DNA of 64,000 nucleotides from Botrytis cinerea B05.10 (lineage: Eukaryota > Ascomycota > Leotiomycetes > Helotiales > Sclerotiniaceae), in contig NC_037311.1 of NCBI RefSeq assembly GCF_000143535.2, positions 1-64,000 of the forward strand, written 5' to 3'. This document shows, one piece after another, positions 1 through 64,000 of the stretch (position 1 is its first letter; each line of letters opens with the position of its first letter). A model generated the notes under the pieces. The model was not told where the DNA came from. It did no database searches and worked only from the letters and a program-made list of their open reading frames with translations. The translations under genes were made by a program, and so were the position numbers.

Positions 1-87
1 TAACCCTAACCCTAACCCTAACCCTAACCCTAACCCTAACCCTAACCCTAACCCTAACCCTAACCCTAACCCTAACCCTGACCCTGA
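1..87. repeat. Telomere repeat array (CCCTAA)n
   Basis: About fourteen CCCTAA units run from the first base. The last two are degenerate (CCCTGA) before unique sequence begins. TTAGGG is the usual telomere repeat of filamentous ascomycetes. The C-rich strand at the left edge shows that the window starts at a chromosome end. Confidence 0.97.
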
Positions 88-1080
88 CATTAAACACAGA
101 CCCGAACGGGTTACCCTCCGGGTGGAAAACATTAGTACAGATGATAAGAAAATTTAGAAAAAAAATTTAGTTCAATTGATTTATTGAAAGAGAATATAGA
201 AGATTAATATATTGAATAATTAATTTGTATTTTTATATTTAATTACAAAACTTTTATTAAATATAATATTATATAAAGTATTATTATTAAACAATATTAA
301 ATTATGTTAAATTATATCAATAACCCAATTCTAAATGATAATTTAATAATATAATTGGTTATATTATATTATATATAAAATAGTTTTATTGATATCATTT
401 TACATTATTTCATTCGAATATATGAATAATTTTATTATAATATATATATATAATCTTTATTTTAAAAATTTATATTCATTAAATTTAAAATTATTATAAA
501 AGCCTTTTTAATATTAAAATTCTAAAATATATCTTTTTTCAATTTTATTATTATTATTCTTATTATCATTCTTTTCTTTTTAATTATAATTCCAAGAAAT
601 TTAATCAAATAATTTTATTACTTTATCTCTTTTCATTTAATCATTATCCTCTTCTATTTTCAAAAATTATTATAACTTTTCTTCAACTTTTTAAATCTTT
701 TAAAAATTAGATTTATTTTAATTCAATATAAAAGCTTTAATAATAAAAATATTTTTATTTTAATTTTTAATAAACATAATTCAATTAAATCTTTATTTAT
801 TTATTTTTTAAATTTCCAAAAAGCTTTAAATTGAAATCAGAAAGAATGGTAATCAATTGATAACTTTTAATACTTTTTTGTAAATCACTATTTTTATATT
901 TTTCATAAATAAATATAACTTTTTTTCAATCTTATCAAAATTAAAATTATTTTAATTTAATACAAAAGCTTTAATTTTTATAGTCTTTCAATTTTAATTT
1001 CGAATAAATATAATTCAATTGATTTTTGATCGATTTCTTTTTTCAAATTTTTAAAAAGCTTTAAATTGAAGTTAGAAAGA
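88..1080. other. AT-rich subtelomeric stretch without genes
   Basis: After a short GC-rich piece at 100-130, containing ACCCGAACGGGT and a CCCTCCGGGTGG stretch, the sequence is extremely AT-rich. No open frame of note is present. Imperfect repeats are visible: CAAAAAGCTTTAAATTGAA-like segments occur near 828 and 1050, each followed by AGAAAGA-type sequence. The composition fits RIP-decayed repeats. The retrotransposon inserted at its right edge. Confidence 0.8.
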
Positions 1081-1692
1081 TGTTACGACGGATTAGTAAC
1101 AGGCTGTAGAATCACCAACGTATAGGCTATAATGGTATTATAGGCCTCAGTGATTCAGCTGCAGTATACCGGGGGACACTAGGCACCCAAGGAAAGCCTC
1201 AGGCATGTATATAGTATTAGTCATAGGATATCCTAGAAGCGTAGGATACAGTTCCTAGGACAATAGGTCCTAGGAAGCACTGAACATAACTTTGCAAACT
1301 TTTCGCGAAGTTATATTAGTAATATCCCAGGGGATTAGCCCCAGGATAAAAGATAAGCTAGGATACGGGAAGACACGGGAACAGGTATCACGTGATGGAT
1401 CGTCCCATCAATCCCACCGATTATTATCAATGGGATCAGTGGGATCCCATCACTCCCACCGCTCCCGGTGAGTGGGATCGATGGGACAACAGAGTACGAA
1501 GGTCTATATAAGGGAATGGGTTTTCTTGTATGTAGAGCTTCGTGCTCAAGAACAATCATTAGTTTCATTACTATAGTTACGAGAATTGCAACCAGTTACA
1601 ACCTTATTGAATTCCTACTTGAAGTCTAGTCTAAACCACCTCGAGAGATCTCTAGACACTTCTACGTGACCCTAGAGGCAGCTCCCGTAACA
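1081..1692 (+). repeat. 5' LTR
   Basis: 612 bp with TG...CA ends and short terminal inverted ends (TGTTACG and CGTAACA). It contains a TATA box at about 1505-1510. The 77-codon frame inside it occurs in both LTRs without an ATG context on the element's strand and is not treated as a gene. Confidence 0.97.
1505..1510 (+). promoter_or_regulatory. LTR TATA box
   Basis: TATATA within GGTCTATATAAGGG. The sequence complementary to the primer site starts about 32-37 nt downstream, at 1542. That places a plausible RNA start where a self-priming element needs it. The same box recurs in the 3' LTR at about 7552-7557. Confidence 0.6.
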
Positions 1693-1694
1693 CT

Positions 1695-1702
1695 TTGAGC
1701 AC
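1695..1702 (+). promoter_or_regulatory. Putative self-priming primer-binding site
   Basis: TTGAGCAC lies 2 nt inside the 5' LTR end. It is the exact reverse complement of GTGCTCAA at 1542-1549, close to the predicted RNA start. Position 1694 could extend the duplex by a G-U pair. I see no tRNA 3'-end complement here. Priming by the element's own folded 5' RNA end is known for Tf1/sushi-type chromoviruses; its use here is inferred. Confidence 0.6.
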
Positions 1703-1743
1703 CATTTCTGCTTCAAGTACCGATTCGATATCCAACCGCTAAT

Positions 1744-4700
1744 ATGGCATCCAGAGCTACCGCCACAGGTCAGCCTACCGGAGATACCAACGACATCGAG
1801 ATGACCGACGCCCCAAAGGAGATCACTATCAACGAAACCCTTAAGATCGCCTTACCAGACAAGTACCAAGGTAGTCGACAAGAGCTCGATACTTTCCTCT
1901 TACAACTCGAGATCTACTTCCGATTCAATGAGGACAAATTCACTACCAAGGAATCCAAGAGCATATGGGCCGCATCATACCTTCGAGGTGAAGCAACCAA
2001 ATGGATCCAACCATATTTGCGCGACTATTTCGAGCATGACGATAAGGATCGTATGCAACCCACCCGAACAATCTTCAATAGTTTTGAAGGATTTAAGACA
2101 GAGATTCGTAGAATCTTCGGAAATTCCAACGAGTTAGAGGTAGCGGAAGATAAGATCTTCAACCTCAAGCAGACAGGATCAGCATTGAAATATGCTACGG
2201 AATTTCGAAGATATGCTGGAACAACCAAGTGGGACGAAATCGCTATCATGAGTCACTACCGTAAGGGACTCAAACCAGAAGTCAGACTGGAATTAGAAAG
2301 ATCTGCCGAGAGTACAGATCTGAACGATCTAATTCAGGACTCCATCGAATCAGATGATCGTCTCTACAGATATCGACAAAGCCAGAGATCATACAAACCC
2401 CAAGGAAATCAGAAGCAAGGGCGTTACCGCAAGAATGAGGGTAGACCACGTTACAATCCACAGAGATACGGAGACCCCATGGAACTAGACGCTACGCACT
2501 ACACAAACGGGAACGATGACTCAGAAAAGAGACGAAGACGAGAAAACAACTTATGCTTTGAATGTGGAAAAGCAGGGCACCGAGCAGCAGACTGCCGAAG
2601 CAAGAAGACAGGAGGAAAAAGGGGCAACTTCAAACCTAAGTTCGGCAAAGGCCAACTTAACGCTACCTTTACAATCCCAGAAAATCCAACTAAATCCGAA
2701 AATACTGAGACTTTCACCGTTGAGGAATTCCAGCAATTACTAAAGGAATTACCACGAAATCAAGAGGGCATGAATGCAATAGACTTATGGGAGCAAGAGT
2801 ATTACAGAACCCCAACACCCTCTGTGACAGAAGAAAGTCATCAGGACGAGGCAGAAGCAGACCACGCCACAATGAGCTGGACAGCCTGCTATGATGAATT
2901 CTGCGGAATCCATCGATCAGATAAAGAAGCAACCGGATGGTTCCCCAAGAAAAGGAAGACGAAGAACCATCAGAATAATGTAACATGCAAGGATTTAACT
3001 CCAAATATAACTTCGCAAGAAGTTCGCAAAGTTACCCAGCAGTTAAATGCTACGGGACAGGCAGGACAGATATACTGCAAGGTTCAGATAAATGGACACA
3101 TACAATCAGCCATGATAGATTCAGGGGCTACAGGAAATTTTATTGCACCAGAAGCGGCAAAGTACTTGGAAATACCACTTCAGACGAAACAATACCCCTA
3201 TCGATTGCAGTTAGTTGACGGACAGCTAGCAGGGTCTGACGGAAAGATTTCGCAGGAGACAATCCCAGTACGAATGAGCATAACCCAACATACAGAGGTT
3301 ATACAGCTTGATGTTGTGCCATTGGGCCAACAACAGATCATCTTAGGAATGCCATGGTTAAAGGCACATAATCCGAAAATAGATTGGGCACAAGGAGTTG
3401 TGACATTTGATCAGTGCAAAAGCGGTCACAGGGACACGATAGAGGCGTCCGCGAGACGTAACACGCGCCAAGGAGAGTTGAACGCGAACAACACCGGCGA
3501 CGTAGGACACCCAGTCCAGGGTCCTCCATTAAGAGCGAAGGCCAGTACACCTCCTCTACAAATGCAGAAGCCAACGACACGGCACGAAATCGCAATCGAG
3601 GCAAAAGAAAGGCCTACGATACCAGAACAGTACAAGAAATATGAACATGTTTTCAAAGAACCAGGGATCCATGAGGCTTTACCGGAACACAAGCCATGGG
3701 ATCATGAGATAATATTGGAGGAAGGCAAGATGCCTGTGCACACCCCAATTTATTCAATGTCAGCCGATGAGTTAAAGAGGCTCAGAGAGTACATCGACGA
3801 CAATTTAGCCAAGGGATGGATCAGGGAATCCGCGTCCCAAGTGGCCAGTCCAACTATGTGGGTACCCAAGAAGGATGGACCCGATAGACTAGTTGTAGAC
3901 TATAGAAAGCTTAACGCACTCACTAAGAAGGATCGATATCCACTTCCATTAGCTACGGAATTAAGAGATCGATTAGGCGGAGCTACGATATTCACCAAGA
4001 TGGACCTACGTAATGGTTACCACTTGATCAGAATGAAGGAAGGCGAAGAATGGAAAACCGCTTTCAAAACAAGATACGGGCTATACGAGTACCAAGTTAT
4101 GCCATTCGGGCTAACCAACGCACCAGCTACTTTCATGAGGCTTATGAACAATGTGTTGTCACAATATTTGGATACTTGCTGTATATGCTACTTGGACGAC
4201 ATCCTAGTATATTCAAACAACAAGGTTCAACACATTAAGGACGTTAGCAACATCCTCGAAAGCCTATCCAAGGCAGACTTGCTGTGCAAACCAAGCAAAT
4301 GCGAATTCCATGTCACAGAGACAGAATTCTTGGGATTCACCGTATCAAGCCAAGGGCTCAAGATGAGCAAAGACAAGGTTAAGGCAGTGCTCGAATGGAA
4401 GCAGCCGACCACAATCAAGGAAGTACAATCCTTTCTAGGGTTCGTCAACTTCTACAGAAGATTTATCAAGGGTTATTCAGGGATTACTACACCCTTGACC
4501 ACGTTAACCAGAAAAGATCAAGGAAGCTTCGAATGGACTGCCAAAGCACAGGAGTCATTCGATACGCTCAAACAAGCAGTGGCAGAAGAACCAATACTGT
4601 TGACTTTTGACCCAGAGAAAGAAATCATAGTGGAGACGGACTCCTCGGATTTCGTTATAGGAGTAGTTCTGAGCCAACCAAGCCAGAATGGAAAATACCA

Positions 4701-6612
4701 GCTAATCGCATTTTACTTCCGAAAATTATTACCAGTTGAATTAAATTACAAAATATATGACAAAGAATTACTAGCAATAGTCGATGTATTTAGAAAATGG
4801 CGAGTATATTTGGAAGGATCGAAATACACAGTACAGGTGTATACAGATTATAAGAATTTGGTTTACTTCATTACAACGAAGCAGTTAAACAGATGACAAG
4901 TCAGATGGTCGGAGACTATGGCCAACTACAACTTTAGAATTTCATATGTCAAAGGATCAGAAAACGCTAGAGCCGATGCTCTTAGTTGAAAACCAGAATA
5001 TCAAGAAAACAAAACGTATGAGTCATATACTATATTCAAGAAAGACAGCGAATCACTAATCTACAATGTATTACAGCTTGTAGCAACACACCTGTTGAAA
5101 AACAACCACCTCAGGAAATAGATTCAATCATATTATAACAAGAATGCTACTACTATATGCATATGCAAGACAATAGAATCAGGATTCATTATAAAAAATG
5201 ATATTATATATTTTTATGGAAAAGTATATATTCCGAATCAAATGACCAAGGAATTTGTAACAGAATAATATAGATTGCCGGTATATGGATATCAAGGAAT
5301 TGCAAGGACATTTGCAAGAATACGGGGAATCAGTTACTTCCCACGAATGAGAACGATAGTTGAAGAAGTTGTTGGAAATTGTGACGCCTGCATACGAAAC
5401 AAGTCATCACGACATGCACTGTATGGTTAGCTCCAGACCCCAGATATGCCTTCTCAGCCATGGAAGTCTATCACATGGGACTTTGTGGTCAAACTACCAC
5501 TCTCAAAGGATCCTACTACAGGAATTGAGTACGACGCGATACTCAATATAGTAGACAGGCTAACGAAATTCGCATATATGATACCATTCAAGGAAACATG
5601 GGATGCTGAGCAACTAGCATATGTGTTCCTAAGGATCATAGTAAGCATACACGGAGTACCAGATGAGATAATCTCGGATCGAGACAAGCTCTTTACCTCG
5701 AAATTCTGGACTACCTTATTAGCACTTATGGGTATCAAGAGAAAGCTATCGACATCTTTCCACCCACAAACAGATGGTCAAACAGAGAGGACCAATCAGA
5801 CAATGGAAGCATATCTTAGATGCTATGTAAATTATCGACAAGACAATTGGGTAGAGCTATTACCCATGGCACAGTTCGCATACAACACATCGGAAACGGA
5901 AACCACGAAAATCACACCAGCACGAGCTAATTTTGGGTTTAATCCACAAGCGTATAAAATCCCGATACCACAAGAAGTTAATGCCGAATCAGCGATAGTA
6001 CAAGTCGAACAGCTGAAAGACCTCCAAGAGCAACTGGCTCTTGATCTAAGATTCATATCTTCCAGAACAGCAGCGTACTACAATACGAAACGTAGTATGG
6101 AACCTACGCTTAAAGAGGGGGATAAAGTTTATTTGCTACGACGAAACATCGAAACCAAGAGACCAAGCAATAAACTCGACCACAGGAAACTAGGACCATT
6201 CAAGATTGATAAGGTAATAGGAACGGTTAATTATCGATTGAAATTACCAGACACAATGAATATCCACCCAGTATTCCACATATCCTTGCTCGAACCAGCA
6301 CCACCAGGAGCGCCAAATGCGCCATTTACAGAAATTGAACCAGTCAACCCAAACGCCATATACGATGTCGAAACGATACTAGACTGCAAATACGTCAGAA
6401 ACAAGGTCAAGTATTTGATCAAATGGTTAGACTACCCACATTCAGAAAACACATGGGAATTCAAGGAAGATCTCAGCTGCCCTGAGAAGTTACAGGCATT
6501 CCACCTGAAGTACCCACACCTGCCAATAAAGCCTCAATCTCAGCGTCAGACAACGGGGGCAACGAAGGATCAAAAGCGAAAGAATCATCGCCAGCAGCAA
6601 CGGAGGAACTAG
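1744..6612 (+). pseudogene. gag-pol polyprotein of the chromovirus, five premature stops
   Basis: One reading frame without indels runs from ATG 1744 to the stop at 6612. Order of domains: Gag capsid region; CCHC zinc knuckle (CFECGKAGHRAADC, residues about 270-284); aspartic protease (MIDSGATGNF, about 457); reverse transcriptase with YLDD (about 817); RNase H; integrase zinc finger, then D,D,E catalytic core (WDFVV, SDRDK, QTERTNQ); GPY/F module (KLGPF); chromodomain at about 6346-6520. In-frame stops occur at 4894 (TGA), 4987 (TGA), 5119 (TAG), 5266 (TAA) and 5428 (TAG), all within RNase H to integrase finger. Each is one C-to-T step from the CGA, CAG or CAA codon expected there. The integrase finger also shows TAT (Tyr) at 5284 and 5290, where the family has His. 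The flanking frames are intact (1050 and 388 codons). Confidence 0.95.
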
Positions 6613-6964
6613 AAGCTTGTTCCTTTTCTCTCTCAATACGCTCATTCTCCAACCGCTGCTCCTCAGCTTCAAACTCCTCAAGAGCTTCAATTGTGTGAAG
6701 GTCATGCTGAAGCATCTTCCCAGCCTTCTCTCGCAAAACTCGCTGTTGACGACGAAGTCGAAGAATCTTGGCCATGGCCTCCTCCTCCTCGCGACGAAGA
6801 CGGTCTTCCTCGGAATTGACACGAGACCAGTCACCAGCAGAATGGCCGTACACATCACAACGACCACTACCCACGCTCTTTATACATTCACCACAACGTG
6901 CAGCATTTGGAAGAACGCGGCACTCGAGGTTCTTCTCCAAACATCGACTACACTTGTAAGACAT
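6473..6964 (-). CDS. Antisense cysteine-motif protein encoded in the retrotransposon 3' region
   Basis: Minus-strand frame with ATG at 6964, 163 residues. It overlaps the last 140 bp of gag-pol, within the chromodomain end. Its N terminus has closely spaced cysteines (CSRCLEKNLEC, then RCGEC), resembling a small zinc-binding or Zn2Cys6-like cluster. A charged, probably coiled-coil segment rich in Glu and Arg follows, then an acidic Ser-rich C terminus. The frame is also open upstream to 7069, but the context and start of the Cys motif favour the internal ATG. An extra antisense gene is not part of the core Ty3/gypsy set. Whether it is expressed is unknown. It would be transcribed from within the element towards the integrase. 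Confidence 0.6.
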   Translation of the reverse strand: MSYKCSRCLEKNLECRVLPNAARCGECIKSVGSGRCDVYGHSAGDWSRVNSEEDRLRREEEEAMAKILRLRRQQRVLREKAGKMLQHDLHTIEALEEFEAEEQRLENERIEREKEQASSSSVAAGDDSFAFDPSLPPLSDAEIEALLAGVGTSGGMPVTSQGS

Positions 6965-7114
6965 AACGACACCTTTTTCTTTGGAACGAAAATAAATATT
7001 TTGGCGACTAGTAACAGATTTGGAAGTACGAATAACGGACATTGCAAACACTACGGATGAAATAATCAAGTGGGAAGACGTACTAATATAAACGCTTGGG
7101 ACAAGCGCTAGGCT

Positions 7115-7127
7115 AAGAAGGGGATAG
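7115..7127 (+). promoter_or_regulatory. Polypurine tract
   Basis: AAGAAGGGGATAG directly precedes the 3' LTR. This is where plus-strand DNA synthesis of LTR elements is primed. Confidence 0.7.
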
Positions 7128-7739
7128 TGTTACGACGGATTAGTAACAGGCTGTAGAATCACCAACGTATAGGCTATAATGGTATTATAGGCCTCAGTGA
7201 TTCAGCTGCAGTATACCGGGGGACACTAGGCACCCAAGGAAAGCCTCAGGCATGTATATAGTATTAGTCATAGGATATCCTAGAAGCGTAGGATACAGTT
7301 CCTAGGACAATAGGTCCTAGGAAGCACTGAACATAACTTTGCAAACTTTTCGCGAAGTTATATTAGTAATATCCCAGGGGATTAGCCCCAGGATAAAAGA
7401 TAAGCTAGGATACGGGAAGACACGGGAACAGGTATCACGTGATGGATCGTCCCATCAATCCCACCGATTATTATCAATGGGATCAGTGGGATCCCATCAC
7501 TCCCACCGCTCCCGGTGAGTGGGATCGATGGGACAACAGAGTACGAAGGTCTATATAAGGGAATGGGTTTTCTTGTATGTAGAGCTTCGTGCTCAAGAAC
7601 AATCATTAGTTTCATTACTATAGTTACGAGAATTGCAACCAGTTACAACCTTATTGAATTCCTACTTGAAGTCTAGTCTAAACCACCTCGAGAGATCTCT
7701 AGACACTTCTACGTGACCCTAGAGGCAGCTCCCGTAACA
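7128..7739 (+). repeat. 3' LTR
   Basis: Second 612-bp copy, reading the same as the 5' LTR, followed by the AAAGA target duplication. Confidence 0.97.
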
Positions 7740-8016
7740 AAAGAATAATAACTAATTGGAAAGATTTTCGTTTAATCAATATCCCCTTATTGAAATGGAT
7801 TACTATCAATGGAGATCACCAAAAAATCCTAGGAATAACAGTTAGAATTTAATAAAAAAGAATACTAACAAAATAAAAGAATTACTATTAAATCAGAATT
7901 TTTCTCAGAATTTTAAAAATATAATTATATATATATAAAAGACCCTGAAAACCCTAAATCTGAGTTAATACCAGGTGAAGCGTTAATACCAGGTGTACAG
8001 TAGTTAGGGATTATTG
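7740..8016. repeat. Subtelomeric repeat copy (shared with 44.2-45.2 kb)
   Basis: Segments here recur in AT-shifted form at about 45040-45215 and more weakly at about 44215-44400. They include AATACTAACAAAATAAAA, TTTTTCTCAGAATT, a TATATATAAAAGACCCT stretch and GTTAATACCAGGTG. The C-to-T differences between copies suggest RIP decay. Confidence 0.7.
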
Positions 8017-8056
8017 GGCTTTTTAATCCTAACCCTGAGTCTGCTATAATAATATT
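8017..8056 (+). repeat. Left copy of a 40-bp direct repeat enclosing 8.0-42.8 kb
   Basis: GGCTTTTTAATCCTAACCCT, then GA.TC.GCTATAAT. It matches 42780-42819 in the same orientation with few differences. It contains a telomere-like CTAACCCTGA. Confidence 0.65.
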
Positions 8057-8262
8057 TCGAGTACTTTCCTTTTTAGAAATAAATTATAAAGCTCACCGGT
8101 AGCTAAAAGTAAGTATAGGAAATGATTGCGGATCTTAATATATTGAAATATGAGCTTAAAAATATTAAAGAATAAGCTATTCATTTTCAACGAATAAAAT
8201 AAGTAATTTCGAATGAATGGCTTTTATAATTTAAAGTTAAATCCCTAAATTTCAAATTCTAA

Positions 8263-8540
8263 TCCCGCAATTTATTCAACTCGAAGCCCCTAATTTATTC
8301 AATTATAAGCCCCTGATTTTAATATTCTAGGCCCTCAATTTATTCAATTCTTGGCCCTCAATTTTAATATTCTAAGCCCCTAACTTTAATATTCTAAGCC
8401 CCTGATTTTAATATTCTAAGCCCCTAATTTATTCAGTTTTAGGCCCCCGATTTATTCAATTTTAAGCCCTCAATTTATTCAATTCTAAGCCCCCAATTTT
8501 TTCAATTATAAGCCCCTAATTTTAATATTCTAAGTCCCCT
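8263..8540. repeat. Tandem repeat of 21-22 bp, about 13 copies
   Basis: The unit is roughly AAGCCCCTAATTTATTCAATT. A second version substitutes TTTTAATATTCT in the right half. The two versions alternate irregularly. No coding potential is seen. Confidence 0.85.
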
Positions 8541-9088
8541 CAAAAAAGCCATTAACCCCTATCTATTAAGCTTTACTCTTTATATTATCAGGATTAAATA
8601 AGGAGAATATAGACTATATTAAGCTAATATTTAAGCTTTAATCAAAAAGTATTCGAGCTCTCAAATTAACACTGGTATCATAAAATATAAGGCCTAAAAT
8701 AATTTTATATATGCTCACCCATATATAAAAGAATTATAGAGCTTATACTATGGCCAATGAGCTAATAAGACCCTATATATATAATTTAAAATTAATTATT
8801 AGGGATTAAAATTAAAGAGGCAAGCCTAAAATAGCTTTTTAAGGCCTAAAGAGCACTAATATTAGAATCACCATATATTGAATGCTTTTCAGGCCACCTT
8901 CTTTATATACCCATAGGGACCTTATTAGTCGAAATTCCATATACAATTGTTTTATACGAAAAAGATATTTTCCGACAAATGATTTTGCGTGCAAAATCAC
9001 TATTGATAATATTAGCTCCCGGTGACCCCCCTTATAGGCATATAGAGCCTGATTTATAGGCTCTGTATGCCTATAGCCGCCGAATGAA

Positions 9089-9345
9089 AGCTCACCGGGA
9101 GAGAGTTATAGGCTTTAAAGCCTATAAGGGAGCCTATAATAAAAGCTCACCGGGAGAGAGTTATAAGCTTTAAAGCCTATAAGGGAGCCTATAATAAAAG
9201 CTCACCGGGAGAGAGTTATAAGCTTTAAAGCCTATAAGAGAGCCTATAATAAAATCTCAACGGGTGGATAAAAAGCCTATTAGAGCTTACAATAAAAGTT
9301 CACCGGGTTAATGAAAAGCCTATAAGAAAGCCTATAATAAAAGTC
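9089..9345. repeat. 55-bp tandem repeat, 4-5 copies
   Basis: AGCTCACCGG recurs at 9089, 9144, 9199 and (diverged) 9254 and 9297. Each unit contains TTATAAGCTTTAAAGCC followed by TATAAGGGAGCCTATAATA, which can form imperfect hairpins. Confidence 0.85.
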
Positions 9346-9399
9346 CTAAGAATATTTATTGCAATATTACTAATATTATTAATATTGGAAATTCGAATT

Positions 9400-9478
9400 A
9401 AGTAGCTTATCAGCACATGGCCTTTATCAGCGCATGGCCTTTATCAGCGCATGGCTCATATCAGCATTTGGCCCACTT
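9400..9478. repeat. Short tandem repeat TTATCAGCGCATGGCC
   Basis: Four units of 19-20 bp ending in TGGCC or TGGCTC, preceding AT-rich unique DNA. Confidence 0.75.
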
Positions 9479-9717
9479 CGAAAATCACCTAAATTAAGCT
9501 CTCTAAAATATTCATATTTTAATAACTAATCAATATTTCTTGAAAAAAAAAAATTTATTAATGTTAAAAGTTCAAATGTTTAAAAATGTAGTTTTTACTT
9601 TTATATTTTCATTTTATCGGAAAAAGGAGTGAAATTGTTACGATTTTTGTGACAAAAATATCATTTTTATCACAACTATTATAGCGGTTTATCATGATAT
9701 GGGCCACCTCATTTTAC

Positions 9718-9960
9718 ATACAAAATTCGTGACCGCGCAACCGCGCACTTTCCTTATTTAATAATATAATTTTATAAAATCTGAAATTATAAAACTTAAT
9801 TATATAATTATTATAAAAATCTAATTTTTTAATTAGAGATTCTAATTATTAAAGCAATCATTAAAGGAATAACTTTTTTGTAACGAAAATCCTGACAATT
9901 TCCATTTTTTCTACAATATAATGGGAATATTTATATAAAAACTAGATTTTTGAAAAGTTG
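9718..9960 (+). repeat. Dispersed subtelomeric repeat, copy 1
   Basis: From CATACAAAATTCGTGACC, through GCGCACTTTCCTTATTTA, to TAACGAAAATCCTGACAATT and an AAACTAGATTTTT end. Diverged copies with the same order of blocks are at 11226-11470 and 60842-61190. Confidence 0.7.
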
Positions 9961-11225
9961 AATTCTTATTGTTATTTAATATTATTTTTTCTTTCGAAAA
10001 TAATGATTAGTTATTAAAATAAGAATATTGAAAAGGGCCCAATTTTGGTTCACTTTCAAATGGCCCACATGCTGATAAAATACGTCAATTATGGTGAATT
10101 TTGAAATGGTGCGCGCACTACTAAACTAGGTTGTAATATTTTCACATTAATTAAAATATATAATATTTCCGCAGATTATTTTCCCAGTTAACTCTGATAA
10201 TGAGATCTGATAATAATGGTTTTCTAATAACGCGGTTTAACGCCGAGTGCGTCTTGCTACCGAGAGAGCCACTAATTTTGTGTGCAATTTTTTTTAATGC
10301 ATTCTTTTTGTAAATAATCTTCCAATAGTTAATGTTTCAATAATTAGTCTTTTAACATATTATGGATTGATTCCAACATTGCTGAGAAGTTTGATATTGA
10401 TTAAACCGCCTTTACCCCCTTTGAGGGTTGCTCGACCGGGTGAAGAATAGTTGACGCCGGGCGCAATAATAAATTTTCTAATATTAATTTTTAATATAAT
10501 AAATCATTTTTATAATGCATATTTTATATAACTCTTATATAAGTCAATCTTATTAGCCTTCAATAAAAATTTGCAAATGAGCAATCTTTTAATTTTAAAG
10601 TTTAATATAATAATAAAGCAACGTTTTTAATGATGAATTTATTTTTAAACCCAAAGCTCTTTATTGATGCTGTAATATTATTTTATTTTTGTGAAAACTA
10701 TAAAGAAAATGATTTTATTTCCTCACAATATTCATTTTATTATAAATTATACTTTATATCTTAATTTTATTATTAAGAGCAATAAGAATTTGAAATAATA
10801 GTTAATATATAAAATTGAAAATCAATTAAATGAAATAAAAATCATTTAAAAGAAGTAAAATCATTTAAATTTACAAAAATCAAATCCAATTTATAAAAGG
10901 CAATTCAATTATTGATAATATTAAGATGAAAGTGAGATTGAATAAACTTCATCTAAATAATTATAATAGATACAATCTTGAATTTATTATTTTAAATTAT
11001 CAATAAAGGGACGAAAAAAAATTAAAATCCCTTTTATTAAAAGCTTCTTTGAAAATAAAATAAAAATAAATAAAGGCTGATTAATTAAAATAACAATTAT
11101 TTCAAATCGTTAAAGAATTCAAAATAATTATTAAATTTAGATTTAACTCATGAGCCTTTGCATTATTGTGAAATAACGTTGTTTATCAGTGAGCGGGACC
11201 TATCAATGAGCGGGTTAAATCATTA
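9961..11225. other. AT-rich gene-free DNA
   Basis: No supportable open frame on either strand. GTTTAACGCCGAGTG at about 10231 has a decayed counterpart at about 60805 (GTTTAACCCCGAGTG). This extends the relation between the two chromosome regions beyond the repeat copy at 9718. Confidence 0.6.
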
Positions 11226-11470
11226 TATATACAATATTCGCCCGCGCGCAACTACGCGCTGTCTTTTTTAAATAATATAATGTAAAAAATTATGAGAACA
11301 TTGAAATTTAATTATGCTAATGTTATAAAAATCTAATTATTTATTCTATAAATCAAATTATTGTAATAAATATTATAAAATTAACTTTCTTATAACAAAA
11401 ATCGTGACAATTTCTACTTTTTTTAGAATCCAATAGAAATATTTATAAAAAAGCTAGATTTATAAAAATA
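11226..11470 (+). repeat. Dispersed subtelomeric repeat, copy 2
   Basis: Same block order as 9718-9960: a GCGCGCAACTACGCGC core, CTGTCTTTTTTAAATAATA, TAACAAAAATCGTGACAATT and an AGCTAGATTTATAAA end. Copy 1 and copy 2 differ by many substitutions and small indels. Confidence 0.7.
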
Positions 11471-11967
11471 TATTTTTTTATCATATTGAAAATTAATTAT
11501 TAAAATCAGAACATCCAAATGATCTCTCTAAAAATTAATATTTTAACTTTTAAATGGGATCTAGGTTACGATAGAAATAAGAGAAATCGAATTTTCCAAG
11601 TCAAAAATGAATTAATTTTGATTTGAATGCGAATGAAATCAATCAATTCAGTTTTTTAGAACGGGTTTAAAAAACTATTTTTTATCAAGCTGCGCTCCAA
11701 TATTGAGCGTCACTTTAGTTAGCATCCGTGGAATTTCTAAAAAATAATAACTCAATGGGGCATATCACTAGCAAAATGAAAAAGCCATCATTGAATCGGA
11801 AACTATTAAAGATTTCAATCACGCACGCGCAAGGGGCTCTCAAAGCCCCAATTTTTTTGGAATTTAAGTCAAAGTAATGAGCTAAGCTGTTAGGCTGCAA
11901 AGCTCTAGGATATTTTTTGCGCTTTCCCCGCATTTAGGTACCCCGCTCAATATTAGCGCGTGCATTT

Positions 11968-11992
11968 AGATTTCGAGCCCGGCTCGAAATCT
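11968..11992. repeat. 25-nt palindrome, dispersed copy 1
   Basis: Perfect 12-nt arms AGATTTCGAGCC and GGCTCGAAATCT around one C. It lies 218 bp before the first gene of the block. See the other dispersed copies and the array at 41862-42697. Confidence 0.85.
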
Positions 11993-12210
11993 ATAAATCG
12001 ACTCCTACGCATCAAGGCTTTTTTTATTATTTGTACAAGCACCCACTTGAGAAGCAGGATCCATCATTCTAAACGCACCTAGGAATTTTTGCACTATAAA
12101 TTACTTCGCATCAAATCCTTCAACCTTTAAATCTTAAGGCTTCAATTGCGTCATATTGCCCTATATTTTTCAGCGCCGCGGGATATTCCGACTGTGCTGT
12201 TCTATCCAAG

Positions 12211-12869
12211 ATGTCAATTTCAAAGCCTTCAGAAATCAATTCGCAGGTGAGATATTGAAACATTGAGCGCGGTTGAATCCCCTATTAATTTTAACCCTAA
12301 GGCAACATTTGAGCCAATGCCAGAGCAGCTCTTTACCCAATGCGCAACTTTCAGAATTAATGGGGGCTGCAAGCGGAGTGCCCATCTCTGGCTAAATCAC
12401 CTCAAGCAAACTGAATTGAGCGAGCAATCTCATATTCCAAATATTGCGCTCCCTCCAGCATCGAGTCAAAAAATGGAGGAATATTGGATGCGACTTGCTC
12501 TTGTGATCTGTGATGATGGGGCGGCACTAGGGATCAAGGTGCCTCTCATTATCCAAGTTATTGAAGCGGAACGCCGGCGTTTGACGGTGTGCCAGAATCG
12601 AGCTCAACAATGGTGCTTTACCCGGCGGAATAAAGTCACAGCTGCTTTTCAAGTTTTTGTATACAGAGCGGCGTGCAATGCTTTGCAGTTGGCGACGGAC
12701 ATTTTACGAAGCGGCATCCATCCAAGCGCAGATTATTTTATGAGCAGCGGTAAGTTAAATCCTTTCGCATTTGATTTTACTAATTTGAAATGAAGCCGCA
12801 CGATTTGAGCGCTGCCACTTCGATAGAGCTCCAATAACAATTCGCATTCACAATCACAATCAACTCTAG
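12211..12869 (+). CDS. Small helical protein, family S, member 1 (spliced, unknown function)
   Basis: Proposed exons 12211-12246, 12302-12749 and 12796-12869, giving 185 residues. Intron 1 starts GTGAGA and ends CCTAAG after TTAAC. Intron 2 has a textbook GTAAGT donor and a CTAAT branch, and ends GAAG. Phases agree at both joints. Without splicing the main frame has no ATG. The last exon begins AARFE, matching AARYE in the gene at 13555, and intron 2 is at the same position and phase. The central part is predicted helical around EEYWMRLALVICDDGAAL. I recognise no known domain. The two neighbouring genes at 13.5 and 14.8 kb are diverged paralogues. Confidence 0.7.
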
Positions 12870-13554
12870 AGCGCTTGAAAAGCTTGCACCTTGTCTTGAA
12901 TCTAGTGCACGAAGGCTTTGAATCGGCTTGGAAGGTCCAATTAAGTGAATGGGGCGGTTGGGGCAGCGAAAATTTGAAATATATTGGTATATAATAAGAT
13001 TAATTCCACTTCTGAAAAATTGACTCCCAATTGCAACTCGCAATATTGATGCATTGCAATAAAGTCTAAGTTGAAATTAGAAAAAATGCGCTTGCGAGTT
13101 ATTTTAAAGAGCGCTTTGACAGAAGCCTATCAATGCTTTAGCCTCGATTTGCCCTTAATTTTGAAACTAGATTGAAATATTGCGCAATAAACATATATCA
13201 TTAGCGCTTTTCTCACGTGCAATGCGACTGACCTCTATGTTAAATAATTCATGTAAATTTTACCTGCCTCAAAGCGCTAATATAAGCGAGTGCAATTCAC
13301 TTTATTAATATAATTATTCGCTTCGCTCTTTCCGCTTTTCCATCTGCAATATATTAGATTGCAAGCCAGCTCGTCCTGAATCACTTGTGGGCTATCATCT
13401 AAACTGATCGTTGAACTTCGCTTCGCTCAACAAAATCAATGCAGCCCTTCGACAGCCTTCGGCCAGACCCCCACCAAATGGTACAGAAACTTTCAAATCC
13501 CTTTTGTGAAATGCTCTTTTGCTAAATTCTTTTTAGTCTCTGACAAAGGGGAGC
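12870..13554. other. Intergenic, no supported gene
   Basis: An 87-codon minus-strand frame (12780-13043) overlaps exon 3 of the upstream gene and has no supporting signal. The stretch at 13489-13550 ends GCTAAATTCTTTTTAG, a good fungal acceptor. An extra 5' exon for the next gene is therefore possible. Confidence 0.5.
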
Positions 13555-14087
13555 ATGATTGATTGGGTGAAAACAGTCTTCGATACAGGCCACAACCACT
13601 GCGAGAGACAATGGTTTGATAAAGCCGCGCACGTTTTAACAATCGATCATCCTTCCCATACTTGTTGCGGCCTTGCCCCTGAATTCGCAGTGGGATTGAG
13701 TCACTATTGGGCTGGTTTTGTTGCCAATATGCAATATTCATTGGAAGCAAAGGGCTTTGCGAAAGAGGAAATCCTTGATTTGATTGCAGCTCAGGAGGAG
13801 GTTCAATCCGACAGTGCAAGGAATTGCGCTGCGCTAGCATATCAGCACCCTGAAATTATGTGCTCCAAGATATTCGAGAGCATTAGTTGTACGAGCGCGA
13901 GCGCAATTCTAGCCGCTGCTAAGTCTTTAATGCTCGCTAATCAAATCCCGACTGAGAGCTCGATAATGAAAGAGGTTGCTCATTGTGGTATGTATAGTGC
14001 AGCGCTACCTTTAATGAGCCTTTACTGATTTGAATTGCAGCTGCAAGGTATGAAGCAATTGAAATCGCAAAAACAGATTTCGATTAA
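13555..14087 (+). CDS. Small helical protein, family S, member 2 (spliced, unknown function)
   Basis: Exons 13555-13987 and 14041-14087, 159 residues. The intron of 53 nt has a GTATGT donor, a CTGAT branch and a TTGCAG acceptor. The final exon reads AARYEAIEIAKTDFD and then stops. Unspliced, the frame would end in the intron. Relation to the gene at 14771 is visible: WF...H....DHPS...C is shared (QWFDKAAHVLTIDHPSHTCC against EWFSPTQHIPSSDHPSTQLC). A conserved W begins the helical core in all three. The frame stays open upstream to the acceptor ending at about 13535, so the N terminus may be longer. No known domain recognised. Confidence 0.7.
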
Positions 14088-14770
14088 TGAGGGATTGCTG
14101 AATTATTTATTTGGTTTGGTTTCCCCCCTCACCCTTTATTGCAAAATATAATTCTAATATCACTGCAGCGGAATTAACCAGCCGTCGCCTCATGCATGGA
14201 AAATGGGTAGACACACGTTTAGCCCCTTCGCCAACCTCGAACCCGGTTGCAAAGCGCTCTTTCTTAAAATCGCTATTGAGATTTAATATTAATTGCAAGG
14301 ACTCTCATTTACTTAATCTGAAAGTTGCACTTCTAAATGATTGCAATAAAATCGTTGATTTCCAATGCGAATTTTACATCTGAAGTGAAACCCCAGGTGG
14401 TATCAAGTATCATGTAATCATTTGAAGTGCAATATTCCTATAGATAATAACCGAGGCATTGCAATCGCGCATTTTAATTGGGCGCAATATCTCGCTTAAT
14501 TCTAAAATTTTAAATCAAAAACCTCAACTTATTTTTGTCTTTGAGAAGTTGGGATCAATTATAAACACAATAATCTCAAATCCAAGACTTGATTGATAAC
14601 TCACAAGTTGCGGAACTATGACGACATTGACCAAGATTAAAGCATTTCTACGAAATCGAGAGATGGAAAAGGTTAAGTGATAAAACCATAGCACACTTGA
14701 ATATTTATCTAATTTTACATAGCCCATTGCCAATACAGTTGCGCGAAAGGAGATATTTCACAAATACGCA
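14088..14770. other. Intergenic, no supported gene
   Basis: Two opposed frames of 63 and 90 codons at 14107-14383 overlap each other. Neither has splice or family support. The rest is AT-rich promoter-like DNA. Confidence 0.5.
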
Positions 14771-15199
14771 ATGGCGGAATTATTAAAAGCAAAGCAATTT
14801 TCCATAAGCGAGTGGTTTTCTCCAACGCAACACATTCCCTCAAGCGATCACCCGTCAACTCAACTCTGCGAAATAGATGAATTATTGATCCCATCGATTA
14901 TTAAATTTTGGCTTGAAAGAGCTTTTGCAATTTTCGAAATAGGGCAGAGGCTCGACATCCAAGGCCCCGATTTAGTTAGCGCGATTGATACATTAATTGC
15001 GCGGATTACTGTTGAAAAGTTCGCTGCTCAAAAGAGAGGCCCGAAGACTTGCCTGAAGATTGCTGAGCAAGAAATTCTCACATTTTCACTTCTGTTGCTT
15101 TGCGAGATCAAATCCCTTGTAGAAAGGGGGCTCCAATTAGGAGCGTCAGGAAATCCAAAAGTGGAAGAGGATTTTGCAAGATTGTGCAGTTTGTTGTAA
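14771..15199 (+). CDS. Small helical protein, family S, member 3 (unknown function)
   Basis: ATG 14771 to TAA, 142 residues, apparently without the last intron. It aligns with the two preceding genes through WF....H....DHPS...C near the N terminus and a Trp-led helical segment (IIKFWLERAFAIFEIGQRL). Its end, EEDFARLCSLL, has AR at the place where the paralogues resume after their intron, so the intron may have been lost. Hydrophobic heptad-like spacing suggests a compact helical fold. No signal peptide or membrane segment is seen. Function unknown. Confidence 0.65.
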   Translation: MAELLKAKQFSISEWFSPTQHIPSSDHPSTQLCEIDELLIPSIIKFWLERAFAIFEIGQRLDIQGPDLVSAIDTLIARITVEKFAAQKRGPKTCLKIAEQEILTFSLLLLCEIKSLVERGLQLGASGNPKVEEDFARLCSLL

Positions 15200-15630
15200 A
15201 GCAATGGCAATTTGCAATTTATTCAATACAGCGCGCTCTACCATTCAAAAGCTCGCAATTATTTTTTTATTTTAAGGGAATTTGAGAAATTCAAGTGGGA
15301 AAGTAAAATTTGAGTTATAATATCTGAATTATTAAATGGATCTCAACAGCTGGAATTGAAGCGCGCTCCAATTTTTAATAATTTAATATTTGCACATAAT
15401 TTCAACAAGCCAAAGCCATACAAAGTGCCACTTCTTTTGCAATAGTGAAGCATATTTTGAATGCAGATAATCAATATAATTGAGAGCGGAGAGCGCAATT
15501 GACTTATAAGTTCTATGCGCTACTATTGCCACCCCTACAGCGCCGCCCCCCAATTTGCGGTTGCACGACACATGCTGCGCGCGGGGAGCCAAAAGATCTG
15601 AAAGCGAGAAATGCTATTGCACAATAAATA
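15200..15630. other. Intergenic, no supported gene
   Basis: AT-rich start, then a short GC-rich piece at 15528-15600. Frames on the minus strand here have no start or family support. Confidence 0.5.
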
Positions 15631-16330
15631 GTGGGAGGCCATTCCGAGCCCCCGCGGCAGCCACCGCTGCCATTCACATTTCGATTTCTGCATCTATTAT
15701 TTGCATCCACACATGAATTTTCCCTCTCCACCAAGAGATCAAGGATATTTAATTGCAAGAGACAAAATTCGATCTCTAGAAATAGTCTTTCAATTGCAAT
15801 ATCTCTCTCTCAATAAAGATATAAAGCCAAACGAATGTGCGATTGAGAAAAAGTTTCAGCTATCAGATTTCTCAAACGCTCAGGAGCATTGACAAGCGCC
15901 TTCCCCTTTACAAATCCAAGAGTTATCAGATTCACTAGTTTCTCAAAGAGCACTTCATTGCAATAGTAGGCACTCCGAGCTGCAGCAGCACCGCTGCATT
16001 CACATTCGTTTCTGCATCTATTATTTGCATCCACACATGAATTTCCCTCTCACAAGAGATCAAGGATATTTAATTGCAAGAAACAAAATTCGATCTCTAG
16101 AAATAGTCTTTCAATTGCAATATCTCTCTCTCAATAAAGATATAAAGCCAAACGAATATGCAATTGAGAAAAAGTTTCAGCTATCAGATTTCTCAAACGC
16201 TTAGGAGCATTGACAAGCGCCTTCCCTTTTACAAATCCAAGAGTTATCAGATTCACTAATTTCTCAAAGAGCACTTTCATTTGCAAATAGTGGGAGGCCA
16301 CTCCGAGCCCCCGCGGCGGCTACTTCCCTC
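15631..16330 (+). repeat. Direct tandem duplication with a unit of about 330 bp
   Basis: GTGGGAGGCCATTCCGAGCC at 15631 starts a unit that recurs from about 15966 (GTAGGCACTCCGAGC). The start alone appears a third time at about 16288 (GTGGGAGGCCACTCCGAGCC). Within units the order is the same: TCTGCATCTATTATTTGCAT, a CACAAGAGATCAAGGATAT-type segment, CTCAATAAAGATATAAAGCC and CAAATCCAAGAGTTATCAGA. The two long copies differ at few positions. Confidence 0.85.
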
Positions 16331-17103
16331 CGTGGAATTGCGAGGCCCATTTTCTCACAAATTCCGGAAAGATTTGAGAGCGGGAAGAGCCACTACGCGA
16401 TAAATTTTAATACGCTATCTTTAAACCCCTACCGTTGCCACCCCGCTCCTCTGTTATCTTGCGATTGCCAATTTCCCAAAGCGCTGTGAAGTGAAGCTAA
16501 CTATGAGAAAAAGAGCTTCGACGTCAGCCAGAGCTCTTGCCAGGGCTAATTAAGGCTAGCTGCCTTTGCTCTCGCCCTCACGTGAACCACACTATCAATA
16601 ATTGCTTTTAAATTGCTTCAAAAAAAATTTAAATGAAATTTTTTAAGATTTGATCAATGGCAAATTAATTTGTATATAATTTTTGATTTCATTTTTTCAC
16701 TATATAATAAAGACTTTAGCATTTCGAACTGCCCTCTTTGGCATTAAACCATCGAAAATCATTTAAAAATAAATAATTTAAAATTGCCAATCTTTGAATT
16801 CAATTTTAATTTTAAAATAATGATTTTTAAATCTGTCATTAATTTTTGTTTCAATATTGAAAAATGGGCGCGTGCATTGGGGGCATTAGTTGAAGGGGTT
16901 GCTTGCGCAATTTAAAGATTTCAAAATCAGGCAGGGAGCTAAACATCGCTTTTAAGCAGGCAGACCCTTGGAGAATATCTATTTATATATGTGCATGTTT
17001 GAATAAAGAAAGAAGTAAATAAAGAAATAATTTAATAAAGAAAATTTGCAATCTATATATTCACTTTCAATATTTTTATTTTCATGAAAAAATCAACTTT
17101 CCA
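16331..17103. other. Intergenic leader of the first large module
   Basis: No gene seen. AT-rich, with TATA-like TCTATATATTCAC about 50 bp before the ATG at 17104. Confidence 0.5.
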
Positions 17104-17847
17104 ATGGCACCTTTTCCAAGCAAGCGCAATATCGCTACGCGATATATTTTCAATCCGGGATTCGGCAGCCTTCATCTTGGGGATTTTATCGAGAAAGTAA
17201 AAGATGGCTTATACGCAGAAGATATTTTGTCCGATTATGCAATTGGAATTTTGATTTTTGCAATAAACGCTGAATTGATCCCAGATTGGATTGCTGCACT
17301 TTTTCGAATTCCTTTTGATGCGCCTATGGAGATAAGGGATGGCTTGCCCCATGTTGGACTCCCATTTTTAGGGCCAGATGACTTACCAATGAGGTGGAAA
17401 GGGCGGCTTCTCTGCGGTGGCCGAGGCGTTGGTTTGGCAGAGGAGGAGCTTTCGCACATCAAGAGCTCAGCCTACGATTTTGATGGCACCTTTCGCGCCC
17501 CAAATTTTAATGATTGGTACATTTCAAATATTTGGGCTGGGATGGACGAAGGCTCTATTGGATCGTATAAGCGCAAAAACAACTTTTCAACATTTGAGGA
17601 GTGCATGGAGTTTATCAACGCTCAGGAATATGCGCCCAGCCCAGGCTCCATCCCACAAAGCATTCAGCAGACTGAAAACTTTCAAAAAATGAATAATTCA
17701 ATGGTGGAAGGGGCGCCGGAAAGCGATTGTGAAGGGGGTGGGGCTATAGGGATGGAAAGTGAAAGCTGCATTAAAGAGGAGCCATTCAAAAAATACCGAT
17801 TTCGCAATAGGGGTTTGAAGAAAAGAGCTTATAGAGTAATCGATTAG
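17104..17847 (+). CDS. Family T protein A (shared N-terminal domain, short basic tail)
   Basis: 247 residues. Residues about 13-190 carry the domain common to five genes in this window (17104, 21615, 23321, 30458, 31881). Conserved pieces here are KDGLYAEDILSDYAIG, LPHVGLPFLGPDDLP, KGRLLCG and, near the end, FINAQEYAPSPGSIPQ. The tail is short, with acidic residues and then a basic end (KKYRFRNRGLKKRAYR) that could be a nuclear localisation signal. The domain matches no family I can name. The gene converges on the large gene at 17925, 77 bp away. In this copy GPDG is GPDD and the ...NWV/FVN element is FIN. Confidence 0.8.
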   Translation: MAPFPSKRNIATRYIFNPGFGSLHLGDFIEKVKDGLYAEDILSDYAIGILIFAINAELIPDWIAALFRIPFDAPMEIRDGLPHVGLPFLGPDDLPMRWKGRLLCGGRGVGLAEEELSHIKSSAYDFDGTFRAPNFNDWYISNIWAGMDEGSIGSYKRKNNFSTFEECMEFINAQEYAPSPGSIPQSIQQTENFQKMNNSMVEGAPESDCEGGGAIGMESESCIKEEPFKKYRFRNRGLKKRAYRVID

Positions 17848-17924
17848 GGGTCATTGCTACTCTTTCAAAATATTGAACTTTTTAATTATTTCAATTAATT
17901 TTAAAAAGCTTAGATATCAATAGT

Positions 17925-20900
17925 TTATTCATCATCGCTATTGAAGCCAATCGTTGAAGATTCATTGCTTTCTTCAAGTGAATCAATGGATGTATTGCCT
18001 TCACCCTCATCACTATCGAAAGCCCACTCCCCCTCCACAATATCATCACTATCCTCCCCCTCTGCAATATCATCACTATCCCCCTCTTTGTCGCCTTTTT
18101 GTATAGGTTTATCTGGAGCAAGGTGGGGCATAGAAATTCCTAAGGTTTGAGACCGCTCCAAATGATAGTAATATGAATTTTTACCAAATGCTGCCCTTTC
18201 TCTCTCCTTAACTAATGCGCGGGAAGCCTTTACTTTCTCATTCAGATTCCGTCTCCAATCGTAAACAAATTGGGTTGCAGTTGATCTATTGCCCTTTAGC
18301 AAGCGGTATCTTTCATTTAAGACTCCTAAATCATTCCAGCGGGCTTGACAGTTGAGAGCACTTGATAATGAGCCCAATCCATTGAGCAAGGTTGAGGCAG
18401 GAAATTGATATGGGATTTTCCCATAGCGATTGCTCAATCCTGAAGGAGTCTTAAAAGGCGAGGTCATATCGCGATGGGATTCGGAGAGCATCTCCCACGT
18501 GCCACCATCTAAGACCTCCAAGGAGGAGAGGTCGGGCTGAACTTTCACAAACCAAGGAAGTAGAGTTCTTCGCACACCACGAGCTGGTCCATTGGCTCCA
18601 TGCGGGAGGTGGGGCATCGTAACCCTCACTTGCCCTCGATTGCAAGGCACTGCTTTCCATTTGACCCCCAATTTCTTCTCATCTTCCGCTGTTACCATAT
18701 TGCTTTTGATTCTATGAACATGCCCATTTTTGGTTTTTTGTCGGCTCTCAAGATCGCGCCACCATGTTTCAAGATTGCGATTGCGATGCATGCCAGCAAG
18801 TATGACTGTGCAATCAGATTCTTGTTCGTCGTCCAATGAAAGCGACCCTTGAATCATATTCCCCCCTCGGTTGCTCTTTATCCATTCTGGAACATTTATA
18901 TCAATGTGTCGAAAATAAGTTTGATCCCCCTTATGAGTGTATTTGGCATAGTAGGGGTAAGAGCAGAGCGTTGTAGCCCCATCCGGCCGCAAGGCTGCAT
19001 AAAGAGCGTAATATAATGGATCGCTTCGCATTGCTTGTTGACATGTGGAAAAAAACATATTCCGAAGCCAACCATAATTTTCCTTACCGTTTTGCTCGCG
19101 CAGGTGAAATTGATACACGTCAAAGAGCTCCAACGCAAACTCGCCCATCTCGCACCCTGGCTCCCACCACCAACTGAATAAATTCACATTAACAGATCCA
19201 TCGCGCTCCCATTGAAGCTTATCAAAACCGCCATTAAAGTCACGGTTGATCCAATCCAAAATCTCGCTCTGGTTAAAATCAAATTCCGAGGGCAGTGGCG
19301 TGTGTGCAAAATTATACGGGCCATAGCCATCCTCTGGTCGCGCAGGGCGGTCTTGGACCCGGAACCATTGGTAGGTATCTTCGTTGGTTTTCAACTCTCC
19401 AATACGCTCGATGTGATCAGAAATATAGCGAAGCCTCTTTTGCAAAGCGGAATGATTCAGGGGCTTAACGCACAAACCTATGTGACCGCCCATTGACTTG
19501 GAATGATTGAAGCATACAGATTTAAATTGAATCCATTGCTTTAATAGCCGAGGGGCTTTCGCTGGGTCATGGATTTTTCGAGGTTTCATCGAGGCAATCC
19601 AAGCGCTCGAAACATCTACTGAGCAATATTCGCAAGGGCGCTTTGTTGATGGCTCTGCGCTAGAGCTATGGTGCACGCGAATTGGATTGCTGCTCCCATT
19701 AATAGCGCGAGTGGGAGCGGCGCTTCTTTGATCGCTTGCATCGCTTGCATCGCTCAATGCGCTGTCACTTTCGCCATTGCTTATCGCGGTTTCAAAAGGG
19801 CCTTGGCCTAGCCCATTCAAGTTATCGCTTGAGGGGTCATCGTCAATAGCCTCGACACTTTGCAATTCGATTATGGATTCATTTTGACTCTTGCTGCTCG
19901 CTTCGCTTTGCGCTAAGGGGTTGCGATCTGCGATTTTATCAATTGCTCCGACTTTTGATATCACGTGATCGGTCGCGTAGCGCGAGCCATCGATTTCTTG
20001 AGCCGGGCTCGAAAAATCGCTTGAGCCAATCAAATTCGCTGCTGCAATAGCGCTGTCACCCTCAGGCTCGCTTGAGCTATCGTAACTCTCGCTCCCCCCG
20101 CATGATAAGTCGGCGCTCGATTCAATGGCCCTCTCATTCCAAGCCTTTGGGACCAAGAATCCAAATTGATTAATGCAAAGGTTAAATGTGCGAAGCTCTT
20201 CACTGGTGATTTTCTTGATGGGGAATTTGAGGCCGCATTTAAAATCGGTAGCTTGAAGTTGCCATTTGTTGGAGACGCCAGCTGCAGAAGCGCAAATGCG
20301 ATGCAGCATTGCTTGATTAACCTTTTGCGAGCCATTAATTAAATTTTCCTGCAAAGCAATCGATCGAACTTGGGTCAAGAAATATATTGAGGAGTCGAGG
20401 CTGCGGAGCCAATTCTTCACCTCAACCCCCCACGCTTTTGAAATGGCACTCAAAGCCTCCTCTTTCTTATCTCTTTTCTTAGCCTGATCAGCGCAGATCT
20501 CGTGAGCCAGATCCCATAGGGGCGCGAGGGCACTATCATTCATTAAATCTTGACCACCGGGATCGCTCTTGATGTATTGACAAAAGCGCTCAATTTGCTC
20601 GCGAGTTACCGAATCGCGATGCAGCAATAATCCCAATATCTCAATTTGATATTGCTGCCTTTCACTCGTATCAGAAATTCTCTTGACTGCGCTTATATAA
20701 TCGTCAATGCCATTTAATTCACCACCCGATCGAAGTGCGAGGGAATTATTCAAGCTTTCGTTGGACAGTGCAGCTGCCTTGGGGAAAATAGTTAGAGCGG
20801 TGGAACTCGATCCGCTTGCGTTAGGCAAGCGCTTTGAGCGAGAGCTATTGTGAAAGGGTGAAGGCGAATTTGAGTCATGAGAAAATCGTGCTTGCTTAGC

Positions 20901-21014
20901 TCCCACGAGTTCAATTGGATCGAGAGAGTGCTTAAGGCTTTTGAGTGAAACTATTGACAAGGTTGAATCGCGATTTGCAGCGCATGGGCTGTTCGGCTTA
21001 AAGGGGGCGTCCAT
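17925..21014 (-). CDS. Large protein D1, possible 2OG-Fe(II) dioxygenase-like core
   Basis: ATG at 21014, 1029 residues, apparently uninterrupted. The N-terminal third is Ser-rich and probably disordered. A CEYC motif follows, then a conserved core. In the core, HID (about 18905-18913), NRGGNMIQGSLSLDDE, a downstream PHLPHGANGPARG and RRTLLPWFV fit the HxD...H...R order of the double-stranded beta-helix of 2-oxoglutarate/iron dioxygenases (PhyH or TET/JBP-like). This is pattern reading, not a search result. The acidic C terminus is rich in Asp, Glu and Ser. It is paralogous to the gene at 25755 over most of its length. The palindrome copy at 19993 lies inside the frame and encodes FSSPAQEI. 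An origin as a transposon-linked dioxygenase is possible but unproven. Confidence 0.75.
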   Translation of the reverse strand: MDAPFKPNSPCAANRDSTLSIVSLKSLKHSLDPIELVGAKQARFSHDSNSPSPFHNSSRSKRLPNASGSSSTALTIFPKAAALSNESLNNSLALRSGGELNGIDDYISAVKRISDTSERQQYQIEILGLLLHRDSVTREQIERFCQYIKSDPGGQDLMNDSALAPLWDLAHEICADQAKKRDKKEEALSAISKAWGVEVKNWLRSLDSSIYFLTQVRSIALQENLINGSQKVNQAMLHRICASAAGVSNKWQLQATDFKCGLKFPIKKITSEELRTFNLCINQFGFLVPKAWNERAIESSADLSCGGSESYDSSSEPEGDSAIAAANLIGSSDFSSPAQEIDGSRYATDHVISKVGAIDKIADRNPLAQSEASSKSQNESIIELQSVEAIDDDPSSDNLNGLGQGPFETAISNGESDSALSDASDASDQRSAAPTRAINGSSNPIRVHHSSSAEPSTKRPCEYCSVDVSSAWIASMKPRKIHDPAKAPRLLKQWIQFKSVCFNHSKSMGGHIGLCVKPLNHSALQKRLRYISDHIERIGELKTNEDTYQWFRVQDRPARPEDGYGPYNFAHTPLPSEFDFNQSEILDWINRDFNGGFDKLQWERDGSVNVNLFSWWWEPGCEMGEFALELFDVYQFHLREQNGKENYGWLRNMFFSTCQQAMRSDPLYYALYAALRPDGATTLCSYPYYAKYTHKGDQTYFRHIDINVPEWIKSNRGGNMIQGSLSLDDEQESDCTVILAGMHRNRNLETWWRDLESRQKTKNGHVHRIKSNMVTAEDEKKLGVKWKAVPCNRGQVRVTMPHLPHGANGPARGVRRTLLPWFVKVQPDLSSLEVLDGGTWEMLSESHRDMTSPFKTPSGLSNRYGKIPYQFPASTLLNGLGSLSSALNCQARWNDLGVLNERYRLLKGNRSTATQFVYDWRRNLNEKVKASRALVKERERAAFGKNSYYYHLERSQTLGISMPHLAPDKPIQKGDKEGDSDDIAEGEDSDDIVEGEWAFDSDEGEGNTSIDSLEESNESSTIGFNSDDE
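19993..20017. repeat. 25-nt palindrome, dispersed copy 2 (inside coding sequence)
   Basis: Arms ATTTCTTGAGCC and GGCTCGAAAAAT around one G, extended by CG on both sides. It lies in the D1 gene and encodes FSSPAQEI on the minus strand. Confidence 0.8.
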
Positions 21015-21614
21015 CGCAATTTGGAATTATAGTACACTGATAGCTTGAGGGAGCGCTTAAAGAATGAGATATTGGGTAAGAGATAAAGAAATTCGCTATT
21101 GCAAAGTAGCAAATAATCAATTGATTATTAATCATTTATGCTAACTCAATATGGAATCGCGCGGTGTAAATCCATTTCCATGTATTTCGATGCGAGGGGG
21201 ATCCCATATTGAGAGTGTCAACTATATAAAATGGAATTCAGCAAATCTCACACTGAAGTGAAGCAATAAATTAATTTAGCAATTAATGAAAAAAGGAATT
21301 CTTGCGCCCGCTTTAAATAATAAATTGGGGTCATTGTATGAATCGCACTTTTTTATAGGGCTTTGATAGGCCCCGCATTTGCTTGCGCGTTGAGATTTTC
21401 ACTATTGCACACTTTTGAGAGCTTTCAATGCAATTTACTAATAAAGAAATCCCTTCAAAGAAATCAATAAAGGAAATTTTAATTAATTTAGGATAAAGAG
21501 AGCAATTTTTTATAAATAGTTTGATTTTACTTAAATTGATTTAAAAAAAAAGTAAATTTCTAATTTATATATATATATTGCACCCCTCACAAAACCAAGT
21601 GCTGAGCGCGCAGG
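21015..21614. other. Divergent promoter region between D1 and family T gene B
   Basis: 600 bp between two divergent starts, no gene seen. TATATATATAT at about 21570-21580 lies some 35 bp before the ATG at 21615. Confidence 0.6.
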
Positions 21615-22901
21615 ATGGTAAAGTTCCCAACCCCATTGGAGCTATCCCAGCGATACATTTACGATCCTATCCCTGGTACTTTTCACGTTATAGATTTTAT
21701 AAATGAGCTAAAGGATGGTCACTATATGAAGGATCTTGTTTCGGATTATGTTGCAGGGGCTGTTTTTTTGGCTTACACAAAGGGTTGGATAAGAGCATGG
21801 GAAGCCACCTTGCTTCAAATGCCCTTTGCTGCTGGGCCGGTATGGAGAGCCAAATTGCCTCCAATTGGCTCCCCATTCTTGGGCCCTGATGGCTTGCCGA
21901 TGGTGCTGGGAAGGCGCGCACTTACTGGGCGACAACCGATTGGGGCAGCTGCAGCAGTACCAATAGGGCACTCAGCTTTTGGTGTTGCGAGCCCTTTTGA
22001 TCAACCCAATGAACTAGCGTGGTTAAATTTGCAACTTTGGGCGAATCGAGCGAATGGCATAATGGAAAGAACATACATCCGCCAATTCAATCGCGATAGT
22101 TTAGTTCTGTGCAATAATTTTGTAAATCAGCGACCATATCAACCTGGGCCTCAAAGTGTACCGCAGGATCCGAACGATCCAATATGGCCCGCTCCAGGGC
22201 CGCCACCACCCCCAGGGGGGTTGGCAGGTCCGGCGGGGCCACCGGGAGGTCAAAAAAAGAAGAAGAAACCCCCAGGCCAGCTGCAACAATCTAATATCAC
22301 TAGAGATCGATGGTTGCAATTCGCTGAAGATATTTGGAATAATGAAGGCGATACAGCTGATGAAAATTTGGATCGTTTTATTGTTAAAGTACTTCAAGGG
22401 ATTAGTACAAGCTTTGCAGTGAATCAGGGTGGAGATGGAGGTGGAGATGGAGGAGGGGATGGAGATGGAGATGGAGATGAAGATGAAGATGGAGGTGGAG
22501 GAGGAGATGGAGGAGGAGATGAAGATGAAGATGGAGGTGGAGGAGGAGATGGAGGAGGAGATGAAGATGAAGATGGAGGTGGAGGTGGAGGTGGAGGTGG
22601 GGGTGAAGGTGAAGATGGGGGTGGAAATGGAGATGGAGGAGGTGGAGGTGGTGGAGGAGGAGGAGATGAAGGCGGGCATGAAGATGAGCCTGAAAGTGAT
22701 CCTGAAGATGACCCTGAAAATAAAAAATTAAAACGGGGTAAAAAAAGAAAGCGCAAGCTCAATGATCATGAAGATCCCGAATCGGAAGCTTATAGAGCTC
22801 TTAGACAAAAAGCCGAAAGATTAAGAATAGAGGCGCTACGCGCTGAAGCAATTGCAATGACAACTGCAGTTGCAGCTGCCAATCGGTGGCGGCGTATTTA
22901 A
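21615..22901 (+). CDS. Family T protein B (Pro-rich and Gly/Asp-repeat tail, NLS)
   Basis: 428 residues. The family T domain occupies about residues 10-185 (LKDGHYMKDLVSDYVAG, SPFLGPDGLPM, LWANR, NNFVNQRPYQPGPQSVPQ). Then come a Pro/Gly segment (about 195-215), a short unique part, and a 90-residue Gly/Asp/Glu low-complexity stretch encoded by an almost pure purine run at 22424-22680. A strong basic cluster (KKLKRGKKRKRK) follows, then an Ala/Arg/Glu helix that may form a coiled coil. The basic cluster suggests nuclear location. It precedes 23321 on the same strand. The opposite strand of the repeat has long Ser/Pro frames that are artefacts of the purine run. Confidence 0.8.
   Translation: MVKFPTPLELSQRYIYDPIPGTFHVIDFINELKDGHYMKDLVSDYVAGAVFLAYTKGWIRAWEATLLQMPFAAGPVWRAKLPPIGSPFLGPDGLPMVLGRRALTGRQPIGAAAAVPIGHSAFGVASPFDQPNELAWLNLQLWANRANGIMERTYIRQFNRDSLVLCNNFVNQRPYQPGPQSVPQDPNDPIWPAPGPPPPPGGLAGPAGPPGGQKKKKKPPGQLQQSNITRDRWLQFAEDIWNNEGDTADENLDRFIVKVLQGISTSFAVNQGGDGGGDGGGDGDGDGDEDEDGGGGGDGGGDEDEDGGGGGDGGGDEDEDGGGGGGGGGGEGEDGGGNGDGGGGGGGGGGDEGGHEDEPESDPEDDPENKKLKRGKKRKRKLNDHEDPESEAYRALRQKAERLRIEALRAEAIAMTTAVAAANRWRRI
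22424..22680 (+). repeat. Polypurine run of GGA/GGT/GAT/GAA codons
   Basis: About 255 bp, nearly pyrimidine-free apart from single T in GAT and GGT. It is built from GGAGATGGAGG-type units and encodes the Gly/Asp tail of protein B. Strong purine strand bias makes H-DNA or RNA:DNA hybrids conceivable. Confidence 0.85.
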
Positions 22902-23320
22902 TCACTCCGCATCGCAGCGAATGAATTCTTTGAGCTCATGAAGGAAATTCACAAATTCAATAAACTTTAAAACAAATTTTCTTTATCAAAAATAACTATT
23001 GAAACTTTGAGAGTGCTCACAATCGTGTAATAACTCTTTATTTCAAAAATCACGATTGAGTAAATAAAAAGCTGACTCAGCTTTATATATTTATAGATTC
23101 AAATTGCAAATCAATTTTCTCTTGAATTTATTTTCAACAAATATCAACAACGCTATTCAAATTTCGCATTGCTCCTATTATTAACAGCTTTGCAATTCAA
23201 TTATTGATCTTTGAAGCTCATTAATTGATAATTGATACTTCCGCCCCTTTGTTTGAAAGGATCATTGCTTCAATTGTATATCCACTCAATTGCACTACCT
23301 CCTTCACCCCGCAACGAATC
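22902..23320. other. Intergenic between family T genes B and C
   Basis: No gene. GCTTTATATATTTATAG at about 23080 is the best TATA-like site before the next start. Confidence 0.5.
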
Positions 23321-25267
23321 ATGACCAAATTTCCAAGCGAGAGGGCTTTGTCTGAGCGATATTATTACGACCCCAAACCAGGGGCACTGCATATGGGCGA
23401 TCTTATCAATCAGGCAAAAGATGGGCAATATGTTAAAGACATTTTATCAGATTTTGTTCAAGGCGCGATTATCTTAGCAAAGCATTGTGGCTATATTAAA
23501 ATCTGGGAGGGGCAATTATTTCAATTGCCATTCATTAAAGGTATGAAGGTTCGAGCAAATCAACCTCATTGCGGTCACCCTTTCAATGGGCCAGATGGGC
23601 GCCCTATGATGCACGAAGGCCGCCTGCTTCGAGGGTTTGATGGCAGCGATACCGATGCACCCTCTAGTTGGGACTTTGATACTTTAAGCTCCTCTATAGA
23701 GCTTAAGGATTGGAGGGATCAAATTCTGTATGCCAATCAAGGTGAGGCGGGCACGAAATATGAAAGAGCCTCCAATCGAAATTCCTTAAAAGAGTGCGAT
23801 AATTGGGTCAATGCGCAAAAATACACTCCCAGTCAGAATTCAATTCCTCAAGCTCCCGGCGCCCAAATCTATCCAATACCTGAAGGTGACGAGAGTGATG
23901 GAGTCGCATCTTTAAAGCGAAAGCCGTCAAAAAGTTCGAAAGGAAGGGGTGAGCAATCAAATCGATTGAAAAAGCTAAAGCGAGGCTTTGAATGGAGAGC
24001 GGATCGACAAAGTGAGAGTGAGAGTGAGGGTTCCGATAAACCTTCCTTAAATTCGACACATGGTGAATCAAGGAGCAATTCAATTGAGAAAAGTCAATAT
24101 ATTGGAATCCCTCCTCCAATTCTTCCTCCAAAGCGACAGCAATCAACTTCAATTGCTACGAGCGATGCTCTCCAAAGCAATCGGGATTTGTTACCCGATC
24201 AAACTTCGAGTGCCCTCATTCCCAAAGGCGGGTCGATAGAAATTGAGAGTTCCCTACAATGCGTAAAGGAAAGGGTAGACATCTGGTGGGACAACCCCCC
24301 TTCCCTTTGTGGCACTGATGTGATTCGTTTTCTAATGGATTGCGAAAGTGAATCAAGCAGCATCAAATTGGATGGCCACGTTGAGGAATCGAAAATCGAC
24401 GCAACCTCATCTTTAATGAGCGCAGGCCAAGCGCTGGATAAAGCTAGCGAGACTCAACGATCGATGCCTTTATTAACTATACCAAGCATTGCCATTGCTC
24501 CGCCGTCAGATGAAGGAGTAATGGATTCCAACAATCCAAGCACTACCATTCCACTATCTGATTCTAATAATTCAAACGCTGACACTCCGCCATCTGATTC
24601 TAATAATTTAGGGACTTCAGATCGATCGAATTCACCAAACAATCTCAATAACAAAGATGAATTGGGAGCTCCCATTAGCCTTGAAGAAAAGAAGCATTCT
24701 GATGATCAAGCAGTGAGTGAGAAAATGAATGAATTGAGAGGCAGCCCCCGAATTCCAAAATCGATGAGCGCTAATGAATTAAAGGTTTTGCCATCGCTTA
24801 ATGGAAATTGCCCAACTGATTTGAATTTGGATGAGGTGCGAGAAGAATTATTGCTGCTGCATGAAAGTGATTTAGCAAGCGATCGAGTGAGCTCACCTGA
24901 AGGCTGTCTTGAATCTGCGAAACCTGGGACTGAATTGGATATTGATTCTGCAACCTCAATTAATTTTCATATTCGAGGTGGAAGCGATATTCCAATTCCC
25001 GATTCCCAAGAGTCAAATCTCAATTCTCACTCCAACAAAGAGGGCGATCTCTCTATATCGCGCAAAAAGTCCAATCGACGTGGGAAGGCTTTATTGAGGA
25101 AAAAAATGAAGTCATCGCGTGCACCGCATATCCTCTCTCAAAAGGATAAAAGGTTCTGCAGAATTGGAAAGCGAGCAATAGCAATGAAAGGCGATGAAGA
25201 GGCGAAGAGCCAGATTGAAAGGGGGGTGGGAGATTGGAAGCGAGCTTTAAGGGTTAGAAAGATTTGA
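23321..25267 (+). CDS. Family T protein C (long disordered Ser/Asn-rich tail)
   Basis: ATG 23321 is the first ATG that keeps the family start (MTKFPS, like MVKFPT in B and MTKVPT in D). The frame upstream is open but lacks ATG. 648 residues. Family T domain at about 10-190: AKDGQYVKDILSDFVQG, CGHPFNGPDGRPM, EGRLLRG, CDNWVNAQKYTPSQNSIPQ. A basic patch follows (about residues 205-245: KRKPSKSSKGRG, RLKKLKRG), then about 350 residues of low-complexity Ser/Asn/Glu/Leu sequence. The C terminus is very basic (SRKKSNRRGKALLRKKMKSSR). It converges on the large gene D2 at 25755. Confidence 0.8.
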   Translation: MTKFPSERALSERYYYDPKPGALHMGDLINQAKDGQYVKDILSDFVQGAIILAKHCGYIKIWEGQLFQLPFIKGMKVRANQPHCGHPFNGPDGRPMMHEGRLLRGFDGSDTDAPSSWDFDTLSSSIELKDWRDQILYANQGEAGTKYERASNRNSLKECDNWVNAQKYTPSQNSIPQAPGAQIYPIPEGDESDGVASLKRKPSKSSKGRGEQSNRLKKLKRGFEWRADRQSESESEGSDKPSLNSTHGESRSNSIEKSQYIGIPPPILPPKRQQSTSIATSDALQSNRDLLPDQTSSALIPKGGSIEIESSLQCVKERVDIWWDNPPSLCGTDVIRFLMDCESESSSIKLDGHVEESKIDATSSLMSAGQALDKASETQRSMPLLTIPSIAIAPPSDEGVMDSNNPSTTIPLSDSNNSNADTPPSDSNNLGTSDRSNSPNNLNNKDELGAPISLEEKKHSDDQAVSEKMNELRGSPRIPKSMSANELKVLPSLNGNCPTDLNLDEVREELLLLHESDLASDRVSSPEGCLESAKPGTELDIDSATSINFHIRGGSDIPIPDSQESNLNSHSNKEGDLSISRKKSNRRGKALLRKKMKSSRAPHILSQKDKRFCRIGKRAIAMKGDEEAKSQIERGVGDWKRALRVRKI

Positions 25268-25323
25268 GGGATGAGAGTTGAGAGTGAAAGAGGGGAGTTG
25301 CACATTAATTCAAATTCGATGAA

Positions 25324-25489
25324 AGGGAGCATTGAGAGGGAGCATGAGAAGGAGCATTGGGAGGGGAGCATTGGGAGGGGAGCATTGGGAGGGGAGCATT
25401 GGGAGGGGAGCATTGGGAGGAGAGCATTGGGGGGGAGCATTGGGGGGGAGCATTGGGAGGAGGCATTGGGAGGGGGCATTGAGTGAAAG
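25324..25489 (+). repeat. G-rich 15-bp minisatellite after gene C
   Basis: About eleven units of GGAGCATTGGGAGGG, starting 57 bp after the stop of gene C. Dense GGG/GGGG runs give clear G-quadruplex potential on the plus strand. Frames across it on both strands are products of the repeat. Confidence 0.85.
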
Positions 25490-25678
25490 TGAGGTGGCTC
25501 CACTCATTCAACCTGAGCGCTACCACTTTGTTTATTTTAAGATTGCTTTTTTTTTCTTTGATTTTGTATTTGCGTTGAATCTTTGAAAATCTGTATTAAT
25601 TATTGAGAAATTATTGCGGTGTATTAAAGCGCTGCAATCGCTCAATCAATCAAAAAGACTTCGCGCTAACTGCTTTTG

Positions 25679-25703
25679 AAATCTCGAGCCCGGCTCGAGA
25701 TTT
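25679..25703. repeat. 25-nt palindrome, dispersed copy 3
   Basis: Perfect arms AAATCTCGAGCC and GGCTCGAGATTT around one C. It lies between the convergent 3' ends of gene C and gene D2. Confidence 0.85.
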
Positions 25704-25754
25704 AATTTCTCAACCCCGCGCAATGGCCCTCACAAGTAAGCGCGCGTCTTCACT

Positions 25755-28700
25755 CTAGTTCTCAATTGATTTTTGAACTCCGCTCCCCTCACTTGAAACC
25801 CCAAGCCCGCGTTTGAAATTTGATGGAGTAATTGTAATGCTTGAAATATTCTGATGCCGCAGCTCAATCAACATCATTTTATATAGCTCGCGAGCCATAC
25901 TCTCGCTTGACCCACCTAAGAATAGCTCCTTTTGCCCCAATAGCCTTGGACTCCACCTGGGATCTTTGGTGCATTTTATATCTTGCGCCTCGAGGCCCGG
26001 CTGGCCCATGCGCCACCACGCAACTTTCTCTCGAGTGCTTTTATGATTAAATTCAGAGGAAAAGTTTTGAAGGCGCGTTAGAAATTTCGACCAAGAGAGA
26101 TCGCTATCGCTGTAAGGGGAAAAGTGAAAAGCAATTTCCCCACGTTGCGATTGCCTAGTGATAACATAAACGCAACATTGTTGATTGTCAAAGGGACTTT
26201 GCTTTATTTCATGCCCTTGCTCCATTTCTTGCCCCTGCTCAATTTCATATCCTGGATTAACTTCAAACCCTTCATTATTGCTCAATGCGCCTTCAACATC
26301 GCTGTCTTCTTGATCCCCTTCTGCTCTTTCGCTATCGCTTTCTCTCCCCTCACCGCCCTCTAAATCTCCATCAAATTTTGAGGTTAGACCAAACTCACTG
26401 CTTTCAAATGCGCAACCCTCAAAAGCGAATTCTACACCCGCATCATTATTCCAAGTTTCCATATCCCCACTACTTTGAAGGGCATCAATAATGATTTGCT
26501 CGTCAATGTTTGAAGTAATCGCGATTTGCTCGTCAATGCCTGGACTTGAATCAAATTGCTCAACGCTACGATCGTCGCTATCACTCCACTCTTCAGTAAA
26601 ATAATTGGATTCAGCCAATTGCAGGTGATCGCTCTCTTCATCGTCGGTCCCCTTCTCGTAATCATCGACCTTCATGGTAGGAAAGGGAATGTTCAAATTG
26701 CGAAGGTTTTGATAATGGAGAAAGTATGAGCGCTCGCCAAAAGCTTTCATTTCTTGCTCTCTCAAAATATCAAAATTCGCTTTGACCAAAGCAATAGCAT
26801 TCGCCCTCCACTTTTGAATGTACTCATCTGCTTCAGAGCGCGGCCCTGAAAGTAATACATCTCGATCTTTTAATACTGAAGGCGAATCCCATCGTCGGCG
26901 ACAAACTAAAGCGTCGGAAAGCGACCCAAGCCCGCACAGCTCCACCGCCGCCGGAAATTTATATGGAATGGAGCTACCATGATGTGGCAAACCTGCGAGT
27001 GCAGCACTTGGATTGATCATATCTCGATGCGATGCGGATAGCATATCCCACGTGCCTGCTTCAATCACTTCTAAAGTTGATAAATCATCTTGCAATCCAA
27101 CAAAGCACGGAAAGAGCAGCCTGCGATCGCGGCGCGCAATTGCGTGAACCCCGTGAGGTATATGCGGTAGCGTAACTCGAACCTGCCCTTTGGAACATGG
27201 CTGAGGCATCCAATCAATACCCAATCGCTCTGCGTCTTTTCTTCCAAACATTTTCGATGTCACGCGATAGATTGGCTCTACCCCTTCCAACCCCCGCTCT
27301 ACAACTGCCCCCCACCACTGAGATAATTGAAGGTGCATACCAGGAATGACCATGGTGCAATCAAGGCTTCCTTCATCCGATCCCTTTTCGTCATCAAGCG
27401 AGAGGGAACCTTGAATCAGATTCGCCCCGCGATTCCACTGCAGCAAGTCTGGAACATTAATATCCAAGCGCGAGAAGCGATTGTCCTCACCTGGCTTGCT
27501 GTAGCTTGAGCAATGCGGGTGCGATACCAGGCGCCACTGCAAATCAGGTCGAAGAGAAACGTAAAGGCTATAGTATAAGGGATCCTGTCGCATCAATTGT
27601 TGACCAATCGAAAACCGCATATTCCAAAGCCAACTCCGAGCGCGCGTTGAATCCCCAACTCGAAAATGGTGGCGGTACATGTCAAATTCCAACAAGATCA
27701 AATCGCCAATCTCACAATCAAACCACCAACTAAAAATATCAATCACGATTGAACCATCCCTTTCCCACATCTCCGAATCAACGCCCCCCCCAACCCACTG
27801 TCGAATCGCCCCTTGATCAAAGGCAAATTTGTCTTCATATAAATTGATGGGTGAGAAATTGGAGAGCTCCAAGGAATCTCTGGGTTGGAGGGGTCGATTT
27901 TCCTTTCGAAACAAGTGGTACGTGGCTGGATCAACCTTCAACTTTCCAATATCCAATCGATTTTGATAAATGCACTTGAGATTATCGAGTAAATTCAAGG
28001 CCAGTGGCTCTTTGGTGCGCATCCCCAGGTGATTCCCGAGCGCCTTGCAATGGAGCAAGCACGCGCCATCAGAATTCAACGCAACCTCCAGCAATTCCCA
28101 CTCCCACGGCCCGTTTTTCAACATAGGGAGCTTTTCAACGCGGGCCCTCCACCTCCTCGAAATCGAGGTGGGGCACGAGCAAATGGATTTGGGGCGGCGC
28201 TTCTTCCGGTGGCGATTGGGGCGACTTGATGGATATTGCGCTACCCGAGGTCGAGGCTTGACTGAAGAGATTGCACTCTCCCCATCGCTAAACTGCTCAT
28301 CATCAGTGAGCCCCTCAATCGCACTTGCTATGTGGTCAGATTGGTGCGCTGCTAAATTTATTTCTCGAGCCGGGCTCGAGAAACGCTCGCTCCCTTCACC
28401 AACTTCACTGATAGCATCAGCAGCAGCAGCTTCCCCACCACCCTCAATTCCCTCAACGCGTGCGATTTCTACCATCCCCTTCGCTGAATTTACCCCCTCA
28501 CTTTCAATCTCATCGCGAGCAGCAATCTCCAATGGCGCCCCGCTCAATATTGAATCCAATTCCAAAAATCCATAAGCGTTAATGCTAAGCCGAAATGCAA
28601 TTGCTTCCCCCGTTGCAACTGCTTCCCACTCTTTTAATTGAGCGCTGCGAATAAAATCTTGGGCTTGTAAGAAAGGGCTATTGGATTGACCTACTTTAGA

Positions 28701-29518
28701 ACTCCTGAGTCGATCAATCAGGACTCGATTCACTCTCTCAGCAGCCTCTGCGGCATCAACCTTCAATGCTAAACTTCGAATGGATGCCCAAAAATGTCCC
28801 GTCTTTTTAATACTGCACAACCAACTGCAAATTTCGCGACCCCATTTTGATTCCACATTCCTTCGCGCCTCCTCAAACTTATTTCGCTTGGAGCGATTTT
28901 CCTTCACAATCTTATTCGCTTCCTCCCACAAGTATTCATTCTCTTCCTGCAACACCTGGTGATCCCCTGAGTTATCCATTTTGATATATTCAAAGAATTC
29001 TTCAATGGCATCAGAGTGCGAATTTTTTTTCTCAATTAGCCATTCCAGCATTTCAAATTGAAGTTGCTGCCGATGATCCCGATCAGATAAGGAATTTAAA
29101 GCATTGATGAGTTCGGATGCGACCCTCGATGCATTCCCTTGATCCTTCATCGCGTGCTCAATTGCGAGATGTAATTCGATTGCGATTGCGGGAGTCGACA
29201 AAGGTTCATCGCGAGGGGAGCGGGGGGATTGAGGTTCAGAGTTGATGGATTCCTGAAGGGTGCAGCCTTTTATTAATTAATATATCAATCTGTGTAAAAA
29301 AATCAAGAGGGATTTTATGTAACTGCACCTTTGATTGAAGCAGCTGGTAGCGATTGAGCTTTATTGAGCTGTCTAAGAACGCGAGGGGTTGCAAGTGTTG
29401 AATCCAATGAGTGGAAATTATCTACCGCGATTGATCGGTACTTTTTAGAGATAGGTGCTTCATATTGAGCTGAGGAGGCGCGCTTTTTTTTTTTAAGCAG
29501 AGGTAGAGTGAGCGACAT
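25755..29518 (-). CDS. Large protein D2, paralogue of D1 with a broken HxD motif
   Basis: The main frame runs from about 29266 to 25755 with no upstream ATG. A short minus-strand frame starting at ATG 29518 (MSLTLPLLKKKKRASS) can supply the start. A phase-consistent join is 29518-29329 to 29266-25755 (intron GTGCAG...AAAAG, 62 nt, weak acceptor), 1233 residues. The alternative start is an internal ATG near 29150. The core matches D1: NRGANLIQGSLSLDDE, MVIPGMH, GQVRVTLPHIPHG, DRRLLFPCFV, EAGTWDMLSASHRDM. The first metal-ligand position reads RLD (about 27466-27474) where D1 has HID, so catalysis would be lost if D1 is an iron enzyme. The acidic middle is followed by a roughly 115-residue C-terminal region (CVYVITRQ, then FHFSPYSD and WSKFLTRLQ) absent from D1. 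It carries the palindrome copy at 28360 in the same aligned place as D1. Confidence 0.7.
28360..28384. repeat. 25-nt palindrome, dispersed copy 4 (inside coding sequence)
   Basis: Arms TTTCTCGAGCC and GGCTCGAGAAA around one G are perfect over 11 nt. On the minus strand it encodes FSSPAREI of protein D2, aligning with FSSPAQEI of D1. Confidence 0.85.
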
Positions 29519-30457
29519 ATTGATGGGAAATATTTCGAATGCAACTATTTAAAAAAAAGTGACAAGATGGCATCAATCAAAATCCAAATTGAAGTGCAAT
29601 GCGTTTCACTTTAGAAAGGTGGTGTCACTTCAAAGAGGCAGCGTGCTTACAGCGTTTTTTGATCCGTGCACGGCTTGCTAATGACAGCGCAACAATAGCG
29701 AGCGAGTTGAATTAGGCGCAGCAAGCGTCAGAGCGGATAAAGGGGTGGAGCATAAGCAATCTATCAACCTTGAGAAATTTGATTAATATTTATTTCAATT
29801 GAGGAAAATAAAAAGCGATTATGGAACGCTCTACATCTCTACATTTCACTGTCAAGTGAAATAATTGATTCAAACAAACCCCACGCAAACGGCGTCACTA
29901 ATCAATCGCTTTGCTTTTTGTTGAGCCGGCCAAGGGCTGGCGGAAGGCGCCTGCAATGTTGGCCCAAAACTGAATGGCGATATGAAAAATGAAACGCGGT
30001 TGCTTGCAGCAATGTAGCTTTCCATGGGAGAAATTGAGATCTTTCCCATTGGCCACCAAAACAAATTCAAGGGTAGACGCGGGTGCGGGGAAGCTCCAAT
30101 TGGTTGCTCGAGGTATCTTTCAATTTGTTTGTCAACGAAGGAATGGAAAAGTTTGGAAAAGTTGATTGATTTATGTGCAATTGAGCGTTTGCGAAAAAAG
30201 CAATTTGATAGCTCAAGGGAGGAAAATAGCTCCAATTCTATGAGCGCCACCCCCTTCCTTCAAACGTAGACACCAAGATAAATGAATCCATTACCCCTTT
30301 GATATTTCACTTTTTTCCTCAAGCACCTCCAAAGCTTTCCCTCACACAATCAAATTCTCACCTACTTTTTCCACATTCCAAGCCTCCCACTCCCTTTGCA
30401 TTGGAAATTCCAATAATCTAAATTGCGTGAAACTTTGCTGCCCGCTCCTAATTTACA
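29519..30457. other. Divergent intergenic region; opposed small frames at 29870-30269
   Basis: A plus-strand frame from ATG 30024 (81 codons) and a minus-strand frame from 30250 to 29870 (126 codons) overlap, so at most one is real. The plus-strand one has a Lys/Glu-rich helical end (TKEWKSLEKLIDLCAIERLR) and looks slightly more protein-like. Neither has family support. The remainder is promoter-like DNA for D2 and gene D. Confidence 0.4.
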
Positions 30458-31522
30458 ATGACCAAAGTACCTACTTTTGCAGAATTGGCTGCACGACGGA
30501 TTTGGGACCCCAAACCAGGAACAATTCACTACCGCGATGCAATCAATTACGCAAAGGATGGCATGTACGCTAAAGATTTAATTTCGGATTACCTCCAAGG
30601 CCTTCTCATTTTAGCCAAAGAAACAAAGCATGCTTTGGTTTGGGAATGCGGGCTCTTTCAATGGCCGTTTGTCAAAGGGATGAAAATCCGAAAGGGGATC
30701 CCACATATCGGTCAACCTTTTACAGGCCCTGATGGGAAGATCCTGCAGTATGAAGGTCGCATTCTGCATGGTGAGAGGGATCCAGATGCGCTATCCCATC
30801 TGGAGCTATCGCCCCTGACTTTTCAGCAAATTCACAACCACCCAAACTACAGGACCTGGCTTGCCACCCACTTATTTGCCAATCGAACTTCAAATGCTAT
30901 CACCTACCACAATCGCTTGGGTTTGAATAATAAAATTGCTTGCGAGCAATTTATTAATGATCCCACATCTCCAAAAGCGATAGGGCCTGATTCCCAAGCT
31001 CAAGGTGATGGCAATCGCGTTTACAATGAATTTGGATTGCTGAAAGTGGAGTTGAAATTGAAGGTCGGCAAGCGGCGGCGGCGAAAGGGGGAAAAGAAAA
31101 TGAAGCGCAAGCGACGAAAATGTCGAAGCGAGAGTGAAGCGGGGAGCGAGAGTGAAGGGGGGGAAGGGAGTGAAGAGGGAAACGAGAGGAGTGGGGCAAG
31201 TGGGGGTGGAGTTGCGCGAGCGGAATTTGGGGGGAAATCATTGAGCAATCGAATGGATTTCTCAGGGAGTGATGGTGAGGGAGGTGAAGAAAGTGATGGG
31301 GGTAGGGGCGGCAGGCAGGATGATTTGGGGAAGGAGAGCTCGGAAAATGATTCGAGTTCGGAAGGCGAAGGGAGGATAAGGAAGCCGCGAGATACATCGT
31401 GGAAAGGGTTAAGAAAGACAATAGGGGGCAAGGGGCCAATGCAGTCGTCAATTGCATTGGAAGCGGGGCAAGAAAAAGCCGAAGGAGAAGCGGAGGGGGA
31501 GTCGATAGAAAGCGATAATTGA
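30458..31522 (+). CDS. Family T protein D (Lys/Arg then Gly/Glu/Ser tail)
   Basis: 354 residues. The family T domain is well kept: DPKPGTIHYRDAINYAKDG, YAKDLISDYLQG, WECGLFQWPFVKGMKIR, PHIGQPFTGPDGK, EGRILHG, LFANR, CEQFINDP. It is followed by a very basic run (GKRRRRKGEKKMKRKRRKC, about residues 207-225), a likely nuclear signal. A Gly/Ser/Glu-rich disordered tail comes next. Opposite-strand Ser/Pro frames here are shadows of the purine-rich tail. It is in tandem with gene E, 358 bp downstream. Confidence 0.8.
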   Translation: MTKVPTFAELAARRIWDPKPGTIHYRDAINYAKDGMYAKDLISDYLQGLLILAKETKHALVWECGLFQWPFVKGMKIRKGIPHIGQPFTGPDGKILQYEGRILHGERDPDALSHLELSPLTFQQIHNHPNYRTWLATHLFANRTSNAITYHNRLGLNNKIACEQFINDPTSPKAIGPDSQAQGDGNRVYNEFGLLKVELKLKVGKRRRRKGEKKMKRKRRKCRSESEAGSESEGGEGSEEGNERSGASGGGVARAEFGGKSLSNRMDFSGSDGEGGEESDGGRGGRQDDLGKESSENDSSSEGEGRIRKPRDTSWKGLRKTIGGKGPMQSSIALEAGQEKAEGEAEGESIESDN

Positions 31523-31880
31523 TTATTTGAATAATGAAACTGAAATTTATTATTGGAATCACTTGAATCAAGGGAATGAATTACAAGCTTGAAATTTGAT
31601 CAAGAATTGAATCAAAAATATAAATCTTTAATAAATCGGGCGGTCAAGGGGCAGCTCATGATATAATTTAAGCGAATTGATATATAAGAGGAAGTGAGTG
31701 AATCCTTAGGTTTATTTTTGCTTCAGCTATAAACGCCATCAAGCACTGTGCGAGATTCACCAAAGGCCTCCTTACTCAATTAAATTTTCTTTCACATTCC
31801 ATCGCGCTTTCCACTTTCACACTTCAACCTGCGCGCTCCTCCGTTTAAATAATTTAACTTCAATCTACCAATCAATAAAT
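31523..31880. other. Intergenic between family T genes D and E
   Basis: No gene seen. GATATATAAGAGG at about 31678 is TATA-like and lies about 200 bp before the start of gene E. Confidence 0.5.
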
Positions 31881-33296
31881 ATGACACCAAAAGCAACGAA
31901 AGAGGAAGATGCCAATCGCGCCATTTGGAACCCCACTCCAGGAACAATCCACATTGGTGACGCGATCAATCGATTGAAGGATGGTCAATACGCCAAGGAG
32001 ATAGTTTCCGATTACGTCTTGGGGATTTTCTTTTTGGCGGAGAGCATTGGAATTATTAAAAAGTGGGAGGGCTCCTTATTGCAATGGCCCTTTACGAAAA
32101 ATATGAAATTGCGCAAGGTGCTTCCTCACGTTGGGGAGCCGTTCAATGGCCCCGACGGAAAACCAATATATCATGCAGGGCGTTTACTCTGCGGTCATTC
32201 TGGTTTTCGAATTGAGGAAGCGATTTTAAATCAATGGGCCCGATCGGAATTCAATTTGAAATCTATGAAAAAATCGGGCGCTCATCAATCATGGCTAAAG
32301 CATCACTTGTATGCTGATAGAGAAAAGGATGATTTGCAATATCGTCGCACCAACGTCAATAACTCGAAAAAAAGTTGCGATGATTTCGTCAACAGTGCTC
32401 TGACGCGTATAAGAGCACCCGATGTCACGAATCAACTTGATGGCGATGGCGCAATATATCCTAAAGCTATCAGTGTGAAGGATGCAAAGAAAATTGATGT
32501 AGGGGGCAATGAATTGAGGGGTTTTGAAGGGGTTAACGATGCAGGGGAAGGAGGGGAGGTTTATAGAGGGATAGATGCTATACTAGGAGGCGATTGGCTG
32601 GATGGTATGGGATATGAAGGGAATTTTTTTCATAGTGATTTGTTGCAAGGGAATTTGTTGCAAGAGGGGGAAAATTCTAGATGGAAAGGGAAAGGGAGTG
32701 CCTCCTGTGCGATATCGGAAAGTCAGCATTTAAGCAATAGCGGCTTAAGAGTTGCTGATTTATCAGGGAGAGATTTTCGAGACCTCACACCTGACTTTAA
32801 TTTATCGCCAGCCTGGAATCAGCTGTCCAATGCTGAACTTTCAGAAATATTAATGAGCGCAGCCCCCGACTTAAATCAGCAACGGCCCTTCGATCAGCAC
32901 TCTGTTAATCAACAGCAGCCCTCTGATCAATTGCAACTCTTTGATCAATTGCAATCCTCAGATCAATTGCAGCCTCCAATAATCGACTCGATATCAGATC
33001 TCACTCCATTTGGTCTTTTCAATAACTTCGAACCAAATCCAAACCCTTCAAATGCAACATTGGGCTTTGATAGTGCACCCCTATCACATAACAATGCACT
33101 CCAGCCCATAAATGAATCTAATGTATCAATTGATTGGGGCGAAACTGAATCAATATCACAATACATTGGTAGTGGGGGATTCAATTTTGATTTTTTGGAT
33201 TCTGAAGGAGCGATTGATGAGGTCCATAAAGAATGGAATTGTAGCAATGATGAAGAAAGGGCTGATGGCGCTCCAAACGAATCGAGGGGTGAGTGA
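31881..33296 (+). CDS. Family T protein E (Gln/Asn-rich acidic tail)
   Basis: 471 residues. Family T domain at about 12-190: NPTPGTIHIGDAINRLKDG, YAKEIVSDYVLG, KWEGSLLQWPF, PHVGEPFNGPDGKP, GRLLCG, LYADR, CDDFVNS. The tail has no basic cluster. It is Asp/Gly-rich at first, then Gln-rich with repeated SDQLQ/FDQLQ units (about 325-350), then Asn/Ser/Glu-rich. Such Gln-rich acidic regions are common in transcriptional activators, which is only a suggestion here. D and E are the closest pair of the family. It converges on the large gene at 33698. Confidence 0.8.
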   Translation: MTPKATKEEDANRAIWNPTPGTIHIGDAINRLKDGQYAKEIVSDYVLGIFFLAESIGIIKKWEGSLLQWPFTKNMKLRKVLPHVGEPFNGPDGKPIYHAGRLLCGHSGFRIEEAILNQWARSEFNLKSMKKSGAHQSWLKHHLYADREKDDLQYRRTNVNNSKKSCDDFVNSALTRIRAPDVTNQLDGDGAIYPKAISVKDAKKIDVGGNELRGFEGVNDAGEGGEVYRGIDAILGGDWLDGMGYEGNFFHSDLLQGNLLQEGENSRWKGKGSASCAISESQHLSNSGLRVADLSGRDFRDLTPDFNLSPAWNQLSNAELSEILMSAAPDLNQQRPFDQHSVNQQQPSDQLQLFDQLQSSDQLQPPIIDSISDLTPFGLFNNFEPNPNPSNATLGFDSAPLSHNNALQPINESNVSIDWGETESISQYIGSGGFNFDFLDSEGAIDEVHKEWNCSNDEERADGAPNESRGE

Positions 33297-33697
33297 TGAG
33301 GTAGGAGCCGGCAGCTTAATTTTTGTGTGAGCAATATAGAAGGGAGGAAGGGTTTGGAATTAATGAAATAGTAATTATATATATTTTCTAATTTGTTTTT
33401 ATTTATCTTTATAACGATATGAATTGTATATGTGCTAGTTGATTTTCTGTGCGGGGCCTGCAGCTATAGTGAGGCAAATCATTTTTCGAGCCCGGCTTGA
33501 GAAATGCAAAAATGGTGGGGGGCTGCAGGTGAAGCTTCCCTTGTGCAAAGCTCGCGGAATTCTTTTTATAGAAAGGAAAAACACATTGCTCCTTTATACT
33601 AATTCAATTTATGCTAAAGCAATCGCAACTTTATCTAAGAGTACCTTTTACAATTTTTTTTTTCAAAATCTGTCCCGAAATCCTATTGAAAATTTTA
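33297..33697. other. Convergent intergenic region
   Basis: Short frames only. It contains palindrome copy 5 at 33481. Confidence 0.5.
33481..33505. repeat. 25-nt palindrome, dispersed copy 5
   Basis: Arms ATTTTTCGAGCC and GGCTTGAGAAAT around one C, two mismatches between arms. Intergenic between gene E and gene L. Confidence 0.8.
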
Positions 33698-36600
33698 TTA
33701 AGGGCTGTCCAATTTTGCAACCCACTTTGCTTTCATAATGCGATCCATATCCGTCAAAGGGTAGGGGAGAAACTCCGTTTCAAAAGTGAGCTTGGGAGGG
33801 ACCCCTCTGAAATGGGAATTGGAATTGCTCTTTGTAGGATTGCAGTGAGTGACCTTGGGCCCGCGATGATACGAAGTCTGTTGCATCAAAACTTGAACTG
33901 AGATTGGGCCAGATTTGCACGCGGCAGGTGGAAAATCTTCAACCCAATTCCAAGCCAACCAAGAGTACCCTTTATTATTCTTTTTTCGAGAAAGCAATTG
34001 AGTAGTATCAGGGTTTGGTAGTAATGGATTGGTAGCGTGAACTACACAATAGAATTGATATTGCCAATCGCTTTGCGCTTCGCGACCTAGCCTCTCTCCA
34101 ATCAATCTAAAAACCCTTCGATACGCTATGCGAAAGGGCTTATTCTTCCAATGATCGCGCTTTCGAACCTTTCCACTCGGCTCAACCCAATCATCATTAA
34201 TGCCAAAGAGATAATCGAGAACGTGCAAAAAATTTCCCTTGTGAAATATAGCATTGCTAGTATGCAAATCTGGGCTGGAAGGGCACTCGGGAAGGTCCCT
34301 AACATACTGAGTAATATTATCAAATGTTATGGACACTTGCCCCGAGATGAGCTTTTCCAAAATGGAATGGGAGTGGTGTTTTAAAGTTTTATTGCTATCC
34401 AGCTGCGCCCAAACATCGCATCGATAGGCGATCATCATCAGCCCTGTGCAAAATTCCAAGATGGCTTGATGCTGGCGCCAAGCGAGAGAATCGCTAGGGG
34501 AAATGGATTCAAACCACTCTTGAATTTGATCAATTATCGAATCAACCTCCCAGACCTTAAATGCATGCAATCTCTTTTTCGCAAGAGCCTTGACAAAATC
34601 TGGCCGCTCGGGAAAAAACCCTTTGCTGAATGAATCTAGGATGCGAAATGCTCTGAAATCCACTTTGGGGCAAAAGTATGCGTACCCAAACTTCATCATT
34701 TGCCGCTCCATTCCCATTCCATAAAATTGTTGATTTAAAGCAAGCCCCTCTCTGCGATTAATGATTTGATTGGACTCCCTGCGATTCCAATGATTCTGAT
34801 AAAGATGTGGAGCGCCCTTAATATTTTTACACAAAACGCTATTTCGAATCAGTTCCAAGAACATCAATGCAGTAGCTGTCGCTGATTGTTTCACAACTTC
34901 GTGATTCAAGGTTGATAAAACATGCTCGAATCCCATCAAGGCTTTATTAACATTTGAGCGCAGAAATGAGGCAAAGATGGGAGATTGAACAATCCAAAAA
35001 GGGAGGTGGCGAGCGATAGAATGTTGATTGGGGAAATTCCCTCGTTGCACTCTGAAATATTCGCTTCGCAATTTAGCTTCGTACATAGTTTCCTTTGCGC
35101 GGAGTGGAATTGAGCTAGAGTAGCGAGCATCGCTAGGTGCAAGAAAATTGATTTCCCAATCCCTAATGCCATTCTGCGAACCGCCCCCTTCACTTGAATT
35201 TGCACTTCTCGCAAGACTTTCACTATTGAATGTAAGATCATTTGCGAAATTCTCACCCCCCATCCCGCTAACGCTCCCTTGTGAATTTTCACTACCCCAT
35301 TCACTTTTCTCTTGATCAGCCAATTCTCGCAATAAGGAAAAGCAAATATCAGCGCGAATTCGATGCTCCTCTCGAGGTTCGCAGGAGGTTTTCTCAATTT
35401 CATCAATTCCAAGATCTGTGCGGTTGACTCCATTGATGTAAGCATCAGCAGCATTTTGAAATGTGGGCATTTTACTTTTTCCAGCGCTGCCAACAGCTTT
35501 CAATTGCGCTGATCCATATGCTAAAGCATCAATATCCCTACTTTGAAAGACTTCGACAGTGGAAGTGACAAAGTGCATTTTTGATCTGGTGTAAAATTGA
35601 CTGTAGCAAGCTCCACCAACAGCTTGCTTGGACCCTTTCCGTGCAGTCATGGTAGCAGAAATAATATCCCGGCAGCCACCGAGGTTGAATATTTCCAAAG
35701 GAAGCGTGGAGCGGGTTTTACATTTTGTGGCTCGCTCATCGTAATATTTCTTGATGCAGCATGGCTTCCAAAGCATAGTGAGCTCATCAAAATTGCTATT
35801 CTTCACCGGTGTGAACTGCCGCCCAAGGTCCAACCAGCAGCGATCCATTGGAATAAAGGCATTATTGAACTGCTTGCTCCATCGCGCGCCCCAGGTTTCG
35901 TGCAATTGAGAGAATGAAGGTTGACGTTCCGAATCTTTAAAGCCCTTTCCATTGAAATATAATCGCAAGCCGTAAAAATCAACTAATTCCAATGCTTCAA
36001 TTAAGCGATAGCACTCGCGAGTAAAGGTATCAAATTGATCGCTTTGATTTGGATTAATTCGATAGCCAAGTGATTGAAAGCGAGATTGAGACCCGCGAAG
36101 GCGATTTTGCTCTGTGCCGTGCGCATTTGCGTGAGCTTTCATGGTTTCCCAGTGAGAGGGTATAGATTCCGACGTGTGATGATCAAAGGCGAAGCTCATT
36201 GCAGGGTGGATCACCTCCTCGTGTAGGATTTTGCGTTGATCGTCACTAAGGTAAATAGAAATGTGCTTTTCCTGAGATTTCTTCAGGCCCTTCCTTCGGT
36301 GAAAGAAGATGTTGGGGAAAAGCAGGTAGATATTGATGGAGCTCCAATCGTGAAGTTTGCCGAAAAAAATATGAGGAATCTTTTCCGGGGAGAGCAACAA
36401 AGCGTGCTCTGCATCGAATCGAAAGGGGTTCAAATCAGCAATTGCTAAATAGTGATCATCTGAATCAAAGGGCAAATTGTAGGGAATTTTGATGTAAACG
36501 CCATGGGTGCGACCTGTTAATGGAGCATTCGTATAAGGGTAGTAAATCCACCCAGTTTTAATCGCAGCTAAACTTTTGAATTCCCCACACATACTATCAA

Positions 36601-38298
36601 TATCTACAGTAATTGTAGGGGTTTGCTCTGCTGAAACCTCAAGCTCATGATTCAACATGCACAATGTAGGGGGCTTGGTGCGAGTTGAATCAATGCAATA
36701 TTCGTCATCGCTGAGGGGCTCTGCAACTGATTCGGCTCGTTCAAAAGAGCGATCAGTAACTCCAAAACCTTGATTGCTTTGTATACGCGAAAGATGATAG
36801 GTGCCTTCATAGATAGTGCGAAGTTGCCTTTCACTTAAGTGATCCACCATCAGGGAATGATTGCTTGAAGTTTGACGTGGCAAATTTGATGCTGTGAATA
36901 TCTCCTTTCCACGTTGAAGGTGCCTTTTGCCGAGATAATTTGGAATCTCGTTTTGCTCCCGATATGGATTTCTTTCAATTGCAAATTGACGAAGGTTGAT
37001 GCAATGATTGGAGTGAGATTGGCCGCTCCTAAACATTTCCTCATGATGCTTTTGAAATATCTTTTCATGTTCAACTTCCTCACAAAAAAATCCATTTCTA
37101 AAGTGAGCACAGAAGTGATCGAACGCATTGAAAGAGTAAGGATCAGATATTTCACCAAAAGGATCGCTATCCACTTCACTTCCCACTTCAATTTGATTTC
37201 CAAGATCAATTAACTCTTGCGCTGCCTCCCTTGCCTCCTCATTGCTAACTTCTATTTCATCATCATCAGTGGAGTAGTACTCTTCGTCAAAAGCAAAATC
37301 CGCATCAGACAATGCCTTTCGAATCTCAATAGTTGGCAATGGATTGCTGCTCTCAGAATAGCGCTCGAAATAAGGGGAGCCATTCTGATTGCTTGTATCA
37401 ATTTCAAAGCTCCCTTCAATATCTGCTGCATCAGGAATCCCTTCGAAATTTAAAGCTTCAGGAGTGAGCCTTGAAGCGGGGTTCAATTGCGATTGAAGTA
37501 ATTGAGCCTGAAGCAATTCCGCTTGATGCAATGGGGATTGATAATTCCGCTTAAAATATATAACAAACATTAGCTTCAATTTAAACTTTGAAACGATAAT
37601 CGCTTGCAATTGATAAAAATGTATTTTTCGAGCCCGGCTCGAGAAATATCAAAAAACCTGAGCGAGCAGCGCTCAAATGAATAAAGGGAAAAATCTTCTT
37701 CACCTACTCTGATGGAACTCTTTTGTGAGTAGGGATTTCGATCTTGGATTGAGGAAAATTGAAAGGAATTAAGATTTGCGAGAGTGAGTGGTGGGGTTTG
37801 AAAGGGGTTAAAAGCTTTTCCAATTTGTGAGCGACCTTCTTCGACATTGCTGCTACTATCCCAATCGCAATTGCTACTATATTCATTAGCTGCATCATCC
37901 ATCAACTTATTGTGATCTTCTTCAAGGATTGATTGATTCGCGCTACTCTTTTCGCTTGAGTATTGTTGATTCCGCTGCCCTCTTTCGAAAATTGCACCTC
38001 TCATATTTTGAGGCAGCGAATCCAATCTAGCAAATTCATCTCGACTGCTTTGAATTTTCAAAGCTTGAGGTTGTGGATTATTGACTTTATTGGAGTGGAG
38101 ATCGCTCTCATGATCATTTAAAGAATTTAAAAAACAATTATCTGCTCCTTCCTTTGAAATTGCAATTGATGTTGAGTTTGGAATTGAATGTCTCTTTCGC
38201 GATTGTTGAGTTGCGCTTGGGGTCAAGGGTCGTTTTTCAGAGCTTTTTTCCATTGGATATGGAAGCTCGTCATTTGGAGCTAGAGCGCTCAAAGGCAT
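33698..38298 (-). CDS. Large protein L (about 1480 residues, unknown function, one predicted intron)
   Basis: Proposed exons 38298-37708 and 37549-33698, 1480 residues. The joint is in phase: donor AGA|GTAGGT at 37707, acceptor ATTTTAAG after a GCTAAT branch. Without it the 1284-codon second exon begins with no good ATG and the first frame ends after 240 codons. The 158-nt intron contains palindrome copy 6. The N-terminal 500 residues are Ser/Asn/Glu-rich. The rest is globular, with conserved-looking blocks VDIDSMCGEFKSLAAIKTGW, MDRCWLDLGRQFTP, WKPCCIKKYY, GGACYSQFYTRSK and REEHRIRADICFSLL. From memory these resemble a group of large uncharacterised fungal proteins, without firm identification. 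No helicase, recombinase or polymerase motif was found. Confidence 0.7.
37623..37647. repeat. 25-nt palindrome, dispersed copy 6 (in predicted intron of gene L)
   Basis: Arms ATTTTTCGAGCC and GGCTCGAGAAAT around one C, one mismatch. It lies within the predicted intron 37550-37707. Confidence 0.8.
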
Positions 38299-38349
38299 TT
38301 TCCAATTGATAAAGATTAAAGTGCAATCTCTAAAGCGTTTCGAATTGCG

Positions 38350-39331
38350 TTAATTCAAGAACGATTCTGCATGCAATTGCTTTTGTTCCTCGCGCCAAAT
38401 GCTTGCTACCCACTTGCTCTCCCTCTCCTCTTTTTCAAGCTCGAGCTTTCTTAACCGAAATGCTGCTTTGCTTTCAAGAACTCTTTTTTTTTTATCAATT
38501 AAACAATCGCGAGTTCGAGTGAGAGCTTTTGATGGAATATTTCGATTAACAATTTCCCGTATTTGTTTCTCGCCGCCTTTTGCAATTGGCCCTTTTTTTC
38601 TTGAGGAGATAAATTTTCGAGATTGAATTTGTTGCTTTTTTCTTTTTTGATCGATTTTGCAATGTTTTTGGATTTTGAATGTAGTTTTTTGCTCGCTTTT
38701 TATTTTATCAATTTGCGTCTTTTCCTTATCTTTTAAAATTTCCTTTTTTGATTTATGAACTTCAAATACAGTTGAGGAGTTGTTTTTTGCTTGTGAGTTA
38801 ATAATCAAATCAATGGAGCCAGCTGGCTTTGGATTTATAGAGGGAACTTGCTTCGATAGTGTGCTTGAGGCATCAACCCTAGTGCAACTTTCTTGAAGGG
38901 ATGAATTTGAGAATTGAGTTGGAGTGTGATAGAGAGATTTATAAGCGGTCGAGGAAATCTGAATTGCATTGGCTAAAGCATCGATTTGGGAAAGTAAGGA
39001 ATATTGGATTGGCGATTCGTGAGCCTTTGGATCGCTGCTACTGAAAGGGTTTGTATAACGAATGGAGCGCTTGACTTTTGGTTGTCGTTCTGAGATCCAA
39101 CGTTCAATGTACCAAACCCAGTATTCCGAAGCCAATCCTTTAGTCGGGTAGTGAATGATTTGTTTTGGGTGATTGAAGTGAGGCTGCTTATCTTGAAGAT
39201 GTTAGTAAAGGCATTGATTCACTAGCAAGTAATAAAAAGACCTCACTTCTTTTCCAAAACTTATAACAAGCTGATAATGTATTCTTTAATAAGTTAGACG
39301 GGGGCGATTGCGTTTTAGACTCTTCAGACAT
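38350..39331 (-). CDS. Basic Lys-rich protein (spliced, unknown function)
   Basis: Proposed exons 39331-39242 and 39183-38350, 307 residues. The 58-nt intron has a perfect TTTACTAAC branch and a GCAG acceptor but a weak GTCTTT donor. Both joints are phase 0, and the long exon lacks an ATG of its own in a good position. Exon 1 reads MSEESKTQSPPSN then a Lys/Trp-containing end. Exon 2 starts PHFNHPKQIIHYPTKG and carries YWVWYIERWISERQPKVKRS, a Ser/Thr-rich middle and a Lys/Arg/Glu-rich C-terminal half that should be helical, possibly nucleic-acid binding. It lies 51 bp upstream of gene L on the same strand. A further frame at 39644-39324 (MGSKFDKSKRSKKVKEEEK) overlaps the start and may be an alternative 5' exon. 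Confidence 0.55.
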
Positions 39332-40160
39332 GCTTATTTAGTGACAGTTTTGATTCACCTCGAGGGAAAGCGCAAAATCGCAATATAGCTTGGAAGCTTA
39401 AAGTAAGATGCTTGAAAATGTATTGATTAAAATAAAATAGAGGGTTCAACCTACATTGTGGAAGGAGAGAGGTTGAGCTTTTGCATTTAGATTGAGAGCT
39501 TGATCGAAACTGAAAAAATTGAATCAAGCTTGCACGCTCTTTCAATTGAGTGCACCCACCTTTATAGAATACACGCTCAGCCCACTTTTTTTCTTCTTCC
39601 TTGACCTTTTTTGACCTTTTTGATTTATCAAATTTAGAACCCATTGCGACTCCATTAGCTCATTTTACTAATTGAAATAAAATAAATATTATTTTGACGA
39701 GCAAATAAATAGTGATTAAAATCATATAATCAATCAAACTGAATAAAAATATTGATAGTAAGGAATTTATATTGCTTGCTAAGTAGAGAGCGAGCGTAAG
39801 TGCTATCGGTGATGCAATCGCATACATTACCTATTATCGAACCGAGCTCAATAGATCAAAGCCGAATCAAACTTCAACCGAAATTTAATCATTCAATAAT
39901 TGAATTAACACTGCAAGATAGAATATCAAAAACTTTTTATTTGACACACCCTCATGTTGGATGAGCTGAAGGAAACCGAAGCAATTAACTCCCTTTGCAC
40001 AAAGCAATTTGAATGCCATTCAAACGATTAAGTTAATCTCACAACCAAAATTAAATTTCAAGCCGGGCTTAACATTTCCAAAAAGCCCCATCGCATTAAG
40101 AATATCGCCCTTCCAATAGTCGAATAATTCACACCTACACTACCCACTCAAACCAATTTA
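39332..40160. other. Intergenic with palindrome copy 7
   Basis: Apart from the minus-strand frame 39644-39324 mentioned for the preceding gene, no coding support. Palindrome copy 7 is at 40053. Confidence 0.45.
40053..40077. repeat. 25-nt palindrome, dispersed copy 7 (diverged)
   Basis: Arms AAATTTCAAGCC and GGCTTAACATTT around one G, three mismatches between arms. Confidence 0.65.
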
Positions 40161-40731
40161 TTAAAAATCAAAAAGCTCATTCTCCTCAAAAGGCTCATCC
40201 TCCTCAAAAAGCTCATCCTCCTCAAAAAGCTCATCCTCCTCAAAAAGCTCATCCTCCCCTAGGCAGCTCAATATTAGCAAATGTGCACTTGAAAGAGGGC
40301 GCAATTTGAAGATCAAATGTAAACTTGAAGCATCTAAGATTCCTTACCAAATAAATGAGCAATTCCAATATAAAAATCCTCGGGTGGCAGCTCAACCCAT
40401 TTACTTTCTATTGAATGCTTCATTAGTAAATAAAGAGCTACAATACCAATTTGTACATACCTGGCTTCACAGCTTTCAAATACATCTCGATCGAAAAAAT
40501 ATCATAAAACAGATTTTCACTATTCGGTTCTTCAGGCGACCAGAGCTTAATTCCATTTATATGATCCCTTTCCTATATTAGCTTTTTCGACCCGCGTTTT
40601 AAATAAAAGTAAAAATAATTGAATCGTGATATAACTAACCAGAACTCTTGTTTAGTGCATGGCGATATTGCAAGCCAGTAAAGTCGACGTGCTCCTGTTG
40701 GACTTAAAGCTTTTGTAAGGAAATTTTCCAT
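40161..40731 (-). CDS. Small acidic-tailed protein with EEDELF repeats (spliced model)
   Basis: Proposed exons 40731-40636, 40572-40461 and 40258-40161, 101 residues. Donor 2 is a strong CAG|GTATGT. Acceptors end ATATAG after GCTAAT and GCCTAG after GCTAAT. Donor 1 (GTTATA) is weak. All phases agree. The N terminus is MENFLTKALSPTGARR, the middle GIKLWSPEEPNSENLFYD. The last exon encodes five tandem copies of EEDELF or close variants. What looks like an 18-bp microsatellite at 40172-40258 is therefore in-frame protein repeat. Function unknown. Confidence 0.45.
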
Positions 40732-41022
40732 TCTCAAAAGCAGGAACTATCAATAAAATAGTATAAAGAAAAGGTGAAAGTAGTAGTAAATTTTGAAGCG
40801 TTGAAGGCAATCTTGAATCTAGAGGATGTGCTGAATTGAACTTTGAGGTTTTGAAATAAATTCGAAAGAAAATTAAAGATCTTTATATTCTGGTGTTTTA
40901 AAATATTGTTCCTAAACGAAGCTCAATAATTCTCATTCTCTTGCAATATCTATCACGCACACTCCTCCCCTTTTCCTCTGTGACAAATCAAGCGATGCTC
41001 TCCTGATCGCACCAGAAAAAAA

Positions 41023-41658
41023 TCAAAAAGAAAATAAATAACTGCAGCCTGGACATCCATTATATTGTGCCAACCGCTCCATGACATTCGTCCCATCAAA
41101 ATAATCTATGATATCAGATACAAGACTCCCTCTAATTAAATTAATAACACCTTCCACCTCATGATCATTATTATCAAACGCAGAGCAATGCAAATCCCCA
41201 TTCATAAAAGCGCATCGAATCTCCTGAACGATCCTATCGCTAAAGTTCAAAGCGAACCGGCTGCTATCGATGCCACGCCCTTCTTTATTATCAACATATG
41301 GGAAATATTGATAAACGCTCTGATTGTGAATGGTAATCGTGGTTGCAAATTGAAATGCGTTTTTCAAAGCGTGCAAAGCTCTCTCTGCATTATTTACTCG
41401 ATTGCGATCTGCTGCCTCATCGGATTGAAATGCAGTGATTCGAAAGTGGTAAATGCGATTTGACGAGATCCCAACAATCAATGAGCCAGCAGAGCTAACA
41501 AATGCAGCGAGCTCTTCAAAGTTGATTCGCTCCGACAATACAAGTAGACCAGGCGCTTTTTGATTAATTGACCAGCACATTGCATTGAACATGTCTGCCA
41601 AATCTTGATTTGTAGCAACATCTCGCTGACCATTTCGATCAATATTGATGCGTCGCAT
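41023..41658 (-). CDS. Hypothetical protein, 211 residues
   Basis: ATG at 41658 to stop at 41023, no intron needed. Composition is balanced and globular (ELAAFVSSAGSLIVGISS, RALHALKNAFQFATTITI, GVINLIRGSLVSDIIDYF), with CPGC close to the C terminus. No family recognised. It is the last gene of the block. The palindrome array begins about 200 bp away, on its 5' side. Confidence 0.6.
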   Translation of the reverse strand: MRRINIDRNGQRDVATNQDLADMFNAMCWSINQKAPGLLVLSERINFEELAAFVSSAGSLIVGISSNRIYHFRITAFQSDEAADRNRVNNAERALHALKNAFQFATTITIHNQSVYQYFPYVDNKEGRGIDSSRFALNFSDRIVQEIRCAFMNGDLHCSAFDNNDHEVEGVINLIRGSLVSDIIDYFDGTNVMERLAQYNGCPGCSYLFSF

Positions 41659-41797
41659 TGTGATTGTAATAAGTTCAATGAGTTTTCTTTTCAGATTGGA
41701 AATTGGAAACTAAACTAAATAAAAGAAAAGCGAAAGGCAAAAGGAAATAAATAATTATATTGTGATAACTTTAATCAATTTCGAAAGCGTGCAATTT

Positions 41798-41822
41798 ATT
41801 TTTCGAGCCCGGATCGTGAAAT
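41798..41822. repeat. 25-nt palindrome, dispersed copy 8 (transition form)
   Basis: ATTTTTCGAGCC followed by C and GGATCGTGAAAT. The left arm is of the dispersed type and the right end (GTGAAAT) of the array type. It sits directly before the array. Confidence 0.75.
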
Positions 41823-41861
41823 AAGATCATTCAAGTTTTCGAAATTTGAAAGGCAGGAGGC

Positions 41862-42697
41862 ATTTCGCAGGCCGGAGACGTGAAGTACATAATTTTTAGA
41901 ATTTTCAAAATGTGACAATTATTAATATGGTAGAGGCATTTCACAGGCCGGAGACGAGAAATACATAATTTTGAGAATTTTGAGAATTTTCAAAATGTGA
42001 CAATTATTAATATGGTAGAGGCATTTCACAGGCCGGAGACGTGAAATACATAACTTTCATAATTTTGAGAATTTTGAGATTTTCGATTTTTCCAATAGTA
42101 GACGCATTTCACAGGCCGGAGACGTGAAATACATAATTTTGAGATTTTCGATTTTTCCAATAGTAGACGTATTTCACAGGCCGGGGATGTGAAATGTAGA
42201 ATTTTGAGATTTTCGATTTTTTCAATAGTAGATGCATTTCACAGGCCGGAGACGTGAAATACATAATTTTGAGAATTTTCAAAATGTGACGATTATTAAT
42301 ATGGTAGAGGCATTTCACAGGCCGGAGACGAGAAATACATAACTTTCATAATTTTGAGAATTTTGAGATTTTCGATTTTTCCAATAGTAGACGCATTTCA
42401 CAGGCCGGAGACGTGAAATACATAATTTTGAGATTTTCGATTTTTTCAATAGTAGACGCATTTCACAGGCCGGAGACGTGAAATACATAATTTTGAGATT
42501 TTCGAGAATTTTGAGATTTTCGATTTTTCCAATAGTAGATGCATTTCACAGGCCGGAGACGTGAAATACATAATTTTGAGATTTTCGATTTTTCCAATAG
42601 TAGATGCATTTCACAGGCCAAAGACGAGAAATATAGAATTTTGAGAGTTTGAAGATTTTGAAGGGTGCAATTATTTCGCAAGCCCGAGCTGTGAAAT
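41862..42697. repeat. 12-copy array of a variant 25-nt palindrome
   Basis: Cores start at 41862, 41938, 42023, 42106, 42171, 42236, 42312, 42395, 42460, 42543, 42608 and 42673. Typical core: ATTTCACAGGCC, G, then GAGACGTGAAAT. The outer 7 nt on each side pair perfectly in most copies (ATTTCAC with GTGAAAT). Spacers of about 40-60 bp are AT-rich and repetitive (ACATAATTTTGAGATTTTCG, TTTTTCCAATAGTAGA). Centre-to-centre spacing is 65-85 bp. The last core (ATTTCGCAAGCC, C, GAGCTGTGAAAT) is intermediate with the dispersed type. Minus-strand frames over the array are repeat artefacts. Confidence 0.9.
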
Positions 42698-42779
42698 ATT
42701 TTTTTTTGATGGGGTCAATAAATGTCAATGCGCTCGATCCATTCCATATTCGGTAATTTAAGCGAGAAAAGGGTGTTAA

Positions 42780-42819
42780 GGCTTTTTAATCCTAACCCTG
42801 ATTCCGCTATAATATTATT
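42780..42819 (+). repeat. Right copy of the 40-bp direct repeat
   Basis: GGCTTTTTAATCCTAACCCT, then GATTCCGCTATAAT. Same orientation as 8017-8056. It lies between the palindrome array and a decayed LTR. Confidence 0.65.
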
Positions 42820-42834
42820 ATTTTAAGTATAAAG

Positions 42835-43291
42835 CTTTATATAAAAGAAAACCCATTTCCTTATATAAACCTTTATATTCTATTATCCTATTGATCTTAT
42901 TTACCGGGAGTGGTGGGAGTAATGGGATCTTATTGATTCTATTAATAATAATTGGTGGGATTAATGGGACAATTCATTATATAATACCAATTCCCATATC
43001 TTTCCATATTTTAGTTTATCTTTTATTTTAGAATTAATTCCTTAGAATCTTACTAATATAACTTCACAAAAAGTTTGTAAAGTTATATTTGATATTTCCT
43101 AGAATCTATTATTCTAAAAACTATATCTTATATTTCTGGGATATCTTATAATTAATACTATATATATATCTAAGGCTTTTCTTGGGTACCTATTGTCCCC
43201 TGATACACTGTAGTTGAATTATTGAGGCCTATAATACCATTATAGTCTATACGTTAGTAATTCTACAGCCTGTTACTAATCCGTCGTAACA
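42835..43291 (-). repeat. Decayed, truncated LTR of the chromovirus family
   Basis: Its right end, CTGTTACTAATCCGTCGTAACA, is the reverse complement of the LTR start at 1081. It can be followed leftwards through ACTCCCACC/GGTGGGAG-type blocks to AAACCCATTTCCTTATATA, which matches the TATA region of the LTR. The outer 150 bp of the LTR is missing. Most differences from the intact LTR are C-to-T or G-to-A. Confidence 0.85.
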
Positions 43292-43299
43292 ATATGTTA

Positions 43300-43745
43300 T
43301 ATAATTTAAAAAATAAGAATTATAAGTCGAAATATATTATATAATTTTAAAAAATAAGAATTATAGATTTCAGAGATAAGAATTATAAGTCGAAATATAT
43401 TATATAATTTTAAAAAATAAGAATTATAGATTTCAGAGATAAGGATTATAAATTTAAATATATTATATGATTTTAAAAGATAAGAATTATAGATTTCAGA
43501 AATAAGAATTATAAATTTAAATATATTATATGATTTTAAAAGATAAGAATTATAGATTTCAGAAATAAGAATTATAAATTTAAATATATTATATAATTTT
43601 AAAAGATAAGAATTATAGATTTTAGAAATAAGGATTATAAATCAAAATATATCATATGATTTTAAAAAATAAGAATTATAGATTTCAGAAATAAGAATTA
43701 TAAGTTTCAAAAATAAAGATTATAAATTTCAAAAATAAGGATTAT
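43300..43745. repeat. 63-bp AT-rich tandem repeat, about 6-7 copies
   Basis: ATAGATTTCAGA recurs at 43363, 43427, 43489, 43552, 43615 and 43678. Units combine AAAAAATAAGAATTATAG with ATAAGAATTATAA and AATATATTATATAATTTT. Confidence 0.85.
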
Positions 43746-45358
43746 AATTATATGAATATTATACAATATTGATATTCAACTCTAAAAATTAGCTTTTGAA
43801 AAAATTGAAAATGTTATATATCTTTAAACTTTTTAAAGATTTTAAAAATATCATTTTTATATTACTAGCTTTAATATTATATAAAAAATGATTTAATATT
43901 AAATGATTTTTATTAATATCAAATAAATCTTAAAATAAAAATAAACTTTTATATATATAATATAAAAACTATTCTGAAATATTCAGTTTTTAAATTTATT
44001 TATAATAATATACTATCGCTTTCTCGAAAATATTATTTTTTAATCTTGAAATCCTAAATAAGTTTTATTAAAAATTAAGAAATTCTAATTTTTTTAAATC
44101 AAAAACGAATTAAATTCGATTTGAATACAATATATATTATTCAATTCGATTTTTTTTAAAAAATTCAAAATAGTTATTTTTAATAAATTAGTTTTAATAT
44201 CAAACGAGATATTAATTAATAATAAATAAAATTCTAAAAATAGAATCTAATAAGGAAGAATACTAACAAAATAAAAAAATCATTATTAAATCAAAAAATT
44301 TCTTAAAATTATAAAAATATAATTATATATATAAAGAAAACCCTAAAAATCTTAAATTTGGATTAATATTAAATAAAATATTAATAATAATTTTTTATAT
44401 ATTTGATTTATTAAATATTAATATATATTTTAAATATTGGAATAATATTAGATTTTAATTTTTACGAATTTATTTTCAATTCTAATTTTAATAAAATCAT
44501 AAACTTTTTTCAATTTTACATTTTCGAAAACTTAAATTTAATTCTAACTCCAATTTAATATTATATAATTATTATATAATTGAAATCAAAAATTGGTTTC
44601 TCAAAAATTTGAAAATATTATATAATTCAAAATTCTTTAAATATTTCAAAAATAATATTGTTATATTACTAGTTCCAATATTATATAAGAAATGAGTTAA
44701 TATCAAATGATTTTTATTAATATTAAATAAATCTTAAAAATAAAAATAAAATTTTATATATATATAATAAAAGCTATATTAAAATATTCAGTTTTGAAAT
44801 CTATTTATAATAATATATTATAACTTTTTCAAAAACATTAATCCTTCAACTTTTAAATCCTAAATAAGTTTTATTAAAAATCAAGAAATTCTAATTTTTC
44901 TAAATCAAAAACGAACTAAACCCGATTTAAACAAAATATATATTATTCAATTCGATTTATTTTGAAAAATCCAAAAAAGCTATTTTTAATAAGCTAGCTC
45001 TAAAATTAAACGAGATATTAATTAATACCAAGTAAAATTCTAAAAATAGAACTTAATAAGAAAGAATGCTAGCAAAATAAAAAAATCATTATTAAATCAG
45101 AATTTTTCTCAGAATTATAAAAATATAATTATATATATATAAAAGACCCTAAAACCTCTAAATTTGAGTTAATACCAGATAAAACGTTAATACCAGGTGT
45201 ATAGGAGTTAGGTGTATAGGAGTTAGGTTTTAAAACTTAATTCCATTTTCGATGTTTTTATACAAGCTAAAGGCGAGAGATTATCAAAGTTATTATTATT
45301 ATTATTATTTATAATTAAATCTCGAGCGTAGCGAGGATCGGCGGCTTAGGGGCCATCA
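43746..45358. other. AT-rich gene-free DNA with internal duplication
   Basis: The stretch at about 43740-44400 recurs, diverged, at about 44560-45215. Shared blocks include AAATAAGTTTTATTAAAAAT and TATATATTATTCAATTCGAT. Each ends with a copy of the 7740-8016 repeat. An ATT microsatellite lies near 45290. No genes. Confidence 0.65.
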
Positions 45359-45926
45359 TATTACAGGAGCTGCCTCTAGGGTCATATGAAAGTGTTTAGA
45401 GATCTCTCGAAGTAGTTTAAATTAGATTACAAATAGGAATTCAATAAGATTATAATTAAATACAATTCTTATAACTATAGTAATGAAACTAATGATTGTT
45501 GTTTTAAATACGAAGCTCTATATTATAATGAAACTCATTCCTTATATAAACTTTTGTATTGAAATCGATTGATAAGTTGATTAATAAATCGATCGATAAA
45601 TCGATTGACTTTTGATTATATAATACTTATTCTATAATTCCTATTATTCTAGTTTATCCTTTTATCCTAGAACTAATCTTTTAGAACATTATTAATTCTA
45701 ATAAAACCTTTTTTGTTTATTGTATTCTATTTTTTCTAGGATTTATTATTTTAAGAATTATATTCTACGATTTAAAGTATTCTATAATTAATATTATATA
45801 TAAATTTAAGGTTTTCTTAAATACCTAATATCCCTTGGTATATTATAATTGAATTATTGAGGCCTATAATACTATTATAATTTATGCGTTGGTGATTCTA
45901 CAGCTTATTATTAATCCGTCGTAATA
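45359..45926 (-). repeat. Decayed solo LTR of the chromovirus family
   Basis: Starts ATTACAGGAGCTGCCTCTAG (reverse complement of the LTR end) and ends TTAATCCGTCGTAATA (reverse complement of its start). It is near full length at about 568 bp, with no internal element next to it. Strong AT shift relative to the intact LTR. Confidence 0.85.
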
Positions 45927-47390
45927 CCTCATAAAGATTAAAGAAATAAAAATAAAATTTTATATATCTTAAAAAAAAGACAAAAAGCTTTTATGAATTC
46001 ATAGTCTGAAAAATTCTTTTTCCCCGACGGCTAGTATATTATAATTCCTTTTGTTTTTTTAGCTTTCTTTTTTTTATATTATTAAAACGTTCTTTGGATT
46101 TTTGATTTGAATTGATTAGGATAATCAATTAATTAAAATAAAAAGGAATGTGAAAATGAAAATATATAATTTCAAAATTATATATTATTAATATTCAATA
46201 TCTATAATTTTACTCTTATAGATTTAAAAATATTATTAAATTTCCTATTTTCTAAATTGATTTTTAAAAAATTAAATAATCAATTCTTATCGCCTTTTTT
46301 ATTTCATTATCGCAATATAGCGATTCATTTTATTTTATTATATATAACTATTTACTTTATATTTGATATATATAAAGACTTTTCTTATATAATCATTATC
46401 ATCTTCAGCTCCTTTATAATAAAGACTTTTCTTATATAATCGTTATTATCTTCTACGCTTTTATAATAAGTAATAATGTAATAGCTATTGATTACTATTT
46501 TAACTAATCGTTATTTGATTTATAAAGAAATAGCTTTAAAATATAATATAATAAAATCACTAAAAAAAATGGTTTTCAGAAACCTCTTATAAAAAGGTAT
46601 TACAAGTATATATATATAGTAGTAAGCTATTAGGACTTCGATCCCTAATACTATGTTTTTTAAACAGATTACATATATAGCATAATAATAAAACTTACAA
46701 CTCCTATTATATCTGCTTATATAACAAAATATCAAGAATCTTATCCGGTAGATTACATTCTGGAATCTGTAATTGAACTTATTTTAATTGGAACTGAAAA
46801 ATAATTAAAAATTGAATTCATTAAAAACAAAAATACATCTACTTAATAATTAAATATTCTAAATTCATTAATAATGAATTATTAATAATAAAAATATTGA
46901 ATAATAAAACAATATTAATCTATTATTATAAATCATATGATTAACTATGTATATAAATAATCATCTCTATACTAGCCTTTTCGAAATGAAAAGATTAAAA
47001 AAAGAAAGCTCTATTATAAGTATATATATATAATAATAAACTATCAGGACTTCGATCCCTAATACTATGCCTTTTAAACAAATTGTATGTGTGGCGTAGT
47101 GATAAAGCTTACAACTCCTATTGTATCTGCTTACGTAACAAAAGGATAATTGACAAACTATTTAATATTAATTGATTTATATAAACAAATCAAAAGAATG
47201 TCGAACTTATAAAAGCTAATTTTATAATTAAAAAAGAATAATTTTAAAACAAATACGAAATAATTATAGATAGGAAAATAAAAGGCATATAAGTATATAA
47301 CGATATAAAGAGTATAATATTCATTTATATAATGATAATAAATGTTTCAACAGTTATCATAGAATATAATCCTAAAACGTCGAGATTTCG
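45927..47390. other. AT-rich DNA with three dispersed repeat copies, no genes
   Basis: A 115-bp repeat is present at about 46617-46735 and 47027-47141 (both contain GGACTTCGATCCCTAATACT and CTTACAACTCCTATT). At about 46283-46440 lies a reverse-strand copy of the element fragment also seen at 52266 and 61320. Frames through it encode only low-complexity Ile/Phe/Tyr sequence. Confidence 0.6.
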
Positions 47391-48963
47391 AGAAATTCCG
47401 ACGGTCTGATTGGTCACTCAGATCCCCGTTAAGCGGACACGGCCGTAACTGGCAGTCTAGGGGATAGATTGAAATTGTTATTAAACTCTAAAATAATCGA
47501 AATAGCGGAATGAGAGCGCGCACACATCAGGGATATCGGTCACAGCACGGAGGTTAGCGCTCTAACTCTCGCCTCACTGCTTTTGAAGCTAAGGATTAAT
47601 TTGTATGGGCAAAATGATTGGATTTATAATAAGTTCAAGGCGGCGAGATAAAAATTAGGATATGCACCGTACTCCCATCGGACACCATCCGAAATACGCC
47701 TAGCGCCAGCGACCGCACCTCAACCACCCCCACCCCCTACCACTTCTCCCCCACTATCTACTCTGCATCCAGCACGGCCCGCGCGGTTCCTCCCTATGGA
47801 TCAGCGGAAGCCAGCGCAAGACTTCTACGCTGAAGGTTGTCGGGGTAAGTATTGTAAAACACACAAAAAAGCGATCGAGCTTTCCCGAAACGGACAGGGG
47901 CTTTAGCCAAACAAATCATCACGCTCTTCGAAAATTTACATAGCAAAATCAAGACCACGAAAGTGCTGTAGATGTAGATTTCAGCACACCAATTTGCTAA
48001 AGCGATTCTATTCTTTGAGAATCCTATTAGAGAGAGAGTCTATTAATACTCTTAAAAGCTTTGAAAACTTTGAAAACCAAACGAAAAGTTAAAAATCGAA
48101 ATTGGAACGAGGTATGCAAGGAGTACGTCCTACGGGATAAAGATTTGTAAACTTCTTTTTCTGATAATGTATAGAGAATGATATGGATTCGTAACTTTCG
48201 AACGTAGTGAGGCTCCGGGGTTCAAGGGCTGGCCCTTATAAACAATATCCGCAAAGCATAAAAGCCACGCTTTGACCCCCGGGAAATACCCTATCCGCGG
48301 CCCCTAGTAATAGCACCGCATATATGCGAGAGGATTACCCGGTATGGTCCTAAGGGACTTATTAAGTGCGTACCATGTCCTGGACGTAGTAAATACGTGG
48401 GGCCCAGGGCTTGTCTATTGACAGGCTTAAGGAGCCAGTAAGGAAGAAGAGCCGGCAGCAGACTTGAAACAGAATCAAAGCCCTCGAGGTATGGAGGCAT
48501 AGCTTATAAGTTTTCGTATGACACTATAGTAAAACCTCTCTTTAAGAATACCGGTTTTTATAGTCTTTTTTAAGAATGAATAGTAGTATCCCTGTATGGA
48601 GATTCCACTTAATTCTGACATGGTAGTAATTTCCTTCCGACTAGTCCCGAACGGGTCCTTTTAGTGACATTTTTTTTTTTTTTCAATTAAGCCTATCTAA
48701 AATCCGGATATATTTATCATGTGAAAACTAATCCTAATGATTCTACTGATCCAATCAAAATACTGAGACCTTAAGGATATCCTTATAGAGTTGTTTTCCT
48801 TATAGAGAGGTTTCACTATAGTAAGAGACTCTCTTAACGAGTGTAATATTAAAGACATGTTTATTTACAAAACAGCGACATGCGCTGGTCTGATTTTTAG
48901 TCAACTAAGAGGCCCGCTAAGGCTGCCGAATAGCTGAATAGTAAGTCTAAGTATTGCAGTTTA
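47391..48963. other. Higher-GC gene-free stretch with possible gene remnant and small element
   Basis: At 47793 an ATG (MDQRKPAQDFYAEGC) is followed after 50 nt by a perfect GTAAGT donor, but I find no convincing downstream exon; it may be a truncated gene. A small element with 26-bp imperfect inverted ends (ACTATAGTAAAACCTCTC at about 48524, GAGAGGTTTCACTATAGT at about 48806) spans roughly 48524-48823. It resembles a pogo/Tc1-type MITE. Nothing else is supportable. Confidence 0.5.
48524..48823. mobile_element. Putative MITE with Tc1/pogo-like inverted ends
   Basis: The left end reads ACTATAGTAAAACCTCTC, then TTTAAGAA. The inverse of the right end reads ACTATAGTGAAACCTCTC, then TATAAGGA. Length is about 300 bp, without coding sequence. 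TA at both borders is compatible with a TA target site. Confidence 0.55.
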
Positions 48964-49300
48964 TCATTTGCAGGTGGACAGTAATTAAAGTTTATAATTC
49001 GTGGCCGCATAGTAATCGAAGTTTTTCATTTGCAGGTGGACAGTAATTAAAGTTTATAATTCGTGGCCGCATAGTAATCGAAGTTTTTCATTTGCAGGTG
49101 GACAGTAATTAAAGTTTATAATTCGTGGCCGCATAGTAATCGAAGTTTTTCATTTGCAGGTGGACAGTAATTAAAGTTTATAATTCGTGGCCGCATAGTA
49201 ATCGAAGTTTTTCATTTGCAGGTGGACAGTAATTAAAGATTACGATTAGTGGCCTGATAGTAATTAAAGTTTATCATTTGCAGGCGGATAGCAATTAAAC
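48964..49300 (+). repeat. 62-bp tandem repeat upstream of the monooxygenase gene
   Basis: TCATTTGCAGG recurs at 48964, 49026, 49088, 49150, 49212 and 49274, a period of exactly 62. The first four units are nearly identical and the last two diverge. It ends about 160 bp before the ATG at 49463. Confidence 0.92.
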
Positions 49301-49462
49301 TTTCGGCCACTTGCGTTAGTAAAAGCTTCTTAGTACTACTATCGCTCACACTCAGTTAGATTATAAGCTGATCAACATTGAAATAAACACTCCCGAACTA
49401 CCTAAACACTTGATTACTATACTTCTGTATTCGCACACGTCCAGTGCAAAGTGCATCATTCA

Positions 49463-51012
49463 ATGGTTGCTACTACTCTCCCCTCGAACGACTTTCGTGT
49501 CATTATAGTGGGAGGTGGCATCAGTGGTCTGGTAACAGCACTCGCGGCCAGCCGATTCGGCATTCGTGTTGATTTATACGAACGAAATACTTCTATTAAA
49601 GAGTTAGGTGCTGGAGTTGCCATGTCAGTTATCACGCTACTTCTACAATTGAGCCCATATGTTAAAATATTCTACTAACATTTTTCTGGCAACTTAGCGG
49701 TCCTAATGCGGCAGCTCTCCTCGAGAAACTAAGCGTTGGCGAGGTATTAGATAGCATTTCTTCTCGCCCAGTGGACCGTGTCAATCTCATCTATAGGTAG
49801 GTCTCTCTCTTTGTATTTGCAAGTAAACTTAGGATCCTCAATCTAACGCCTCAGACATCACGACACTGGGGAGGTCGGCTACACAGGAAAATTGAACACT
49901 GCTAAACGTAGCTTCTACTGCCACCGTGCCGACTTCGTCCGAACGATCGCCAGCTGCCTCCCCAGTGACCAGATTCATCTAGGCAAATCCCTCAAAAGTA
50001 TTTCTCAGGACCCTCACTCTGTCACGGCCTTCTTCGAAGATGGTACCTCGGTGACCGCATCTGCCCTTATTGGCGCAGACGGAATCCGCTCAAAGGTGCG
50101 CCAAACTTGGAATCAGGAGAAACCTATTTTCTCAGGCCAGATCGTCGTGCGAAGCCTCGTCAAAATGGCAGCTCTCCCGCAAGATGTTCAAAATTATTGC
50201 AAACACGGTAACGTCTGGGTCGCACCAGGAAAAAAGCACATCGTGGCATACCCCATCCAGCGTGGCAAGACGGTATGTGCCGGGGCTATCATTCCGGCTT
50301 TTGGGGGCAAGGAATGGGAAGAGTCGTGGAAAGCGAGGGATGATGAGATCGATATGGCGAACTTTATGTCCGCCATTGAGGAGTTTCACACGGATCCCAA
50401 GACCATGTTTCAGCTGGGCGAAAGCACGTCGATTTTTGGGCTGTATGAACGAGAACCGATAACGAGCTGGAGGAATGGAAGGATACTGCTTATTGGGGAT
50501 GCAGCACATGCTATGTTGCCCCATCAAGGTATGTCTATTCACTAATAAGAGGGATCAAACACGGAGACCTGACATATTCGTGTGCTGACTTTATTATCAA
50601 AGGCCAAGGTGGCTCGCAAGCAGTCGAAGACGCTTATGTTTTGGGCGTTCTGCTCGCTGCAGCGTCTAGCAGCCATACGCCAGGCCTGAACATTACGAAC
50701 TGGTTTGATGTTTTTGAGCAGATCCGGAAGCCTCGTGCCGAGCAAATAGCCATTGAGAGTAGAGCAATGGGTCAAGCATTCGATGATCTTCAATTGAGCG
50801 CAGAAGGAGTAGATTTCCTGCGCAAAAGCTACTCATGGGTTTTCATTACTGAGGCCTTGGATGAGTGTGAAGACCAGATGAAGAAGTCTTTTGGGCCAAA
50901 TTCGGTTGAATGGGAAAATCTTCAGAAGATTTTGGAGACGAGTCCATGTAGGGAGTGGACCGAGGACTTATCGACATGGGTCTCAAATCCTAGTCAGCAA
51001 ATGAACATATAG
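49463..51012 (+). CDS. FAD-dependent monooxygenase, salicylate-hydroxylase-like
   Basis: Exons 49463-49623, 49698-49796, 49855-50528 and 50603-51012, 447 residues. All four joints are in phase and restore conserved motifs (AIGPNAAALLEKL, LPHQGQGGSQAVEDAYVLG). Introns are 58-74 nt. The N-terminal dinucleotide motif VIIVGGGISG binds FAD. GADGIRSK and GDAAHAMLPHQGQGG are the two further flavin-fold motifs of group A aromatic hydroxylases. Length suits the family. It probably uses NAD(P)H and oxygen to hydroxylate an aromatic or quinone-like substrate in the cytosol. The nearby synthetase at 57274 makes a tailoring role plausible, but the genes are several kb apart. No defects seen. Confidence 0.9.
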
Positions 51013-53020
51013 TACATTATGGTATATGGGATAAGTTGTGTTACACCGCTTTTCTTTTTCCACCATTAGAATTATTCTGCACACACAAACTGATCCTAGC
51101 TAGCGAGTCCGGTGCGGCATGACTGATTCCATAGTAGTGCATCTCAAGTTAGTTAAAGAATCACTTGTTACGAACTATCGCGAAGTAACTAATGTTGATT
51201 CGGGAGAAGTCTATTAAAAAACTGTTCACGCTTATTAGGAATTATTGAGCGAATGGTCTATGAGTGATTATATTGATTGAACTGTTCATTATAAGAGAAT
51301 CCAGCTAGAGTAAGATCATTTTATCCTTCGGGATATCGTCACGTGATCGGTTTAGGGTGCTCACCCTCCAATATGCTCTCTGTATCTGCGTTCGGCGAGT
51401 TGTTTGGGTGTTTAATCACCTGCTATGCATCTCAGTATCAGTCCACAGTAGGTGCCAGGGTAGTATGGCTCGATTGAAAAGCCGAAGTAGGGAGTGTCTC
51501 GTCATCCAGGTTAGTGGTCGTAATAGGTGACTAGGGTAGTACGGCTAGCTACGGGTACCCATAGGTATAGATAGCTTAGGGATGAAAAAAGCTATACCTA
51601 TCAATCAACGGCTGGCTGTAGATACTAGTATTTCATTTTTATGAGTCGAGTAATTAAAGTGTGTGTAATACAGGTATTACTTAATAAATTCTATTAGCTT
51701 AAGATTTAGTTTTATTATAATAAAAATCACGATTAATCTCAGCTTTATAAATAAGCTGTTTGACTTTTATATATATAATATATAATAATGACTTTATATA
51801 GCAACATTTTGTATATTGATAATCTAAATATCAAAAATATAATTAATATTAGAGGTGATTCATTTTATTACTAATTTATAATAGCGGAGAGTATTTCCGA
51901 AACAGTAGATCTGTTATATAAACTCAATCAGGTGATCGCTATCTGACAATTAATATAATCTTAAATAGTATTTTTGATATTTCAGTTTCTATTTTTTGGA
52001 AAATATTATTATTTCAGTCTTATTTAGAAATTTCCCAATTAGAAAAGTTTAAAATTTTTCATTTAGGACTAGAATAGCAATACTCTATATTAGAATTATA
52101 ATATTGATATTTCGAATAGAAAACGATCTGAACTAGTATACACTAAACCTCTGATAGCATTTCTAATATTTAGGGATTAACATATAGAGTAATACTATAA
52201 CTATAGAATTATTACTATATAATATATATAAATTATATATCTATAGGTACTTGTGGATATTATAAAAGAGTAGAAAATAATAATGATCATATAAGAAAAG
52301 CCTTCGCATATATCAAGCAGAGAGGAAGTAGTTGTATATAATAAAATAAAGTGAATCGCTATATTGTAATAGTTTTATAAAGATTATATAATATACAAAT
52401 AGGTGAGTAATCTGTAGATATTTTGTATTCACTTTGTTGGTTATCTATTTCAAATTTTGAATTATTTGTTTTGCTATAGGTAACTCGCGGGTTATCTATT
52501 GAGATTATTATTTGTTCTATGGGTATCTGTTGTGCAGCCTATATATAAAATTTTTAAATGAATATAGTAGGTCGTAGGCAACAGGCAATGGCTAGCGACA
52601 AAGTCAAAATTCCTTTCGAGCACCTATTGCTGCTTGTCGATGTGTAATGCTTCCATCGAGGGTACGTAATCCGTTTCTTCTCGCCGGCGTTTTATATTGC
52701 CTGTTTCTGCATACTTAAGTTTCATACGGTTTAATGATCAGTTCCCCTCCTGTTGCACATTCGCTTCCTACAACATGAAGGGGGCCGGCTATTAGGCTCA
52801 TCGTCTTTCAATACTAGGGTCAGGGAGTGTTTTCTTCCTGTGGTGTTCGGCATGGTTATGAGATAACTTTTCGACAGAAGGTCTTCCAGCTTAAATAGAA
52901 GCAGTAATAGCGACTAATAGTAAATTTGTAACATGTTCACATTTTATCTTAAATATCACCGCTTTAATGTTTCTGTTTAAATCACATGTCTGCATTTGCC
53001 CTTAATGTTCGTTCTTCCCG
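51013..53020. other. Gene-free DNA with decayed repeats
   Basis: 51.0-51.6 kb is unique. 51.6-52.56 kb is AT-rich and contains the fragment shared with 46283 and 61320 (at about 52266-52380). A decayed copy of the 54278 element (about 52386-52556) ends GGGTATCTGTTGTGCAGCCTAT. No coding signal before the dehydrogenase. Confidence 0.6.
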
Positions 53021-54175
53021 TCATACCAGCTTTTCTGCGCCTGCAACCGAGCCGGTTCCTTCGTCCTCCTCCTGTGGCATTCTGAAAACTAGCTTACCAA
53101 AGGACATACCACCAGCGCTAACTCGTGTAACGCCCGGTATCAGGGCGGGCCATCCGCCATCGAGAACCTCGACCGGCACTTGGTGGAACTGGCTTCCCAA
53201 GTGCCGGATGGCCCATCGAACCTTGTCCGCGACGATTGCTCCGTCCGCTACCCGTGCGCGAACCACCCGGCCGCCACCCAGATGCACATCTTCCCCAAAG
53301 ATCACCGCCGCAAAAGGTTTGAGAATATCCCCGGGGCCGCCCACGGTAGACACAAGTCGCGCCGCGCCACGGTCCGTAGAACCATGCGCTTCCGCGCTCG
53401 CATCGGCGAGTATGGAGTAGATATCGGCATTGTTCATGCCCGTGGCATCAATGGCGAGGCGAAGACAGCCTTCATCATGACTACCGGGGGAGAGCTCGCG
53501 CATGGCCTCTGAGATTTGATGGCGGATGGTGTCGATATGTCGGTAATCAAAGCAGCGGGTCGCCCCGCGACGCCTCAGCTCTTCATGATGACGTGGTGAT
53601 GCCAGCACAAGAATGGGTGCTACTCCCGCCTCGCGCGCAAACTGGATGACGGCGTGGCCAACGGCAGAGCCGCCCCCCCAGACAAGCAGAGGCGCCTTAT
53701 TCTTCGCACTAGGCGTGGCATCCAGCCCCAGCAGCCCGAACAAGCAGTCCGCGGCCGTAGCGGTAACGGCAGGCATGGTTGCCAACACCTGGAGTTCTTC
53801 GTCTGAAGTGTGGGCAGGAAGCGGAAACACGCCTTTCGCCGAGGCAACGAGGAACTGTTGGTGGGCGCCATGAAGCCCTGATTGCTGGTTGCCAATGCAA
53901 AGTCCCGTTCGTGCCAGACCACAGACCAAAGCCCCCGGCAGGAGACTCAGCCTGTCAGAGCCCCGGGCTACAACGGTGCCCGCGAAGTCGTACCCAGCAA
54001 CGAGGTCGCAGATGCCCAGGAAAATTGAATGCTTTTGGTCCGCAGGATTGAGCCCGCTGTAGAGGACGCGGATCAGGTATTCGTCCGGCTGAAGCATCGA
54101 CGGACTGATAGGGAGTTGCTGGCGGATGTCGAGACGACCGCCCTGAGAAACCCAGAGCCCTATACGTGCTTGCAT
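53021..54175 (-). CDS. Medium-chain dehydrogenase/reductase, trans-enoyl-reductase-like
   Basis: ATG 54175 (MQARIGLW) to stop at 53021, 384 residues, intronless. The frame is open 33 codons further upstream but without ATG. GroES-like N-terminal half with NPADQKH and GYDFAGTVVARG. Rossmann motif LLVWGGGSAVGHAVIQFAREAG binds NADPH. No zinc-site cysteine cluster is seen, consistent with quinone-oxidoreductase or polyketide trans-enoyl-reductase members. Clearly GC-richer than the surroundings. It reads divergently from the NRPS-like gene, 3.1 kb away. Possible role: reduction of an enoyl or quinone intermediate in the same pathway, which is inference. The inverted-repeat element at 54278 starts only about 100 bp before its ATG. 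Confidence 0.88.
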   Translation of the reverse strand: MQARIGLWVSQGGRLDIRQQLPISPSMLQPDEYLIRVLYSGLNPADQKHSIFLGICDLVAGYDFAGTVVARGSDRLSLLPGALVCGLARTGLCIGNQQSGLHGAHQQFLVASAKGVFPLPAHTSDEELQVLATMPAVTATAADCLFGLLGLDATPSAKNKAPLLVWGGGSAVGHAVIQFAREAGVAPILVLASPRHHEELRRRGATRCFDYRHIDTIRHQISEAMRELSPGSHDEGCLRLAIDATGMNNADIYSILADASAEAHGSTDRGAARLVSTVGGPGDILKPFAAVIFGEDVHLGGGRVVRARVADGAIVADKVRWAIRHLGSQFHQVPVEVLDGGWPALIPGVTRVSAGGMSFGKLVFRMPQEEDEGTGSVAGAEKLV

Positions 54176-54277
54176 CTTTACCGGCGTACGAGATAAGAGA
54201 GGGCGATTAGATGGATTTGGAAGGGAGCTAGCTGTTACTACGGAGTCACCATGAGCCTTAGAGTACCGTCCCAATTA

Positions 54278-54752
54278 TATATAGACTGCGCAAAAATTAT
54301 CTGTACCCATAGGTTATCCGCGGATAGTCCGCCCCGCGGGTACTCATCAGAGGTTCTATCCGCCCTGCGGGTTACCCATCCAGATTTAAAATTACCCGCT
54401 CCATCACAGATAATCCGCGGGTTATCTACAGATAACCTACCTACCCATGGATATATAGATTATCCGTAGGTATATAAGTTATCTGTAGATAATCCGCAGG
54501 TAATTGAGTAATTCTCCACTTTTTTCGCTTAAATTTGAAGCTATTCCCATTTAAAAATAATCCAAACTTAAATTTATACTGATTTTATAAAATATTATAC
54601 AATATACAGGTAAATGAATAACCCGCGAATAATCTGTATCCGCCCCATAGGTTACCCATCCCAAACCCTGAATTACCCGCCCCACCACAGATAACCCGCG
54701 GGTTACCCATCGAGGTCATTACCCGCCCCATGGGTACCCGTTGCGCAGCCTA
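54278..54752. mobile_element. Non-autonomous inverted-repeat element with GCGGGTTA-type subterminal repeats
   Basis: The left end TAGACTGCGCAA and the inverse of the right end (TAGGCTGCGCAACGGGTACC) match, followed by GTACCC on both sides. The interior is packed with GATAATCCGCGGGTTATCT-like units. About 475 bp, no coding sequence. AT-shifted relatives ending in CAGCCTAT lie at about 52386-52556 and 56650-57005. The end sequence suggests an hAT-like family, unproven. It occupies the promoter of the dehydrogenase gene. Confidence 0.6.
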
Positions 54753-55441
54753 CTTATTCACAAATTTTATCTTATATAAAGAGTGTGGAAGCTTCCAGCT
54801 CACCTAATTCACACAGTACCCTTGGCTTTCGATTATTAGAGGAAAGGAGTAGTATTTAAGCTTATCCAAGCTAACCGAGAAGGGGTTCTTCTTCTGGAAA
54901 ATCAATTAATTTTCGATTTTATTCTTATTGATTAATACACCCGGGTAAACCCGGTTTCTTTGTAACACCGAGCCGCGATTATCCGACAGAAAGCAAAGAC
55001 GACAAAAATAGCGAGAATGCAAGGGCTGGGGCGGTGTAGGGGGTACGTAACAAAACCTAAACGCACGATTCGAAACTTTGTTCGCGGAACGACCGCAAGC
55101 GAGTAGAAAGCATTGATAACGCAATCGCTTAAATAGAGTTTACGAGGAACGGAGTTATGGAGGCATAGCCTATAAGTTTTCATGTAGCATTAGCAATGGA
55201 CCTTCCTAACGAGTGTTTAACTTTAACTGATCGACTATCAGATATCGTGACTGGGTAGTTTTTATTATTTAGACTAATAAAGCGATGAAAACAAACGCAC
55301 GTACGAAAACCGCCCGACTAGCGCTACACGAAAACTTATGGACTATACCTCCGTATATAAGGGAAACCACTTCTTCCCTAGGTTCTGGTCACTATAATTC
55401 CAAAAGAATTTATGCTACAATAATCTTACCACATACCTAGC
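54753..55441. other. Gene-free, with a small inverted-repeat element
   Basis: GGAGGCATAGCCTATAAG at about 55158 and its inverse near 55318-55352 frame a roughly 195-bp element. The same end sequence occurs singly at about 48490. No genes. Confidence 0.5.
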
Positions 55442-55680
55442 ATGTCAGATATTTGTTCCTCCCAAGATTCGCCCGCACTGCCATCGCCGAAGGCGAGCAC
55501 CGCTGTCAACCCCGAACATGTGGAAACTGTGAAGAGGGAGAAAGTAAAGGGCAAGGCGGCAAACACTTCCCAGCAAGCAACGCCCGTGTGTTTGGTATGG
55601 CTTCTAACATCTTCTTGTTCTTACAATTGCTAATCAAAGCTCGGGTAAGGACAAAATGACCCCTACAAAGAGGGAGCTTT
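55442..55680 (+). pseudogene. Possible 5' gene remnant
   Basis: ATG 55442 opens a GC-richer frame (MSDICSSQDSPALPSPK), rich in Ser, Pro and Lys. A donor GTATGG and an acceptor TGCTAATCAAAG frame a possible 47-nt intron, but the frame then stops after two codons. No family. It could be a truncated gene or chance. Confidence 0.25.
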
Positions 55681-57273
55681 CCGTCTTTATCTATTCCTTC
55701 ATATAGTTCAGGTGGAGTTTGATCGATTGAATGAAGGACTACTATAATTATATAAAGGAATGTAGATGGATTTTTGCAGAATTTAGCGTTATATGCTCAG
55801 CTTAAATTCGTATACTCTCAATAGCTGTTCTTTTAGAAATGAAATTGTATAGGTGTTATTTGGTGATATAGAAAAGCCTTCAAGAGTCAAATATTCGAGC
55901 CTACTTTTAAGTTACTTAATTTTTGATCACAAATACAAGTGTGAAATTGCTACGCCTTAGTATATATGAATATATACATAAGAGAGGGGTCTCAATATCT
56001 AAAAATCATCCCCTCGACAGCGGTAAAAACCTTCTTTTTATTAGAACTCTGTTGACGTCTCTAGTTTTCCCTTTTATCTTTCCCTCTTATCTTTCTTGAT
56101 AAGCCAAACAGAACTAGAGGAGAGTAATCTTTAAATATCAAAATCCCTTCGAGTATTCCAAGACTATAGCAGCTATATGGCGGCTAAAGAGCAATCAAAA
56201 GAATCACAAAATAACAATGCAAATAAAAGGTAAATAATAGTAGCAATAACTCTCAGGGAGTATGAATAGATTCGTGACAACAAATATATATATATATTTT
56301 AGCTAAGAGACTCAAGCTTGCTTGCATATGCAACTTGCTTATTATATACGTCATGTACTTATTATAAAGTCATTAGCCTCAGGCTAACAATAGTCTCATT
56401 TGAGTTCATTTTTGAGTAATTTGAAATTTAAAGTTTAACGCCCTTGATCTTGGACCTCCAGAAGGTCTGATGAGCTGCAATGTGACCCCGTCCGTATTAA
56501 ACCGGCTATTTTCACGGAGTCCGAAAGTCCGGCAGCCGGCACTGCTGAAACTATCGAGGGCCCGCTCCAAATTACCCCTCCCCAGTATAGATAAGGACCT
56601 AGGAAGTGTAAGTTACATCACATGAGTGCCAAGCTATAGCTTATTAAGCTGCGGAAAAATTAATCATTTTATATAAATAATCTATAGACAATTTATTATT
56701 CTATTTATTTGTTTATTTATAGATCATAAGATATTATATAATATATATATTATATTTAATATAAGAATTAACATAAAAAGTAATAAATAGCTTTATATAT
56801 AAATAATCTATAAATTATTATAAACTACTTATTTGTAGAAACGTAGATTTCTTATAAATATATAAAATATAATCTATGGATAATTTGTAGAATGTTTATA
56901 GATTATGCGTTGAGATTCTGGATTATTTGTTTTGCTAACAAACAATCTGTAAATTATTTGTCAAGGCTATTATTTGCTTCGCGGATATTCATTGTACAGC
57001 CTATAGTTTATATTAAACTTTCGAGATCCAGCGAGCAAAATGACGGTATAAGTGGACACCACCATCACGTTAGACTATCAGTTCAAGTATCGCAGATACC
57101 GCGGCAAGAATCATACAGAAAATTAGTGGAGTAAAACCCATGTATAGACTATGTATAGAATTCAGCTGGGAAAGTGCTTAAGTAAAGTATAAAGTCTGAC
57201 ACTTTCCCTCTCTAAAATAGTCCAACAGTTTCGCTCGATTCAGCTTCTGCCTCATTTAAATCATACCTTATCA
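55681..57273. other. Gene-free DNA upstream of the NRPS-like gene
   Basis: Mostly unique. 56650-57005 is an AT-rich decayed copy of the element at 54278, ending GGATATTCATTGTACAGCCT. No supportable gene. Confidence 0.6.
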
Positions 57274-60246
57274 ATGTCATTCCATATTTTGGACCTCTTA
57301 GAGGATGCGGTCTCGAAGGCCCCCGACAAAGGATTGTACTTCTACAAAGCTGGATCGGTATCACCACCTCAATTTTTGTCATATCAAGGGTTATTGGCGA
57401 AGGCAAAGGTATGTCTGCCCTTCTTGCTGCTGATAAAAACGTAGTTTAATACCTTCATGTCTTGACAATTAATACAGTTCAACGCCGATATTCTGAAAAA
57501 GGCAAACATTGCTGCAAATGGGTCGATCGTCCTTCTCCATCTAGACTCTCATGTAGACTACATTGAGTGGTTCTGGTCCGTCATTGCCGCTGGCGCCATT
57601 CCTGCCGTGTCTACACCTCTTGCATCGGACTTGGTTGCTCGAGAACGCCACCTGCTTCATCTAGAGAAAATTCTTGAAAGTCCCAAGGTCATTACAGTTG
57701 AGAGAATTCGCGGAGAACTCAGCTCTGTTCCCACGCTCGATGTGACTTCTATCGAAGCACTTTCACTATATGGAAAATCGACTGACGAAGTGAAAGTCAA
57801 CGGCAAGGCAAACACGAATGGTTATCATGGGCAACCGGACGCGACAGCTCTACTAATGTTAACATCAGGGAGTACGGGAAATGCTAAAGCTGTAGAACTT
57901 AGGCATGAACAGATCCTAGCTTCCATGAAGGGGAAGTCAGCTGCAACGAGTACCACAGCTCAAGATGTTTTCCTCAATTGGATAGGTAGCCACACTTCCT
58001 TGAAATCAAAATTATATCATGTACTGAGCGAATTATAGGGTTTGATCACGTTGCATGTTTGACGGAAATTCATATGCACGCCATGTTTTGCGGTGCAACT
58101 CAGATACACGTCCCCGCCGTTGAACTCTTGCGCGCTCCTCCTATGTTCTTTAAAGTCATAGAGAACCACGCTGTGAGTCACACATTCGCCCCCAACTTCT
58201 TCCTTGCCACAGTTGTCAGGGCTATTAGGAGCCAGAGCCCGCCTGAGCAGTACGACCTGTCATCTCTTCGAACTGTCGTAAGTGGTGGTGAGGCCAACGT
58301 CGTTTCCACTGGCTTGGATTTCACCCAGATCATAGTGTCCATGGGTGCGGCAGCTACATCGCTACAGACGGCATTTGGTATGACAGAGACCTCTGCCGCT
58401 AGTCACTACCACCAGCACTTCCCGACCCTGGAAGAAAACGCGGATTTGAAATTCTGCTCTGTCGGTCGTACTATAAACTCCGTTCAGCAGCGTATCACCG
58501 ATGATGAGGGAAACGTTATGTCCCCAGGGGAAGGCGGCAACCTAGAGCTTTCTGGGCCTGCAGTGTTCAAGGCTTATCACAATAATCCTGAGGCTACAGA
58601 ATCGTCTTTCTCGCCCGATGGTTGGTTTAAGACGGGCGACAAAGGCTATATAGATGATTCTGGAAGTCTGATTCTGAGTGGTCGAGCCAAGGACTCAATC
58701 ATCATTAACGGGGTGAAATACTTCTCACACGAGCTCGAGTCGGCCCTTGAGGGAGCCAAGATCCCGGGCGTAACTCCATCTTTTACGGCCTCTTTCTCTA
58801 CCTGGCCTAAGGGCGCTGATAGTGAGGAGCTGGTTATTATCTTCCTCCCCGAAGCGGGGATTGCAGATGACGACGCAGCTTTTGCTGCCACAATTGACGC
58901 CATTGGCAAGCAATCAACTCTCTACTGCTCAAAGAATCCTGTAGACATCATCCCACTGCCTATCGAACTTCTTCCTAAATCCGCCCTCGGTAAATTGTCC
59001 CGCCCTAAATCAAAGATTGCCTACGAAGCCGGCAAGTATGACGAGTATCGCTTGGCAGCTAAGGCGCGCGTATCGGCCTACAAAAAGCGTTCCCGGGTCG
59101 CACCAACAACGGAAACAGAGAAGGCACTCATTGAAGTGTTTGCAACGGAGTTTGGACTAGACAAAGATGAGGTGGGCATAGAGAATAGCTTGACAGACAT
59201 GGGTGTGGATAGTATTCAGTTGATTAGGTTCAAGGCACTGGTACAGGATCATCTCAAGCTCGATCAAGAAATCCCCATGATTTCCCTCCTACAAAACCCA
59301 AGCATCAAGGGTTTGGCAGAAGTCCTGTTGCAATTGGAAAAGGGGGTTAAAGCTTATGATCCAATTGTGCAGCTTCAGAATGGGACATCCAACTCGCCCC
59401 CAATTTTCTTCTTCCATCCTGGTTTGGGAGAGATCTTGGTATTTTTGAACTTGAGCAAGTTCTTCTCCGATCGTCAGGTATATGCCATCAGAGCACCAGG
59501 ATTCAACCCTGGTGAAGAAATGCATAAATCAGTTGATGACATGACCGAGTAGGCTATTCAGATTCCCCTGTTTATAGTCATAGCTAACCGCAATCGTATA
59601 TAGCACTTACCTCAATGCCATCCGCAAAAAGCAACCGGAAGGTCCTTATGTGCTCGTAGGATATTCATTCGGCGCCATGATCGCATTCGAGATTGCCAAG
59701 AAGATCGAGGCCAGCGGTGGCAAAGTCGGCTTTATCGGAACGTTGAATCTCCCACCCCACATCAAATTCCGAATGATCGAGCTTGACTGGACTGAACTCT
59801 TACTCAACCTGGTCTATTTCCTTGGCTTCATCACTGAAGACGAAGCTCACGCCATGTCTCCCGAAATGCACACATTGCCGCAGGAAGAGGTGTTGTCGAG
59901 GATCATGAAGGTGGCGCCCAAGGACCGTCTGGTCGAACTCGACCTGAACGAGAAGAAGCTGCAGCATTGGGCAGCACTTTCTTCGAAGTTGCAAGGCCTG
60001 GCTCACAATTACGATCCGTCGGGGATGGTCGAACGCATGGATGTTTTCTACGCGGTACCTTTGATAGCCGTGGGCCGCGATAAGGGCAAATGGCTCGAAG
60101 ATCATCTCCTCGCGTGGAAAAATTTCGTACGCGATGTCGAGTTCCATGATGTCCCGGGGTCCCACTACACCATGATGAACCAGGAGAATGTTTTTGAGCT
60201 ACAGAAATCAATGAAAGCCGCTATGGCTAAGCGGAACGTACTGTGA
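57274..60246 (+). CDS. NRPS-like synthetase, A-T-TE type
   Basis: Exons 57274-57408, 57478-57985, 58039-59548 and 59604-60246 give exactly 932 codons (931 residues). Introns are 53-69 nt with canonical borders. The second joint restores NWIGFDHVACLTEIHMHAM and the third TYLNAIRKKQPEGPYVLVGYSFG. The adenylation domain has TSGSTG near residue 175 and FGMTETSA. The thiolation domain has DMGVDSIQ (Ser about 603, phosphopantetheine site). The thioesterase has GYSFG (Ser about 738) and GSHYTMM near 905. There is no condensation domain. Size and order match fungal enzymes that activate and dimerise aryl pyruvic acids to quinones or furanones (atromentin-, terrequinone- and microperfuranone-type synthetases). 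The exact substrate cannot be read here. No stops or frameshifts. Confidence 0.92.
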
Positions 60247-60841
60247 AATACTTCTTGTGTCTATATCACAATCACGCGGTGATCACTTTTTTCTTACCTG
60301 GTAGGACACATTACATGTGACTCTGAAGGTTGTACACGCATGAGGGGAGGTGGGGGGGGGCAGTTGAATGTCCTGGCACCCTCCGGGGATTTTATAGTTT
60401 ATAGTCACGTGATGGATCCTCCCAGGATCTGATATCAGGAAGATTGTATATGACTCTGGGTCGTCACCCCATTAGATAGGAGCTTCGTGCTCAGCTTGTT
60501 TCACAATTTATAGTATACATTTACCAATCACATCTGTATTTGATTCGTTGACTTACTCTTAAGATTACTGTGATCATTATATCACTTTTAATAAGCATCT
60601 GAAATCTAAGAATTTTAAACTGAGCCAGTAGCCTCTTACGTGAAGAGATATCGGACGGATCTTAGTAGTTTAATATAGGCTTAACTTACTTAACCAATCT
60701 TACTTATTATATTTTCGAAATTTCTACTAGATAAAAATTAACTAACATAATTTAACATTGAGTAGCTCATATCACTAAGTAACTCAATTCAAATAATGTA
60801 GTTTAACCCCGAGTGTATTATATTACCAAGTGTACTACGAA
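60247..60841. other. Gene-free 3' flank turning AT-rich
   Basis: Contains a GTCACGTGATGGATC segment near 60404 that recalls the LTR sequence around 1389-1402 (ATCACGTGATGGATCGTCCC), followed by GGAGCTTCGTGCTCA near 60480, also LTR-like. Probably a scrambled LTR fragment in plus orientation. Confidence 0.5.
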
Positions 60842-61190
60842 TTTTACATACAAAATACATTCGTATATAACTGTACACTTTCTTTATTTATTTATATAAT
60901 TTTTTAAAATTTGAAATTATAAAACTTGATTATATAAATATTATAGAAATTTAATTATTTATTAAAACTTTGAATTAATATAATATAGTTTATCAATATA
61001 TACATTGTATCAATATAAATATTATTTCAAAATATATCAAAGTCAAATCTTTTTAATATTCTTATTTTAATAACTAATTATTATCTTAGAAAACAAAAAC
61101 AATATCAAATAATTATACAAAAACAGATTCTTAAAAATCGAGTTTTTATATAAATAGATTTTTAGCAACGAAAATGATAACAATTTCTAA
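60842..61190 (+). repeat. Dispersed subtelomeric repeat, copy 3 (decayed)
   Basis: Same block order as 9718-9960: ACATACAAAATACATTCG, CTGTACACTTTCTTTATTTA, AACGAAAATGATAACAATTT. Interrupted by extra AT-rich DNA and more AT-shifted than copies 1 and 2. Confidence 0.6.
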
Positions 61191-64000
61191 TTTTTTTTAA
61201 AAAAAAAAAAATGTTAAAAACAACTACATTTTTGTTAATATTTAATTTCTTCTCTTTTTCAAAGATAATATAAAGGAGTTGATAATGATTATATAAAAAA
61301 AGTGTTCGTATTTTAAAGAAGTAGAAGATAGTAATGATTATATAAGAAAATTCTTTATATATATTAAGTATAAAGTAAATAACTATATATAATAAAATGA
61401 AATGAATTATTATATTATAATAGCGAGATAAGAGAGATAGTATAAAATAATTATTCAATTCTATTATAGGTCGAAAGTATATGAGGGGTGAATATATATA
61501 TATGATATATATATAAAATAAAAGCATACTCGAGTGAATAACTAAAGAACTATATAAACAATATAATATATGATTTTGATTGAAAAATTATATAAGATTA
61601 ACTGTTAGAATAAATAATAATAATGAATCAACTAGTATATCGTAACATCAAGACTTTTCATTACTTTTTTATAATTATATAAATTATATAATTTATATAT
61701 ATACAGATTCTATTCAATATATAATAGATTTGAAGGGTTTATTATTATATACTTTATTGAATTGATTATATTTTGTTTTATAATAAAGTTTCTCTTTTTA
61801 TACTTTATATTTTGAGAAATATTTGTTTTCTTTTGTATTGTTTATTTGGGATATGAATTGTATTGTTGTATTATTATATATTTAATTTTATATTACATTC
61901 TAAAAACAATTTTAATTTTGTTTTAAATATTTATAAATAATAAATAAGCAAATAGCAATATTTCTATACACCTTATTATTTTATTAATAAATTATTAATA
62001 GTTTTATAAAAAGGGTTTCCCTTACCTCTAATATATTACTTATAATCAGATTACTTTTTTTATTTATTCATATAAAAATAGCTATATTACAATTCATCAC
62101 TTCAATTACTATTATTAATCAATTTATAACAACTCTTATTACATTAATTATCCCTATTTGTCTTTAATATTCTAAACAAATTGCTATCTTTTTTAATAAT
62201 GAATTTTATTATTTTAATAAAGATCTTATTTTTAAATATAATTATTATTATAAATAAAAGAAAGTCTATCTCCCAATATCTCCTCACTTTGTTTTTAATA
62301 TAAATCTTTTATATCAAATTTATATCTTTTGATATTTCATTTTGAATAATAATCAAAAGGATAAAGATATCTTCGAAATAGTAATTCACCAGTATAATTG
62401 ATATATTAAAATAATAAAGACTTTCTTTTGAAAAAAGATTAAATAAAAAGCATTATAAATTTATATTGATTTATTATTGATTACCCTGCTTTTATTCTTT
62501 GATATTATTGATAATTGATTTAAAGATTTTTAAAATAATCTATCTACTTTAAACATCACTATTATAATTCCTATTACATCATTAATTACTATTTTAAATT
62601 TAAATAAAAAAAGGGAATTCATAATTCCAATTATATATCCTTATATTATATACATTATTATTAATACATTACAAAATATTCAAATTTTTCCAAAACCTTT
62701 AAATAATAAACAAAACCTAAATATAATAATTGATTTCCTAAATCACTATTATACTTCTATTTTATCAAATCAAACAAACTTTACTATTTTTATAATAATT
62801 TAATAAAACCTTTGAAAAGGTTTTATAAAATTAAAAAAAAGTATAATTATAGATTCCAATAAATTCAAAAAATTTGCTTTTAAAAAGAATAATATATTGA
62901 AATAATCTTATCAAATTATTAATATTTTATATTATTTTTTAAATAAAAATATATCAATTTTATTATTTGAAAATTTAAATAAAAAGAATATTTCTTTTAT
63001 TATATTTTATTATTTTTGATTTAATAAATTTATAATTAGATTTTTTATTTTCTTTTTTATTTTTAAATTATTATAATTTATCTTTTACAATATATTAATA
63101 ATCTATTTTTATTTTAAAGACTTTTATAAATTTCAAAAAAAGATTTCTAATATTATTTAATAAATTTATATTAATAAGTTTAATAATTAAGTAGATTTAT
63201 TTTAAAAGCTTTGTTTTGAATATTCTAATATAAAGTGGATTTCCAAAAAATAATAAATAACTATTAGGTTTTCAATAGGAGTTTGTTTTATTAATAAGAT
63301 TTATAAAAATAAAAAGAAAGAAATTGATAATTAAAATGAAATCAATAAAAAGGATAAGATTGATTAAATCGAGTTCATAAATCTTAAAAAATATATTAAT
63401 AATATAGGTTTTGTTTTTTTAATATTTGAAATATTGTAATTGATTTTTTGAATTAAATAAATGAATTAGAAAATTGATTTTGATTTTTTAAAGTCTTTTT
63501 TATATAATAGATTATTTAGATTTGATTATTAATATATTATTGATTCAAAGAAATTATTCTTTTTAATTTCTTTATTAAATAATTCTTTTAAATAATTTAA
63601 TATAATATATATATTTTGAATTTAAGTTTTATAAGATACTTTTATATTAAATATTTTTAAGCTTTTTTCTTATTTTTTTTTCTATATTGATAATACTTTT
63701 TCTTTATAATATTCTTTTATTATTGCTTTTGTATTTTCTAAATTATAAAATACTTTTTATATATTTTTTATTAATTAATAATCCTTTTATTTTATTAAAT
63801 ATTACATATCTCTATCTTTTTTTTTATATATTAAAATCTTTTTTATTTTATATTTTATATAATTATTAATTTTTTTTAATAATAGTAAATTAATAATATT
63901 TTATTATTTATATTATAATTCAAATAAGAAAATATAAAATATATTATAGATTTTATAAATAAATAATAATCTTAATTTATATATTTATTTATTAGTTTTT
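61191..64000. other. Extremely AT-rich tail, no genes seen
   Basis: Homopolymer- and TA-rich. 61320-61440 repeats the fragment seen at 46283 (inverted) and 52266. The longest frames encode only Ile/Leu/Phe/Tyr low complexity. Consistent with an RIP-degraded repeat island continuing past the window. Confidence 0.7.

Follow-up and report, generated by a model that had tools for sequence, protein, structure and literature searches.

Telomere-linked helicase genes and the yeast Y' elements are subtelomeric, multicopy genes located near telomere repeats. Helitrons encode a Rep plus helicase protein and terminate at their 3' end in CTRR after a hairpin, and elements of the En/Spm type carry subterminal repeat arrays which are bound by an element protein. 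Palindromic elements of Rickettsia occur between genes as well as in frame within coding sequences. Among the telomeric retrotransposons, MoTeR (PMC7367193) and FoTeR (PMC12857005) are described as residing at chromosome ends only and as including truncated and RIP-mutated copies.

The element considered here was found in a stretch of Botrytis cinerea DNA of 64,000 nucleotides (the window; features are listed in Table 1) and resembles MoTeR and FoTeR in its location at chromosome ends and in its truncated and RIP-mutated copies. In contrast to these retrotransposons, however, it spans a block of about 30 kb in which many genes are unknown, its proximal end reads TATAATA instead of telomere repeats, and Pfam revealed no reverse transcriptase in the 14 block ORFs scanned (opposite-strand ORFs and those shorter than 150 aa were left out), nor in 39 members of the L family. 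Like telomere-linked helicase genes and Y' elements, the element genes are subtelomeric and multicopy, but no Pfam helicase was detected in the ORFs scanned, and a RecQ-type helicase domain gave no Pfam match in the 14 block ORFs and the 39 L-family members alike. For the tyrosine-recombinase captain of Starships, the 14 ORFs scanned gave no Pfam match either. With Helitrons the element has in common an asymmetric end, a possible hairpin-like stretch just inside it and variable flanks; its end is TATAATA rather than CTRR, however, and its proteins gave no Pfam match to Rep or helicase and a weak fold match to a Rep protein. As in En/Spm-type elements, many short symmetric sites are clustered just inside the end, in addition to others elsewhere, whereas no transposase was recognised and perfect in-frame copies lie inside element genes.

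For family T, homologue searches returned nothing but near-identical matches, and neither T nor L displayed a recognised DNA-binding fold here. When block proteins were searched against PDB sequences, the sole E-value below 0.001 arose from adding up three weak hits on an engineered cytochrome, and Foldseek with an L-family model gave best E-values of 0.16 against the PDB and 0.51 against viral models. Pattern and protein scans confirmed no DNA of relatives in viral contigs and GTDB contigs, and literature searches brought up no description of the element or the palindrome motif.

Table 1 Positions of palindromes, genes and element ends within the window
Feature	Position	Strand	Remarks
Second right-end copy	8020..8051	+	2 mismatches; proximal end of short telomere-side element
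Palindrome 11968, perfect 27-nt	11967..11993	.	0/12 arm-pair mismatches; ~220 bp upstream of possible first ATG (12,211) of gene 1
Gene 1, fragmented ORFs (perhaps several exons)	12211..15199	+	no Pfam match above cut-off
T1, family T	17023..17847	+	
D1	17925..21026	-	1033-aa ORF, 2OG-Fe(II) dioxygenase-like; FRHIDIN motif kept
Palindrome 19993	19993..20017	.	inside D1 coding region; encodes DFSSPAQEI; 2/12 arm mismatches
T2, family T	21606..22901	+	
T3, family T	23225..25267	+	
Palindrome 25679	25679..25703	.	perfect, 0/12 mismatches; between convergent 3' ends of T3 and D2
D2	25755..29276	-	1173-aa ORF, dioxygenase-like; FSRLDIN replaces FRHIDIN
Palindrome 28360	28360..28384	.	inside D2 coding region; encodes RFSSPAREI; 1/12 mismatches; inner 23 nt perfect
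T4, family T	30452..31522	+	
T5, family T	31710..33296	+	
Palindrome A (33481)	33481..33505	.	2/12 mismatches; between convergent 3' ends of T5 and L
L (L1), main 1316-aa ORF	33698..37648	-	paralogue L2 in family found in many ascomycetes
L-region upstream ORFs	37576..38349 and 38350..39201	-	gene model unsettled
Palindrome B (37623)	37623..37647	.	1/12 mismatches; overlap of two minus-strand L-region ORFs
Palindrome 40053, diverged	40053..40077	.	2/12 mismatches; ~410 bp upstream of minus-strand ATG at 39,644
228-aa ORF adjoining array	41023..41709	-	no Pfam match
Palindrome C (41798)	41798..41822	.	3/12 mismatches; ~140 bp upstream of minus-strand ATG at 41,658
Array of 12 degenerate 25-nt sites (ATTTCACAGGCCGGAGACGTGAAAT type)	41862..42697	+	units 65-85 bp
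Conserved right end of element (...CTAACCCTGATTCCGCTATAATA)	42783..42814	+	adjoins 14 different flanks

According to the original prediction, eight dispersed 25-nt palindromes occur in this block and none outside 11.9-42.7 kb. All eight are indeed present at their coordinates, and a scan of the window found no member of the family beyond these limits. Their symmetry was evaluated by counting 25-nt palindromes with at least four G/C per arm in region 11,901-42,700 and in 40 dinucleotide shuffles. Here, 2 perfect palindromes were observed, and 4, 9 and 22 with at most one, two and three mismatches, versus shuffle means of 0.0, 0.05, 1.6 and 12.6 and shuffle maxima of 0, 1, 4 and 23, respectively; the nine sites at up to two mismatches include array site 42171 and the unrelated site 31436. 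Hence, at three mismatches, the number seen in site 41798, symmetry by itself does not exceed chance, and this site is a family member through its letters. Sites fitting the family consensus with up to three mismatches numbered 5 in the window versus 0 in each of 20 shuffles, and at up to seven mismatches 17 versus a shuffle mean of 0.15, tandem copies among the 17 not being independent. Apart from symmetry alone at three mismatches, the family is thus far above chance in the shuffles, which rules out chance GC-containing palindromes. The diverged site 40053 retains the GCCGGGC core, yet differs from the family consensus by more than eight mismatches. The context of palindrome B is intron, 5' UTR or coding sequence, depending on the gene model adopted for the L region.

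In the whole genome (42.6 Mb), 28 consensus sites with at most three mismatches were found, all of them subtelomeric, while a reversed-pattern control gave none. Five of these sites lie in the window, the other 23 no more than about 12 kb from a contig end, and those that were compared fall in copies of one repeat. A looser pattern, ATTTC-N15-GAAAT, matched 209 genome sites (control: 21), and array or element sites made up 28 among 50 matches listed. From window segment 32-42.8 kb, 10 kb are copied at C5R and C14L and about 3 kb at C7L, C9L and C11L, each with 98-100% identity; short pieces are present at C1R, C11R and C13L, and matches to the L protein add the ends C10R and C16R. The letters of palindrome A are identical at C1R, C5R, C10R, C11R, C13L, C14L and C16L, those of palindrome B at seven other ends and those of palindrome C at nine other places. 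Since the genome sites compared fall in copies of the block and the family exceeds chance, neither copies unrelated to these genes nor a chance-level count was found, and the proposed tie between palindrome family and block holds. In contrast to Rickettsia palindromic elements, with which they share intergenic and in-frame coding locations, the palindromes measure only 25-27 nt, keep a fixed gene position in homologues and display no independent dispersal, all 28 sites being subtelomeric and, where compared, confined to element copies.

The idea that the palindromes delimit the block had to be given up. On the right, the element ends sharply at 42,814 in a sequence other than the palindrome, which is joined to 14 distinct flanks, and most palindromes are internal; they lie within a telomere-associated element and are not its borders. 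Just inside this end lies the array, each of whose 12 units (41,862-42,697) contains a degenerate relative of the palindrome with 6-8 mismatches. Deletion derivatives also exist, in which 33,949 is joined to 42,668, beside site 42,673.

In the RIP-mutated copy at C15, six of seven palindrome sites align without gaps (the seventh, 41798, aligns only with gaps), and all six carry mutations, with 4-9 changes per 25 letters. Immunity of the palindrome to RIP is thereby ruled out. Arm mismatches changed from window to C15 copy from 2 to 5 at site 19993, 0 to 4 at 25679, 1 to 2 at 28360, 2 to 2 at 33481, 1 to 4 at 37623 and 2 to 3 at 40053; hence, palindrome symmetry was mostly, albeit not always, lost. 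Site 11968 is still perfect in C15, as it falls in a stretch of near-identity between C2 and C15 that extends from 11.4 to about 13.0 kb.

The two D genes are paralogous and carry their in-frame palindromes at homologous protein positions. The predicted D2 model displays the double-stranded beta-helix fold of 2OG-Fe(II) dioxygenases of the PhyH / DUF1479 type, from which D differs in an extra helical N-terminal region, a long palindrome-bearing linker and low sequence similarity. Inspection of the HxD...H metal triad at the sequence level located an FRHxDxN motif in D1 and homologues which is altered in D2. The replacement there would have removed the putative iron-ligand histidine, with the palindrome being retained. 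The linker bearing the palindrome (residues 246-364) has pLDDT values below 50 in the predicted model, which would make constraint on a folded peptide unlikely. In 18 of 23 D homologues, a matching peptide occupies the palindrome position of this linker and is therefore probably inherited rather than freshly inserted; five homologues (one of them N-truncated) and the D relative at C12 are without it, and P0005 contains it twice in tandem. Across homologues, motif residues vary pairwise (P-R, P-G, L-Q, T-R, P-W, H-M, D-I), with position 1 being nearly fixed as F (L in P0016 and P0019) and position 7 as E.

For a covariation test, motif rows were taken from alignment A1 and by regular expression, with P0012 and P0018 added via the motif instead of alignment position, while visual inspection supplied P0016 and P0019; P0014, P0017, P0020, P0022 and P0023 were dropped for lack of the motif, and P0021, near-identical to D1, was set aside. 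For each of the 17 remaining motif homologues, a perfect 21-nt palindrome could encode the peptide (10/10 pairs), and 14 of them reach 13/13 pairs over 27 nt, compared with 86 of 22,033 (10/10) and 33 of 21,983 (13/13) among all windows of 25 D proteins, motif included. The 17 unique peptides, which include those of D1 and D2, had a mean of 12.65 of 13 versus 11.73 ± 0.17 in column shuffles, which ignore kinship of the sequences, and none of 20,000 shuffles reached the 27-nt score; for the 21-nt core, 16 of 17 peptides were perfect versus a shuffle mean of 9.2, and 1 of 20,000 shuffles reached this count. In the D alignment, 596 ungapped nine-residue blocks were scanned and no block mean exceeded 11.56; the motif itself was not among them, since one alignment row places a gap column there. 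The best block mean in the L family was 10.81 of 13, below the D motif. L-family blocks free of palindromes reached shuffle z-scores of up to 4.6, however, so that the value of about 5.5 for the D motif is not decisive by itself. With all 17 homologues encodable as palindromes and none of the 20,000 shuffles reaching the 27-nt score of the peptide set, self-complementarity, more than sequence, appears to be conserved. At the peptide level, it is strongly indicated that self-complementarity of the D site is kept in other organisms, probably fungi, via paired codon changes; the homologues' peptides are compatible with palindromes in their genes, and the paired changes suggest that symmetry itself does a job.

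The palindrome is best explained, with a probability of roughly 0.55, as a cis-acting recognition site of a telomere-associated multi-gene mobile element which is read by a symmetric nuclear protein. A protein-binding site or processing signal, as first proposed, still ranks as the best kind of explanation, and further evidence for selected symmetry comes from the in-frame sites of the D genes. The palindrome would thus belong not to the host chromosome but to the mobile element, which comprises D, T, L and further genes and ends on the right at 42,814, and it would be bound by a symmetric nuclear protein, a dimer that the element itself probably encodes. Palindromes at gene flanks would set expression, those in the D genes would be internal sites, and the many-copy array beside the element end would serve mobilisation or end processing; the encoded proteins are candidates for this link. 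Counting against this explanation, two arm pairs are mismatched in the palindrome of D1 itself, degenerate sequences occupy sites 40053 and 41798, and the motif is absent from five of the 23 D homologues and from the C12 relative.

The inner palindrome sequence, moreover, seems to differ between organisms, to which a plain sequence-specific site is less well suited. The main rival, a tentative possibility, is a hairpin or cruciform recognised by shape, formed either by single-stranded DNA in rolling-circle-like movement or by RNA in transcripts. Rather doubtful is a broader proposal of a new class of telomere-seeking DNA element operating without reverse transcriptase or known transposase. Such an element would carry a palindromic address in non-coding DNA and in its own dioxygenase gene, with compensatory codon changes preserving the symmetry across divergent organisms. 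Recognition of this address, either through its shape or by a dimer co-evolving with it (possibly L, which is perhaps Rep-like), would direct new copies to chromosome ends, and the dioxygenase would act on marked DNA or chromatin.

A tiny mobile palindrome, also suggested originally and comparable to bacterial palindromic elements, would have spread within the element and entered an ancestral D gene in frame. This would account for the near-identity of letters between intergenic and coding sites, for D homologues lacking the motif and for the tandem pair in P0005. The idea is nevertheless unlikely, albeit set aside less firmly than the border role, as no genome copy with at most three mismatches lies outside subtelomeres, no target duplication was noticed by eye in the 10-nt flanks, and the D motif keeps to one linker in most homologues. 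Quite improbable, too, is a conserved D peptide serving as docking motif, with its DNA palindromic by coincidence and the intergenic copies unrelated or derived: the nearly fixed positions 1 and 7 would fit, but the paired changes make sense as complementary codons, the linker is modelled as disordered and non-coding positions show the same DNA letters. Functionless, degenerate remnants of an ancient tandem array, scattered through recombination, are hardly credible despite the common 25-nt layout of array and dispersed sites and the existence of deletion derivatives, since sites 11968 and 25679 are perfectly symmetric and D displays paired changes.

The element gives borders to genes without a Pfam family match and offers a reason why several chromosome ends of the assembly stop inside the same repeat. 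If the homologous genes are palindromic in their DNA as well, as their peptides predict, the D genes would represent a clear case of a coding stretch held by self-complementarity and not by its peptide. Binding and mobility would then be directly testable with a 25-bp probe, and a handle would be gained on how chromosome ends are reached by an element in which no reverse transcriptase is recognised.

The window opens with TAACCC telomere repeats and makes up the left terminus of contig C2 (3,341,473 bp) in a genome of 18 contigs and 42.6 Mb; an ORF on contig C13 is 100% identical to B. cinerea protein P0024 across the searched region. All eight 25-nt palindromes of the original prediction, named here by their window starts, are present as described. 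The family lies far above dinucleotide shuffles, except that the symmetry of the weakest site, 41798 (3 mismatches), does not on its own exceed them. Genome-wide, the 15-nt core is found exactly at 12 sites and the 23-nt form, with up to 3 mismatches, at 28, all of them subtelomeric, and reversed-pattern controls for both gave zero sites. The 23 sites of the latter form outside the window are non-independent and repeat three window positions with identical letters (33481 and 37623 seven times each, 41798 nine times), about 4.1-4.2 kb apart where neighbours exist. These three recur because other chromosome ends carry further copies of the 32-42.8 kb segment.

Coordinates of features in the window and of related loci
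Feature	Position	Observation
LTR retrotransposon	1081-7739	Ty3/gypsy type by eye; coding region broken into several ORFs; within short telomere-side element, empty site at C15 end
Its LTRs	1081-1692, 7128-7739	Identical, 612 bp each
25-nt palindromes (starts)	11968, 19993, 25679, 28360, 33481, 37623, 40053, 41798	
D2	25755-29276	FSRLDIN replaces FRHIDIN
Array	41862-42697	12 degenerate 25-nt sites
Right end of element	42,814	
AT-rich repeats	42830-48000	RIP-looking, 18-28% GC; parts recur beside element copies at other chromosome ends
ORF group	49847-60246	By eye, resemble FAD monooxygenase, enoyl reductase-like and adenylation/carrier/thioesterase protein; looks like subtelomeric secondary-metabolite cluster
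Core site	C15:5497	Repeat of 11968
L2, paralogue of L	L022:3131-7327	Intact, 1399 aa, ~27% identical to L; AT-hook-like RGRPRK start; at ends of C1, C11, C13, C16; no palindrome of the 25-nt family inside C13 copy
Third D relative	L024:868-3537	On C12, far from telomere; without palindrome or motif
Family T-like ORFs	C11:851203-852241	Internal chromosomal position

The 32-nt right end of the surrounding multi-gene element (...CTAACCCTGATTCCGCTATAATA) has 16 matches with 0-6 mismatches, followed by 14 distinct sequences among the loci compared, and a 195-bp probe of it finds 22 places, some being short partial matches. One copy terminates within another on C14, one on C10 adjoins, by eye, sequence resembling telomere-adjacent DNA, and on C12 a mutated array directly abuts telomere repeats. 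Together these features match a mobile element whose proximal end is fixed and whose distal side varies. Several contigs end inside the element (C5 and C16 right; C7, C9, C11 and C14 left), and fuller copies may therefore be concealed by assembly. Over 11.4 to ~13.0 kb the C15 copy is nearly identical to C2; of 279 differences between 11.4 and 14.0 kb, 271 are C>T or G>A, which beyond ~13.0 kb are a sign of RIP, and numerous stops interrupt the D1, T, D2 and L frames of this copy. Deletion derivatives at the right ends of C1 and C11 and the left end of C13 link 33,949 to 42,668 through a short stretch of CAATT identity, as does, judged by match positions, one at the left end of C16; the junction directly adjoins the last array site, 42,673.

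At homologous positions of the dioxygenase-like proteins D1 and D2, within a linker predicted as disordered in the structure model, palindrome 19993 encodes FSSPAQE and palindrome 28360 encodes FSSPARE. D2 is probably an inactive dioxygenase, judging by its sequence, with the palindrome nonetheless kept. A short motif occupies this place in 18 of 23 D homologues, probably from fungi, one of which (P0021) is near-identical to D1; it is doubled in tandem in P0005, and the linker of P0020 carries a long run of another short repeat. Variants include HFPSPAREM, HFPSPAGEM, HFTSPAREM, DFLSPAQEI, HFPAPGWEM, HFPARGWEM, DFPRRAGEI and CLPGPAGET. Position 2 covaries with 6 and 3 with 5, and the flanking residues are matched as H/M or D/I; in most of these pairs the codons, inferred from the peptides, can be reverse complements. 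At the level of peptide compatibility, a perfect palindrome is encodable over 21 nt by 17/17 and over 27 nt by 14/17 motif peptides other than that of P0021, against 0.4% and 0.15% of all windows in D proteins; the D1 peptide is imperfect (9/10 pairs) and that of D2 perfect over 21 nt only. The 17 unique peptides score 12.65/13 on average (11.73 in column shuffles) and 12 are perfect (3.5 in shuffles), values reached by 0 of 20,000 shuffles. Relatedness among the sequences makes this test less strong, but codons 2/6 show at least six pair types (P-G, P-R, T-R, P-W, L-Q, S-R) and codons 3/5 several, which argues, as far as sequence can tell, for repeated paired change.

A structural reader recognising the palindrome by shape would accommodate the variable inner letters among D homologues and the stable hairpins that 11968, 25679 and 28360 can form; four other sites fold no better than shuffles. 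We rate this as the less probable of two readings. Because symmetry is kept at coding, predicted intronic or UTR, and intergenic sites, and a related 12-site array lies beside the element's end, we favour, with a probability of roughly 0.55, the palindrome as a putative symmetric recognition site of the element. At the array sites the outer arms ATTTC/GAAAT remain but inner pairing is scant, as would suit a dimer contacting a pair of half-sites spaced some two helical turns from each other.
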